Source of the DNA: Paracoccaceae bacterium
GTDB taxonomy: Bacteria; Pseudomonadota; Alphaproteobacteria; Rhodobacterales; Rhodobacteraceae
Direction: 5' to 3'
Assembly: GCA_007695345.1 (NCBI GenBank)
Contig: REDZ01000057.1
Coordinates: 1-49,577, forward strand
Length of the DNA stretch: 49,577 nucleotides
The notes below the pieces were generated by a model. That model saw only the letters and a list, made by a program, of their open reading frames with translations. It was not told the origin of the DNA and made no database searches. How positions within the stretch are numbered: the stretch's first letter is position 1; every line of letters begins with the position of its first letter. Positions 1 to 49,577 of this stretch are shown here, piece after piece. The translations under genes and the position numbers were made by a program.

Positions 1-201
1 GTAGCGATAGAACGGATCGGTCAGCGCGCGCTGCCAGTTGTCCAGATGAAAGCCCACCGTATCCGGCCCCACCGCCGAGCGCAGCCAGAAGGAATAGACC
101 ACGATGAACAGCAGCGGGATCAGCAACAGCAACGCCACCGCCCCCAGCGCGGGCGAGAGCAGGATCCATGGCTGGCGTCTTTCGCGAGCTTCTACAGACA
201 T
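1..201 (-). CDS. ABC transporter permease, N-terminal part (cut by window edge)
   Basis: This is the first 67 codons of an inner-membrane permease that continues beyond the left edge. The translation starts MSVEARERRQPW, followed by a long hydrophobic segment (about residues 12-35, LLSPALGAVALLLLIPLLF) and then a periplasmic-looking stretch with NWQRALTDPFY. That layout is typical of binding-protein-dependent permeases of the PotB/polyamine or opine type. The start ATG is at 199-201 with no strong Shine-Dalgarno. It is divergent from the LysR gene at 310, which may control it. The substrate cannot be told from this fragment. Confidence 0.7.
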   Translation of the reverse strand, partial: MSVEARERRQPWILLSPALGAVALLLLIPLLFIVVYSFWLRSAVGPDTVGFHLDNWQRALTDPFYRY

Positions 202-309
202 GGCGGCGCGTTGCCTTGCAGATCAGTGGTGTCGAGCATGATCAGAGATTGCAAAGCCCAGGTGCATAAGGCAAATTGATATTTGGAATAGTAGCAATAG
301 GCACGATCA
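202..309. promoter_or_regulatory. Divergent promoter region between ABC permease and lysR
   Basis: This 108-bp gap separates two divergent genes and is AT-richer than its surroundings. It contains an imperfect dyad, ATTG at 275-278 and CAAT at 295-298, around an AT-rich centre. That is the place and kind of sequence where a LysR-type protein would bind. The assignment is inference from position and symmetry only. Confidence 0.35.
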
Positions 310-1269
310 ATGGCTGACCGAAACGAGGCCGACCGCCTGACCCGCGATCTGGACTGGAACCTGTTGCGCAGCTTCGTCGTGATCGCCGAGGCACATTCGA
401 TAACGGATGCAGCGCGACGCCTTGGGCTGACGCAGCCATCGGTCTCAACCGCGCTGCAAAAGCTTGAAAAGCTTATCGGAAAACGCCTGATCGACCGGGC
501 GCCCGGACGCTATGAACTGACCCGCGCGGGGACTGTCCTTTACCGCGAGGCGGTCGAAATTCATGGCTCGGTTCACCGGCTTTCGACCCTGATGCGTGAC
601 ATGACCGACGAGATACGCGGCCATGTGCGTATCGCGGTCGCAAGCCATGTTGTCTGCCCGTTATTTGATCACTTGCTGGCCGAGTTTCATGCGCGCCACC
701 CGCGCGCGACACTCTCGATATCGGTCCTTGGCTCCAGCGCCGCGCTGGCCAGCGTCACAGCGCGCACGGCGTCCTTTGCGATCTGCCTTGTGCACAAGCG
801 CGACCCCAAGATCGAATACATGCGGCTGTATCGTGAATATTTCGGATTGTTCTGCGGACCACCGCATCCGCTTTTCGGACGCGAGAACCTTCAGCAAGGC
901 GACCTGTCAGGCCATTCCACCGTCAGTTTCGAAACCGACAGCCTGCATGATGCCCTGCGCTCTGTGACATTGCTGCGCGCGCAATCTGATCTGCGCGAAG
1001 AGATCATCGGCATGTCGAGCCATCTGGAAGAAGTGCGCCGCATGATCGTTGCCGGGCTGGGGATCGGGCCGCTGCCCTTGCATGTCGTGGCGCGCGACGT
1101 GGCGGACGGGCTGCTCTGGCGCCTGCCGCCCTATGTCGATCCGCCGGCGATTGACGTCCATCTGGCCTGGAACCCCAAGGCCACGCTTAACCGCGCCGAG
1201 GCAACGCTGTTGGAGATCATTCAGACCGCGATCCGGACAACCCCGATTGCGGCGCGCACATATGGGTAG
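310..1269 (+). CDS. LysR-family transcriptional regulator
   Basis: A 319-residue DNA-binding regulator of normal LysR length. The N-terminal winged helix-turn-helix covers about residues 15-75 (LRSFVVIAEAHSITDAARRL, then LTQPSVSTALQKLEKLIGKRL and R-x-x-x-x-x-LT-x-AG), which is the classic family pattern. The rest, from about residue 95, is a periplasmic-binding-protein-like effector domain (HVRIAVASHVVCPLFDHLLAEF). It is divergent from the ABC permease at the left edge, so it probably regulates that transporter operon. The effector is unknown. About 290 bp of non-coding DNA follow before the convergent end of the metalloprotease-like gene. Confidence 0.93.
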   Translation: MADRNEADRLTRDLDWNLLRSFVVIAEAHSITDAARRLGLTQPSVSTALQKLEKLIGKRLIDRAPGRYELTRAGTVLYREAVEIHGSVHRLSTLMRDMTDEIRGHVRIAVASHVVCPLFDHLLAEFHARHPRATLSISVLGSSAALASVTARTASFAICLVHKRDPKIEYMRLYREYFGLFCGPPHPLFGRENLQQGDLSGHSTVSFETDSLHDALRSVTLLRAQSDLREEIIGMSSHLEEVRRMIVAGLGIGPLPLHVVARDVADGLLWRLPPYVDPPAIDVHLAWNPKATLNRAEATLLEIIQTAIRTTPIAARTYG

Positions 1270-1558
1270 GGCGCGGAAGAGCGCGTTGGCAGGTAGCCCC
1301 ATTCAGGGGAAGGTACGGATAACGCGTTTCGGGTTTCCGACCGGGATGCCATGTTGCCAAACGCTTCGACGCGGGGTGCGGTCGATCTGCTGGCCACGCA
1401 TCGCCTGCCCACCACGCCCCTTGTGCTGATCCTCGACACAGATGCCGCAAAGGTCAGGCTGTCAGGTCCGCGCACGGTGAACGCGCCCCGACCTGAGGGC
1501 ATCATACTATCCAGGCGAGGGGATATTGGGGGCCATAAACATCGCGACGGCGTGCGCG

Positions 1559-4500
1559 TCACTGCGCGGATGGCGCAGTCTCGAAATTCCATTGCAGCGT
1601 TTCGCCCAGCCGGTTGCCGTGCATGTCATGCAGCCCTTCGCGCAAAAGCAGGGTAAAGTGACTGCCGGGCGCAAGGGGTTCATCCGGCAGCAGGCTTACG
1701 CGGCGCTGACCCGGCAGATGCGAATAGTCCACTGCGACCGGCGTACCTGTCGCATCGATAAGGTGCAGATGCTCCTCCAGCATGTCGGTTGCAATATCAG
1801 TCGCAAAGCGCAGCGATGGCGCGATGTCTTGCGGCGCGTCCTGTGAATCCGGCAGGTCCACCGCGACGGGGGCGGGTGTGCGGCTCAGTTCCAGCGGGAT
1901 CACCTGTCGCGTCGCGTGCAGCCCGCCCTGCGCGGTGATGCGCAGATGCGGGCGCGGTCCGGGCTCCAGCCCGGCGGCGCGCAGCGTGACCGCGGGGATC
2001 GACTGAAACAGCGCAAGTGGCCGCCATGGTGCGGCACCAGTGGGCGAATATTCGACATCGAAGCTCACGGGCCCTGTGCCCTCACTCGACCAGCGGATAA
2101 TGTGCTCTTCCGTGTCGTCCAAAAGCAGGCTCTGTGCAGGGATCTCGAGTATGGGCGCGGTATCGGAAACCTCGATCATGGCAAGCTCGCGCGCGCCTTC
2201 GCGCAACCGCAGCGCCACGGCCTGCGGGTGCGGATCAATCGCGACCCGGAAATCGGGCCAGTGAAGGGGGGTGTCGCCCGCCGATCTGGCGCGGAGTCGA
2301 CCATGCATCGGGTGGATATCGGGTGCGCGCGTATCAAATGCCGTCGCGACCAGCACACGGCCTTGTGCATCCAGCAATTCTGCTTTGTACGGCCCCTGAT
2401 CATGCGTCGCGGGCGCAGAGCGGATGCGCAGCGGATCAAGGCTCGCACCCCCTTCCGGCGCGATCAGGCCGGTCAGGATAATCCTGTCCGCTGGGGGGCT
2501 TTGGGCATCGCTGAGGGTGCTTGGCGCGGCCTGCGCAGTGCGAATGGCTTGCTGGCGCAGCAGGGCGTCACGTTGGCCGAACCCGGCCTGAATGTCGGCC
2601 TGCATCAGCGCGTATTCGACCTGCGACACCCAGGCCCTGCGTGAGGGCTGGATGTCGGGCCACATCAGCGAGCGCAGGTAATCGGGATCTTCGGCATTGC
2701 CCTCGTGGTAGGATTTGTTCCAGCCCTGCAAGCCCGATGGCGCGAGCCTGAAACCATCAATCGTCGGGTAGCGGCGCCGCCCGGCATCAACCGTGCTTGG
2801 AAAATGCGGCAGCGAAAACACATGGCCGAACTCATGCACCAGCCCCGTTGCCAGTACATCTGCGTCAAGCACCGGATCGGCCTGAATCTCCATCGCTACA
2901 GCGCGCGCGCGGTAGTCGAGCACCCCCTTGAAGAGCCGAGCCTCGAGGTTGCTCAAGGCCATACCGACCGCCGTCTCGCCAAGTGCGTCGAAGGGGACGA
3001 CCACGACTGTGATATCCTCGGGGCCGACATGATCAGACGCCTGGCGCTGCAAGTGTCGCAGATAAGCGCCGAATATGATCGCGACCCGGTTATCTTCAAC
3101 CGCGTCGCCGCGGCCCGCTTCGTTCAGCAGCAACATGGCTCCGGCGAGGGGGTCGCCCATCGTGGCCAGGAACAGGCCGAAGCTGTTTGTGCCGAAATCG
3201 AGCGGGTGCGCCGTCGCCGCGCGGTGGGGCAGATACTGCGGCACATAGTGTTCCGTCCGCCAGAGGGTCTGCATGATTGCCTGACGGTCCGCGTCGGAAA
3301 TACCCCCTTCAATCTCGGCCCGCAGCTCCATGATCACCTGAAGTCGATCATGCAGTGTCTCGGCGACGTTATCGGGAATTCCGGCCATACGGTCGGCCAG
3401 ATCTCCCTCGTCGATGCGGCCGCGGAGAATATCCATCGCCAGAGCGGCAAGCGCGTCTCGGGTATCACGCGCCAATCCGGGCAGGACTGAGTCGAGCGCG
3501 GACAGCTCACGCAAAAACTGCTCTAATTCATTTGCCCAGGGGCCAATTTCCGCCACGGCAAAGTAAAAATCCAGATCGCCCGGGTCGTGGTCCCAGATAT
3601 CTATCGGGTGGTCCTGCCGCGTATTGGCCGACGACAGCGGGAAGGGGAACGGGGCGTTGGGGCAGGCGACAAGTTCCAGCGTATCCGCGCTGTCACGCTG
3701 CGGCAACCAGCCGAAAAAATTGACCGTGTGACGGGCGTTGCGGCGGTCTTCGTCACCAAAGGCGCGTTGCGGTTCAAGCCAGGCAAAGCGGTTGACGCGC
3801 GCACGCAGATCGCGCTGCGCCACGACGCGCGGGTGGCGTTCGGACAGCACCAACTCGAACTCGAACCGTTCGGGTTGCCAGGCGGGCGCGATGTCCTCAT
3901 GCGCACGCCAATCCGGCATAAGCCGCGTCATGGCGGGCTTGTCAAACACCAGATGCGGGTCGCGCACAGTCTGATAGATGCGCAGGTCCAGCGGATGGTC
4001 CTGATCGAGTGGTTGCTGTGCCTCCATATCCAGCAGCGTCGAGAAGCGCCAGCTATGGTCCTGCTCGAGAAAGGCATCCCAGTCCCGCGCCTGCACGCCG
4101 TCCTCGCCGCCGGCAAGCCGCACTTCGTAATAGGCGCCAGATCGCAGCGGCGCAGTCGGGCGGAACATGTATTCGTGCGGATCTTCATAATGGTCGAGTT
4201 GCGGAAACGGATGCGTGGCCAGCCCGTTCGTGTTGCGTGCCGAACACATCGCCGCGTCCGTAGCCTGTTCAATCAGTGCGGCCATTTCAGCGGCGTCATC
4301 GCGCCAGGCACCCGGGTAGTGCGAGAGGTGCCACTGGCCCGGAACCTCGACCCGCGCGCCTTGGGCATCGCGGGTGAACAGGGTGAAGTTGTTCGCCAGG
4401 CTGGCATGATCGACCGGCGCATCAAAGGTCAGTGTGATTGCCGGGTGCTGGGGGTTAACGTTGGCGCGCAGCGCCGATGGCGTGTGGTCGATCAGTTCCA

Positions 4501-5332
4501 GCGCGTCATATGCACAGGTATCGGGATTGGCAGCATGGGCCGCGGCCTCGCAGACCCAGCCGCGCACCCGCGCCGAGCGGCCGGTGGGATCCCGGTTTCC
4601 GCTGCTGAATTCCTGCACGAGCGCGCTGAACTGCATGCGATAGCCATGGCCCGAGCGGTCCACCCGCACCCGGCCGCCCTGCACCTCGGTATAGAGGTAG
4701 TCGCCTGTGAAATCGTCATCTGTCGTCTCGGAAAAGCTGCGCGCCGTCATGCCTTGCGGGGTTGCATAGCCCAGCACTCGGTCGGCCTGAAACAGGTGGT
4801 TGGCCAGTCCCGAAAACCCTGTGCCGCCGCCGGTCTGGCCATCACCTGCGCCCGAAAACTCAAGCCGCGCCATCGCGGGCGCGGCATCGGGGACAAAGGC
4901 AAACAAATGGAAGGGCCAGTCGCGCGCGTCTGTGTGAAGAAGCGCATAAAGTTGCCGTCCCGGTGCAATACCAAATGCCGATTGGTCCAGGACAGTAAGC
5001 GTACCACCGCCCGACAGCGTCTCATTCCAGCTTCCGCTGACCTTCATTTCCCAGACCACCTGCGCATGCGCCTCGAACGGGGTGGCGCCTGTGATCGCCT
5101 CGGTCACGGCGGAGGGCAGCGCGCCGGTCCAGTCAGTGCCGACAAAACCCTCGATAGTGCGGGCAAACCCCTCGGGCGAGGACAGGTCGAAATCGAATTG
5201 CGGCACTGGCAGATCGGGCAGGTCCGGCAACGCATTGATCTGCTCTTGCGGGATCTCCAGCGTCTCTTGCGCTGTGCCGGGACCAGCGGCAAGTGCCGCG
5301 ATTATCGTGTATGTCAGGGCACGCAGGATCAT
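1559..5332 (-). CDS. Exported zinc-metalloprotease-like protein with Ig-like domain (module B1)
   Basis: This 1257-residue protein starts with a signal peptide (residues 1-21, cleavage after GTAQ). Residues about 90-280 form a domain shared with the coiled-coil protein at 15722-16978, including C261-x11-C273. Residues about 290-432 look like a first Ig-like or SbsA-like segment. A zincin site HEFGHVFSLPH lies at 833-843 (HExxHxxxxxH), with Ser where metzincins have Gly, and SLMWP near 890 could be the Met-turn. Residues about 1155-1253 form a C-terminal Big_5/SbsA-type Ig-like domain. The gene starts 4 bp after the stop of the exported protein at 5337-6656, so the two are surely co-transcribed. 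It is probably a secreted or periplasmic protease; the substrate is unknown. The protease call rests on the motif alone. Confidence 0.85.
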   Translation of the reverse strand: MILRALTYTIIAALAAGPGTAQETLEIPQEQINALPDLPDLPVPQFDFDLSSPEGFARTIEGFVGTDWTGALPSAVTEAITGATPFEAHAQVVWEMKVSGSWNETLSGGGTLTVLDQSAFGIAPGRQLYALLHTDARDWPFHLFAFVPDAAPAMARLEFSGAGDGQTGGGTGFSGLANHLFQADRVLGYATPQGMTARSFSETTDDDFTGDYLYTEVQGGRVRVDRSGHGYRMQFSALVQEFSSGNRDPTGRSARVRGWVCEAAAHAANPDTCAYDALELIDHTPSALRANVNPQHPAITLTFDAPVDHASLANNFTLFTRDAQGARVEVPGQWHLSHYPGAWRDDAAEMAALIEQATDAAMCSARNTNGLATHPFPQLDHYEDPHEYMFRPTAPLRSGAYYEVRLAGGEDGVQARDWDAFLEQDHSWRFSTLLDMEAQQPLDQDHPLDLRIYQTVRDPHLVFDKPAMTRLMPDWRAHEDIAPAWQPERFEFELVLSERHPRVVAQRDLRARVNRFAWLEPQRAFGDEDRRNARHTVNFFGWLPQRDSADTLELVACPNAPFPFPLSSANTRQDHPIDIWDHDPGDLDFYFAVAEIGPWANELEQFLRELSALDSVLPGLARDTRDALAALAMDILRGRIDEGDLADRMAGIPDNVAETLHDRLQVIMELRAEIEGGISDADRQAIMQTLWRTEHYVPQYLPHRAATAHPLDFGTNSFGLFLATMGDPLAGAMLLLNEAGRGDAVEDNRVAIIFGAYLRHLQRQASDHVGPEDITVVVVPFDALGETAVGMALSNLEARLFKGVLDYRARAVAMEIQADPVLDADVLATGLVHEFGHVFSLPHFPSTVDAGRRRYPTIDGFRLAPSGLQGWNKSYHEGNAEDPDYLRSLMWPDIQPSRRAWVSQVEYALMQADIQAGFGQRDALLRQQAIRTAQAAPSTLSDAQSPPADRIILTGLIAPEGGASLDPLRIRSAPATHDQGPYKAELLDAQGRVLVATAFDTRAPDIHPMHGRLRARSAGDTPLHWPDFRVAIDPHPQAVALRLREGARELAMIEVSDTAPILEIPAQSLLLDDTEEHIIRWSSEGTGPVSFDVEYSPTGAAPWRPLALFQSIPAVTLRAAGLEPGPRPHLRITAQGGLHATRQVIPLELSRTPAPVAVDLPDSQDAPQDIAPSLRFATDIATDMLEEHLHLIDATGTPVAVDYSHLPGQRRVSLLPDEPLAPGSHFTLLLREGLHDMHGNRLGETLQWNFETAPSAQ

Positions 5333-5336
5333 CGCG

Positions 5337-6656
5337 TCATGGCCGATACGGCTCTTCTTCCTGCAAGGCCGTGTCGAACCGGCCCTCGACCGGCAGGCAA
5401 TCGCTCAGGTCAGGGCCATCCATGAGGCGCGCGCCCTCCATCCGGCACAGATTGCCCTGAAAGGTGCCTGTGGCATGGCCGTCTTCCGCCCCCAGATCCA
5501 GCCGCTCGAATATGACGCTGGCCTCGCCGCCGCCATCGCTCGAGGTATAGAAAACCGCCGGGATGAAGCTGCCAGATGCCTCGAGCACATAGGTGATATC
5601 GGCCTGCATCGGCTGGCCCAGCGGCGGTTCATCGCTGTAAAGATACACGTCAAGTGCAAGGGTCTGCTCGGTGAGGATATTGGGGCTGGCGGGGTCGTGG
5701 CCGCTGATGGTGAGGGTGATATGCTCAGTGCCGCCGACCGGCTCTCCGGTCAATTGCTCCAGCATACCAGCCATCGGATTATCGCCGCCGAAAAGGTCAT
5801 CCAGCATTCCGAGTTGTTCTCGTTCCTCTTCCGAGAGTTCATCGGAGATCGCACCGAACGTGTCGGAAAAGCCTGGAACCGATAACACCATGCGCTGAAA
5901 ATTGGCGCTGGCCCCTTGCTGGCCCCGGATGTCACCAGCGATGGTCAGCCATTCGCGTTCCTCGCCACCCAGCGTGGCATTCACGCGGCCCAGCACGTCC
6001 ATCGTGGCCGGGCCGTCTGCGGCGGGGGCCTCGGCCGCGGGCGCTTGGTCCGCACCAGGTTCGATCCGAACCGGAGGTGCGAAGGGCAGCAGCGCCGTGT
6101 CGAACTGAAAGGACATCTCGAAACAGCTGTCGGAGATCGGCTCGGTCTGCTCGGTTTCCATATCGTGGGGGCACATCATGCCGATCGCGACGCCCGCAAT
6201 ATGCGCAGCGCCTTCGGTCAGGTCCAGCGCAGTGAGCCGAAGATCGAGCGGCCCCGTGCTGGCAAAGATGCGCGCTGGATCTCGGGCACCGGCACCCCAT
6301 TCCATAACATAAAACATGCCGGCTTCATCTGCCGGGCTGTCGGCATCAAGCGGCGCGGGGGCGTCGAATTCAAGCTGGATCGCGGCCATGCCCTGCATCG
6401 GGTGGGCACCCGGTACCGCCTGCGCGGGCATCCCCTCGATCGAGATCATGCCGCCATCGCCGCCAAAATTCGTGCGATACCCGGCAAGCGAGCGGTGAAA
6501 CATATCGACCGGGCCTTCGAACACCTCGAGTTCTGTCAGGATGCCATCGATCTCGACGGTGACACTGCCCAGATCCTGACGCTCCAAAGCAGCAAGCGCG
6601 CTTGCGCAGGTCATTGCGCCAACCAGAAGAGGGATGAAAAGCCAATGTCCTTGCAT
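5337..6656 (-). CDS. Exported protein with two copies of a C-x15-C-x6-FDT domain (module A1)
   Basis: A 439-residue exported protein that matches no family I recognise. It has a signal peptide (residues 1-22) and a good GGGAGG Shine-Dalgarno upstream of the ATG at 6654-6656. Two halves look related: residues about 28-190 and 218-432. Each ends in two cysteines 16 residues apart followed by FDTAL (C162/C178 then FDTAL; C404/C420 then FDTAL). A short Ala/Pro/Glu linker (about 203-217) separates them. The second half aligns well with the single domain of the protein at 16975-17724 (shared words such as ADITYV, GRFDT). The next gene, encoding the protease-like B1, follows after 4 bp. Function is unknown; a periplasmic or surface partner or inhibitor of B1 is a guess. 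Confidence 0.85.
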   Translation of the reverse strand: MQGHWLFIPLLVGAMTCASALAALERQDLGSVTVEIDGILTELEVFEGPVDMFHRSLAGYRTNFGGDGGMISIEGMPAQAVPGAHPMQGMAAIQLEFDAPAPLDADSPADEAGMFYVMEWGAGARDPARIFASTGPLDLRLTALDLTEGAAHIAGVAIGMMCPHDMETEQTEPISDSCFEMSFQFDTALLPFAPPVRIEPGADQAPAAEAPAADGPATMDVLGRVNATLGGEEREWLTIAGDIRGQQGASANFQRMVLSVPGFSDTFGAISDELSEEEREQLGMLDDLFGGDNPMAGMLEQLTGEPVGGTEHITLTISGHDPASPNILTEQTLALDVYLYSDEPPLGQPMQADITYVLEASGSFIPAVFYTSSDGGGEASVIFERLDLGAEDGHATGTFQGNLCRMEGARLMDGPDLSDCLPVEGRFDTALQEEEPYRP

Positions 6657-6949
6657 TGTACAGCCTCCCGAAGCGGTGTGGGTCCGCAGAGGCGTACCAC
6701 AACAGCAGGATTATGTTAGCGCGATTGCAGCTGTCAACTGACCAAACAGATAGGTTCGCAGGCGTTGACAGACGCCAGCCGCCCGGATGAAGCGCATCTG
6801 CTCCTGACCGATTGCAACGCAGTGGGTGCGTGTCACATGTGCCGTGCCTGCCGTGACCCCACCACGTGCCAGGCGGGATATGACGGCACTGTCAGGCCAG
6901 TGTGTTGATCGCCGTCTTTTTCGGACAATTTGCGCCCCGCAGCGCATGG

Positions 6950-8185
6950 TCAGGTCGGCTGGTGCGGCCTTGCACTTTGCCCGGCTTCCAGAGCGCGCAG
7001 CATATGCGCATTGCGCGGGCAGAGCGGATACAGCATTGCCTGCAAGGAATGGTAGATGTCAGGTTTTCCGATGAACTGCTGCGCGCGCGGCTGCCCGTCC
7101 CGCCCGATCTCGGGGTACCAGCCGCCGCGCGCGTGATCGATGAAATGCGTCTGCGCGACGTCCCAGAGACGCAGGAACCAGTCTGAATCCGTGTCGCGCG
7201 GGTCGCATTTCATGAGCGCGGCCAGCGCGCCGATGCCTTCGGTGACGGGCCACCAGTAGCGATCGGGGCGCAGCACCTGACCCGTGCGGTCCACCGTGTA
7301 GGCCAGGCCACCATCAGCACGCCAGGCATCGCTCAGCGCTGTCTCGATGAGCGCCCGTGCAATCCGTGCAGTGTCGTCCTCCGCTTGGCCTGACAGGTCA
7401 CGATGCTGAAGGATCAGGCGCGCGCATTCCAGCGCATGACCGGGGGTCGTGCCCGCGGGGCGAAACATCGGGTTGCCCTCAAACCCGTGATCGATCGCCC
7501 ATTCCGCCGTGAAATGTTCGGGGATGCGCCAGCCATTTTCGGGCGCAAGCTGTGCGGTGAAAAACCGCAATATGCGCCCGGCGCGGTGCAGGAAAACCTC
7601 GCGCCCCGTCGCCTCATGGGCCGCCATCAGCGCCTCGGCCCCATGCATGTTTGCGTTCATGCCACGGTATTGAGAGATTACCGACCAGTCGCGGCCATAT
7701 TCCTCGCGCAGAAGGCCGCGCTCTTCATCCCAGAAATGCCGGTCGATGATCTGCCCGATATCCTGCATCAGGCGCGGCGCGTCCTCATGGCCGACGGCCA
7801 TCGCGCTGGATGCGGCCAGCAGCACAAAGACATGCCCGTATGCCAGCTTGGTCGTATCCTCGAAACCGTCAGCCGTGATCGACCAGGCGTACCCCCCGAA
7901 TTCCAGATCCCGATGCCGCGACCAGAGCGCGGCCAGACCTGCATCGATCATCGGCTGACAATCCATCTCGCCCCAGGCATGGGCCAGCGCATAGGAATGG
8001 ATCATGCGCGTGGTGACATGCAATTCCTGCGGGTGCCCCGGAATCGGGGCGCCGTGATGGTCCAGCAAGTCGAACCCACCCTGATCATTCAGCGACTGAC
8101 GGAAAAACGCGATCTGCGCGCGCGCATCTTCCGCGAAGGCGCGGCGCAGCGCAGGGTCATGGATCGGCACGTCTGGTCTGGTCAT
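6950..8185 (-). CDS. AGE-family sugar epimerase/isomerase (N-acylglucosamine 2-epimerase-like)
   Basis: A 411-residue cytoplasmic enzyme of the (alpha/alpha)6-barrel AGE/YihS superfamily, which interconverts aldoses and ketoses or C2 epimers such as mannose/fructose or N-acylglucosamine. Family-like segments carry histidines that would line the active site: NMHGAEALMAAH, EWAIDHGFEGNP and GKPDIYHSLQAMLYP. Length is normal for the family. The start at 8183-8185 is chosen because GGGAGG precedes it; in-frame codons further upstream lack a ribosome site. It is divergent from the FAH-family gene at 8551. The substrate is not determined; mannose or a related hexose is plausible. Confidence 0.88.
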   Translation of the reverse strand: MTRPDVPIHDPALRRAFAEDARAQIAFFRQSLNDQGGFDLLDHHGAPIPGHPQELHVTTRMIHSYALAHAWGEMDCQPMIDAGLAALWSRHRDLEFGGYAWSITADGFEDTTKLAYGHVFVLLAASSAMAVGHEDAPRLMQDIGQIIDRHFWDEERGLLREEYGRDWSVISQYRGMNANMHGAEALMAAHEATGREVFLHRAGRILRFFTAQLAPENGWRIPEHFTAEWAIDHGFEGNPMFRPAGTTPGHALECARLILQHRDLSGQAEDDTARIARALIETALSDAWRADGGLAYTVDRTGQVLRPDRYWWPVTEGIGALAALMKCDPRDTDSDWFLRLWDVAQTHFIDHARGGWYPEIGRDGQPRAQQFIGKPDIYHSLQAMLYPLCPRNAHMLRALEAGQSARPHQPT

Positions 8186-8550
8186 CTCTGCTCCCTCCCC
8201 CTCTTCCTGCGGTCCGGACGCCATCGACACGCAGCACATTGCCCGCGCATATGCCGACGCCTCGCATGCCAGATAGAGCACAGCGTCCGTGACATCGTCC
8301 AGTTCAACGGCGCAGCCCTGTATTGTCCTTGCCTTGATCGAGCGGCCATCCTTCGGGGGCTGGTCGGGGTCGGGATGGTATGTTTGAGTATTTTTGGCAA
8401 GATGAAATCAGACGCGGTGTGCGGCGGCCGTGTCGCCAGGCTGCCATGGGACAGTCTCGGACATCTTGGCTTGCCCACGCGCATCAGGTATCGCGCAAGC
8501 GCCGTTCATGGCGGGAGTGCGGCACCTCTACTGAAAGGAAATTCCAAATC
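8186..8550. other. Intergenic region between divergent epimerase and FAH-family genes
   Basis: No gene is convincing in these 365 bp; possible frames lack ribosome sites and family-like composition. The region must hold promoters for both flanking genes. An AT-rich stretch at 8381-8408 (starting TGTTTGAGTATTTTTGG) stands out from the GC-rich background; it could be a promoter or a dispersed intergenic motif. Confidence 0.5.
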
Positions 8551-9258
8551 ATGAGACGCGTGACGGTAAAACCCGATTTCGTCATCGCGCCCCCGGCGCA
8601 GGTCAGCCTGCCGATCCGGGGCAGTGACAAACGCTTTCCTGTGCACCGCGTCTATTGCATCGGCCGCAACTACGCGGCCCATGCCGTGGAGATGGGGCAT
8701 GACCCCGACAAGGAGCCGCCCTTCTTCTTTCAGAAGAACCCGGACAACCTGTTCGCCGACCCGGATGTGTTTCCGTATCCTGACCGCAGCAAGGATGTGC
8801 ATTTCGAGATCGAGATGGTCGTGGCATTGTCGGGTGGTGGCAAGGATATCCCCGGTGAAACGGCCAATGAACTGATCTGGGGATATGGCGTCGGGCTGGA
8901 TATGACCCGGCGCGACCTGCAGGGCGAGGCGAAGAAGATGGGCCGTCCCTGGGAGGTCGGCAAGGCATTCGAGGGGTCGGCCCCCTGTACGGCACTGGTC
9001 CCGGCGGCGGAGATCGGCCACCCGACCGAGGGCGCGATCTGGCTGACGGTCAATGGCGAGATCCGCCAGCAAGGCGATCTGAACCAGATGATCTGGAAGA
9101 CACCTGAATTGATCGCAGTGCTGTCGCAGTATTTCGAGTTGAAACCCGGCGATATCATCATGACCGGCACGCCCTCTGGTGTCGGCGCGATCCAGCGCGG
9201 CGACGTGATGGAGGGCCATGTGGACGGGATCGGCGATCTGAAGATCACGGTTCGCTGA
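8551..9258 (+). CDS. Fumarylacetoacetate hydrolase-family protein (fumarylpyruvate hydrolase-like)
   Basis: A 235-residue hydrolase of the FAH superfamily, at the short-form length seen in fumarylpyruvate hydrolases and acylpyruvases. It carries the expected signatures: VYCIGRNYAAHAVEMG near residue 31, FFFQKNPDNL, the metal-binding E-x-E in HFEIEMVVAL, GYGVGLDMTRRDLQ, and the C-terminal KPGDIIMTGTPSGVGA. These enzymes cleave C-C bonds in 2,4-dioxo acids using Mg or Mn. The start at 8551 follows AAAGGAAA. A second, longer FAH member lies at 22837-23688 in an L-fucose-type operon; this one stands alone, so its substrate is open. Confidence 0.9.
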   Translation: MRRVTVKPDFVIAPPAQVSLPIRGSDKRFPVHRVYCIGRNYAAHAVEMGHDPDKEPPFFFQKNPDNLFADPDVFPYPDRSKDVHFEIEMVVALSGGGKDIPGETANELIWGYGVGLDMTRRDLQGEAKKMGRPWEVGKAFEGSAPCTALVPAAEIGHPTEGAIWLTVNGEIRQQGDLNQMIWKTPELIAVLSQYFELKPGDIIMTGTPSGVGAIQRGDVMEGHVDGIGDLKITVR

Positions 9259-9280
9259 CACAGGCTGCGCCTGCAGTGTC
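9257..9280 (+). terminator. Possible weak terminator hairpin after the FAH-family gene
   Basis: GACAC at 9257-9261 pairs with GTGTC at 9276-9280, with an additional short GC pairing inside, overlapping the stop codon. A short T-run (GTTT) follows. It could act as a weak intrinsic terminator. Confidence 0.3.
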
Positions 9281-9397
9281 GTTTCCGACCGTCCCGGGAT
9301 ATGACTGCCCACGACGGACTTCAACAGGTGCCGTCAAGCCGGTATCCTGTGGCCTGTACATTGCCATGCGGGTCAGCGGGTCAGACGGCACGGCCCC

Positions 9398-9869
9398 TCA
9401 GCGCCCCAGCGTCCGGGCATAGGCAACAAGCTGGTCTGCCACGGTCGCCCAGCCGCCGCAAAAGCCCATATCCTCATGCGACTGGCGCGACTCCGGCGTC
9501 CGGTGGCGGGCGATGGCGGTGTAGCGGGTGCCGCCGCCCGGCGCATCCTCGAACAGGATGATCGCGGTCATGAAAGAGTCTTCGCTGGGCGCCCAGCCCT
9601 CAGTGTCGAAATCGGTGAAGACCAGCTTTTCATCGGGCACGATCTCCAGCCAGACACCTTCATTCTTCATCTCGGCGCCTTCGACACTGAACACGGTGTT
9701 GAACCGCCCGCCAACGCGCAGGTCAATCTCGCAATGCGTGACACGATGCGGTTTCGGCACGACGACCTGCTTGATGTGTTCGGGGGTTGTCCAGCATTTC
9801 CAGAGCAGGGCGTGCGGGGTCGTCCAAGGCAGCGAACAACAGGTCGGGTTGGGTATCATACTTGGCCAC
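9398..9869 (-). pseudogene. SRPBCC/AHSA1-family protein with an N-terminal frameshift
   Basis: The long C-terminal part reads as a clear AHSA1/polyketide-cyclase-like protein (WKCWTTPEHIKQ, THCEIDLRVGGRFNTVF, NEGVWLEIVPDEKLVFTDF, EDMGFCGGWATVADQLVA). The expected N-terminus (AKYDTQPDLLFAALDDP) lies in another frame, from a GTG at 9867-9869. The two halves join to a normal family sequence (PDLLFAALDDP-HALLWKCW) if one base is removed from the GGGG run at 9816-9819 on the plus strand. An in-frame ATG at 9904 gives a continuous reading frame but an N-terminus unlike the family. This is either a true frameshift or a single-base sequence error. Confidence 0.75.
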
Positions 9870-9985
9870 AGGGATGAGTTACGCGCCATGCAACATGGCA
9901 TCAAAAATTTAGCCAGTGAGCTAAGTGAATGCAGCGGCAGCGTTGCCTCATGAAGTCAGACCTTGATTATCGGCAATTTTTACGC

Positions 9986-10002
9986 TATTTCATGTCGAAA
10001 TA
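9986..10002. promoter_or_regulatory. Candidate operator of the toxin-antitoxin operon
   Basis: A perfect inverted repeat, TATTTC (9986-9991) and GAAATA (9997-10002) with 5 bp between, lies 19 bp before the antitoxin start. Antitoxins of this class usually repress their own operon, and the position fits. No binding data; inferred from symmetry. Confidence 0.45.
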
Positions 10003-10020
10003 ACCGTTGAGGTCCATGCC

Positions 10021-10371
10021 ATGCAGATCGCGAATTTTGCCGAAGGCGGACAATTCGAGCCGCGCAAGATTGCCGCCGCCCTGCGCACCTCTGCCGAAGA
10101 GGTCGCCATGAGTGTCGGGCTGGGCAAGGACGCGCTGCAGCGCCGCACGCGGATCAGCTCGGACAAGACTCAGCGCCGCCTGCGCGAGTTGGTGGAGATT
10201 CTGAACAAGGTGGAACCGCGTTTCGGGTCCGAACTCATGGCCTATGCCTGGTACCGGTCAGAGCCGCTGCCCGGCTTTGACGGGCGCACGGCGATGCAGC
10301 TTGTACAGGATGGCAAGGCGCAGCAAGTGCTGGAATATATCGACGCGGTCGATGCGGGCGTCTTTGCCTGA
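10021..10371 (+). CDS. Xre/MbcA/ParS-type antitoxin (DUF2384)
   Basis: A 116-residue DNA-binding antitoxin. The middle contains a Xre-like helix-turn-helix region (about residues 15-50, KIAAALRTSAEEVAMSVGLGKDAL), and the C-terminal half has the MbcA/ParS toxin-binding domain features (LVEILNKVEPRFGS, then AWYRSEPLPGFDGRTAMQLVQDGKAQQVLEYIDAVDAGVFA). GAGG lies just upstream of the ATG. Its stop overlaps the toxin start (TGATG), the usual antitoxin-first arrangement of RES/Xre modules, in which it should neutralise the RES protein and autoregulate through the upstream palindrome. Confidence 0.92.
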   Translation: MQIANFAEGGQFEPRKIAAALRTSAEEVAMSVGLGKDALQRRTRISSDKTQRRLRELVEILNKVEPRFGSELMAYAWYRSEPLPGFDGRTAMQLVQDGKAQQVLEYIDAVDAGVFA

Positions 10372-10883
10372 TGGTCTTGACTGACGGGCGCTATGCAGGG
10401 CCGCTATACCGCGCCCTGAACCCGGTTTATGCCCGCGACCCCCTATCCGGGCGCGGTGCGGGCCTGTATGGCGGGCGGTTCAACCCAAAGGGGGTCCATG
10501 CACTGTATACCGCGCTCGATCCGGCCACCGCCCTGCGAGAGGCCAATCAGGTCGGAAGTCTGCAGCCCACGGTTCTGATGTCCTACAGGGCCGACATCGG
10601 CCCTATTTTTGACACGCGCGACGCGGCAGCGCTTGATCGCTACGCGCTCTCTCCCGCAATACTGGCCGATCCCGGCTGGCGCGCGACGATGCTGGGGGGT
10701 GGGCGGCCCCCGACGCAGGACGTCGCGCAGGCACTGATTGCTGCCGGGTTCGCAGGCCTGCTGACCGGCAGTTTCGCGAAGGGGGCGGGCACGCGGAGCC
10801 TGAATATCGTTCTGTGGCGATGGACGGGTCGGGGCTATGCGCTGGAGGTGGTGGATGATGAAGACCGGCTGGGTCGGATGTAG
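10371..10883 (+). CDS. RES-domain toxin
   Basis: A 170-residue RES-family toxin. Members of this family degrade NAD+ or ADP-ribosylate targets and arrest growth. The sequence shows the conserved features: YRALNP near the N-terminus, GRGAGLYGGRFNPKGVHALYTALDPATALREA with the invariant Arg and Glu positions, and a C-terminal GAGTRSLNIVLW segment. It starts at 10371, overlapping the antitoxin stop by one base, so the two genes are translationally coupled. It appears intact. Confidence 0.92.
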   Translation: MVLTDGRYAGPLYRALNPVYARDPLSGRGAGLYGGRFNPKGVHALYTALDPATALREANQVGSLQPTVLMSYRADIGPIFDTRDAAALDRYALSPAILADPGWRATMLGGGRPPTQDVAQALIAAGFAGLLTGSFAKGAGTRSLNIVLWRWTGRGYALEVVDDEDRLGRM

Positions 10884-11146
10884 CGGCTTATGTCAGCGCG
10901 GGGGATGCCTAGCGCCGCAGGCCAGACATCTCCGTATCCGGGGGCAGTGACCAGCGCCCTGACCCAGCTGCGGCAAGGATCAGGCAGCCCCCGGCACTGC
11001 CTGTTCATTGATCGCAGAGCTTACGCCAGCGGGAACGGACAGAACAGGCATGACCGATGCGGCCTGAAGGGCCATGTTCGAACCGCGGAGCGGACGAATA
11101 TGGCCATGCGCGCATGGACTTTCATCCCCCGCGGTCAATATGACAT

Positions 11147-11809
11147 ATGAACCACCAACGCAGCGAGACACGATTGGGACTGACTTACGGGTATGAATCG
11201 CGCCGTCCTGACCCATGCAGCGCCATCGTGACACCGTCGCGCCCTGTGCAGGACATTCTGGACCGCGTGCGCGCCGCGATCACGGAACCCGCTGTCTCGG
11301 TGGGGTCTCTGGTGCGTGCGATGGATGCCCCTGCGCAGACGATTTTCCTGTTGCTGCCTGCGCTGATCCTGATCACACCGCTGAGCGGTATCCCCGGCAT
11401 GTCATCGCTGGGTGGCCTGACGATTGCACTGGTGGCCTTGCAAATCCTGCTGGGCCGATCCGCGATCTGGTTGCCCGGCTTTGTCCTGCGCCGCCAGATA
11501 TCCGCAGAGCGCCTGAGCCGGGCGCTTGACCGGCTGGCCCGGCCCGCCGCCTTCATCGACCGCAAGATGGCAGCACGGGCGGCGTGGGTGGTGGCCTTTC
11601 CCTTTCGCCAGATCGCACTGGCGCTCTGCATGCTGTGCGGGATGTCGATGCCGTTTCTGGAACTGGTGCCGTTTTCCGCGACGATCCTTGCGTTGGTCGT
11701 CAGCATTCTGGCCTCGGCGCTGCTGGTGCGCGACGGGCTTATGCTCGCCTTTGGTCTTGGCGGGTTCGGGCTGGCCATCCTTGTCGTCGCGCGGCTTGCA
11801 ACCAGTTAA
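11147..11809 (+). CDS. ExoD-family membrane protein (exopolysaccharide synthesis-related)
   Basis: A 220-residue integral membrane protein resembling ExoD. From residue about 32 the sequence has the family pattern: VGSLVRAMDAPAQTIFLLLPALILITPLSGIPGMS, then LTIALVALQILLGR and WLPGF, followed by further hydrophobic segments at about 150-185 and 195-217. ExoD is linked to exopolysaccharide production and alkaline tolerance in rhizobia; its molecular activity is unclear. The start at 11147 lacks a clear ribosome site, so the first 25-30 residues (rich in Arg and Pro) may not belong to the protein. It stands alone between the toxin-antitoxin pair and the VTC/CotH operon. Confidence 0.8.
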   Translation: MNHQRSETRLGLTYGYESRRPDPCSAIVTPSRPVQDILDRVRAAITEPAVSVGSLVRAMDAPAQTIFLLLPALILITPLSGIPGMSSLGGLTIALVALQILLGRSAIWLPGFVLRRQISAERLSRALDRLARPAAFIDRKMAARAAWVVAFPFRQIALALCMLCGMSMPFLELVPFSATILALVVSILASALLVRDGLMLAFGLGGFGLAILVVARLATS

Positions 11810-12100
11810 GTCACCCGACAGGCGCCTCCGGCACTGCGATCGCGTCCGACGCCAACCAATTCGATATCCGAGATCACAGATGATGCGTACGGAAACGTTC
11901 AATGGACTGACAAGTGTGCATGACAGGGCATTTTGCACCGCTCTCGCTATGCGAGCGGCGCTGCAGGCGCTTCCCCTTCTTGCAAAGGGTTGACTGACAC
12001 ATGATATCACGCGAACCATTCAGGATGACAATAATCAACTGCAGATCAGCTTCGGCGGCCCGGCGTCAACCTGCTCGGGACGGCCACGTGACACACGCCC

Positions 12101-12742
12101 ATGTCAGCTGATCTGCTGTTTCTTGCCAGAGACCTTGCGCTGAATCTGATCGCCATCAGTATTCTGGCGTTCGGCTTGTATTTCACAAGATACCATCGCC
12201 GTGACTACGCAGTGGGCTTCATCGCGATCAATTTCAGTCTGTTCGTGGTCGCGTCCGTTCTGACGGCATCCTCCGAATTCACCATCGGTGTCGGCTTTGC
12301 CCTGTTTGCAATCCTGTCCATCGTCCGCCTGCGATCGGATGAGGCGACCTGGATCGAGATCGGCTATACCATGGTCGCCCTGGTGCTTGGACTGGTCAAC
12401 GGCTTGCCCGGTCCGTCATTCGAGATGAAACTGCTGCTGTCCGGGGTGCTTCTGGCGGCGATGTTTGTCGCGGATCACTTTGCGCTGCTGTCGCCTGCGC
12501 GCCATCAGCGCTGCCGGGTCATTTTAGAAAGCATTGTGCTGGATCGCAAGCAGCTAAACGATCTGGTCGGCCAAAGGCTGGGCGGGACCGTCCGGCATCT
12601 GTCGATCATCGAAGTGGATCATGTGACCGAAAAGATGCGTCTGGATGTCCGATACACAGCGGACCAGCCATCACCGCCAGGCGCCGATACCCAGACCGAA
12701 GATACAGAGCGCCCACCGCAGACGCGAAGGGAGCCGACATGA
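12101..12742 (+). CDS. DUF4956 membrane protein
   Basis: A 213-residue protein with four predicted membrane helices in the first about 140 residues (LALNLIAISILAFGLYF, YAVGFIAINFSLFVVASVL, GVGFALFAILSIVRLRSDE, then ALVLGLVNG and LLLSGVLLAAMFVA). The FAILSIVRLRSD stretch after the second pair is characteristic of DUF4956. A soluble C-terminal part (about 141-213) faces the cytoplasm and becomes charged and Pro-rich. It is first in an operon with a VTC-domain gene (overlap of 4 bp) and a CotH-kinase gene. The same three-gene set is, to my knowledge, recurrent in bacteria. Molecular function is unknown. Confidence 0.87.
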   Translation: MSADLLFLARDLALNLIAISILAFGLYFTRYHRRDYAVGFIAINFSLFVVASVLTASSEFTIGVGFALFAILSIVRLRSDEATWIEIGYTMVALVLGLVNGLPGPSFEMKLLLSGVLLAAMFVADHFALLSPARHQRCRVILESIVLDRKQLNDLVGQRLGGTVRHLSIIEVDHVTEKMRLDVRYTADQPSPPGADTQTEDTERPPQTRREPT

Positions 12743-13602
12743 ATGTGGCCAGCCCCGGCATCGGAACCAGCCCACGCGACATGCTGCACGCGTGTGTCGC
12801 CGATCTGCATGGCGCGACCCTGGATGAGTGCAGCACACTTCCGACAAGCCGGTTCGACAGCAAATTCGTGGCCCAGGTCAGCGCATTGGGCGCACTGGTG
12901 CAGACATTGCATGCCTCCAGTTCAGGGGGGCAGTCATGGCGGGTGCTCGAGGTCGAACACCATAGGATCGTACAGTATCAGACCGCCTATTTCGACACGC
13001 CATGCCTGCAGCTTTATCGCGACCATCTGCAGGGGCGACGCCGGCGTTTCAAGATCAGGACGCGCCGCTACAGCACCGGGGCCCATGTGCTCGAGATAAA
13101 ACTCAAGGGTATTTGTGGAAAAACCGAAAAACTGCGCCGCACCCGCGCAAATGGCGCGCGCAGAATGGTGCTGGATCATGCCGAACACGACTGGCTGCTG
13201 GACAGCTTGCAAACGCAATTCGCGTACCCTGCGCCACTGGAACTGTCGCCGTCGGCGCAGACATTCTACAGGCGTATCTGCCTTGTGGGACCGGATGACG
13301 ACCGTCTGACCATCGATCTGGATTTCGCGGTTGCGCAAGGCTGTAACAGCCCCCAAGGCGCAGCGGATCAGCAGATCGCTGTCAATCCCGATCTGGCTAT
13401 CGTCGAAAGCAAGTCATCGCGGATGCGCACGGACCTCGACAGGCAACTCAGGCAGATCGCCAGGCACCCTGACCAGCTGAGCAAATATGCCATTGCACTG
13501 GCGATGACCCGCGGGGTTCGCTGCAACCCATGGCTTCCGGCGCTGCGAAGACTGAATGGAGAACCTGCCGCTGATCGCCATGGCATGCGCGGCCATGTCT
13601 GA
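12739..13602 (+). CDS. VTC-domain protein (polyphosphate polymerase-like)
   Basis: A 287-residue protein with the VTC/CYTH-type tunnel fold, which in yeast Vtc4 makes polyphosphate from ATP. Basic and acidic tunnel residues are visible in alternating strands: SRFDSKFVAQ (about 37-46), YFDTPCLQLYRDHLQGRRRRFKIRTRRY (about 84-111), EIKLKG (about 118-123), and ESKSSRMRTDLDRQ with the late Glu and Lys (about 224-237). Length is typical for bacterial members. The start ATG overlaps the DUF4956 stop by 4 bp (ATGA). Coupling to a membrane protein and a CotH kinase suggests a phosphate-transfer process at the envelope; the actual product is inferred from the family only. Confidence 0.9.
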   Translation: MNVASPGIGTSPRDMLHACVADLHGATLDECSTLPTSRFDSKFVAQVSALGALVQTLHASSSGGQSWRVLEVEHHRIVQYQTAYFDTPCLQLYRDHLQGRRRRFKIRTRRYSTGAHVLEIKLKGICGKTEKLRRTRANGARRMVLDHAEHDWLLDSLQTQFAYPAPLELSPSAQTFYRRICLVGPDDDRLTIDLDFAVAQGCNSPQGAADQQIAVNPDLAIVESKSSRMRTDLDRQLRQIARHPDQLSKYAIALAMTRGVRCNPWLPALRRLNGEPAADRHGMRGHV

Positions 13603-15670
13603 CGCGGTCGCACATGACAGACTGACGAACGCAGCCTGGCCGTGGCCGGTTTCACCGACTGCAAAGCTTGCGGTGCTGGTTGCGGCGGTGCTGGGCGCAC
13701 CCTCGCTCGCCAGTGCAGAGGGCGCGGCAGACCCTCAGCTTGCCTGCCCGGAAGGTGCGGCCAGCGTTCCGCCCCCGCGCTTTTCCATGCGCAGCGGGTT
13801 CCATGACACGCCCTTCCATCTGACGATCAGCGCCCTTCATGACACGCCCATATTCTACACACTCGACGGGTCACTACCGGATGTGACGGACACATCAGGT
13901 GCAACATCGCGCTACCGCGGCCCCATCGCGATTACCGACCGCACGGGCACCGCGCACAGGCTGGCCGATATCGACACGACATCCGTGGGCCGCACCCCGT
14001 TCTTCGATGATCCGGCACGGGCAGAGGATTTCCAGATGCCCGACCTCTCCGATACGGTGCTTGAACAGGCGACCGTCATTCGTGCGCGAACCCCGTGCAG
14101 CGCCACGGCCAGCGCGTCCTATTTCATTGGCAGCGACAGGGTCCGCGACGGTTTGCCGGTTCTCTCGCTTGTCACGGACCCGGACGGGCTGATGGACCAT
14201 GACGACGGGATCTATGTCGCGGGCCGGTTGCTTGAAGACTCCGTGCAGAGCCCGGATTTCGACCCGGATGACTGGATCATCTCGAATTACAGCCAGCGCG
14301 GTCGCGACTGGGAACGCCGCGTCGGGTTCGATTTCTGCGCACCGGGCGGCGAATGCATTTACAGCCGCGATGCAGGCGTGCGCGTGCATGGTCGATACAG
14401 CCGATCCTTTCCGCAGAAATCCCTGCGCCTCTATGCCCGAAACGACTATGGGGATCGCCGGTTCAGGGCAAATTTTTTCTTCAACGACACCCCGACACCG
14501 CTGGGTCATCGTCGGCTGATCCTGCGGAATTCGGGAAACGACAATCCACATATGATGCTGGCCGACGGGTTTCTGCAATCGCTCATGACCGGCCTGATAG
14601 CGGATACGCAGGCCTATCAGCCTGTCGTCGTCTTCATCAATGGGGAATACTGGGGGATCCAGAATATCCGCGAACGCTATGACCGGCACTATCTGGAACT
14701 GGTGCATGGCGCTGATCCCGACGAAGTGGAGTTGCTCAACAACTCCGGGTCAACAGACGGGCAGCCCCCCGACCTTGTTGACGCATGGCACCAGACATTG
14801 GAGGATGTCAGTCGGCTTCGTCCGGATGATCCACGGTTCGCGGAACAGGCCGACGCACGGCTTGATATCGGCAGCTTCCTTGATTTCATCATCGCGCATG
14901 TGTTTGTCGGCAATGCCGACTGGGTGTCGAACAATGTGCGCTGGTGGCGGGCACCAAAGCAGTCCGAAACGCCCGTTGCCGGGGTTCATGATAACCGCTG
15001 GCGCTGGCTGATCAGCGATTTCGATCAATGGGGCGGGGGTGTGGGTGATCCCGCTTTCGACAATTTCGCCCACCGGCTTGCGCCGACGGATGACCCGCAT
15101 GTCCGCGATGGATTTCCGTTTCTGTTTCATCGCATCATGTCAAATGACGCATTGCGGGCACGGTTCCTCAATCGCTTTGCCGATCTGATGAATTCAACGC
15201 TGCATCCCGATGTGACGCTTCAAAGGCTGGACGGCGCAGTCGCGCGGATCGCGCCCGAAATTCCGCGCCACCTGGCGCGCTGGCGGCCAGACCGCGAAAT
15301 AGAGCATTGGCACGCGGATACAGATCGTCTTGCCCGTTTCCTGCGCGCACGTCCGGCCCATCAGTTCGATCAGCTTGTCGAGGCGTTTTCGCTTGCCGGA
15401 ACCGGCAAGGTCAGTATCGCGACCCCCGAGGCCGCGCGCGGAACAGTGCGGGTCAACACCATAAGCCTGCCTGACCGGGCGCATGGCAGCGCCGACAAGT
15501 GGCGTGGCAGATATTTTCTGGATGTTCCTGTCACGGTTGAGGCGCGCGCCGCAAAGGGGTATCGCTTTGCGGGGTGGACTGGACTGGAAACAGACGCTGA
15601 CACCCCTGTCATCACGGTGTTTCCAGATGCACAGCCTGTCACGCTTCGCCCGCAATTTCTGGCCGAGTGA
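13556..15670 (+). CDS. Exported CotH-kinase-family protein with flanking accessory domains
   Basis: A 704-residue protein as read from the ATG at 13556. A later ATG at 13595 would overlap the VTC gene by only 8 bp and put the signal peptide (LAVLVAAVLGAPSLASA) nearer the N-terminus; neither start has a strong ribosome site. Residues about 85-125 form a chitobiase/hexosaminidase C-terminal-like domain (FHLTISALHDTPIFYTLDGS). CotH kinase features follow: VHGRYSRSFPQKSLRLYAR (277-295), INGEYWGIQNIRERYD (361-376) and ISDFDQWGGG (486-495). The last about 75 residues resemble an InlB-type B repeat (GYRFAGWTG). CotH kinases phosphorylate exported proteins in spore formers; here the target is unknown. 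It is convergent with module B2. Confidence 0.9.
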   Translation: MENLPLIAMACAAMSDAVAHDRLTNAAWPWPVSPTAKLAVLVAAVLGAPSLASAEGAADPQLACPEGAASVPPPRFSMRSGFHDTPFHLTISALHDTPIFYTLDGSLPDVTDTSGATSRYRGPIAITDRTGTAHRLADIDTTSVGRTPFFDDPARAEDFQMPDLSDTVLEQATVIRARTPCSATASASYFIGSDRVRDGLPVLSLVTDPDGLMDHDDGIYVAGRLLEDSVQSPDFDPDDWIISNYSQRGRDWERRVGFDFCAPGGECIYSRDAGVRVHGRYSRSFPQKSLRLYARNDYGDRRFRANFFFNDTPTPLGHRRLILRNSGNDNPHMMLADGFLQSLMTGLIADTQAYQPVVVFINGEYWGIQNIRERYDRHYLELVHGADPDEVELLNNSGSTDGQPPDLVDAWHQTLEDVSRLRPDDPRFAEQADARLDIGSFLDFIIAHVFVGNADWVSNNVRWWRAPKQSETPVAGVHDNRWRWLISDFDQWGGGVGDPAFDNFAHRLAPTDDPHVRDGFPFLFHRIMSNDALRARFLNRFADLMNSTLHPDVTLQRLDGAVARIAPEIPRHLARWRPDREIEHWHADTDRLARFLRARPAHQFDQLVEAFSLAGTGKVSIATPEAARGTVRVNTISLPDRAHGSADKWRGRYFLDVPVTVEARAAKGYRFAGWTGLETDADTPVITVFPDAQPVTLRPQFLAE

Positions 15671-15721
15671 GTGGCGCCACGGGCGCATTTGAACAAATGC
15701 CGAAATCAGGCACCGGGCAGA

Positions 15722-16978
15722 TCAACGCAGGTTGACCATTGCTTCGCGTCTCAGGGCTTCGGCATATCTTGTGGCCGCGTTGACATATCGGCTGGCGCCG
15801 GTGCCGGGCGAGATCGTCATCTCGTGTTCGGCATGACGCAACTCGACCTCTGCCAATTGCCGTTCCAGCACCACTTGAGCCTCGCGCATCGCCTCGTCCC
15901 GAAGACGGCGGGCACGTTCCAGCGTTTCCAGTCTTTCGAGTTCAGCCTCCATCTGACGTTCTGCGCGTTCAACTTGCTGACGGACCAGGCTTTCGATTTC
16001 GGCCTGCCGGCGCTCCATGTCGGCTCTTCTGGAAAGCTCCCGCACTCTCTGCTCGGCGCGCCGTGCTGCGTCCTCTGCCTCGGTTATGGCCCTTTCCAGC
16101 TCGGCCTCATACTCGGTCAGCCAATCGGCGCAAACGGCAGGAGAGGCTGCATGAAGCGCTGACGGGCAGAACTGCACATCGATCAGCCCAATCCGGCCGG
16201 TCGGGCGGGGGATGATGTCACCCGACATGCCGTCATATTCCCCGACAACTGCACGAACATGCATCAACGGCCCTTCGGCAAACCGCAGACTGGCATAAAA
16301 GCTGCCGTGATCGACCAGCGTATAGGGACCGTCGAAGGGGCTGTCCGCGTCGATATCGGACCAGTCCAGCCCGATCATCTGCCGCCCGTCAAAGCGGTCC
16401 GGGCGGAACATGTGCAGCGCAGCAGCCCCAAAGGCGGCGGTCAGGGGCTGGTTGCGCAGGTCCGGCGGGTTGCCAAGGGCAGAGGCAAGCTGGCTGATCA
16501 GCGGGTAGCGGATGATCCCGCCATCATCAGGAATGCGCGTGGCAAAGACCCATGGATAGGCATAGCCTGGCAGGTGGATGTTGATGCGGTGCAGGCTGGT
16601 GCCGTCCTGAAAGGGCATGATCAGGTTGCGCGCCGTGCCCTCATGCTCCAGCGACCAGTCGCCGCTGACCCGCACGCTGACCTGCATCTCTTCGCGAAAC
16701 AGCTCTGGCATGACGCTTGGGTCCACACCCATGGCAGTGAATGCGTCGATATTGTCCAGATGCACGCCCTCGTCAAAGGCATCCGAAATGCTGTCGATCG
16801 TGTCCAGCAGGCCATCGAGTGTGAAGATATCCGCACCGCTGATGTCGATCGGGGGGCGGGGCGGGGGCAGGTTCTCCAGGGCCGTGTCGGGCAGGGTAAA
16901 GCTAGGGCGATCCTGCGCCTGTGCAGGCACAGCCAGCCCCGCCGCGAGCAGCAGGGCCAGGGCGAGGGCACGCGTCAT
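15722..16978 (-). CDS. Exported protein with B1-like N-terminal domain and C-terminal coiled coil (module B2)
   Basis: A 418-residue exported protein with a signal peptide (1-21, ending PAQAQ). Residues about 98-290 resemble the N-terminal domain of the protease-like protein at 1559-5332: V-x-VSG-x-W, YPWVFA-x-x-IPDD against WPFHLFAFVPDA, HMFRPDR against HLFQADR, and two cysteines with identical spacing (C271-x11-C283). Instead of a protease, residues about 287-385 form a long charged coiled coil (Glu, Arg, Ala heptads), ending in a short tail. The start overlaps the stop of the A2 gene (ATGA). It is convergent with the CotH kinase gene at 15670, leaving 51 bp between. No family is recognised. 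Confidence 0.85.
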   Translation of the reverse strand: MTRALALALLLAAGLAVPAQAQDRPSFTLPDTALENLPPPRPPIDISGADIFTLDGLLDTIDSISDAFDEGVHLDNIDAFTAMGVDPSVMPELFREEMQVSVRVSGDWSLEHEGTARNLIMPFQDGTSLHRINIHLPGYAYPWVFATRIPDDGGIIRYPLISQLASALGNPPDLRNQPLTAAFGAAALHMFRPDRFDGRQMIGLDWSDIDADSPFDGPYTLVDHGSFYASLRFAEGPLMHVRAVVGEYDGMSGDIIPRPTGRIGLIDVQFCPSALHAASPAVCADWLTEYEAELERAITEAEDAARRAEQRVRELSRRADMERRQAEIESLVRQQVERAERQMEAELERLETLERARRLRDEAMREAQVVLERQLAEVELRHAEHEMTISPGTGASRYVNAATRYAEALRREAMVNLR

Positions 16979-17724
16979 GCGCCGTCGGCCATCAATTCGG
17001 TGTCAAACCGCCCGTCTATAGCACGGCAATCATCGGGGTCTTCGGTGATCTGCATGCCCTGCATCTCGACCCGGCACAGCGTGCTGGAGAACCGGCCCGT
17101 TGCCCGCCCGAACGGGCTGTCGAAGCTGAGCACATCGAATATCAGCTCTCCATCGCCACGCGCATCGCTGGAATACAGGACCGAGGGCAGGCCGCCCGTG
17201 CTTTCCTCAACATATGTGATGTCGGCCTCGACGGGCTGGCCCAGCAGATCGGTCCAGTCCTCGGGCGTCAGGTTGAAGCCTGCGGGCGCAAGGATCAGAA
17301 CACCCTCGGTCAGCAGCGCGGGGTTTTCGGGGTCATGGGCCTGAACCGTGATCGACACTTCTGCCGCGAGATCGTCCAGCACGCTGGATTGGATCTGGGC
17401 CATCTGCGCCTGCATCATCTCGATCATGGCGCGTTCCTCGTCCGAAAGCGTGTCCGGATCGACGCCCAGATCGTCGAAACCGGGCTGGTCTGGCAGGACC
17501 GAAGTGTCAAATCCGGACCAATAGGCGGTCGCCATGGCCTCGCGTGCAGTATCAGCGGGCGAATGAAAGGTCAGCCATTGCCGCTCGGACCCGTCAAAGA
17601 CCGCAGTGACCTCGCCCAGCACCTCGACATCTGTCGGAAACCCCTCGGAATGGGCCGCGCCGGTGAAAACGCAGGCGCAGATCAATATGGCGAGGGTGCG
17701 TGGATTGAGAATGAGGTTGGGCAT
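16975..17724 (-). CDS. Exported protein with one C-x15-C-x6-FDT domain (module A2)
   Basis: A 249-residue exported protein with a signal peptide (about 1-22, LAILICACVFTGAAHS). The start at 17722-17724 is chosen for its AGGAG and because the signal peptide begins there; a longer upstream reading has no ribosome site and would run through the hairpin repeat. The whole mature part aligns with residues 218-432 of the protein at 5337-6656: VLGEV-x-A-x-x-x-G-x-E-R-x-WLT, LSDEERAMIEMM, ADITYVEES, and C-x15-C-x6-FDTEL. Its stop overlaps the B2 start (ATGA), so the pair is translationally coupled exactly as in A1/B1. Function unknown. Confidence 0.85.
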   Translation of the reverse strand: MPNLILNPRTLAILICACVFTGAAHSEGFPTDVEVLGEVTAVFDGSERQWLTFHSPADTAREAMATAYWSGFDTSVLPDQPGFDDLGVDPDTLSDEERAMIEMMQAQMAQIQSSVLDDLAAEVSITVQAHDPENPALLTEGVLILAPAGFNLTPEDWTDLLGQPVEADITYVEESTGGLPSVLYSSDARGDGELIFDVLSFDSPFGRATGRFSSTLCRVEMQGMQITEDPDDCRAIDGRFDTELMADGA

Positions 17725-17865
17725 CGGGCGCTCCTGCAAGGTCGGGATGGGATCGGTATAGCACGCGATCGCAGCGTTGCCCCCTGTGTTTGAACGGGTG
17801 TCGGCGCGGCGCGGCATTTTTTGCAGAAGCGACAGTATGCGTCGTTGGTTAGTCCCGCCGCGCGG

Positions 17866-17924
17866 CAAGGGTGGGATATCTCCCACCCTACGCGCTGCCA
17901 TGTAAGGTGGGTGCCAACCCACCC
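17866..17924. repeat. Paired-hairpin repeat element, copy 1
   Basis: Two neighbouring hairpins. The first has a 9-bp perfect stem (17868-17876 with 17881-17889, AGGGTGGGA/TCCCACCCT, loop TATC). The second has a 7-bp stem (17906-17912 with 17917-17923, GGTGGGT/ACCCACC). The first hairpin plus its TAC flank (17869-17891) is identical to 24629-24651. The element lies in the 305-bp gap 17725-18029 upstream of module A2; nothing else recognisable is in that gap. Confidence 0.8.
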
Positions 17925-18029
17925 CGGGCGTGGAGGGCATTGAGCAGCCCATGCTGGACATGCTTGCCAATGCAGGTGCGCGACATCGGCTGGCTTTCTC
18001 ATCCTGCCAGCGGCTTGCCCGTTTCGGGG

Positions 18030-19238
18030 TCAGAGCGTGTCGGCATGGCTGATGCGGCGGTGTGTCGTGAAAGCCTGATCCAGATCCGGGCTCAACGCCA
18101 AACCCAGCCCCGGCCCGGACGGAACGGTGATCATGCCATCGCGCAGTTCGGGCAGTGCAGTAACGAGGTCACGATACCAGGTGCGGTAGAAGGCGCGCAC
18201 GCTTTCCTGCACCAGCGCATTCGGCGCGTTCAGCGAAAGGTGGGTCGAGGCCGCGAGCACAACCGGCCCGGTGCAGTCATGCGGCGCGACCGGCAGGTGC
18301 CAGGCCTCGGCCATCGCGGCGATCTTGCGCGCTTCGGAGAGCCCGCCGCACCAGCTCAGATCCAGCATCACGATCCCCGCCGCACCCGTTTCCAGCAGGT
18401 CGCGGAACCCCCAGCGTGTGGCCAGCGTCTCGGAGGCCGAAATCGGCGCACGCGATGCCTCTGCATAGCGCTTCAGGCTGGACAGGCTGTCCATTCGGAT
18501 CGGGTCCTCGTGCCAGAAGGTGCCGTAGGGCTCCAGCGCGCGGGCGATCTGGATGGCGGGCAGAAGCTGCCACATGCCATGAAACTCGACCATGATGTCC
18601 ATGCGGTCGCCGACCGCTGCGCGGATCTTCTCAAAAGGGACAAGCGCCGATTTGAGGTCTTCACGCGAGATGTAGTGCCCGCGCGATTTTTCTGCTGCCA
18701 TGTCAAAAGGCCAGATCTTCATTGCGGTGATGCCGTCTTCGAGCAGCGAGAGCGCCAGTTCGTCGGCGCGGTGCAGAAAGCCGTTCAGATCGTCAAATTC
18801 GGGCTGTTTGCCGTGCGATGTGCCCCAGTTTGCGACCTGCTGGCCATCGGTACTCTTGATGTATTCAACCCCTGCGCAAGTGTTGTAGGTGCGGATCGCA
18901 GGGCGCGTGAACCCACCCAGAAGCTGCGCGACGGGCAGCCCCGTGGCATGACCGAACAGATCCCAGAGTGCGATATCGAACGCCGAATTGCCACGCATCT
19001 CGGCCCCGGCCGAGCGGAACCCCAGATATCCGACCAGATCGGCGGCCAGCGCATCGATCTGCAGCGGATCGCGACCGATCACACGCGGGGCGATCCATTC
19101 ATGGACATGCGCCTCGACTGTCTGCGCCCCGAAAAAGGTCTCTCCCAGACCGACAAGACCCTCATCGGTATGCACCTGCAGCCACAGCAGGTTCGGACGC
19201 TCGTCAATGCGGATCGTCTCGATGGCGGTGATCTTCAT
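18030..19238 (-). CDS. Mandelate racemase/muconate lactonizing enzyme family protein (sugar-acid dehydratase-like)
   Basis: A 402-residue enolase-superfamily enzyme. The N-terminal capping domain (1-120) is followed by a beta-barrel with K174 in MKIWPFD, acidic metal ligands E218 (VEFHG), E244 (HEDP) and E270 (SASE), and H320 in PHDCTGP as a likely general acid/base. These features suit Mg-dependent dehydration or epimerisation of an acid sugar. The start at 19236-19238 follows GAGGG; in-frame codons further upstream do not. A fuconate-type dehydratase role would complement the SDR/FAH/amidohydrolase operon at 22074-24584, but it is 3 kb away on the other strand and the substrate cannot be read from sequence. 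Confidence 0.88.
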   Translation of the reverse strand: MKITAIETIRIDERPNLLWLQVHTDEGLVGLGETFFGAQTVEAHVHEWIAPRVIGRDPLQIDALAADLVGYLGFRSAGAEMRGNSAFDIALWDLFGHATGLPVAQLLGGFTRPAIRTYNTCAGVEYIKSTDGQQVANWGTSHGKQPEFDDLNGFLHRADELALSLLEDGITAMKIWPFDMAAEKSRGHYISREDLKSALVPFEKIRAAVGDRMDIMVEFHGMWQLLPAIQIARALEPYGTFWHEDPIRMDSLSSLKRYAEASRAPISASETLATRWGFRDLLETGAAGIVMLDLSWCGGLSEARKIAAMAEAWHLPVAPHDCTGPVVLAASTHLSLNAPNALVQESVRAFYRTWYRDLVTALPELRDGMITVPSGPGLGLALSPDLDQAFTTHRRISHADTL

Positions 19239-19620
19239 ACTGTGCCCTCGGCATAGAAGGTTTGCGCATTCGCACAATTGCTACGCGCCACCCTGCAGCG
19301 GGTGGTCTGATTGCGGCCTGTGCGCCAGCCGATAGACCAGACCTGCCTTTTCTTGCGCACGGGGATCCAGACCTGTCTGACGGAACGTCGCTTTGCCATG
19401 CGTATTTTTCCGCCTCACCCCCTGTCAAGAGACGTTGAGCCCCGCGCGCAAGCGCGCGGCTTCCGTCCTGAAGCGTGAACAGGCACAGAAACGATTGGCG
19501 CACTTTACCGAAGTCACTGCTTCGACTGCAAGTCGTCGATATGTCGATCGAGTTCTCGCAAGCGGACGGCCTGTTCACCAAGTCATGCGGTTTCCGGGCA
19601 TCGGTCCCGGACGGCCGTGC
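19239..19620. other. Intergenic region, no gene seen
   Basis: These 382 bp lie between the start of the enolase-superfamily gene and the end of the DUF1826 gene, both on the minus strand. Frames open here show no family resemblance, ribosome site or consistent codon use. The part next to 19238 should carry the promoter of the dehydratase-like gene; no clear operator was found. Confidence 0.5.
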
Positions 19621-20241
19621 TCAGACTGCATCCTCGGGATCCAGGATCGGGTCAAGCACCAGCAACAGCCGGATCTCACCCGTGCCCTCGATTGGGGGGG
19701 AGCGGTGGCGTAGGGCGGAAGGCGGCATTGTCGGCCACTGCACCCCGCGCAGCACAATCGGCTGGCCTGTGGGCACGGTATGGATGGCGACAGGATCGGC
19801 ATCACGCGCGGCCAGTCCGAACTGCGTTCCCCTGCCTCGGCAGGTGCAGATCAGCCGGGCCGTCACGTTGTCCATATGGAATTTCCGGCAGGCATTTCCC
19901 GCCACGACCTCAAGGCGCAGACGCAGCCAGGGCGCGCGCATCGCTGCAGCAAAGTGTTCGGCCAGTTCTGCGATCCTGTCGATGAAAAGGGTCCGCTCCG
20001 GCGCGTCAGGCATTGATGCAGAGATGGCTTTCAGCCTTGTCGGTATGGCATCGGGCCGCAGGATCTCGCGCATTCGGGGCAATTGATCTGCGGGCAGTTC
20101 TGCCAGCCAATCCGTCACCGCGGTACAGTCGGGCCGCGCCCAGATCACGGCGGCGCAATCGGGGGCATGGATATCCGCAAGCCCGGTGATCCTGTCCGTC
20201 ACACGGACGCCAAAGGGAAGAGGATGCGCAAAAGGGTTCAT
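19621..20241 (-). CDS. DUF1826 domain-containing protein
   Basis: A 206-residue protein matching the DUF1826 pattern, especially CRKFHMDNVTARLICTCRGRGTQF at about residues 112-135 (FHxDxVxxRL followed by a glycine-rich turn) and a late hydrophobic strand after the IHTVPTGQPIVLRG segment. GGAGG precedes the ATG at 20239-20241. It is 64 bp downstream of the CobW-type GTPase on the same strand, so they likely form one operon under the Zur-like site at 21451. DUF1826 genes are often found beside such GTPases and are thought to belong to zinc-limitation responses. Biochemical activity is unknown. Confidence 0.85.
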   Translation of the reverse strand: MNPFAHPLPFGVRVTDRITGLADIHAPDCAAVIWARPDCTAVTDWLAELPADQLPRMREILRPDAIPTRLKAISASMPDAPERTLFIDRIAELAEHFAAAMRAPWLRLRLEVVAGNACRKFHMDNVTARLICTCRGRGTQFGLAARDADPVAIHTVPTGQPIVLRGVQWPTMPPSALRHRSPPIEGTGEIRLLLVLDPILDPEDAV

Positions 20242-20305
20242 CCGGTCCTCCGGCGGGGCCGGTGGCGGGGCGCGCGAGCGGGCGAGCCGGCCGGGTCACG
20301 CGCCT

Positions 20306-21409
20306 TCACAGCGGCTGTTCCAGCGCATGAACGGTCATGCCTTGCGCCTTGAAAAGATCATCCGGTGTCATCTGCAAAAGCGACAGGCTGTCCCGCAGAT
20401 CGGAGTCCGGCACGTCACGGGCGATGATGACAACGCGGCTCGTCCCGTCGGACTGGGCGCTATGCGTCAGTGGCACAGGCGGCTCGAAAATATGTTGCAC
20501 GCCGTGAAACACGAAAGGGTGCAAGGCCCCTTCGATATGCACAATTCCCTTGAGCCGTAGAATATTCTCGCCGCGCAGCGCGATCAGCGTATCAAGCCAG
20601 AAATCGAACACCTGGGCCGGGATCGGTTCGGGTAGCCTGAGAGAGGCGGTGGCAATCCGGTCGCCCCCGGCGTGGTGCGCGGGGGGAGGCAGATCGGCGG
20701 GCGGCGTTGGCCGGGTCAGCCCCGACAGCCCGGCCAGCGGATCAGGGTCCGGCTGCGCGAGCCAGTCCAGCGCATGTTCGGGCGTCATCGGATTGCGCAA
20801 CGCGCCAAGGCCGAACAGCGCACCCGCGGGCAGCGCCCCCTTTTCCGCCGTGATCCGTTTTGCGCCAGCGTTCAGCCGGTTCAGCCGCGCCGCAATCGCG
20901 GCACCTGTGTCGGTATCGGCCAGATCGGATTTGGTCAGCACGATGCGGTCGGCCATGGCGACCTGAGCCTGCGCCTCTGGGTGCTGATCAAGCGTGGCCG
21001 CACCCAGCACCATATCCACTGCCGTCACGATCCCGTCGAGGGCGTAATTCGGGGCCAGCAACCGATCGACAAGCAGCGTGTGCAGGATCGGGCCGGGATC
21101 GGCCAGGCCTGTCGTTTCGATCACCACGCGGTCAAAGGCCAGATCCCCATGCGCCCGCCGCGCCAGAAGCGAGGTCAGGGTCCGCGACAGGTCCCCCCGG
21201 ATCGAACAGCACAGGCAGCCGCCGGACATCAGGACAACATCCTCGGCGCTGTCCTCGATCAGGTCATGGTCCAGCCCGGCCTCGCCGAATTCATTGACGA
21301 CGACTGCGATCCGCCCGCCTGCAGGGTCGTGCAACAGACGGTTGAGAAGCGTCGTCTTGCCTGCCCCCAGAAAGCCGGTGAGCAATGTGACAGGGATCGG
21401 ATCGGTCAT
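20306..21409 (-). CDS. CobW/COG0523-family GTPase, probable zinc metallochaperone
   Basis: A 367-residue G3E-family GTPase. Residues 11-20 give the P-loop ([10 protein letters not shown]), 65-68 the metal-binding C-x-C-C in [21 protein letters not shown] the switch region, and TKSD the guanine-specificity motif. The C-terminal CobW_C domain follows (about 250-360). A histidine pair (AHHAGGD) lies in the linker, common in metal-handling members. A palindrome of Zur type lies 42 bp upstream, which argues for zinc rather than cobalt. It precedes the DUF1826 gene in the operon. The likely role is GTP-dependent delivery of zinc to client enzymes under scarcity. Confidence 0.93.
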
Positions 21410-21450
21410 GGGGCAGCACCTGGGGTTGTGAATTCTGCAGTTGTATGATT

Positions 21451-21463
21451 GTTATAATATAAC
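21451..21463. promoter_or_regulatory. Zur-type operator (zinc uptake regulator box)
   Basis: GTTATAATATAAC is a perfect palindrome around a single central base. It closely resembles known alphaproteobacterial Zur boxes and stands in an AT-rich island in GC-rich DNA. It lies 42 bp before the CobW-type GTPase start and 57 bp before the small divergent gene at 21520, so it could control both. The zinc assignment is inference from the motif plus the downstream genes. Confidence 0.7.
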
Positions 21464-21519
21464 TCTTCAGACAGCAAGGCCAGCCATGCCCGACAGCCTG
21501 TTCCATTCCCGTTACCGCC

Positions 21520-21807
21520 ATGACCATCGCATGTGAGTTCGGGCTCAGCGCTGCACGTCTGTGGCACCTTCACCGGGTCAGGCGGATGGTGCGCGAGCAA
21601 GGGGGTTTCGGCCCACAAACGCTGGTGTCGGTGACAGAGTTTTTCTGCGACGACCCGAACTGCCCCGGACCGGCCACCCGGATCACGATTCTGACCATGG
21701 ATCTGATGCGACGGGTCCTTGTTGTCCATCGCCCGGCACGCGAGGTTTCGGCGATAGACATAGCCGCAGTCATCGACGCGGGGCGCGCGGTGCAGCGGAC
21801 GGACTGA
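21520..21807 (+). CDS. Small protein with CDDPNCP motif, Zur-box-associated
   Basis: A 95-residue protein of unknown function. The N-terminus has basic helices (SAARLWHLHRVRRMVREQGG), followed by VSVTEFFCDDPNCPGPATRITIL with two cysteines four residues apart (C-x4-C), then VLVVHRPAREVSAIDIAAVIDAG. Codon use resembles a real gene and it faces the Zur-type operator. I recall similar small proteins next to CobW-type genes but cannot name the family. No strong ribosome site is seen upstream of the ATG. Confidence 0.65.
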   Translation: MTIACEFGLSAARLWHLHRVRRMVREQGGFGPQTLVSVTEFFCDDPNCPGPATRITILTMDLMRRVLVVHRPAREVSAIDIAAVIDAGRAVQRTD

Positions 21808-22073
21808 CCCCGTCGCAAACACCTATCGCCTGCAAGCTGCTTGACGCGGTGCTCAATGCGGCGGACAAAGCCTTGTCAAATGAACGGTGCCTGTGCTGTG
21901 TCATCCTCGATGGCCTGGACCCACAGGCGGTTTGAACTGGATATGGGAAGCTATGATGCCTGTTGCCCGCACTGCAAGTGCCCCTGCGCGGCCAGATCAC
22001 CTGCCTGCTCGACAGGCGAATGACGCTGTGCGGCCCGGTCTGCCCGCCGGTTTGAATCAGAGGAGAGGGACAG

Positions 22074-22823
22074 ATGGGACGCCTTGAGGGAAAGACAGCG
22101 ATACTGAGCGCGGCGGGGCAGGGGATTGGCCGGGCCTCGGCGCTGGCGATGGCGCGCGAAGGCGCGCAGGTCATCGCCACTGACATCAACCCCGACACAC
22201 TGGCGACACTGGCCCGCGACGCCACTGGGTTGTCCTTGCAGACGCATGTGCTGGATGTGCGCGACCCGGAAGCCGTGGCCGACGCCGTCGCCCGCTTTCC
22301 CGCGCCGGATGTGCTGTTCAACTGCGCGGGCTTCGTGGACCATGGTACGATCCTTGATTGCGATGAAGAGGCCTGGGCCTTCAGCCTCGGGCTGAACATG
22401 ACCGCGATGTACCGGATGCTGCGCAGCTTTCTACCCGGCATGCTGGAGGCAGGCGGCGGGTCGATCATCAACATGGCCTCGGTCGCCTCGTCCATCATAG
22501 CGGCCCCCAACCGTTTTGTTTATGGCGCGACCAAGGCTGGGGTCATCGGCATGACGAAATCGGTCGCCGCCGATTTCGTCACCCGTGGCATTCGCTGCAA
22601 TGCGATATGTCCCGGCACAGTGGAAAGCCCCTCGCTTGAGGGGCGGCTGGCAGCGAGTGGCAACTATGAGGCCGCGCGCAAGGCCTTTGTCGCGCGCCAG
22701 CCCATGGGGCGGATCGGTGATCCCGAAGAGGTCGCCGCGCTTGTGGTCTGGCTGGCCAGTGACGAAAGTGCCTTTGTGACAGGCCAAAGCCATGTCATCG
22801 ATGGCGGATGGGCGAACACCTGA
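22074..22823 (+). CDS. SDR oxidoreductase, probable 2-keto-3-deoxy-L-fuconate dehydrogenase
   Basis: A 249-residue short-chain dehydrogenase. It has the NAD-binding glycine motif as SAAGQGIGRA (12-21), ATDIN after beta-2, NCAG (about 83), the catalytic Ser/Tyr/Lys as MASVASS, Y-x-x-x-K in VYGATKAG, and ICPGTVESP. This variant glycine motif and the PGTVESPSL segment match SDRs that oxidise 2-keto-3-deoxy-L-fuconate. AGGAGAGGGACAG precedes the start. It leads an operon with a FAH-family hydrolase (13 bp gap) and an amidohydrolase, the gene set of non-phosphorylative L-fucose (or L-rhamnose-like) oxidation. Substrate is inferred from context. Confidence 0.87.
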   Translation: MGRLEGKTAILSAAGQGIGRASALAMAREGAQVIATDINPDTLATLARDATGLSLQTHVLDVRDPEAVADAVARFPAPDVLFNCAGFVDHGTILDCDEEAWAFSLGLNMTAMYRMLRSFLPGMLEAGGGSIINMASVASSIIAAPNRFVYGATKAGVIGMTKSVAADFVTRGIRCNAICPGTVESPSLEGRLAASGNYEAARKAFVARQPMGRIGDPEEVAALVVWLASDESAFVTGQSHVIDGGWANT

Positions 22824-22836
22824 AGGAGAGGAAGAC

Positions 22837-23688
22837 ATGAAACTGTTGCGCTGGGGCGAAGCGGGTGCCGAAAAACCCGGACTGCTGGATGCCGAGGGAA
22901 AGATCCGTGACCTGTCGGGTGTTGTCCCCGATATCGCTGGTGCGGTTCTGTCAGACAAGGGCCTGGCGGCGATCCGCGACACTGATCCGGCAAGCCTGCC
23001 CCAAGTGCCCGATACCACCCGGCTGGGGCCCTGTGTGGGCGGAACGGGCAAGTTCATCTGCATCGGGCTCAACTATTCCGACCATGCCGCCGAGACCGGT
23101 GCCAGCGTGCCACCCGAGCCGATCATCTTCATGAAGGCGACCTCGGCCATATGCGGGCCGAATGACCCCATCATCATCCCGCGCGGTTCGGAAAAGACCG
23201 ACTGGGAAGTGGAGCTTGCCGTCATTATCGGGACGCGTGCGAAATATGTGACCGAGGCCGCGGCCATGGCCCATGTCGCAGGGTATGCTGTCGCCAATGA
23301 TGTCAGCGAGCGCGCCTTTCAGGCCGAACGCGCTGGCCAGTGGACCAAGGGCAAGAGCTGCGACAATTTCGGCCAGCTCGGGCCATGGCTGGTCACGCGC
23401 GACGACATTGCGGACCCGCAGGCACTGCCGATGTGGCTGACAGTGAACGGCCGCAAGATGCAGGATGGATCAAGCAAGACGATGGTTTACGGGGTGGCGC
23501 ATCTGGTCAGCTATCTGTCGCAGTTCATGACCCTGCATCCGGGCGACGTGATCTCGACCGGCACTCCGCCCGGTGTCGGCCTGGGCATGAAGCCGCCGCG
23601 TTTCCTGCAGCCTGGCGATGTGGTCGAGCTGGGGATCGAGGGGCTGGGACAACAGCGTCAGGACGTCATCGCCGACCCGCAGGGCTGA
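22837..23688 (+). CDS. FAH-family hydrolase, probable 2,4-diketo-3-deoxy-L-fuconate hydrolase
   Basis: A 283-residue FAH-superfamily enzyme at the length of the long form with a distinct N-terminal domain (1-70). The catalytic domain shows ICIGLNYSDHAAETGA, PIIFMKATSAICGPND, the metal-binding W-E-V-E-L (DWEVELAVIIG), YAVANDVSERAFQ, and HPGDVISTGTPPGVGLG. The start at 22837 follows AAGGAGAGGA. It sits 13 bp after the SDR dehydrogenase. In oxidative L-fucose breakdown this enzyme splits 2,4-diketo-3-deoxy-L-fuconate to pyruvate and lactate, which fits its neighbours; related sugars cannot be excluded. Confidence 0.88.
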   Translation: MKLLRWGEAGAEKPGLLDAEGKIRDLSGVVPDIAGAVLSDKGLAAIRDTDPASLPQVPDTTRLGPCVGGTGKFICIGLNYSDHAAETGASVPPEPIIFMKATSAICGPNDPIIIPRGSEKTDWEVELAVIIGTRAKYVTEAAAMAHVAGYAVANDVSERAFQAERAGQWTKGKSCDNFGQLGPWLVTRDDIADPQALPMWLTVNGRKMQDGSSKTMVYGVAHLVSYLSQFMTLHPGDVISTGTPPGVGLGMKPPRFLQPGDVVELGIEGLGQQRQDVIADPQG

Positions 23689-23720
23689 GGCGTTCGGGCC
23701 GTGATACCGGAGATGATGGC

Positions 23721-24584
23721 ATGGAGTTGATCGATACACACCAGCATCTGATCTATCGTGAGACGCTGGGCTATGGCTGGACCAGAGGTATTCCGCAACT
23801 GGAGAAAGGCGATTTCACGCTTGGCAATTATCAGACGCTGACCACCGACAAGAAGATCGCCGGTACCGTGTTCATGGAATGCGCGGTCGACGATGCCGAA
23901 TACAAGGATGAGGCGCGGCTTGTCGCTGGGCTGATGCGCACGCCGGGCTCGGGCATCATGGCACAGATAGCGTCCTGCAGACCGGAGGTACAGGCGGGGT
24001 TCAGCGACTGGCTGGATGAGGCTGCAGAACTGGGGGCTGTGGGATTCCGTCGGGTGCTGCATGTCGTGCCCGATGAGGTATCGCAAGACGCGGTGTTTCG
24101 CGAAGCTGTGCGCGAAATCGGGCGGCGCGGCTTCAGTTTCGATCTGTGTGTCCTGGCACGGCAACTGCCGATCGCACAGGCGTTGGCGCAGGCCTGCCCT
24201 GACACAGTAATGATCCTGAACCATTGCGGCGTGCCGGATATCGCGGCGGGGGCCTTTGACAATTGGGCCGAGGGAATGGCCGCATTGGCCAGATGCGACA
24301 ACATGCAGGTCAAGCTGTCGGGGCTGACGGCCTATTGCGCGCCGGACGCAATGGGAACCGAGACGCTGCGCCCCTGGGTCGATCATGTGCTGGGCTGCTT
24401 TGGACCGGACCGCATGGTCTGGGGGGGTGACTGGCCTGTGGTCAATATGGGCAGCGGACTGCCGGCCTGGATCGACCTGAGCCGCGCGCTCCTATCTTCC
24501 CTGTCACAGCAAGAGGCGCAAGCGGTCGGCACGGGCAATGCCCGACGGATCTATCGCCTGGGGCAGGCGCCATTGACAGGGTAG
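23721..24584 (+). CDS. Amidohydrolase-family lactonase, probable L-fuconolactone hydrolase
   Basis: A 287-residue TIM-barrel metal hydrolase of the COG3618/amidohydrolase_2 group. It begins LIDTHQHLIY with the H-x-H metal ligands at residues 7 and 9, has H near 169 in LNHCGVPDI, and a terminal catalytic Asp in WGGDWPV. Members of this group hydrolyse sugar lactones such as L-fuconolactone. The ATG at 23721 is the only in-frame start near the FAH stop; an overlapping ATG at 23713 is out of frame. It completes the SDR/FAH/lactonase operon. A fucose dehydrogenase and a dedicated fuconate dehydratase are not next to it. Confidence 0.87.
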   Translation: MELIDTHQHLIYRETLGYGWTRGIPQLEKGDFTLGNYQTLTTDKKIAGTVFMECAVDDAEYKDEARLVAGLMRTPGSGIMAQIASCRPEVQAGFSDWLDEAAELGAVGFRRVLHVVPDEVSQDAVFREAVREIGRRGFSFDLCVLARQLPIAQALAQACPDTVMILNHCGVPDIAAGAFDNWAEGMAALARCDNMQVKLSGLTAYCAPDAMGTETLRPWVDHVLGCFGPDRMVWGGDWPVVNMGSGLPAWIDLSRALLSSLSQQEAQAVGTGNARRIYRLGQAPLTG

Positions 24585-24927
24585 ATCCTTCAACCCCGCG
24601 TGTGTGCAGAGCCGCAAAAACTGGCCAGGGGTGGGATATCTCCCACCCTACTGGGCAAGGTGTGTAGGGTGGGAAATATCCCACCCTTGTGGTGTGTAGC
24701 GCTTGTGCGCTGCTTTCACGGTTGCAGATCAGATGGTCCCACATTTGCCAGACTGCCCCGGAGCATTGTGACCTGGGCGCGCAAGCGGCCTTGATGGCGC
24801 GTCTCCGTCGCCTTGCCTTTTCGCCGACTGCGCCAGGATTAACATGCCCGTTCGCGCGTAATTCGCCATATGTCCAGACAGCCCGTGCAAGGCTGATCCG
24901 GACCCGGACAGGCAGATGGAGGATGAG
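24585..24927. other. Intergenic region with hairpin repeats, no gene seen
   Basis: This gap of 343 bp follows the lactonase gene. Its left third is occupied by the paired hairpins at 24628-24688. The remainder (24690-24927) should hold the promoter of the ATPase gene; no clear operator or small gene was recognised. Confidence 0.5.
24628..24688. repeat. Paired-hairpin repeat element, copy 2
   Basis: Two hairpins in tandem. The first (24629-24636 with 24641-24648, loop TATC) is identical in sequence over 23 bases to 17869-17891. The second has a 9-bp stem (24666-24674 with 24679-24687, AGGGTGGGA/TCCCACCCT, loop AATA). Both carry a TAC or GTA flank beside the stem. The two-hairpin arrangement repeats that at 17866-17924 and resembles REP-type elements; it may also act as a bidirectional terminator. 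Confidence 0.8.
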
Positions 24928-27144
24928 ATGCGGCACGAGACGGATTTTCAGATCGAGTCCGAACTTCCGGCAATCACCAGCGCTGAGGGCTTCACCCTGA
25001 CGCGTTTTCGCGTCAGCAATTTCCGCTCGGTCAGCGATTCAGGCTGGCTGAAACTCGACACCGTGACGGCGCTGATCGGGGTGAACGAATCCGGCAAGAC
25101 CAATCTGCTCTTGCCTCTGTGGAAGTTGAACCCCGCCAGCGGGGGTGAGATCGAACCGGTTTCGGATTATCCCAAGGCGCTTTTTGCAACGATCCGGAAT
25201 GCGCCCGAGCAGTTCCAGTTCGTCACTGCGGAGTTCGACACCGGGCGCTTTTCGCAGGATCTGGCCACGATGGCGGGCATCCCCGAAGATCAGGCGCGCC
25301 GGGTTTCGGTCGCGCGCCTGTATAACGGGGCCTACAGGATCGCCTTTCCTGATTTCGCCCGCGACGATACTGGTGCCATCAGCCGCGCTGGCCATGCGCT
25401 CAGCGCCGCGCTGGACGATCTGCGTCCGCTTGCGGATGACCTTCAACCAAGGGCCTGTGCGCAGGTGCAGGCGATCATGGACGACCTGAAAGGGATCGCG
25501 ACCGTCACCGCCAATGACCTGCGGCTTGCGCGCAATGCAGTGGCCGCCCTGATCCCCGAGGAACCGCCTGCGACAAGCACCGTCATCCCGGTGCTCCGCA
25601 CCCTGCAAAAAACGCTGGGCCAGCAGATGGCGGCGATGATGGCGCCCGATCCGTCCTCGCGCGATGATATCCGCCGTGCCGTGCTCGAACACTTGCCACG
25701 CTTTGTCTACTACTCGAATTACGGCAATCTCGACAGCGAGATCTATCTGCCGCATGTCGTGGACAACATGACCCGTGCCGATCTGGGCGCGCGGGAAAGC
25801 GCCAAGGCGCGCACCTTGCGAGTGCTGTTCGATTTCGTAGGGGTCGAGGCCGAGGAAATCCTGCAACTGGGCCGTGATTTCCGCGATATCCGCGATGAGG
25901 CGGAGGCGCGCATGATCGCGGAGCAGGGCAGGACCGGGTTGCTGCGCAGTCTGCTCACCCGCGCGCGCGGGCAGAACCATCAGCCCGACCCGACCATCCT
26001 TGCACAGATCGCAGAGGCCAAGCGCACACGCTCGATCCTGCTGCAATCGGCGGGTACCTTGCTGACAGAGCGGTTTTCGGAATGGTGGCGGCAGGGCGAC
26101 TACCGGTTCCGTTTCGAGGCCGATGGCAACCATTTCCGGATCTGGGTGGCCGACAGCCGCCGCCCGCAGGAAGTGGAGCTTGAACACCGCTCGACCGGGC
26201 TGCAATGGTTCCTGTCTTTTTTTCTGGTCTTCCTGCAAGAGGCTCGTGGTGCACATGAAAACTGTGTGTTGCTGCTGGACGAGCCCGGCCATTCCCTGCA
26301 TCCGCTGGCGCAGCGCGATCTGTCCGAATTCTTCGACGGGCTGGCCGGGGACAACCAGATCATTTACACGACCCATTCGCCGTTTCTGGTCGATGCCGAC
26401 CGTCTGTCGCGCGCGCGCAAGGTCTATGTCGACCACGGCGGATCGACCCGCGCCACTGGCGATCTGCTGCTGTCCGAGGGCACGGATACCCAGCGCGGGG
26501 CCGGGTTTGCCGTGCGCGCCGCACTGAATCTGGCCGTGGCCGAGGCAAGCCTGCGCTGCGCCCGGCCGGTTCTGGTGCAGGGGGGAGTCGAGCAGAGCTA
26601 TCTGAGCATGATCAAGACCTTGTGCATCGCATCGGGCACGTTCCTGCCGAAACATGATATGGTCTTTGCCCCGGCTGGCAATGCACGGATCATGCATGCC
26701 ATGGCGCAGATGCTGTCCGACGATGATCTGGGCATGCCCCCGGTTCTGCTCGATGACAGCACGGCCGGGCGCGCCCTTGCTGCGCAGCTTGGGCCTGGTG
26801 GCCCGGTCATCCGCCTAAGGTCACTGACCGCGATGGACGGGGCGACGATAGAAGATCTGATGCCCAGCGAGAGCCTTGCAGCGCAGCTTGACCGGGTTGA
26901 GCGGCGGCCTGAACGCCTGTTCGCCGATCAGGTCGATCCCGCGCGCCCCTTTGTGGCGCAGGCACTGGACTGGGCCGCGCAGGAGGGTATCATACTCGCG
27001 CCTGACTGGCGGCTGAAACTGATCGAACGCATGCAGCGCCACTATCTGGGGGCAGGGCGTCGGGCCCTTGAGCGGGCCGATACGCAAGCCTGGGCGCAGG
27101 TGTTGAAGACCTTGACGGGGCAGGCGGGTGATATGCGCGCCTGA
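24928..27144 (+). CDS. OLD-family-like AAA ATPase with a degenerate Toprim domain
   Basis: A 738-residue ATPase. The start at 24928 is preferred to the ATG 12 bp upstream because GGAGG lies 5 bp before it. Walker A is GVNESGKT (about 51-58), the signature region is RSTGLQWFLSFFLVFL (about 421-436), Walker B is VLLLDEPGHSLHP (about 447-459) and the switch His is in YTTHSPF. The ATPase half is typical of OLD nucleases. The C-terminal half keeps the Toprim outline but the expected acidic residues are altered: VQGGVEQ replaces VEGxxD and LDDSTAG replaces LDxDxxG. It may therefore bind but not cut DNA. A genome-defence role is possible; no partner nuclease is adjacent. Confidence 0.85.
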   Translation: MRHETDFQIESELPAITSAEGFTLTRFRVSNFRSVSDSGWLKLDTVTALIGVNESGKTNLLLPLWKLNPASGGEIEPVSDYPKALFATIRNAPEQFQFVTAEFDTGRFSQDLATMAGIPEDQARRVSVARLYNGAYRIAFPDFARDDTGAISRAGHALSAALDDLRPLADDLQPRACAQVQAIMDDLKGIATVTANDLRLARNAVAALIPEEPPATSTVIPVLRTLQKTLGQQMAAMMAPDPSSRDDIRRAVLEHLPRFVYYSNYGNLDSEIYLPHVVDNMTRADLGARESAKARTLRVLFDFVGVEAEEILQLGRDFRDIRDEAEARMIAEQGRTGLLRSLLTRARGQNHQPDPTILAQIAEAKRTRSILLQSAGTLLTERFSEWWRQGDYRFRFEADGNHFRIWVADSRRPQEVELEHRSTGLQWFLSFFLVFLQEARGAHENCVLLLDEPGHSLHPLAQRDLSEFFDGLAGDNQIIYTTHSPFLVDADRLSRARKVYVDHGGSTRATGDLLLSEGTDTQRGAGFAVRAALNLAVAEASLRCARPVLVQGGVEQSYLSMIKTLCIASGTFLPKHDMVFAPAGNARIMHAMAQMLSDDDLGMPPVLLDDSTAGRALAAQLGPGGPVIRLRSLTAMDGATIEDLMPSESLAAQLDRVERRPERLFADQVDPARPFVAQALDWAAQEGIILAPDWRLKLIERMQRHYLGAGRRALERADTQAWAQVLKTLTGQAGDMRA

Positions 27145-27196
27145 CCCGGCTCAGCAAAGCCTGTGTCCCGGCCTTTCGGTCGTCCGGCAATCAGCG

Positions 27197-27646
27197 TCAT
27201 GCTGCGCCCAGCCAGGCTGTTGCCTCGACCTCGATCAGGATCTCGGGCGCAGGCATCATGGCGCTGACCTCGACCACAGTCGAAACCGGTGCCTGGTCGG
27301 GAAAGAACATGCGGCGCACCGTGTTGTAGCGGGGAAAGTGATCGAGGTTGCGGAAATACTGCACCAGCTTGAACACATCACCCATGCTGCCCCCGGCCTC
27401 TTCGACCGTGGCACGGATGCGGTCCAGCACATACCAGCTTTGCGCGATGATCGGACCATCCTTGGCATCGACGCTGAACTCGCCGCTGCGCCCGATCCTG
27501 TCGGCCACGCCCTCGGGCAGATCGTCATAGCCACGGATCACCCGGCCTGCGCCGGGGTCCACGGCGATCACCCCGGACAGAAAGATGAAATCTCCCCGCC
27601 GGGTCCAGGCGGAGTAGCGGGCCAGGGGCTGTGCGGTCGGCGACAT
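27197..27646 (-). CDS. RidA-family protein
   Basis: A 149-residue protein of the RidA/YjgF/UK114 family, which hydrolyse reactive enamine/imine intermediates or act in specialised catabolic pathways. Family features include FIFLSGVIAVDP, the middle QSWYVLDRIRATVEEAGGSMGDVFKLVQYFRNLDHF, and the C-terminal VVEVSAMMPAPEILIEVEATAWL. The expected Arg near the C-terminal active site is replaced by neighbouring residues, placing it outside the classic imine deaminases. The start at 27644-27646 follows GAGAGGA. It is between the ATPase and a LysR gene, on the same strand as the latter. Substrate unknown. Confidence 0.88.
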   Translation of the reverse strand: MSPTAQPLARYSAWTRRGDFIFLSGVIAVDPGAGRVIRGYDDLPEGVADRIGRSGEFSVDAKDGPIIAQSWYVLDRIRATVEEAGGSMGDVFKLVQYFRNLDHFPRYNTVRRMFFPDQAPVSTVVEVSAMMPAPEILIEVEATAWLGAA

Positions 27647-27879
27647 GGCTGGGTCCTCTCTGGGTGTCAGACAGTTGCGTGATGATATTGCAGCAAAGGC
27701 ACCAGCGTAACCCCCGGTTTGGCCGGAAGAGAACCGTAACGCTACATTCCCGCCCCCGCTGGAAAGACCGCTTTGACTAAAAGGCAAACAACCTGAACAC
27801 CTGCGAAATACATAATACGCATAAGTATGATTATGTTATTCTTTGGTCGATCAGATCCGGTCCTGCTGAACCGCCGCTT

Positions 27880-28773
27880 TCAGGCTGCGCTGGCAGGCAG
27901 TGACCATGAAATCCACAAAGTTCGGATCTTGGGGTCCTGATACCGGCGATGCGGATGGAGGCAGCCAAAGCTGACAGGCACAGGTGGCGTATCGGCAAGG
28001 ACCTCGACCAGATCACCACTGGCCAGATGGGGCGCGGCCTCGAACCGTGGGATGTTGACGATGCCGTGCCCCGCCAGCGCCCAGCCGATCAACACATCCC
28101 CATCATCGGCATCGAAACTGCCGCTGACCCCCAGTTTCTGCGGGCCATACGGGGTTGAAACGGTCCAGAAATATTCGGGCGCGCGCGGGTAGCGCAGCAG
28201 CAGGCAATTGTGCCCATGCAGCAGGTCCTGCGGCACTTGGGGCGCGGGATGCGCGCGCAGATAATCCGGCGCAGCGCAGAACAGGCGGTCACACTCGGCG
28301 ATCTTGCGAAACTTCAGCGTCGAATCTTCCAGAACGCCGATGAAGAGCGCCACGTCCTGCCAGTCGGCCATCATGTCCAGCTTGCGATCCGACAGGCGCA
28401 GCCGGATCTCGACATCCGGGTAACGGCGCGTGAATTCCGGCACATGCGGCGCGATCAGCCGCCGCCCGATCCCCAGTGGCGCACTGACGCGGATGGCCCC
28501 CTTGGGCCGCCCCGAGATGCCCGCGATCACGGCCTCTGACGCCTCCAGCGCCTCGATCACGCGCAGGGCATATTCGAAATACGCCTCGCCTGCTTCAGTC
28601 ACGGTCAGGCTGCGGGTAGTGCGATTGAACAGGCGCACGCCCAGTCGCGCCTCCAACTCCTTGATCCGCTTGCTGGCAACCGCCGGCGTCAGGCGCAGAT
28701 CGCGCCCACCTGCGGTGATGCTGCCAAGCTCCACCACGCGGACAAAGACATTCAGACTCTCGAGATAGGACAT
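27880..28773 (-). CDS. LysR-family regulator of the purine cluster
   Basis: A 297-residue LysR-type regulator. The N-terminal winged helix (SYLESLNVFVRVVELGSITAGGRDLRLTPAVASKRIKELEARLGVRLFNRTTRSLTVTEAG) fits the CrgA-like subgroup, followed by an effector domain from about residue 90. The start at 28771-28773 is chosen because GGAAGG precedes it and it leads straight into the helix-turn-helix. It is divergent from xdhA with 145 bp between, which holds repeated TTGA/TCAA half-sites at 28814-28849. It most likely controls the xdh operon in response to a purine-related signal. Confidence 0.92.
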   Translation of the reverse strand: MSYLESLNVFVRVVELGSITAGGRDLRLTPAVASKRIKELEARLGVRLFNRTTRSLTVTEAGEAYFEYALRVIEALEASEAVIAGISGRPKGAIRVSAPLGIGRRLIAPHVPEFTRRYPDVEIRLRLSDRKLDMMADWQDVALFIGVLEDSTLKFRKIAECDRLFCAAPDYLRAHPAPQVPQDLLHGHNCLLLRYPRAPEYFWTVSTPYGPQKLGVSGSFDADDGDVLIGWALAGHGIVNIPRFEAAPHLASGDLVEVLADTPPVPVSFGCLHPHRRYQDPKIRTLWISWSLPASAA

Positions 28774-28813
28774 GGACACCTTCCGCACCGGACAGCGCCA
28801 TTTTGTCCGATTT

Positions 28814-28849
28814 GTTGAAAGAGTCTGCATCAATCAGTGAATTTATTGA
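28814..28849. promoter_or_regulatory. Candidate LysR-type binding region upstream of xdhA
   Basis: Three half-sites are arranged as TTGA (28814-28817), TCAA (28830-28833) and TTGA (28846-28849). The first two form an inverted repeat of TTGA separated by 12 bases; the next pair repeats the spacing in the opposite sense. This lies between the divergent lysR and xdhA genes, where such a regulator would bind. Inferred from symmetry and location. Confidence 0.4.
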
Positions 28850-28918
28850 AAGTCGTTTCTGTGTGACCGTTTCCTGCATGGCGGCATCTGTCGCGGAAAT
28901 GTTCAAAAGGGGTGGAGC

Positions 28919-30379
28919 ATGACATATCGCAGCGAAATCCGGTTTCTGTTGAACGATACGCTGGTGTCGACCAGGGATGTCGCGGCGTCGGACACGCTGC
29001 TGGATTTCCTGCGTCTGAACCGGCGACTGACCGGCACGAAAGAGGGCTGCGCCGAGGGCGATTGCGGGGCCTGCACAGTGCTGGTCGGGCGGCTGGGGCC
29101 GGACGGGCTGTCCTACGCGCCGGTCAATGCCTGCATCCGGTTTCTCGCCTCGCTTGACGGGTGCCATGTCGTGACCGTGGAATATCTGGCCGGCCCCGAT
29201 GGCGCGCTGCACCCGGTGCAACGTGCCATGGTCGAGCACCATGCCAGCCAATGCGGGTTCTGCACACCCGGTTTCGTGATGGCGCTTTACGCGTTGTGGA
29301 TGGCCGTGCCGCACCCAACGGAATTGCAGATCGCGCACGCGTTGCAGTGCAATCTGTGCCGCTGTACCGGTTACGCGCCGATCATCCGCGCAGCAAAGGC
29401 GGTCAGCGAATACGGCACCCCGTCGCAGGACCATCTGACCCGTGAACGCGACGCGATCACCGCACAACTGCAGGGACTGCGCGATACGGCGCGGGTCGAT
29501 CTGGCGGCGCGCGGGCAGCGGGCGATCCTGCCCGCGACGGTCGATGATCTGGTGCAGGTACTGGCTGAGCATCCGGGCGCGACCGTGATTGCCGGGGCGA
29601 CCGATGTCGGGCTGTGGGTCACGAAATTCCTGCGCGATATCTCGCCTGCAGTGTTCATCGGGCATCTGGTCGGGTTGCAACGCATCACGCGCGATGGCGA
29701 CACGCTGCGCATCGGTGCAGGCGTCAGCTATTCGGCGGCCGAAGAGGCCATTGCGCGGCATCTGCCACATCTGACCGAATACTGGTCACGCATCGCGGGC
29801 TGGCAGGTGCGCAGCATGGGCACGGTCGGCGGCAATATCGCCAATGGCTCGCCCATCGGGGACCTGCCACCGCCTCTCATTGCGCTTGGGGCGCATGTTG
29901 TGCTGAAGCGCGCTGGTCAGTCGCGCGAGGTGCCGCTGGAAGCATTCTTTCTGGATTATGGCAAGCAGGACCGCGCCCCCGACGAATTGCTGACCGAGAT
30001 TGTCGTGCCCCTGCCCGATGCAGGCACCTTTCATGCGGCCTACAAGATATCCAAGCGGCGGGATGAGGATATCTCGGCGCTTGCCGCAGGCTTTGCCCTG
30101 CGGGTCGAAGCGGGCGTGATCGTCGAGGCGCGCATCGCCTTTGGCGGCATGGCGGGGGGTCCCGCCCGCGCCCGCCACGCCGAAGCCGCACTGACCGGTC
30201 AGCCCTGGTCCGAGGACAGCCTGATCCGCGCCAGCAGCGAATTACCACGTGATTTCAGTCCGCAGAGCGATATGCGCGCCAGCGCCGACTACCGGATGCG
30301 GGCAGGGCAAAACCTGTTCCGCCGCTTCTGGCTGGAACAGGACGCCGGTGCCCGCGATGCGCAGCTTGCGCCCGCCTGA
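28919..30379 (+). CDS. xdhA: Xanthine dehydrogenase small subunit (iron-sulfur and FAD)
   Basis: A 486-residue subunit that passes electrons from the molybdenum subunit to NAD. The first [2Fe-2S] domain shows GCAEGDCGACTV with its cysteines near 43-51, the second shows QCGFCTPGF and CNLCRCTGYAP, and the FAD domain shows IAGATDVGLWV and MGTVGGNIANGSPIGD, ending in a CO-dehydrogenase flavoprotein C-terminal domain. Length is normal and it appears intact. A GGGGTGGAGC stretch precedes the ATG. It is followed after 16 bp by xdhB, which is frameshifted, so the assembled holoenzyme may be inactive even though this subunit is complete. Confidence 0.95.
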   Translation: MTYRSEIRFLLNDTLVSTRDVAASDTLLDFLRLNRRLTGTKEGCAEGDCGACTVLVGRLGPDGLSYAPVNACIRFLASLDGCHVVTVEYLAGPDGALHPVQRAMVEHHASQCGFCTPGFVMALYALWMAVPHPTELQIAHALQCNLCRCTGYAPIIRAAKAVSEYGTPSQDHLTRERDAITAQLQGLRDTARVDLAARGQRAILPATVDDLVQVLAEHPGATVIAGATDVGLWVTKFLRDISPAVFIGHLVGLQRITRDGDTLRIGAGVSYSAAEEAIARHLPHLTEYWSRIAGWQVRSMGTVGGNIANGSPIGDLPPPLIALGAHVVLKRAGQSREVPLEAFFLDYGKQDRAPDELLTEIVVPLPDAGTFHAAYKISKRRDEDISALAAGFALRVEAGVIVEARIAFGGMAGGPARARHAEAALTGQPWSEDSLIRASSELPRDFSPQSDMRASADYRMRAGQNLFRRFWLEQDAGARDAQLAPA

Positions 30380-30395
30380 AAACAGGGGGTCCAGT

Positions 30396-32716
30396 ATGAC
30401 AGAGGCAACAGCCATTCGCGGCGCCGTCCATGCAGAACTGGCGCACGACTCCGCGCATAAGCATGTGACCGGGCAGGCCGATTACACCGATGACATTCCC
30501 GAACCGGCAGGCACCCTGCACGCCTGGCTGGGCCTGTCACAGGTGGCGCATGGGCGCATCCGGTCGATGGACCTGAGCGCCGTTCAGGCCGCGCCGGGTG
30601 TGGTGGGCGTGCTGACGGCAAGCGATATACCCGGCGTGAATGATGTCAGCCCCACGGGGCTGACGGAGGAACCGCTTCTGGCCACGGATCTGGTCGAATT
30701 CTGCGGCCAGCCGATCTTTGCCGTGGTGGCCGAAACCCGCGATCAGGCGCGCCGTGCGGCGGAATTGGCGCGTATCGAATATGACCCGCTGCCCCATATC
30801 CTCCATGCGGGCGACGCGGTTGCGGCAGGCAATCCGCATGTCACTGCGAACCTGACATTACAACGCGGCGACCCTGCCCCGGCGCTGGCACGCGCCGCGC
30901 ATCGGATTACCGGGCAGATGCAGGTCGGCGGGCAGGACCATATGTATCTGGAAGGGCATATCGCCTTTGCCATCCCCGGCGAGGATGACGAGGTGCTCGT
31001 CCATTCCTCGACCCAGCACCCGAGCGAGGCGCAGCACATGGTCGCACATGTGCTGGGCGTGCCGTCCAACGCCGTCACGGTCAATGTGCGGCGCATGGGC
31101 GGCGGCTTTGGCGGCAAGGAAAGCCAGATGAACCTGTTCTGCGCGGTTGCGGCGCTGGCGGCAAAGCGCTGGCACCGCCCGGTCAAGATACGCCCCGACC
31201 GCGATCAGGACATGATCGCCACCGGCAAGCGGCATGATTTCGTGGTCGATTACGATCTGGGGTTTGATGACAGCGGGCGCGTGTTGGCTGTCGATGGCGT
31301 CTTTGCCGCGCGCTGCGGCTGGTCATCCGATCTTTCGGGGCCAGTGACCGACCGCGCGCTGTTTCATGCCGACAACGCCTATTTCTACCCCGATGTGCGC
31401 CTGACCTCGCGCCCGATGAAGACCAATACCGTCAGCAACACGGCCTTTCGCGGCTTTGGCGGCCCGCAGGGCGTGGTGGTTGCCGAACGGATGATGGAGG
31501 AAATCGCCTACCGGCTGGGCATGGACCCGCTGGATGTGCGCAAGGCCAATTTCTACGGCGGTGCGGGGCGCGATGTGACGCCCTATCACCAGAGGGTCGA
31601 GGATAACATCATCGCCCGGCTGGTGGATGAACTGGAAACCAGCGCCGATTACCGGGCCCGTGGCCGCGATATCCTGGCCTTCAACGCGCAAGGCGGCGTG
31701 CTGCGGCGCGGAATTGCGCTGACACCCGTGAAATTCGGCATCTCTTTCACGGCCACGCATTACAATCAGGCCGGGGCGCTGATCCATGTCTACAACGATG
31801 GCTCGATCCATCTGAACCATGGCGGCACCGAGATGGGGCAAGGCCTGAACACCAAGGTCGCGCAGGTCGTGGCCGATGCGTTTCAGGTCGATATCGACAA
31901 AATCCGCATCACCCGCACCACGACTGAAAAAGTGCCCAACACCTCTGCCACCGCGGCCAGTTCGGGATCGGACCTGAACGGGATGGCCGCGCTCGATGCC
32001 TGCGAACAGATCAAGGCGCGGCTGATCGCATTCGCCGCAGAGTTCTGGCAGGTTGCGCCAAGTGCCGTGCAGTTCGCGCCCAACCGGGTGCATGTGGGCA
32101 ATCATGTCATCCCCTTTGCCGCGTTTTGGTCGGGCAAGCCTGTCGCGCGCGGGTGCATCTGTCGGCGGCTGGCTTCTACAAGACACCGAAAATCCACTGG
32201 GACCGCGCGACCGGCAAGGGGCGGCCCTTTTACTACTACGCCTATGGCGCCGCCTGTTCCGAGGTCACCATCGACACGCTGAGCGGTGAATACCGGGTCG
32301 AACGGACTGACCTGCTGCATGATGTGGGCCGTTCCCTGAACCCGGCGCTGGATCTGGGGCAGGTCGAAGGGGCGTTCATCCAGGGCATGGGCTGGCTGAC
32401 CACGGAAGAGCTTTGGTGGGACGGGGATGGACGGCTGCGCACGCATGCACCTTCGACCTACAAGACCCCGCTCGCGTCGGACCGGCCAAGGGTGTTCAAT
32501 GTCGCACTGGCCGACTGGTCGGAAAACCGCGAATTGACGATCAAGCGGTCCAAGGCCGTGGGTGAGCCGCCTTTCATGCTGGGCGTCTCGGTGCTGGAGG
32601 CGCTGTCGATGGCCGTGGCGAGTGTCGCCGGTTACGCGCAATGCCCGCGGCTCGACGCACCCGCGACGCCCGAAGGCGTGCTGATGGCGGTCGAACGCCT
32701 GCGGGCGATGTCATGA
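30396..32716 (+). pseudogene. xdhB: Xanthine dehydrogenase large (molybdopterin) subunit, frameshifted
   Basis: About 577 residues from the ATG at 30396 match XdhB (GGQDHMYLEGHIAFA, STQHPSEAQHMVAHVLG, GGGFGGKESQ, FRGFGGPQGV, GGTEMGQGLNTK). The frame then fails at the TTTT run 32124-32127: PFAAFWSG replaces the expected PFAA-LVGQA. The following frame continues the family sequence (RVHLSAAGFYKTPKIHWDRATGKGRPFYYYAYGAACSE to KAVGEPPFML) to 32716. Restoring one base or removing two in the T run would join both parts. The C-terminal molybdenum-cofactor region, including KAVGEPP, lies after the break, so the product as read would be non-functional. Confidence 0.88.
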
Positions 32717-33424
32717 CCGCGCAGGGCGTGGCATCATTTCTGGCCGCGCATCCACGCGTTGTGCAGGTGCGGCTGGCGCAGGTACGCGGATCATCCCCGC
32801 GCGAAGCCGGGGCAATGATGCTGGTGGCCCCCGCGACCAGCTTCGGCACGATCGGCAGCGGACAGTTGGAATTCCGCGCCATGAAAGCCGCGCGCGACAT
32901 GCTGGGCCAGGACGAGGTGCAGCGCGCGTTCGACATGCCGCTTGACCCCGAGATCGGGCAATGCTGTGGCGGGTCTGAGCGCGCAGATGCCGGTGCGCAG
33001 CGTGCTGGTGGACACGCGCGCGGAGGAACTGGCGCAAGCGCCTGACGGTGTCGAGCAACGGCTGAGCGCCATTCCCGAGGTCGAAATCACGCGTGCTGCG
33101 CCCGGCAGCGCCTTTGTCGTGCTTACGCATGATCATGCGCTGGATTTCCTGCTGACATCGGCTGCGCTGCAGCGGCGAGATGCCGCCTATGTCGGGCTGA
33201 TCGGGTCGGCCACGAAACGCGCGCGCTTTGCTCGCTGGTGCCGCGACGCGGACGGCGAGGCAGATATCGCGGCACTGGTCTGCCCAATGGGCGCACAGGG
33301 CAGCAGGGACAAGCGTCCACAAGTGATCGCGGCATTTATCCTGGCCGAAGTCATAGCGGCACTGACCGCCGCGCAGAGCGCCTGCGCCCCGCGAGCGCAT
33401 CGAGCCCGGCAACGGGCTGGCTGA
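32713..33424 (+). pseudogene. xdhC: XdhC-like molybdenum cofactor chaperone, internal deletion and frameshift
   Basis: The first 87 residues match XdhC (VRLAQVRGSSPREAGAMMLV, GTIGSGQLEFRAMKAARDML, PEIGQCCGG). At about 32973 the frame changes, and the sequence resumes in another frame inside the C-terminal half (LSAQMPVRSVLVDTRAEEL, then YVGLIGSATKRARF and DKRPQVIAAF). The glycine-rich Rossmann segment (GAGHVG) expected between them is absent, so roughly 60-70 residues appear lost together with the reading frame. The ATG overlaps the xdhB stop (ATGA). The intact gene would insert the sulfurated cofactor into XdhB; this copy should not work. Confidence 0.85.
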
Positions 33425-33480
33425 TCTTCACCGCGGCGCAGGAGGGTGCCGCATCACCAATACCAAGGGAGGAAAGACCA

Positions 33481-35069
33481 TGCGCCCCGAGGGCACTCCC
33501 TACAGATTGGTTTCGCGTGGTGATTTCAGTGCCTTCTGGGCACTGTTCACCGATAATCTAATCAGCCTGATGGTGCTGGCGGGGATCTGCCAGTTCGTCT
33601 TTCAGATGCCCGCCGACATTGTCTATGGCCGCATCGTTCCGGGTGCGGCTGTGGCGATCATCGCCGGGATCGCGGTCTATGTCGCGCTGGCGCGTCGCCT
33701 TGCGCACAAGACCGGGCGCGATGTGACCGCCCTGCCCTACGGCATTTCGTCCCCGGTGATGTTCGTCTATCTGTTCGGGGTGATCGGGCCGATCTACTGG
33801 TCCACCAATGACCCGGTCCTGGCCTGGCAGGTTGGCATCGGTGCTGGTTTCATGGGCGGGATCGTGGCCGCACTTGGCGCGATCATCGGCCCGTTCCTGA
33901 AGCGCGTCACCCCCCGCGCGGGCATGCTGGGCACGCTGTGCGGCATTGCGCTGGTCTTTATCGGCACCGTGTCGCTGGCCACAATCTTTGAAAACCCGTT
34001 CATCGGCTTTGCCTCGCTCATCATCATCCTTTGGGGGGTGGTAGGGCGGTTTCGCCTGCCGGGCAACATACCGGCAGGGTTGCTGGCGCTTCTGGTGGGC
34101 ACGACGGTTGCGCTGATCACCGGGCAGGCCAGCATCTCGACCGACGGGAGGGGGGTCTATCTGCCGATGCCCTATTTCGGCGATCTGTTCGCGGGCCTCC
34201 AGCACCTGTTCGCCAATCCCGAACTGTTCCTGGTGCTGGTGCCCGTACAGATCTACAATTTCATCGAGACGATGAACAATGTCGAATCCGCCGAAGCGGC
34301 GGGCGACAGCTACCCCGTCGCGGTCTGTCAGGTCACTGATGGCGCGGGCACGATGGTCGGTGCGCTGTTCGGATCGCCCTTTCCGACAACGGCCTATATC
34401 GGCCATCCCGCCTACAAGCGGATCGGGGCGCATGCGGGCTATGTGATCGGGGTCGCGGTCGTCATTCCGCTGGGGGCGTTTCTGGGGCTGCTGGCCTTTC
34501 TCGACAACCTGATCCCGGTGGCCGCGGCCGCGCCTGTTCTGGTCTTTGTCGCGCTCAGCCTGATCACCAATTCCGCCCATGCGGTCAAGACAGAGCATAT
34601 GGCCGCGATCACCATTGCGACGATGCCCCATGTCTCGGCCTTTCTGCTGATCCAGTGGGGCGCGATGCTGGGTGCGATGGCGGCTGTGGGTGCCAGCGGT
34701 GTGCCCGATCTGGGGGATGCCGAACTGACCGCCGCCCTCGCGATGGAGGGGGTGCCCTTCGCCGGTCATCTGGCACTGTCGCAAGGGGCGATCCTGACGG
34801 GGCTGATCTGGGGCGCCATCGTGGCCAGCGTCATCGACGGGCGCTTCACGAATGCCGCAGGCTTTGCAGCGGCGGCAGCGGCGATGTCGCTTGTCGGGAT
34901 CATCCATGCGCCGGGGCTGCAATGGCCCGCGATCAATGGTGTCAGCGCGGGCTACATGATCGCGGCGGCGTTCCTGTTCTTCTATCCGAAACTGGACAAG
35001 CGTTGTCGTGAACGCCCCGAGGATATGCCCGCCGATCCGGTGCCTGATGCTGTGCCGGAACGCGGATAA
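33481..35069 (+). CDS. NCS2-like purine (xanthine/guanine-type) permease
   Basis: A 529-residue inner-membrane transporter with about a dozen hydrophobic segments. It lies between xdhC and guaD and resembles permeases in Rhodobacterales purine clusters. Conserved-looking pieces include TALPYGISSPVMFVYLF (about 82-98), the segment QIYNFIETMNNVESAEAAGDSYPV (about 258-281) with acidic residues that could bind substrate and proton, and GSPFPTTAYIGHPAYKRIGAH. GGAGGAAAG precedes the ATG. It is intact, in contrast to the genes on either side, so purine uptake could still run, or the gene may simply not yet have decayed. Confidence 0.85.
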
Positions 35070-35134
35070 CCGCCATGCAGGGGGGCACTAGCGCGCCCCC
35101 TGCCCTGCTGCCAACCAGTGATGGACCTTGCCCG

Positions 35135-35802
35135 ATGACCCAGAAAACTCTGCTGCGCGGACGCATCCTGACCTTCCATGACGACCCCGAGGGGCCAGAG
35201 GAGACCCCAGCCTATACCTATATCGAGAATGGCGCGCTGATCGTCGCGCAGGGGCGCATTCTGGCCATGGGCGCACATTCCGAACTGATACGCATGGCAC
35301 AGGGCGCGCAGGTAATAGATCACCGCCCGCATCTGCTGATGCCGGGTTTCATCGACCCGCATATTCAATTCCCGCAGGTGCAGGCGATTGCCTCCTGGGG
35401 GCGCAACTGCTTGACTGGCTGAACACCTACACCTTTCCCGCCGAGGCGCGGTTCGATGATGACGCCCATGCGAGAGCGATGGCACGCGCCTTTCATGACC
35501 TGCTGCTGGCGCATGGCACCACGACTGCCGTGGCCTTCTGCTCGGTCCATCCCGGTTCTGCCGAGGCATTCTTTGCAGAGGCAGCGCCGCGCAACATGTG
35601 CATGATCGGCGGCAAGGTGATGATGGACCGCAACGCACCGGACGGGCTGCGCGACACGGCGCAACAGAGCTACGACGAAAGCGAGGCGCTGATCGCAAGC
35701 TGGCATGACAAAGGGCGCGCACGTTATGCGATCAGCCCGCGTTTTGCGATCACCTCGACGCCCGAACAATTGGGGATGGCGGGCGCGCTGGCCGCGCGAT
35801 GA
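35135..35802 (+). pseudogene. guaD: Guanine deaminase, frameshifted and truncated
   Basis: The start reads MTQKTLLRGRILTFHDDP and continues to MPGFIDPHIQFPQVQAIASWG, with H-x-Q where the family has an H-x-H metal pair. At the GGGGG run 35396-35400 one base is missing, and the family sequence resumes in the next frame (AQLLDWLNTYTFPAEARF, HGTTTAVAFCSVHPGSAEAFF, KVMMDRNAPDGLRDTAQQSY, PRFAITSTPEQLGMAGALAA). It then stops at 35802 where a functional protein needs about 200 more residues, including the QTHLSEN and H/D metal ligands. The rest is absent before the convergent gntR gene. It cannot encode an active deaminase. Confidence 0.88.
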
Positions 35803-35827
35803 AGGGGTAACCCTACGGGCGCGACCC

Positions 35828-35856
35828 GGCGGGGCAGGGACCGCCCCTGCCCCGCC
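35828..35856. terminator. Strong 12-bp hairpin at the guaD/gntR boundary
   Basis: GGCGGGGCAGGG (35828-35839) pairs perfectly with CCCTGCCCCGCC (35845-35856) around the 5-base loop ACCGC. No T-run follows, so it is a stable hairpin rather than a classical intrinsic terminator. It lies between the truncated guaD and the convergent gntR gene and may serve as a bidirectional boundary or a remnant repeat. Confidence 0.6.
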
Positions 35857-35981
35857 TGTCCATCAGGGATCTGCCAAGAGGTCATGCGCAAGGGTCCGCG
35901 CGGTTTGCCGCAACGCACTGGACATACAATCCGGATAGCCGATCCGTCCAACGCAAGGTTCACGCAAAATGTGCGGAGCCG

Positions 35982-36638
35982 TCACTTCTGCCAGTAGCGC
36001 GACAGCGACTCCTGCGCGCCAAGAATGTGCTGGCGGGTCAGGTCGGCGGCCCTGTCGGCTTGCCCGGCCCTGCAGGCCTCGACAATCATCCGGTGTTCGC
36101 GATTGGCACGCTGCATGCCGTCGCTCAGCAGCAGTTGCGCGCGCAGATAGGGGTCGATGCGGTCCATCGCCTTGTCGAGCACTTCCATATGATAGCCAAG
36201 CCCGCTTGCCGCATAAAGCGTCGAATGAAAGCGTCGGTTCAGATCACCCCATTGCATCGGGTCATCCGCGCGGCCGAAGGCCTCGCAGCAGCTTGCCGCC
36301 GTTTCCAGAACCTGCGGCGACATTTGCGGCACCGCGCGGCGAATGACCTCTGGCTCCAGCAGGGCGCGGAACTCGAAAATCTCCGATGCCTCATCCAGCG
36401 ACAGCCCGGCCACAACAGCCCCCTTGTAACGCTGCGAGGTGATCAGCCCATGCTGTTCGAGCTTCAGCAACGCCTCTCGCACCGGGATGCGGCTGACATT
36501 GAAGGCGCGCGCAATGTCTTCCTGACGCAAGGGTTCGCCCTGCGCGAGATCCCCCGTGATGATCGCCTGACGGATAGCATCGAAAATCAGCGTCGTGGCC
36601 GATGCGGTTTTAGAGATGTCGTATGCCTGGATCTTCAT
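35982..36638 (-). CDS. GntR/FCD-family regulator of the hydroxyproline locus
   Basis: A 218-residue repressor-type protein. Residues about 10-75 form the winged helix (TLIFDAIRQAIITGDLAQGEPLRQEDIARAFNVSRIPVREALLKLEQHGLI). The FCD effector domain follows (FEFRALLEPEVIRRAV, DLNRRFHSTLYAASG, MQRANREHRMIVEACRAGQADRAADLTRQHI) with the metal-binding Asp/His pattern. The start at 36636-36638 has AGGAG nine bases upstream. It is divergent from the dapA-like gene and likely binds the repeated sites at 36698-36739. One of those sites is almost the same as a sequence upstream of tctC, so it probably controls both catabolism and uptake. Confidence 0.92.
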   Translation of the reverse strand: MKIQAYDISKTASATTLIFDAIRQAIITGDLAQGEPLRQEDIARAFNVSRIPVREALLKLEQHGLITSQRYKGAVVAGLSLDEASEIFEFRALLEPEVIRRAVPQMSPQVLETAASCCEAFGRADDPMQWGDLNRRFHSTLYAASGLGYHMEVLDKAMDRIDPYLRAQLLLSDGMQRANREHRMIVEACRAGQADRAADLTRQHILGAQESLSRYWQK

Positions 36639-36697
36639 GGTCAATCGCTCCTGAAAGGTTCTTATACAGCACAGGGAGAAAGGGAAATGGCCCTTAA

Positions 36698-36713
36698 TGT
36701 ATATTGTATCCAA
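36698..36713. promoter_or_regulatory. GntR operator-like site 1
   Basis: On the minus strand this reads TTGGATACAATATACA. It contains TGTATATTGT on the plus strand, which repeats at 36724-36733 with 26-bp periodicity. The sequence at 45381-45396 matches it in 14 of 16 positions. Location between gntR and its divergent operon supports an operator. Confidence 0.6.
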
Positions 36714-36723
36714 TTTTAAGGTC

Positions 36724-36739
36724 TGTATATTGTCCGTAA
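36724..36739. promoter_or_regulatory. GntR operator-like site 2
   Basis: This repeats TGTATATTGT (36724-36733) from site 1, and its minus strand reads TTACGGACAATATACA. It lies 27-42 bp before the dapA-like start. A pair of sites in direct orientation, 26 bp apart, would let two regulator dimers bind the same face of the helix roughly. Confidence 0.5.
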
Positions 36740-36766
36740 CCGAAACCTCAGCAAAGCGAGATTTCC

Positions 36767-37726
36767 ATGAACACAGACATTCTGGATGGCTGCATCCCCG
36801 CCCTGATGACCCCCTGCAAGCCCGATCACAGCCCGGACCATGCCGCACTGGTGCGCAAGGGGCAGGCCATGGTCGCGGCGGGCATGTCGGGCGTGGTCTA
36901 TTGCGGGTCCATGGGGGACTGGCCGCTACTCAGCGATGCTGACCGCATGGACGGAGTCGCGCAGCTTGTGGGCGCGGGCGTACCCGTCATGGTGGGCACA
37001 GGGGCGGTGAACACGGCCAGTGCCGTCGCGCATGCCGCCCATGCCGCAAAGGTCGGCGCGCAAGCACTGATGGTGATCCCGCGCGTGCTGTCGCGTGGCA
37101 CCTCGGTCGAGGCGCAGCGCCACCATTTCAAGGCCATCCTGTCAGCGGCGCCCGATATTCCGGCTGTAATCTATAACAGCCCCTATTACGGCTATTCCAC
37201 CGGGGCGGATTTGTTCTTTGTGCTGCGCAAGGAGCATCCGAATCTTGTCGGGTTCAAGGAATTCGGCGGGCGCGACTCGCTGCGATACGCGGCGGAATTC
37301 ATCACCAGTCAGGATGATGACATCACCTTGATGGTGGGTGTCGATACGATGGTGGTCGAGGGATTCGTGAATTTCGGCGCGCGCGGTGCGATCACCGGCA
37401 TCGGCAATGTGCTGCCGCGCGAGGTTCTGCACCTGGTCGATCTGTCGCGCAAGGCCGCCAGCGGGGATGCGCGGGCTCGGAAGCGGGCGCAGGAGCTGGA
37501 TCAGGCAATGGGGGTGCTGTCTTCCTATGATGAAGGCGTGGATCTGGTGCTGTATTACAAATACCTGCTGACGCTTCTGGGCGAGCAGGAATACACGCTC
37601 AACATCAACCCGACCGATCAGCTCAGCCCCAGCCAGCGCGGCTTTGCCAAGGCGCAGCTTCATCTGTTCCGCACCTGGTATGCCGACTGGGCACAAGGGC
37701 TGGAGACGCATCTGAAATGCGCGTGA
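36767..37726 (+). CDS. DapA-family deaminase, probable pyrroline-4-hydroxy-2-carboxylate deaminase
   Basis: A 319-residue TIM-barrel lyase of the dihydrodipicolinate synthase family. The Schiff-base lysine lies in GFKEFGGRDSL (about residue 164), the family Tyr in VIYNSPYYGYSTG, and the GxxG loop at GVVYCGSMGDWP. Its neighbours are a hydroxyproline epimerase and an FAD oxidase, the known set for trans-4-hydroxy-L-proline breakdown, in which this enzyme converts pyrroline-4-hydroxy-2-carboxylate to 2-oxoglutarate semialdehyde. The next gene starts 10 bp before its stop. No semialdehyde dehydrogenase is in the window, so the last step must be elsewhere. Confidence 0.87.
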   Translation: MNTDILDGCIPALMTPCKPDHSPDHAALVRKGQAMVAAGMSGVVYCGSMGDWPLLSDADRMDGVAQLVGAGVPVMVGTGAVNTASAVAHAAHAAKVGAQALMVIPRVLSRGTSVEAQRHHFKAILSAAPDIPAVIYNSPYYGYSTGADLFFVLRKEHPNLVGFKEFGGRDSLRYAAEFITSQDDDITLMVGVDTMVVEGFVNFGARGAITGIGNVLPREVLHLVDLSRKAASGDARARKRAQELDQAMGVLSSYDEGVDLVLYYKYLLTLLGEQEYTLNINPTDQLSPSQRGFAKAQLHLFRTWYADWAQGLETHLKCA

Positions 37727-38661
37727 TCGACAGCCATACCGAGGGCGAACCCACCCGTGTGATCGTCACGGGCGGGCCTGATCTGGGCGCTGGCAGCGTG
37801 GCCGACCGCGCGGCGCGGCTGGCGCGCGATCATGACGATTTCTGCAAATCCGTGGTGTGTGAGCCGCGCGGGCTGGAAGCGATGGCAGGCGCGCTGCTGG
37901 TGCCGCCCGCAGCGCCGGATTGCGTGGCCGGTGTGATCTATTTCAACGCGGTCGGCAATCTGGGCATGTGCGGGCATGCATCCATCGGCACGGCGATCAC
38001 ATTGGCGCATCTGGGCCGGATCGGCCCTGGGCTGCACAGGCTGGAAACGCCTGTCGGGATCGTGACGGTCGAGCTGCATTCCGACCATGAGGCCAGCATC
38101 ACCAATGTCGAAAGCTACCGGCTTCACAAGGATGTCGCGATCGATGTGGACGGTCTGGGGCCAGTCACAGGTGACATCGCCTGGGGCGGCAACTGGTTCT
38201 TCATCACGCGCGATCTTCCCTGCGCGCTGGAATTCGACAATATTGCGCAGCTGAGCGATGCAACCCAGCGCATTCGCCGCACGCTGGAGGCGCGGGGCTG
38301 GACTGGCGTGGACGGGGCCTGGATCGATCACGTCATCCTGCTGGGGCCATGCGACGAGGCCGATGCGCGCAATTTCGTGCTGTGCCCCAGCGGCAGCTAT
38401 GACCGGTCCCCCTGCGGGACGGGGACATCAGCGCTGCTGGCCTGTCTGGCGGCGGACGGGCAGCTTGCCGAAGGCGTGGAATGGGTGCAGCAAAGCATAA
38501 TCGGCAGCACCTATCGGCTGCGCTACAAGCCGGGAACGGGGGGTGGGGTAACCCCCACCCTACGAGGCCGCGCCTGGGTTACGGCCGAGGCGGAGCTGCG
38601 TTTCGCGCCCACGGACCCTTATGCAACGGGTATTCGCGCGCCCGGCGCGCGGACTGCCTGA
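37717..38661 (+). CDS. Proline-racemase-family 4-hydroxyproline 2-epimerase
   Basis: A 314-residue epimerase that inverts C2 of trans-4-hydroxy-L-proline to the cis-4-D form. Both catalytic cysteines are present: C85 in GMCGHASIG and C233 in SPCGTGTSA, the two-base pair of epimerases. Other signatures are DSHTEGEPTRV near the start, FNAVGNLGM and the C-terminal PTLRGRAWVTAEAEL. It overlaps the DapA-like gene by 10 bp. A palindrome of the dispersed hairpin family (38541-38560) falls within the coding sequence near the C-terminus without breaking the frame. The function is well supported by both motif and neighbours. Confidence 0.92.
   Translation: MRVIDSHTEGEPTRVIVTGGPDLGAGSVADRAARLARDHDDFCKSVVCEPRGLEAMAGALLVPPAAPDCVAGVIYFNAVGNLGMCGHASIGTAITLAHLGRIGPGLHRLETPVGIVTVELHSDHEASITNVESYRLHKDVAIDVDGLGPVTGDIAWGGNWFFITRDLPCALEFDNIAQLSDATQRIRRTLEARGWTGVDGAWIDHVILLGPCDEADARNFVLCPSGSYDRSPCGTGTSALLACLAADGQLAEGVEWVQQSIIGSTYRLRYKPGTGGGVTPTLRGRAWVTAEAELRFAPTDPYATGIRAPGARTA
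38541..38563. repeat. Hairpin repeat inside the hydroxyproline epimerase gene
   Basis: GGGTGGGG (38541-38548) pairs with CCCCACCC (38553-38560), loop TAAC, followed by TAC. The stem and TAC flank resemble the intergenic hairpins at 17868 and 24629. It encodes GGVTPT, which fits the proline-racemase family (PTxxGRA), so it either settled in a tolerant spot or the likeness is chance. Confidence 0.5.
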
Positions 38662-38736
38662 GCCGGGGGCCGGGATGGGTTATCGCAATCCTGCCATTCT
38701 GTGCCGCAGACTGACGGCTAACGCCTGTTGCCTGCC

Positions 38737-40020
38737 ATGACAGGGTCACCGCCAGATGTTCTGGTTATCGGCGCAGGCGTGATCGGGCTGAGTGCGGCTC
38801 TGGAAATGCAGCGCCGCGGGCTTTCCGTCACCGTGCTCGAACGTGCGCCCGACGCGCAGAGCGCCTCGATTGGGAATGCGGGGGCGTTTGCCTTCAGCGA
38901 TATCGAGCCGCTGGCTGCGCCCGGCATCCTGCGCCGCGCGCCGAAATGGCTGATTGACCCGCTGGGGCCGCTGAGTATTCCGCCCGCCTATGCGTTGCGC
39001 ATCGCGCCCTGGATGCTGCGGTTCTGGCGGGCGAGTTGGCGGGATCGTTTCGCCGCCTCTTGTCGGGCGCAGGCTGCGCTGATGGCGCACTCGCGCGGCG
39101 CGCTCGCGCGGATGGTCGCGGCCACGGATGCGGACCCGTTGCTGCGCCGCGAAGGGCAGTTGCAGCTCTATGACAGCGCCGCTGGTTTCCGATCCAGCCT
39201 TCCTGGCTGGGACGCGCGCCGCGAACACGGCATCGGTTTTGATCTGCTGCAGGACGACCCTGAAAAGATCACCCAGATCCAGCCGGGGCTGGATGCGCGG
39301 TTCCGCTTTGCCGCCTATGTGCCTGACTGGATCAATGTGACTGACCCGGCCCTGTGGCATGCCCATCTGCGCGCGCAGTTTCTGGCCCTTGGCGGCCGGC
39401 TTCACACAGCCCATGCCCAAGCCCTGCACCCCCATGGCGATCATGTCGCGCTCGACAGTGACGCCGGGACACTGCGGGCGGGCCATGTGGTTCTGGCCGC
39501 TGGCGCCTGGTCGCACCATCTGGCCCGCAGCCTGGGCGAGCGTCTGCCTCTGGAAACCGAGCGCGGCTATAACACCACCCTCCCCGACCCGCGCGTGGCT
39601 CTGAAAACGCATCTGACCTTCAGCGATCATGGATTTGTCGTCACGCGGATCGGCGAGGGTCTGCGCGTGGGGGGCGCGGTCGAACTGGGCGGGCTGCGCC
39701 TGCCCCCGAATTATCGCCGGGCAGACGTGCTGCTGCGCAAGGCGCTGACATTCCTGCCCGGGCTGAACACACAAGGCGGCCGGCAATGGATGGGCTTTCG
39801 CCCCTCGATGCCCGACAGCCTGCCGGTAATCGGCAGGTCTGTTGCCTGCAAGCGCGTCATCCATGCCTTCGGGCACGGACATCTGGGGCTGACGCAATCG
39901 GCGGGCACGGCAGAGCTTGTCGCCGATCTGATCGCGGGCGCGCGCCCCGCCATCGACCTGACACCGTTTCGCCCGGACCGTTTCCGACGCGTGCGCCCTG
40001 CCCCGGCCCATACATCATGA
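38737..40020 (+). CDS. FAD-dependent D-amino-acid oxidase/dehydrogenase, probable D-hydroxyproline dehydrogenase
   Basis: A 427-residue flavoenzyme of the DAO/DadA family. The Rossmann motif [27 protein letters not shown] covers about residues 10-36, FAD-binding glycines recur at [14 protein letters not shown], and the end shows [17 protein letters not shown] and [21 protein letters not shown]. It should oxidise cis-4-hydroxy-D-proline to pyrroline-4-hydroxy-2-carboxylate, linking the epimerase and the DapA-type deaminase of the same operon. The start is set at the ATG 38737; a TTG nine bases upstream is also in frame. There is no strong ribosome site. Confidence 0.88.
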
Positions 40021-40031
40021 AGGAGCCCGCC

Positions 40032-41135
40032 ATGAAGATCACAGCCATCCGTGCCTATCAGATCGACCTGCCGCTGAAGGAAGGGCGCTATAGCTGGTCC
40101 AATGGCAATTATGTCGAGGTTTTTGACACGACCGTGGTCGAGGTTGAAACCGATGCAGGCATCACTGGCTGGGGCGAGTGCTGCCCGCTGGGGTCCAGCT
40201 ACCTGCCCGCCTATGCGCTGGGGGTGCGGTCGGGGCTGGCCGAACTCGCGCCCGCGCTGATCGGGGCGGACCCGTTGGCGCTGGATGTGCTGAACCGGCA
40301 CATGGATGCCGCCCTGCGCGGACATGCCTATGTGAAATCGGCCATCGATGTTGCCTGCTGGGACATTCTGGGCAAGGCAACGGGGCAGCCGCTCTGCACG
40401 CTGCTGGGGGGCCGCGCGCAGGAGGATGTCGTGCTTTACCGCGCGATTTCGCAGATCGAGCCACAAGCGATGGCGGCGAATGTCGCGCAATACCGCGCCG
40501 AGGGCTACACGCGCTTCCAGCTCAAGGTCGGGGCCGATGCCGATAGCGACATCGCGCGCATCCGGCTCTGCGCCGAGGCGATGCAACCCGGCGAAGTGCT
40601 GGTCGCAGACGCCAATACCGGCTGGACCATGCATGAGGCCGCGCGCGTGGTCCACGCCGTGCGCGATCTGGATGTCTATATCGAACAGCCCTGCCCCAGC
40701 TATGAAGAATGCCTTGTCACCCGCCGCCGCACCCCCCTGCCCTTCGTGCTGGATGAGGTGATCACCGATGTCGCCACGCTGATGCGCGCGCTGGGGGACG
40801 GGGCGATGGATGTGATCAATCTGAAGATCTCCAAGGTGGGCGGGCTGACCCGCGCGCGCCAGATCCGCGATCTGTGCCTGTCGGCAGGCGTGCCCATGAC
40901 CATCGAGGATACCTGGGGCGGCGATATCGTGACCGCCAGCATCGCCCATCTGGCACAATCGACGCCCGCGGAGTTTGTTTTCTCCGCCACGGATTTCAAC
41001 AGCTACGGCACTGTGACCATTGCCCCCGATGCGCCCCGGCGCGTGAATGGCCGGATGCAGGCCGCCGACCGTCCGGGGCTGGGCGTCACGCCTGACCGGG
41101 CCGTTCTGGGCGCGCCGGTGCTGGACGTGGCGTGA
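40032..41135 (+). CDS. Enolase-superfamily cis-3-hydroxy-L-proline dehydratase-like enzyme
   Basis: A 367-residue MLE-subgroup enolase-superfamily protein. From memory it closely resembles the cis-3-hydroxy-L-proline dehydratase of Labrenzia, which also lies in a hydroxyproline cluster: [22 protein letters not shown] (19-40), two candidate catalytic lysines K165 ([12 protein letters not shown]) and K265 (NLKISKVGG), metal ligands D193 (VADANTGW), E218 (YIEQP) and D241 (FVLDEV), and [10 protein letters not shown]. The usual first Lys of K-x-K is Gln here. The product would be pyrroline-2-carboxylate; no reductase for it is seen nearby. AAGGAG precedes the start, and its stop overlaps the next gene. 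Confidence 0.85.
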
Positions 41136-42181
41136 TGCGGTCGTTGCGCGCGATCCGGATCGTCGGCTGCCATGCCGAGGGCGAGGTCGGCGATGTGATC
41201 GTGGGCGGTGTGGCCCCACCGCCGGGCGCAACCCTGTGGGAACAGGCGCGCTGGATCCATCGCGACGGCGCGTTGCGCGATCTGGTCCTGAATGAACCGC
41301 GCGGGGGCGTGTTCCGGCATATCAACCTGCTGGTGCCACCCAAGGACCCGCGCGCGCAGATGGGGTTCATCATCATGGAGCCGGAACATACCCCGCCCAT
41401 GTCGGGGTCAAACTCGATTTGCGTGTCAACCGTGCTGCTGGATACCGGCGTCATTCCGATTCAAGAGCCCGAGACGCATATGGTTCTGGAAGCGCCCGGC
41501 GGCCTGATCCATGTGCGCGCCGAATGCGACGGCGGCAAGGCACGGCGGGTTTTCGTGCGCAATGTGCCTTCCTTTGCAGGCCAGCTTGATGCGACGCTGG
41601 AGGTCGAGGGGCTTGGCCGCCTGCAGGTCGATACCGCCTATGGGGGCGACAGTTTCGTGGTGGTCGATGCCCCTGCCCTTGGTCTGGCGATGATCGCGGA
41701 TGAGGCGCGCACCATGGCAGAGATGGGCGCGCGGATCACGGCGGCGGCCAATGCACAGCTTGGGTTCCGCCACCCGGAGAACCCCGATTGGCGGCACATT
41801 TCCTTCTGCCTGTTCTGCACACCCCCGGTTGACGGGCCGCAAGGGCCCGAGGTGCGCCATGCCGTGGTGATCGAGCCGGGCAAGGTGGACCGCTCGCCCA
41901 CCGGCACTGCCGTATCGGCGCAACTTGCGCTGATGCATCGGCGCGGGCAGATCGCACCTGGGGACATGCTGACCGCACACTCGCTGATCGGGTCGCGGTT
42001 TCAGGGCCGGATTGTGGAAGAAGCGCAGGTCGGCGGGCAGCATGCGGTGATCCCCGAAATCTCTGGCCGGGGGTGGATCACAGACACGCGCCAGGTGCTG
42101 TTGGACCCGGATGACCCATGGCCGCGCGGCTACCGCATCAATGACACATGGCCGTCGCGGCAGGGCGGCAGGCGCGCGTGA
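41135..42181 (+). CDS. Second proline-racemase-family protein with Ser/Thr active-site pair
   Basis: A 348-residue member of the proline racemase family. The positions of the two catalytic cysteines carry S90 ([11 protein letters not shown]) and T256 ([11 protein letters not shown]), instead of Cys/Cys (epimerase) or the Cys/Thr of trans-3-hydroxyproline dehydratase. Other family parts are present ([44 protein letters not shown]). It starts at the ATG that overlaps the previous stop (TGATG), so it is the last gene of the operon and ends 0 bp from the convergent tctB-like gene. The reaction is not known; a dehydratase or a different epimerase of a 3- or 4-hydroxyproline isomer is likely. Confidence 0.87.
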
Positions 42182-42664
42182 TCAGAACAGCATCCCGCGC
42201 GGCAGGGGTACATTGATCAACTGCACGAACAACAGCCAGATCACCCCGGTCGCGACAACCGGAACCACGATCGTCGTGGGCCAGTGGTGCAGCGGGTTGC
42301 GCGTCAGCAGGAAACTGGCGCCGATCAGGGTGATGCTGACGCTGACCATGAAGCCCAGCTTGCCGATGGCCCAGAACATTCCCATCCCGATGGCGACAAG
42401 GGCGATGCCTGTGCTCAGGACAGCGCGCAGGCTGTCGGGTTTCGCATCCGATTTGCCGAACAACGCCTCTATGATGATAACGGCCCCGGCACAGAGCAGC
42501 GTTATATAGGCCAGTTGCGGAAAGGCATGCGGTCCCAGCCCCGGACCGGGCCGCCAGTTGCCATAGGCAATGTCCAAGAGCCCGATGACCCCCACACCAA
42601 TGGTAACAAGGCCCGTGTAGAAATCCTGCCGTGTCAGTAGCTTGTCGAATTGCGGTTTCGGCAT
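42182..42664 (-). CDS. tctB: Tripartite tricarboxylate-type transporter small membrane subunit
   Basis: A 160-residue protein with four hydrophobic helices (DFYTGLVTIGVGVIGLL, GPHAFPQLAYITLLCAGAVIIIEALF, LVAIGMGMFWAIGKLGFMVSVSITLIGASFLL, and IVVPVVATGVIWLLFVQLI) and the GPGLGPHAFP motif of TctB. The start is the ATG at 42662-42664 with GGAGG six bases upstream; a GTG directly before it is out of favour. Its stop abuts that of the second racemase-family gene tail to tail. It follows tctA after 15 bp and would form the membrane complex with it. The cargo is probably a hydroxyproline derivative, judged by neighbourhood. Confidence 0.9.
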   Translation of the reverse strand: MPKPQFDKLLTRQDFYTGLVTIGVGVIGLLDIAYGNWRPGPGLGPHAFPQLAYITLLCAGAVIIIEALFGKSDAKPDSLRAVLSTGIALVAIGMGMFWAIGKLGFMVSVSITLIGASFLLTRNPLHHWPTTIVVPVVATGVIWLLFVQLINVPLPRGMLF

Positions 42665-42679
42665 CACGACCTCCGGGCG

Positions 42680-44197
42680 CTATTTCTTGTCCCGCAGGAC
42701 AAATGTGAATGTCAGGATCATGATGGCCGCGACCGTGTAAAGGCCGATGGCGATGGGGCTGGACAGGAGATGTGTCCATTCGCCTCGCCCGATCAGAAGT
42801 GCCTGACGCAGTGCGCGCTCTGCCCCCGGTGCCACGATGAAGCCCAGGATCAGGGGCGCCAGCGGGAAGTTATACATGCGCAGCACCACCCCCAGCAGCC
42901 CTGCAAACAACAGCACCCAGACATCGATCACCGAGTTTCCGGCCGCAAATGTGCCCAGAATCGCCAGCACACAGACGATCGGCAGCAGGATGCGCGACTT
43001 GATCATGGCAATCTTGGAATAGAAGGGCAGCAGGAATTGCGACAGGCCCAGATTGATGAAATTCGCATAGATCAGAATCAGGAACAGCGCATAGATCACT
43101 TCGGTATGGTCATAGATCAGCCGTGGCCCCGGTGTCATGCCCATCAGGATAAAGGCCGCACCGAACAGCGCCGCCGTTGCGCTGCCGGGGATGCCAAAGG
43201 CGAAAAGCGGGATCAGGGTCGAGCCGGATGTGGCGCTGTTGCCCGCCTCGGCCGCAGCGACCCCTTCCAGTGACCCCTTGCCGAATTCGTCCCCCTTGCG
43301 CGAAAAGCGTTGTGCCAGCCCATAGCTGATAAAGGCGGCCAGCGACGACCCGGCCCCTGGCAACGCGCCGATCAGCGTTCCCATGGTGGTGCCGATGCCC
43401 GTTGCCTTCAGCGTTGCAGTGAATTCCCGCATGGTCAGCTTGTCCTTGCTGGCGTCGTAATCGCCCAGCAGGGATTCGGCCTTTTGCCGCGTATCCTCCA
43501 TGATGCGGCTCGCCCGCTCCATCCAGGCCTTGGACAACTGGATGATCAGTTCGGATACGGCGAATATCCCCACCAGCACCGGGATCAGCGCCAAGCCGCC
43601 CGCCAGTTCGGGAATGCCAAAAGTCAGGCGCAAGGTGCCGCCCATCGGGTCGCGCCCGATCATGGCCAGCAGAACCCCCAGCGCCGCCATCGCGACCCCT
43701 TTGGCGACCTTGCCCTTGGTCAGCGCCGAAATCAGCAGCAACGAGAATGCATAGAGCGCGAAAAACTCGACCGGGCCGAATGTCAGTGCCACAATCGCCA
43801 GCGGCAATGCCAGAAAGATCAGCACCAGATCGCTGGTCGAATCCCCGATGACCGAGGAATAAAGCGCGGTCATCAACGCCTTGTTCGGATAGCCCTTCAG
43901 CTTGGCCTGATAGCCGTCAATCGCCGTGGCCGCCGAGCCTGGGGTGCCAGGCACCCCGAAAGATATGGCCGAGATTGACCCCCCAAACATCCCCCCCTTG
44001 TAGATGCCGGTCAGCAGCCCCAGGGCGGCGGCGGGTTCCAGAAAGAAGACGACGGGCAGCAGAATGGCGATCGCCATGTCACCGCTCAGGCCCGGAATGG
44101 CCCCCAGCGTGATGCCCATGAACACGCCGATGGCGACATAAAGAATGACTTCGGGGCTGAACGCGAGCGCCAGCGCAGGGATAAAGGATTCCAGCAT
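42680..44197 (-). CDS. tctA: Tripartite tricarboxylate-type transporter large membrane subunit
   Basis: A 505-residue permease with about a dozen hydrophobic segments and TctA signatures: GITLGAIPGLSGDMAIAILLPV (about 29-50), GGSISAISFGVPGTPGSAATAIDGYQ (72-97) and a second copy of the fold with IGALPGAGSSLAAFISYG and AEAGNSATSGSTLIPLFAFGIPGSATAALFGAAF. Length is normal. It lies between tctC and tctB on one strand, in the order C-A-B instead of the more common C-B-A. With TctB it forms the import complex that takes substrate from the TctC binding protein. Confidence 0.94.
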   Translation of the reverse strand: MLESFIPALALAFSPEVILYVAIGVFMGITLGAIPGLSGDMAIAILLPVVFFLEPAAALGLLTGIYKGGMFGGSISAISFGVPGTPGSAATAIDGYQAKLKGYPNKALMTALYSSVIGDSTSDLVLIFLALPLAIVALTFGPVEFFALYAFSLLLISALTKGKVAKGVAMAALGVLLAMIGRDPMGGTLRLTFGIPELAGGLALIPVLVGIFAVSELIIQLSKAWMERASRIMEDTRQKAESLLGDYDASKDKLTMREFTATLKATGIGTTMGTLIGALPGAGSSLAAFISYGLAQRFSRKGDEFGKGSLEGVAAAEAGNSATSGSTLIPLFAFGIPGSATAALFGAAFILMGMTPGPRLIYDHTEVIYALFLILIYANFINLGLSQFLLPFYSKIAMIKSRILLPIVCVLAILGTFAAGNSVIDVWVLLFAGLLGVVLRMYNFPLAPLILGFIVAPGAERALRQALLIGRGEWTHLLSSPIAIGLYTVAAIMILTFTFVLRDKK

Positions 44198-44322
44198 GAG
44201 GACCGCCCGATATCGAGATATGGGGATAGAACGACATCCGCGCTAAACGCGTGTCGCTCGGGTAACCTGCCCCCGCCGTGGCGCGTGCGCCGGGTGGCGG
44301 GGGCAGGATGGTCAGCCGTGGA

Positions 44323-45300
44323 TCACTCGATCTCGCCGATATCGCGCAGGATATTTCCGATCGACTCGACAGTCGCCATGTACAGCGTGTTCGAGTCTTC
44401 GGCGTTCAGCGGCTCGATCCCGGCATTGACCCGGTCGCTCATGGCCACAGCGGTGGGCGATGCCAGCGCCTCGATAAAGCAATCCTGCAGATGCTCGACC
44501 ACATCGGACGGGACATCACTGGTGCCAAAGATCATCAGCCACGCCGGCAGGACAACGTCATACCCGGACTCGCGGAATGTGGGCGTATCGGGCAGCACGG
44601 GCGAACGCTCTTCCGAGAACACGCCAAGCGCCGTCAACTCGCCCGAGGCGACTTCGGCAGCGATGCTGGCCGGCAGGGTCATGCCCAGGTCCATATGCCC
44701 GCCCATGATCAGGCTTCGCGTCTCACCACCGCCCGAGGTGGGAACATGGATGTTCTGAAGCCCGGTTTCCGATTCGAACAGGATCAGCGGCAGGTGCACC
44801 AGCCCCAGCGGCGAGGCATGGCCAAAGGTCAGAGTATCGGGGTTTTCGGTCGCGTATTCGACCCAATCATCGATTGTCTGAATCTCGTGATCGGGGCGTG
44901 TATAAACCGTGGGCAGCCATTCGGTGAAGTTCATGATCGGCTGCCAGTCCTCGTGGCTCCAGTCCACATCATCGACAAAGCCCGAGGTCACGATGGGACC
45001 GTAATCGGTGACCAGCAGCGTATGGCCATTGGGTTCGGCATTGCGCACGAAATTGACTGCTTCCAGCCCGGCGGCGCCCGACATGCTGACAACGTCGATG
45101 CGCGGGCCGCAGAATTCAGGCGCTGTGGCCGACAGCACGCGTGCCGTGATATCGCTGCCGCCGCCGGGGCCGAACGGAATGACCAGGCGAATCGGGTCGC
45201 TACCCAGCGGGCTGGCCGCACCCAACGTGGGCGCAATGGCCATCATGGCGGCAACAGCAGTCGCTGCGGCGCCTTTGCGGCTCGTGATGGTGTGAAACAT
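44323..45300 (-). CDS. tctC: Tripartite tricarboxylate-type substrate-binding protein
   Basis: A 325-residue periplasmic binding protein. The signal peptide is about residues 1-29 (AAATAVAAMMAIAPTLGAAS). The TctC/Bug pattern follows: PIRLVIPFGPGGGSDITARVL near the N-terminus of the mature part, SGAAGLEAVNFV, TLTFGHASPLGLVHLPLILFE and a GGHMDLGMTLPA segment. The start at 45298-45300 follows GGGAGA. It heads the tctCAB operon, and 81 bp upstream lies a site nearly the same as the GntR operator of the hydroxyproline operon, so its cargo is likely a hydroxyproline-type amino acid. Confidence 0.92.
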   Translation of the reverse strand: MFHTITSRKGAAATAVAAMMAIAPTLGAASPLGSDPIRLVIPFGPGGGSDITARVLSATAPEFCGPRIDVVSMSGAAGLEAVNFVRNAEPNGHTLLVTDYGPIVTSGFVDDVDWSHEDWQPIMNFTEWLPTVYTRPDHEIQTIDDWVEYATENPDTLTFGHASPLGLVHLPLILFESETGLQNIHVPTSGGGETRSLIMGGHMDLGMTLPASIAAEVASGELTALGVFSEERSPVLPDTPTFRESGYDVVLPAWLMIFGTSDVPSDVVEHLQDCFIEALASPTAVAMSDRVNAGIEPLNAEDSNTLYMATVESIGNILRDIGEIE

Positions 45301-45659
45301 GGACGTCTCCCTCGTTTGTGGACGCTGATACCGCGATTGCGGCGAAAGTGAGAAGTCTCGGGTTTTATCCCGATTGGATTTTGGATACATTATTCATTGT
45401 TGCGACATCCGGTCAAGTATCAGGGTGCGTTTCAACCAGCATCGCGGCCGTTCGAAACATTGGCTTCTTTCAAAACTAGCAAATTACGGGCAGGAAGAGT
45501 TACCGAAATTATGTTTTTTTCAAATAAAAGCACTGTCGAATTGCGCATTTGCAGACGCATCGTTCGAAATACGTCTTATGCTCAGGAAAACGGGTCATTG
45601 CATTCCAATCTGCAGATCAGCGCTGCCTGCCCGCATTTCGATCATGACAGGCTGATCCT
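45301..45659. other. Divergent promoter region between tctC and the MFS gene
   Basis: These 359 bp are AT-richer than the rest of the window. They hold the GntR-like site at 45381-45396 and presumably promoters for both flanking genes. Open frames here (for example 45397-45663) have atypical composition, no ribosome site and no family resemblance, so I call none. Confidence 0.55.
45381..45396. promoter_or_regulatory. GntR operator-like site upstream of tctC
   Basis: TTGGATACATTATTCA matches the minus strand of 36698-36713 (TTGGATACAATATACA) in 14 of 16 positions. It lies 81 bp upstream of the tctC start in AT-rich DNA. The likeness suggests that the GntR regulator controls transport and catabolism together. 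Confidence 0.6.
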
Positions 45660-46859
45660 GTGACCCCCCCTGCCCCACGCACACCGGTCTGGCCCGGATA
45701 TGGTCTGATCGTTGCAGCGCACTGCCTGGGGGCGATGAACCTGCTTGCCGTATTGGCCTGCTCGCCCCTGATCGCGGCAGATCTGGGGCTGTCGGCGGTC
45801 GAGATCGGCCTGATCGCAAGCGCCTATTCTGCCGCGTTGGGGGCTTTGTCCATCCCGGCCGGCAGGCTTGCCGACATCATCGGGGTGCGCGTCTCGTTGC
45901 TGCTGGCGGCCTTGACGACTGCTGCGGGGGCCTTTGTCATCGCAACGGGGGCCAGCTTTGGCATGGTGTTGGGCGGTATCCTGCTGTGCGGCACAGGCTA
46001 CAGTCTGGTCAACCCGGCAGCCGGGCGCGCCGTCCTGCTATGGTATCCGCCCGAACGCCGCGGCACACTGATGGGTATAAAGCAAACCGGCGTTCCGTTG
46101 GGCGGTACCATCGGGACAACCAGCGCGATCCTGGCCCCGGTCATCGGCTGGCAAGGGGTCATCGGTAGCATAGGCGCCATCACTGCGTTCTGCGGGCTGA
46201 TGTTTCTGATGCTGCCTTCCGACGGTTCTTCCAGGCCAATTGCCCGCTTGACGCTGCGCGATGAGCTTGCGGCCATCGGGCGGCTGTTTCGCAACCCTGT
46301 TCTGGGCCGGAACAATCTGGCAAGCGGGCTGACCAATGGCGGCCAGTTCATCTTGTGGAGCTATCTGACAGAGTTCCTGCGCGTTGGGGCGGGCTTCGGC
46401 CTGCCGCTGGCGAATGCCTGCCTGAGCATCCTGCATGTCAGCAGCATCGGCGGGCGTGTGTTCTGGGGCTGGCTGACAGATCGCGTCATGGGCGGCGATT
46501 CACGGATCACACTTTTGCTGCTGGCCGCGATCGGCGCGGGGGGGTTTGTGGCCATGACGCTGGTCACACAGGGCAATGCGACCCTGTTGATGCCTGTGTT
46601 GGCGGTTGCTCTCGGGGTCACGATCTGTTCAGCCACAGGGGTTCAGATGGCGCTAACCCTACAGACAGCGCCTGCGCCGCAGGCCGGTGGCGCTATTGGC
46701 TACAACATGCTGGCCACCAATATCGGCGGCGTCATTGCGCCCCCCGCTTTTGGCCTGGTGCTGGAACTGGGCGGCGGGTTTGCGCTGGCATGGGGGCTGA
46801 CGGCGCTGAGTGTCCTGCTGGCCTTTGCGTTTCTGTGGTGCGACCGCAAGCGCGGATAA
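45660..46859 (+). CDS. MFS transporter
   Basis: A 399-residue major facilitator superfamily protein with about 12 hydrophobic segments. The family loop between helices 2 and 3 is seen as PAGRLADIIGVRVSLL (about 67-82), with a matching one in the second half (GRVFWGWLTDRVMGG). YSAALGALSIP and LWYPPERRGTLMGIKQTGVPLGGTIG resemble cyanate/nitrate or sugar-acid type permeases. The start is a GTG at 45660; no strong ribosome site is present and the next in-frame ATG is at 45735, inside the first helix, so GTG is more likely. It may exchange a substrate of the neighbouring hydroxyproline locus, but nothing proves this. Confidence 0.87.
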   Translation: MTPPAPRTPVWPGYGLIVAAHCLGAMNLLAVLACSPLIAADLGLSAVEIGLIASAYSAALGALSIPAGRLADIIGVRVSLLLAALTTAAGAFVIATGASFGMVLGGILLCGTGYSLVNPAAGRAVLLWYPPERRGTLMGIKQTGVPLGGTIGTTSAILAPVIGWQGVIGSIGAITAFCGLMFLMLPSDGSSRPIARLTLRDELAAIGRLFRNPVLGRNNLASGLTNGGQFILWSYLTEFLRVGAGFGLPLANACLSILHVSSIGGRVFWGWLTDRVMGGDSRITLLLLAAIGAGGFVAMTLVTQGNATLLMPVLAVALGVTICSATGVQMALTLQTAPAPQAGGAIGYNMLATNIGGVIAPPAFGLVLELGGGFALAWGLTALSVLLAFAFLWCDRKRG

Positions 46860-46863
46860 ATGC

Positions 46864-48852
46864 CTATTCCGCGACGCGGTCGCGCGCCCAGCTCTGGATG
46901 GCCATGTCGCGGATCGCATCGATTTCGGCATCATCGACCGGTACGGTAAGCGGCGTGCGCAGCCCGTCATCATGGAAGATATACAGCCGTGAAGCGAATT
47001 GCGCGAAGGGCAGCGACCCCTCGCCCAGCCGCTCGCCATTGCCATGGGTCGAAACGACAATGCCAAGCCCCCAGTCCTGCCCGCTGTCATTATTGGGATT
47101 GAAGAAATAGACCCGCATCGCACCCGACTGGTCCAACGCCACGCGGACAATCGTGATGGCATGCCAGCCCACGAACACGCCATTGCTGTCGGTGACGGCA
47201 ATCCCGGCGGGTTGCGGGTGGACGACAGGTTCATTCCCATTATGCAGCGGGTGATAGGCCAGATAAAAATCGCGGATGAAGCGGTCATAATCGCGCAGCT
47301 TGCCTGTCGCGATATCGACCGCGATGTGGAATTCGCGCCCGACCCACCAACCATGCAATTCCGGGTTGATCCAGCGATGCGGATCCTCGGGGCGGCCCGC
47401 CACACGGCGACCCATCTCGGCATAGATCCGGTCCAGATGCGGGACAAGCAGCACCGATACGGGGTCGGCATCCAGCGGCGTATTCTGCGCCAGCCCGGCG
47501 GGCAGGGTGGCGGAATCCAGGGCATCGCCTTCGAAATACATGATGATGCGGTCATTCGCGGTGACCTGCGCCAGCAACCAGAACAGGTAATCAGGGTCGT
47601 TCAGCGCCCAGATCGACAGCGCGCGGGCCGATTGGCAGGTCGGGTTGTTCCCCTGCCCTACCCCCAGCGGCAGCCCCAGCAGACAGATAACGCCGCCCAC
47701 CAGTCGCTGATGCGGGCTGACCCCCTGTCCGAATGCCTGTATCAGCCCCGCTTCGCAATCGGGCGACAGGTTGGTGCCCAACAGCCGCCAGAGCGAGGGC
47801 GCGATGGGCGGCGAATACATGATCCCGCGCTCCAGCATCAGCGACAGGCCAAGCACCGACTGCGCCATGCCCGGATGAACGGCAGCTTCGATAAGCCTGT
47901 GCACAAGCGGCTGATAGCAGCGCAGTGCATCCAGCCCCGTGCTGCTGAGCCCCAGCGCATCAGGCAACAGATGCGCGTGCCCGCCATCCAGTATGAAGCG
48001 CAGGAATGCCGCATGGTAATCCGACACCAGCCCTGTGTCATGCATCGCGCGGGCCATGCCCGTCGCCTCGGCCTGCAGCGCACCGGAATCAGAGGCCGCC
48101 AGCCGCGCGCGATAGGACTCAAGACCGGGATCCTCGCGGCACAACTCGCTGGGGCCGAACAGCGCGCTGATCAGGCGGTCCGCGCCCGTGCGCGCATCAC
48201 GCACGCCGACACCAGTGCCTTCGCGCCCCATGGCAATGGCGATCTGCAATATCATGGATTTCACATGGTCCACCTGCAACGGGCGCTGACGCAGGATGCG
48301 CCAGACCTCATCAACCAACTGAGTCAATATCCCGTCCGTGCCTACAGCCTCCAGCAGGCGCTGCAGAAGCGCATCTACAATCGGGGTCAGCTCGGTCGCC
48401 TGGATCCGCGCAGCTTCTGTCCCCGGCCCGATGATCCGGTCGAGGTTGAGCGCCAGCACCTGCGTCAGGAAGTGATGCGCTGTCTCGCGCAACAGGCCCG
48501 GGGTCGTATGTTCGCCTTTCTGCACGGCCAGGAACCGCAACAGGCTCAGGCATTCCAGAACAACTGTTCGGTTGTCAGGCGAACGCAGCGTATTCCCGAC
48601 CATGCCGGGCACCAGCCCGGAGGGCATCGCCCAGTCGGTGCCGGTGAAGATGCCAGCATCATCCAGCGCGGCGGCGCGTGCTTCCAGTGCTGCCAGACCA
48701 CCGGGCAGCTTCAGCACACGTCGCGCTGCGTCCAGCACGCGGCCTTGATAGCTGATCTTGCCCACGGATGAGGCATCGGCAAGCTGTGCCAGCATCCGGT
48801 CGAAGCTGCGCGTCAGCGCGGGCAGGGGGTCTTGGTCGGACGTCATCGTCAT
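46864..48852 (-). CDS. Unknown 662-residue protein with papain-like Gln/Cys/His/Asn pattern
   Basis: I do not recognise the family. The start is set at the ATG 48850-48852; an upstream TTG-initiated extension lacks support. Residues about 1-380 are mostly alpha-helical. The C-terminal part contains VGQGNNPTCQSARALSIWA, with Q400 six residues before C406 as in papain (Gln19/Cys25), GWHAITIVRVALD with H564, and VYFFNPNNDSGQDWG with N585, which together look like the Gln/Cys/His/Asn set of a papain-like peptidase. The gene follows an ATP-grasp gene by 105 bp on the same strand. A cysteine hydrolase or transferase acting on a peptide or amide is a reasonable guess; there is no signal peptide. Confidence 0.75.
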   Translation of the reverse strand: MTMTSDQDPLPALTRSFDRMLAQLADASSVGKISYQGRVLDAARRVLKLPGGLAALEARAAALDDAGIFTGTDWAMPSGLVPGMVGNTLRSPDNRTVVLECLSLLRFLAVQKGEHTTPGLLRETAHHFLTQVLALNLDRIIGPGTEAARIQATELTPIVDALLQRLLEAVGTDGILTQLVDEVWRILRQRPLQVDHVKSMILQIAIAMGREGTGVGVRDARTGADRLISALFGPSELCREDPGLESYRARLAASDSGALQAEATGMARAMHDTGLVSDYHAAFLRFILDGGHAHLLPDALGLSSTGLDALRCYQPLVHRLIEAAVHPGMAQSVLGLSLMLERGIMYSPPIAPSLWRLLGTNLSPDCEAGLIQAFGQGVSPHQRLVGGVICLLGLPLGVGQGNNPTCQSARALSIWALNDPDYLFWLLAQVTANDRIIMYFEGDALDSATLPAGLAQNTPLDADPVSVLLVPHLDRIYAEMGRRVAGRPEDPHRWINPELHGWWVGREFHIAVDIATGKLRDYDRFIRDFYLAYHPLHNGNEPVVHPQPAGIAVTDSNGVFVGWHAITIVRVALDQSGAMRVYFFNPNNDSGQDWGLGIVVSTHGNGERLGEGSLPFAQFASRLYIFHDDGLRTPLTVPVDDAEIDAIRDMAIQSWARDRVAE

Positions 48853-48957
48853 TGTGGTCTTGTGTCCCAACAGCGTCAGCTGATTTGTCGCCACTGACCG
48901 CGAGAATTGCAAGCGCAGGTGCGGCGGGCACGCAATCGCCCGCCGCCAAAATGCACG

Positions 48958-49577
48958 CTAAACGTAAAAATCAAGCTCTTCCTGCGCCTTTAGCAGATCC
49001 CGCAGGCGGTGCGGGTCCTCGCCAAAGAAATAGACCAGCCCCCAATGGGTCCCGAATGCCGTGCGCTTGGTCACTTTCGTTTCCATCGGCGGGGCAAGTT
49101 CGTGGAATTCGAAATAGGGGTCGTTCTCGGTTTCCTCGGGCAGGCTGAGTTCGCTGACAACCCGGCGGCGCGGATAGACCCCGAAACAGCCCGCATGCCC
49201 AAGCGCATCCTTGACCGGTGTGGGGAAGAACGCGTCGAGTTCTTCCTGCGTGGCCTTGGGATCAAAGGCCAGCACAAGCCCTTGATAGGCATTGAAGCCA
49301 TAGGCGCGTTCCATCAGTTCGAACGCATTAAAGCCCGGCGGGCGATAGGCCACCTCGCCGAAATACATCGTGCCGTCATTTGTCACGAAATATTCCGGGT
49401 GGATGAATCCGAAATCGATGTCGAACACTTCAATCAGCTTTTCGATCTGTTCGGTGATCTTGGCGCGGTATTTTTCCAACTCGGGCGTGGCAGGCACAAA
49501 GACCGAATAGCCCAGCGTCACATATTCCGAGATGTTCAGAAACTGGATCTTGCGATCCTTGATCCACGCCTCGACCG
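48958..49577 (-). CDS. ATP-grasp-domain ligase, C-terminal part (cut by window edge)
   Basis: About 206 residues are present; the gene continues past the right edge, so no start is seen. The sequence shows the ATP-grasp C-terminal pattern: IKDRKIQFLNISEYVTLGYSVFVP, DIDFGFIHPEYFVTNDG, then MYFGEVAYRPPGFNAFELMERAYGFNAYQGLVLAF, whose Glu and Asn would bind Mg-ATP. ATP-grasp enzymes ligate a carboxylate to an amine or thiol through an acyl-phosphate. It is followed after about 105 bp by the papain-like protein, and the two likely work together. Substrate unknown. Confidence 0.82.
   Translation of the reverse strand, partial: VEAWIKDRKIQFLNISEYVTLGYSVFVPATPELEKYRAKITEQIEKLIEVFDIDFGFIHPEYFVTNDGTMYFGEVAYRPPGFNAFELMERAYGFNAYQGLVLAFDPKATQEELDAFFPTPVKDALGHAGCFGVYPRRRVVSELSLPEETENDPYFEFHELAPPMETKVTKRTAFGTHWGLVYFFGEDPHRLRDLLKAQEELDFYV

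Follow-up and report, generated by a model that had tools for sequence, protein, structure and literature searches.

The 49,577-bp window analysed here, contig REDZ01000057.1 of a Paracoccaceae bacterium, carries two copies of a little known gene pair in which the gene of a small exported-looking protein (A) usually stands immediately ahead of that of a large one (B). Among the loci compared, the similarity of the A proteins follows the front of B rather than its peptidase. Our tentative explanation, to which we give somewhat less than an even chance, is that A is a dedicated partner of the B carrier front, acting in export or assembly and presumably binding B, and that the rear payload of B would be exchangeable.

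Organization of the two operons

The source is an alkaline-lake-type bacterium, and the window holds two related two-gene operons (Table 1). An ORF check bore out the coordinates and strand that the preliminary description had assigned to A1, B1, A2 and B2, and likewise the coupling within each pair, the A1 stop codon being followed after 4 bp by the B1 start and A2 and B2 overlapping by 4 bp. VTC, CotH and DUF4956 genes are located between the two pairs, the first two as claimed there. All four proteins look exported, judged by eye from their N-terminal hydrophobic segments; those at the start of A1 and A2 may be either cleaved or retained. PADLOC matched none of the four proteins.

Table 1. 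Features of the two A-B pairs, with coordinates in the window.
Feature	Coordinates	Strand	Description or basis
A1	5337..6656	-	exported-looking, two A domains, 439 aa
A1 N-terminal A domain, diverged, Cys 162/178	6057..6593 (borders approximate)	-	hhalign and Cys positions
A1 C-terminal A domain, Cys 404/420	5364..6011	-	alignment with A2
B1	1559..5332	-	large exported-looking putative zinc metallopeptidase, 1257 aa
B1 type-1 N-terminal domain	4547..5260	-	homology to the B2 N-terminal domain
B1 zinc motif HEFGHVFSLPH, residues 833-843	2804..2836	-	motif and invariant alignment columns
B1 Met890, candidate Met-turn methionine of a metzincin	2663..2665	-	invariant column; putative role
B1 C-terminal Big_5 Ig-like domain, residues 1167-1252	1577..1834	-	Pfam PF13205, E 2.9e-13 for the protein
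A2	16975..17724	-	exported-looking, one A domain, 249 aa
B2	15722..16978	-	type-1 N-terminal domain and long charged helix, without peptidase, 418 aa
B2 N-terminal domain, residues ~23-285, Cys 271/283	16124..16912	-	profile homology, Cys positions
B2 E/R-rich helix, residues ~280-389	15812..16141	-	AF2 helix and composition

Homology and origin of the two copies

The proposed alignment of A2 with the second half of A1 was confirmed by BLAST (A1 residues 216-431, 37% identity, E 9e-35), and the first half of A1 proved to be another A domain, though a diverged one (96.0% and E 3.8e-09 by hhalign with the A C-domain profile; at best 0.2% for shuffled controls). In the window, every A domain has a Cys pair with a spacing of 16 residues. 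Homology between the B1 and B2 N-terminal domains, which had also been proposed, was borne out: with a profile built from nine type-1 N-terminal domains the comparison reached 98.4% (E 1e-14), and 50 column shuffles gave at most 1.8%. Direct comparison of the two N-terminal regions gave E 8e-07 and 27% identity by BLAST and 92.9% (E 3.8e-07) by hhalign, while a plain HMM of seven type-1 N-terminal domains scored B2 at only E 0.0055. An independent bridge is provided by L079, a full-length peptidase B of another family, which matches the B2 profile with E 5e-16 over the N-terminal parts of both proteins. Both B1 and B2 have a Cys pair 12 residues apart near the end of this domain. Significant profile similarity, whose absence between A1 and A2 or between B1 and B2 was to count against the preliminary description, was therefore found.

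With an E limit of 1, none of the 10 A C-domain rows and neither full-length A1 nor A2 matched a Pfam family, and the PDB gave no sequence match; a fold search with the predicted model of A2, a poor one (pLDDT 59.4), returned 0 matches at E<=0.001. Comparison of A with the B N-terminal domain by hhalign gave no distant relation (0.2% and 1.3%), and a relationship between type-1 and type-2 N-terminal domains was not demonstrable by sequence (0.6%). By eye, a G-x-W is present in both of these types. Neither A nor B-core relatives were found on viral contigs.

The preliminary description had seen in the two pairs an ancient duplication of an operon. The old homology of the copies stands, and a duplication inside this genome, around VTC/CotH, is in our judgement very improbable. 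The copies do share a strand and are separated by about 10 kb. In the A tree, however, A2 groups with the A proteins of two other families (L042 and L079; forks 91/87 and 90/89, both below the star level of the tool) rather than with A1, whose nearest relative is that of L048 (70% identity); the deepest split of this tree is weak (45/54). Furthermore, relatives of VTC, CotH and DUF4956 were absent beside the other A-B loci searched, except for CotH in the sister species, so the VTC/CotH neighbourhood looks incidental.

The putative B peptidase family and the form without peptidase

The HExxHxxxxxH zinc motif is present in 21/21 distinct B loci, with the usual Gly replaced by Ser or Ala in some of them (Ser in B1), which agrees with the earlier view of B1 as metalloprotease-like and points to a putative zinc metallopeptidase family. 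H833, E834, H837 and H843 of B1 are invariant in a 13-row alignment, and so is M890 (13/13 B proteins); a fixed pattern for the Met-turn region matched 3 of the 9 rows tried, and one of the non-matching rows, L080, shows a similar PLMWP by eye. Big_5 was detected in all 13 B proteins scanned. Similarity to known families is mostly confined to the short motif region, both in the profile match with archaemetzincin (E 1.2e-4) and in the Reprolysin_5 matches of 6 of the 13 B proteins (best E 1.4e-4). B1 itself matched none of the archaemetzincin, reprolysin and matrixin families at E up to 0.1, and scored 10.5 bits against Peptidase M66 (PF10462), below the curated Pfam cut-off of 20.6. Several members of the peptidase family are plasmid-borne in Alphaproteobacteria. 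The type II secretin GspD, the sole component searched, is encoded in the source genome (413.9 bits, cut-off 351.35).

Full-length matches to B2 were restricted, among 60 relatives, to the source genome and its sister species. In the AF2 model a block of helix extends from model residue 271 on (pLDDT 75-90), and the N-terminal part is mostly below pLDDT 50; the charged helix contains 25 E and 20 R in a 110-residue stretch. No plasmid match to B2 was obtained, nor was a hidden peptidase remnant found near it, B1 giving the only B-core match among the window ORFs of at least 80 codons. The dN/dS values against the sister species (0.19-0.23 for A2, 0.22-0.26 for B2) indicate that both genes are under purifying selection. 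Regarding the history of B, the homology of the copies was upheld, and the proposal that B had been rebuilt into a protease was not: since the peptidase form is common (21 loci) and B2 is the rare, odd one, it is more probable that one copy of B lost its peptidase.

Linkage of A and B across genomes

A is encoded directly upstream of B in 13 of the 19 B loci with visible upstream DNA, comprising 9/9 type-1 and 4/4 type-2 B genes, and both B2 genes also have A in this position. As all 21 B loci were retrieved with B queries, this count is free of bias from searching with A. The gap between the genes ranges from -20 to +82 bp (14 pairs measured, start codons chosen by eye), and in class samples of 376 and 385 the profiles of A and B match 3 genomes, the same ones for both. 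A conserved pairing, which the preliminary description named as support for a system, is seen across genera and families.

The two are also found apart, as the preliminary description had named as a point against a system, in part of the cases. Six of the 19 B loci with visible upstream DNA lack A. Two of another N-terminal type (L047 and L101) have an unrelated small partner instead, the two partners being 35% identical to each other, and four (L043-L046) have neither A nor another partner; the latter all belong to one genome and are therefore not an independent contrast. Conversely, four plasmid settings (L086/L094, L090, L092 and L093), two of which have neighbouring genes in common, contain A and no B, and a diverged A-like domain is located in a different operon. 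Type-2 operons additionally encode membrane, VWA and weakly SH3-like proteins.

A follows the front of B

Mantel tests over nine loci (36 pairs; 28 for the C-terminus) showed that A similarity correlates with that of the B N-terminal domain (rho 0.80, p 0.0006), Big_5 (rho 0.88, p 0.0004) and the middle of B (rho 0.66, p 0.0008), and far less with that of the peptidase (rho 0.27, p 0.07) or the C-terminus (rho 0.06, p 0.36); the N-terminal domain and the peptidase of B correlate with rho 0.33 (p 0.04). The orthologous loci L053 and L049 display one clear in-place payload difference, a second one being only suggested (B1 versus L048). Their DNA matches over most of A, the N-terminal domain and Big_5, is without match over the peptidase and C-terminus, and matches again downstream of B, where the adjacent gene is kept. 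The A domains are 97% identical and the peptidase regions 31%; in most windows along the L053 peptidase and C-terminus the nearest protein is L042, of another family.

Interpretation

In the mechanism that we propose, A and B would be a co-transcribed, exported pair, in which B acts as a carrier with a constant front (N-terminal domain and Ig-like Big_5) and, at the rear, a payload open to exchange, as a rule a zinc peptidase of metzincin type with putative protease activity. A would be made first, enter the periplasm and bind the N-terminal domain of B, holding or presenting it, chaperone-like, for folding, retention or release, probably via type II secretion. A2/B2 may belong to the same carrier system without being proteolytic, as the payload of B2 is a long charged helix in place of the peptidase. 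The retention of A and the N-terminal domain in A2/B2, without peptidase and under purifying selection, supports this reading, and CpaB and BamI offer precedents; A without B on plasmids and the A-like domain in a different operon count against it. Less likely than this, though not remote, is a wider version, in which A and the B N-terminal domain form a general exported carrier cassette whose payload, a metzincin or a long helix, is swapped by recombination; its architecture would resemble that of polymorphic toxins, except that the small partner goes with the carrier rather than with the payload, and each of the other N-terminal types would have an unrelated partner of its own.

It seems unlikely that A is instead a dedicated inhibitor or protector that, until release, occupies B's catalytic domain in the periplasm, as is thought for AprI and BamI. 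An exported-looking small protein encoded immediately ahead of a metzincin-like peptidase recalls bamI-mep72, where BamI relieves the toxicity of Mep72 (PMC4334185), and the conserved Cys pair of A would suit this role; yet A2 is retained beside a B2 that has no peptidase, the A domains of L053 and L049 stayed nearly identical despite their divergent peptidase regions, several peptidase paralogues are without A, and A falls in no Pfam family within the limits given above. Less probable still, in our view, is that A and B serve as structural components in the assembly of an envelope or matrix (a beta-rich A, an Ig-like and helical B), the peptidase being one surface function and A2/B2 a purely structural version. 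Big_5 in every scanned B, the helix of B2 and the additional proteins of the type-2 operons are consistent with it, but the zinc motif is kept at every B locus, which suggests that catalysis matters.

We consider it similarly improbable that A and B do not interact physically and are simply transcribed together and, through linkage, inherited together. Orphan A genes occur, and the correlation with A is lowest for the B parts farthest from it; A could track the part of B closest to it through tight linkage alone, an objection that the matching downstream flank of L053 limits without removing. Against this stand the linkage of A and B across families and plasmids, the match of both profiles to the same genomes, and the absence of A, or its replacement by another small gene, where B has another N-terminal type, much of the last coming from one genome. 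The analysis draws attention to two exported-looking families that Pfam leaves unassigned, that of A and that of the B N-terminal domain, and ties both to a metzincin-like peptidase family of Alphaproteobacteria, itself unassigned. Should the partner go with the carrier module rather than with the enzyme, the customary picture of an inhibitor next to a protease would not fit here. A2/B2 is a natural enzyme-free pair for direct study of the putative interaction between A and the N-terminal domain.

Comparison with known systems

A literature search, largely at the level of titles and abstracts, returned analogues only and no recognized description of the A or B families. The preliminary description, which knew of no described system with this pair, thus holds for the families themselves and not for the layout, which is known in outline from Mep72/BamI and CpaA/CpaB. 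In Pseudomonas aeruginosa a two-gene operon encodes a small protein, BamI, that complexes with the secreted metzincin Mep72, for which type II (Xcp) secretion was reported (PMC4334185). As there, the small partner gene lies directly beside the gene of a metzincin, in our case a metzincin-like peptidase, on the same strand, and here upstream at the 13 loci counted above. Unlike BamI, which is set apart here by its published description, A has no Pfam match, follows the N-terminal domain rather than the peptidase and persists where the peptidase is missing, and B differs in layout (own N-terminal domain, Big_5, 1257 aa).

A dedicated, adjacently encoded partner of a metallopeptidase is likewise found in CpaA/CpaB, one of several type II secretion chaperone pairs, where it is reported to be required to export the one metallopeptidase (PMC4713064); CpaB, however, is encoded downstream and has a predicted N-terminal transmembrane helix and an SRPBCC-like domain, whereas A is encoded upstream and is without Pfam match. 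In Listeria a secreted metzincin is encoded in a pair with a putative inhibitor; that pair differs in being phage-derived and Gram-positive and in its TIMP-like lipoprotein (PMC8235301). Polymorphic toxin systems recombine C-terminal parts behind a kept front (PMC3482391), a likeness that for A-B is drawn from sequence and concerns one clear case, L053 versus L049, of a kept N-terminal part with an exchanged C-terminal part. They differ in their toxin delivery and in that, for A-B, the gene that follows B is retained as well despite the payload difference and, because A follows the front and not the exchanged tip, A does not behave as an immunity gene.

The two gene pairs and their relatives

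Open reading frames are present at the positions that the preliminary description had assigned to the two gene pairs, A1/B1 and A2/B2, in which A is a small, apparently exported protein and B its large partner, and the couplings it reported hold as well (a gap of 4 bp between A1 and B1, an overlap of 4 bp between A2 and B2). The proposed homology of A1 and A2 is plain by sequence comparison, while that of the N-terminal domains of B1 and B2 is weak by BLAST (E 8e-07) and with a plain HMM built from seven type-1 domains (B2, E 0.0055); comparing profiles makes it firm (98.4%, E 1e-14, versus 1.8% at most among 50 shuffles). A full-length peptidase B from another family (L079), whose N-terminus matches the B2 profile with E 5e-16, bridges B1 and B2. 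Profile comparison also identifies the N-terminal half of A1 as an additional A domain (96.0%, E 3.8e-09). A Cys pair with 16-residue spacing occurs in every A domain of the window, and one with 12-residue spacing lies at the end of the N-terminal domain in both B1 and B2. The window, contig 168, comes from a genome of 3.26 Mb; a closely related Rhodobacteraceae MAG (PWWF01000048) shows 85% identity across A2, and genome G020, from the same genus, carries an A-B locus on a contig of 167,137 bases.

Coordinates of the features discussed
Feature	Record	Coordinates	Remarks
B1	window	1559-5332	
Insert of ~75 residues	window	~3305-3529	in B1, ahead of the peptidase
A1	window	5337-6656	
Xre-family antitoxin and RES-domain toxin pair	window	10021-10883	between both A-B operons
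B2	window	15722-16978	
A2	window	16975-17724	
Short dispersed repeat	window	17863-17924 and 24626-24689	opposite orientations; one copy immediately upstream of A2
~350-aa protein after B	L049	5082-6146	
~350-aa protein after B	L053	2981-4036	
B gene	L082 (= L088), Qingshengfaniella plasmid	3983-7757	two overlapping frames, 761 + 509 codons; annotated as two proteins
Operon-like row with type-2 A-B genes	L087, Roseinatronobacter sp. S2 plasmid	1526-10823	order: LuxR-type regulator, membrane protein, VWA protein, weakly SH3-like protein, A, B
A, then B N-terminal domain	L091, Martelella plasmid	6398-7934	
Three-gene unit	L005	8170-10866	Cys-rich protein, diverged single A-like domain, DUF3179 protein

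B as a putative zinc peptidase

The zinc-metalloprotease-like character ascribed to B1 is borne out by the motif HExxHxxxxxH, which each of the 21 distinct B loci examined contains, and by a match of the B-core profile to an archaemetzincin structure chain (E 1.2e-4); ADAM and matrix metalloproteinase chains match more weakly across the motif region. The same search aligns TssM chains with the Ig-like part (E 0.0016), and some of its weak rows are plainly due to chance. Big_5 is found in all 13 B proteins scanned, B1 included, and Reprolysin_5 matches weakly in six of them (best E 1.4e-4). A Met after the zinc motif is invariant in the 13 aligned B rows, but a fixed pattern for this region matched only three of the nine rows tried. 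Overall, B is very likely to be a zinc peptidase of the metzincin type that falls in no assigned family. The insert in B1 is absent from the other 12 alignment rows.

Distribution

With B1 as a single query, matches were obtained in 8 of 60 relatives and 2 of 198 family genomes. The B-core profile was found in at least 3 of 385 class, 2 of 398 phylum and 3 of 390 order genomes, with genome G000 among the positives each time, and the A profile in at least 12 of 37 genus and 3 of 376 class genomes; the large-search counts are lower bounds, the first three candidates per genome having been scored for B and eight for A (class search). The survey of co-occurrence that had been proposed returned the same three class genomes with either protein (G000, G050 and G389), in two samples of differing size (376 for A, 385 for B) that need not consist of the same genomes. 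Of the A matches listed within the genus, the nine strong ones (E < 1e-40) all adjoin B or B2, and the remaining five are diverged single A-like domains (E 2.8e-8 to 4.8e-4).

Partner genes and the N-terminal type of B

Among the 21 B loci, all found by B queries, L041 and L081 lie too close to a contig end for the upstream gene to be visible, hence 19 have visible upstream DNA. A is immediately upstream in 13 of these (window B1, L042, L048, L049, L050 (= L087), L051, L052, L053, L079, L080, L082 (= L088), L089 and L100). At L047 and L101 its place is taken by a small exported-looking protein unrelated to A (35% identity to each other, E 1e-33), separated from B by 48 bp in one and overlapping it by 4 bp in the other, and four loci of G050 (L043-L046) have neither. 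Sorted by N-terminal type, A accompanies 9/9 type-1 and 4/4 visible type-2 domains, none of three with the types of L043/L044 and L045, and none of three with that of L046/L047/L101, two of which have the other small partner. The partner therefore goes with the N-terminal type of B rather than with the peptidase, a conclusion limited by the fact that a single genome supplies five of the six A-less loci. G050 has six B-like genes (L042-L047), A at just one, and three kinds of N-terminal region among the other five. Plasmids of Maritalea and Martelella share the L087-type row as far as A, and G1096 (L100) shares it from the membrane protein onward; in Croceibacterium it has a Yip1 protein and lacks the VWA protein.

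The claimed A-B linkage holds for 16 of 20 A loci (type-1, type-2 and B2 loci plus plasmid settings, diverged A-like domains excluded), which adjoin B or its N-terminal domain, but four plasmid settings have A and no B: Pseudosulfitobacter (L086 and L094, the two viewed of 30 records by organism name among the matches listed), L090, L092 and L093, as judged in flanks of 6-8 kb, shorter at record ends. The four are not independent cases, since one gene next to A is common to L093 and the Pseudosulfitobacter records. At L091, A is followed by the B N-terminal domain only (215 residues) and then an IS5 transposase. The diverged A-like domain belongs to a separate unit with a DUF3179 protein in 6/6 loci examined, query locus included, and with a Cys-rich protein in five.

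B2 retains the type-1 N-terminal domain and its neighbour A; behind that domain the protein runs on as a long helix rich in E and R (25 and 20, respectively, in 110 residues). Structure models of A2 and B2 are poor, that of B2 having block pLDDT of 75-90 in the helix and mostly <50 in the N-terminal part. Among 60 relatives, full-length B2 matches occur only in the window genome and its sister species (G001); genome G022 matches residues 3-41 only (E 0.0099). In G001 conservation spans the end of CotH, B2, A2 and the genes that follow; the contig stops within CotH, with the VTC position beyond the visible DNA. Against the sister species, A2 has a dN/dS of 0.19-0.23 and B2 one of 0.22-0.26. Both dispersed repeat copies match the same ~64-bp stretch of the sister species contig.

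Possible module exchange and origin of the two copies

Across pairwise identities of nine type-1 loci, A identity correlates with that of three parts of B, the N-terminal domain (rho 0.80, p 0.0006), Big_5 (rho 0.88, p 0.0004) and the middle (rho 0.66, p 0.0008). Its correlation with the peptidase (rho 0.27, p 0.07) and the C-terminus (rho 0.06, p 0.36) is low; N-terminal domain and peptidase give rho 0.33 (p 0.04). Linkage alone could explain this fall-off along B. At loci L053 and L049, however, the DNA matches at 83.7% across most of A, the B N-terminal domain and Big_5, and at 72.4% past the B end, in a gene of ~350 codons, with no match at the DNA level in the peptidase and C-terminal part, which in L053 is nearest L042, from another family, in most windows. 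The pattern looks like a replacement within an orthologous locus. The ~350-aa protein is conserved despite the differing peptidase parts; Pfam gave no match for it. A second exchange is suggested by B1 and L048, at 56% identity in the N-terminal domain and 35% in the peptidase, where L049 and L052 reach 47%.

Of the ancient duplication envisaged around VTC/CotH, the homology and age of the copies stand. In the A tree, A2 groups with L042 and L079 (91/87, 90/89), and A1 is nearest by identity to L048 (70%). Support for the deepest split is weak (45/54), and B2 takes no clearly supported position in the N-terminal-domain tree. Within a few kb on either side of the other A-B loci except L100 and L101, a search gave no VTC or DUF4956 relative, and a CotH relative only in G001. 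On this grouping and absence, the copies look like old lineages that sit near each other.

Proposed role of A

We think that A may serve as an export or assembly partner for the front module of B (N-terminal domain and Big_5); export, binding and activity we infer. The window genome encodes a type II secretin. A could instead inhibit the active site of B, a less favoured reading since A tracks the N-terminal domain and is kept where the peptidase is absent, as beside B2; the same two observations favour the export or assembly role. According to the passages on CpaB in PMC4713064, the metallopeptidase CpaA is not secreted in its absence, and according to those on BamI in PMC4334185, BamI complexes with the metzincin Mep72, whose toxicity it relieves; as described there, both are precedents for the role proposed for A.
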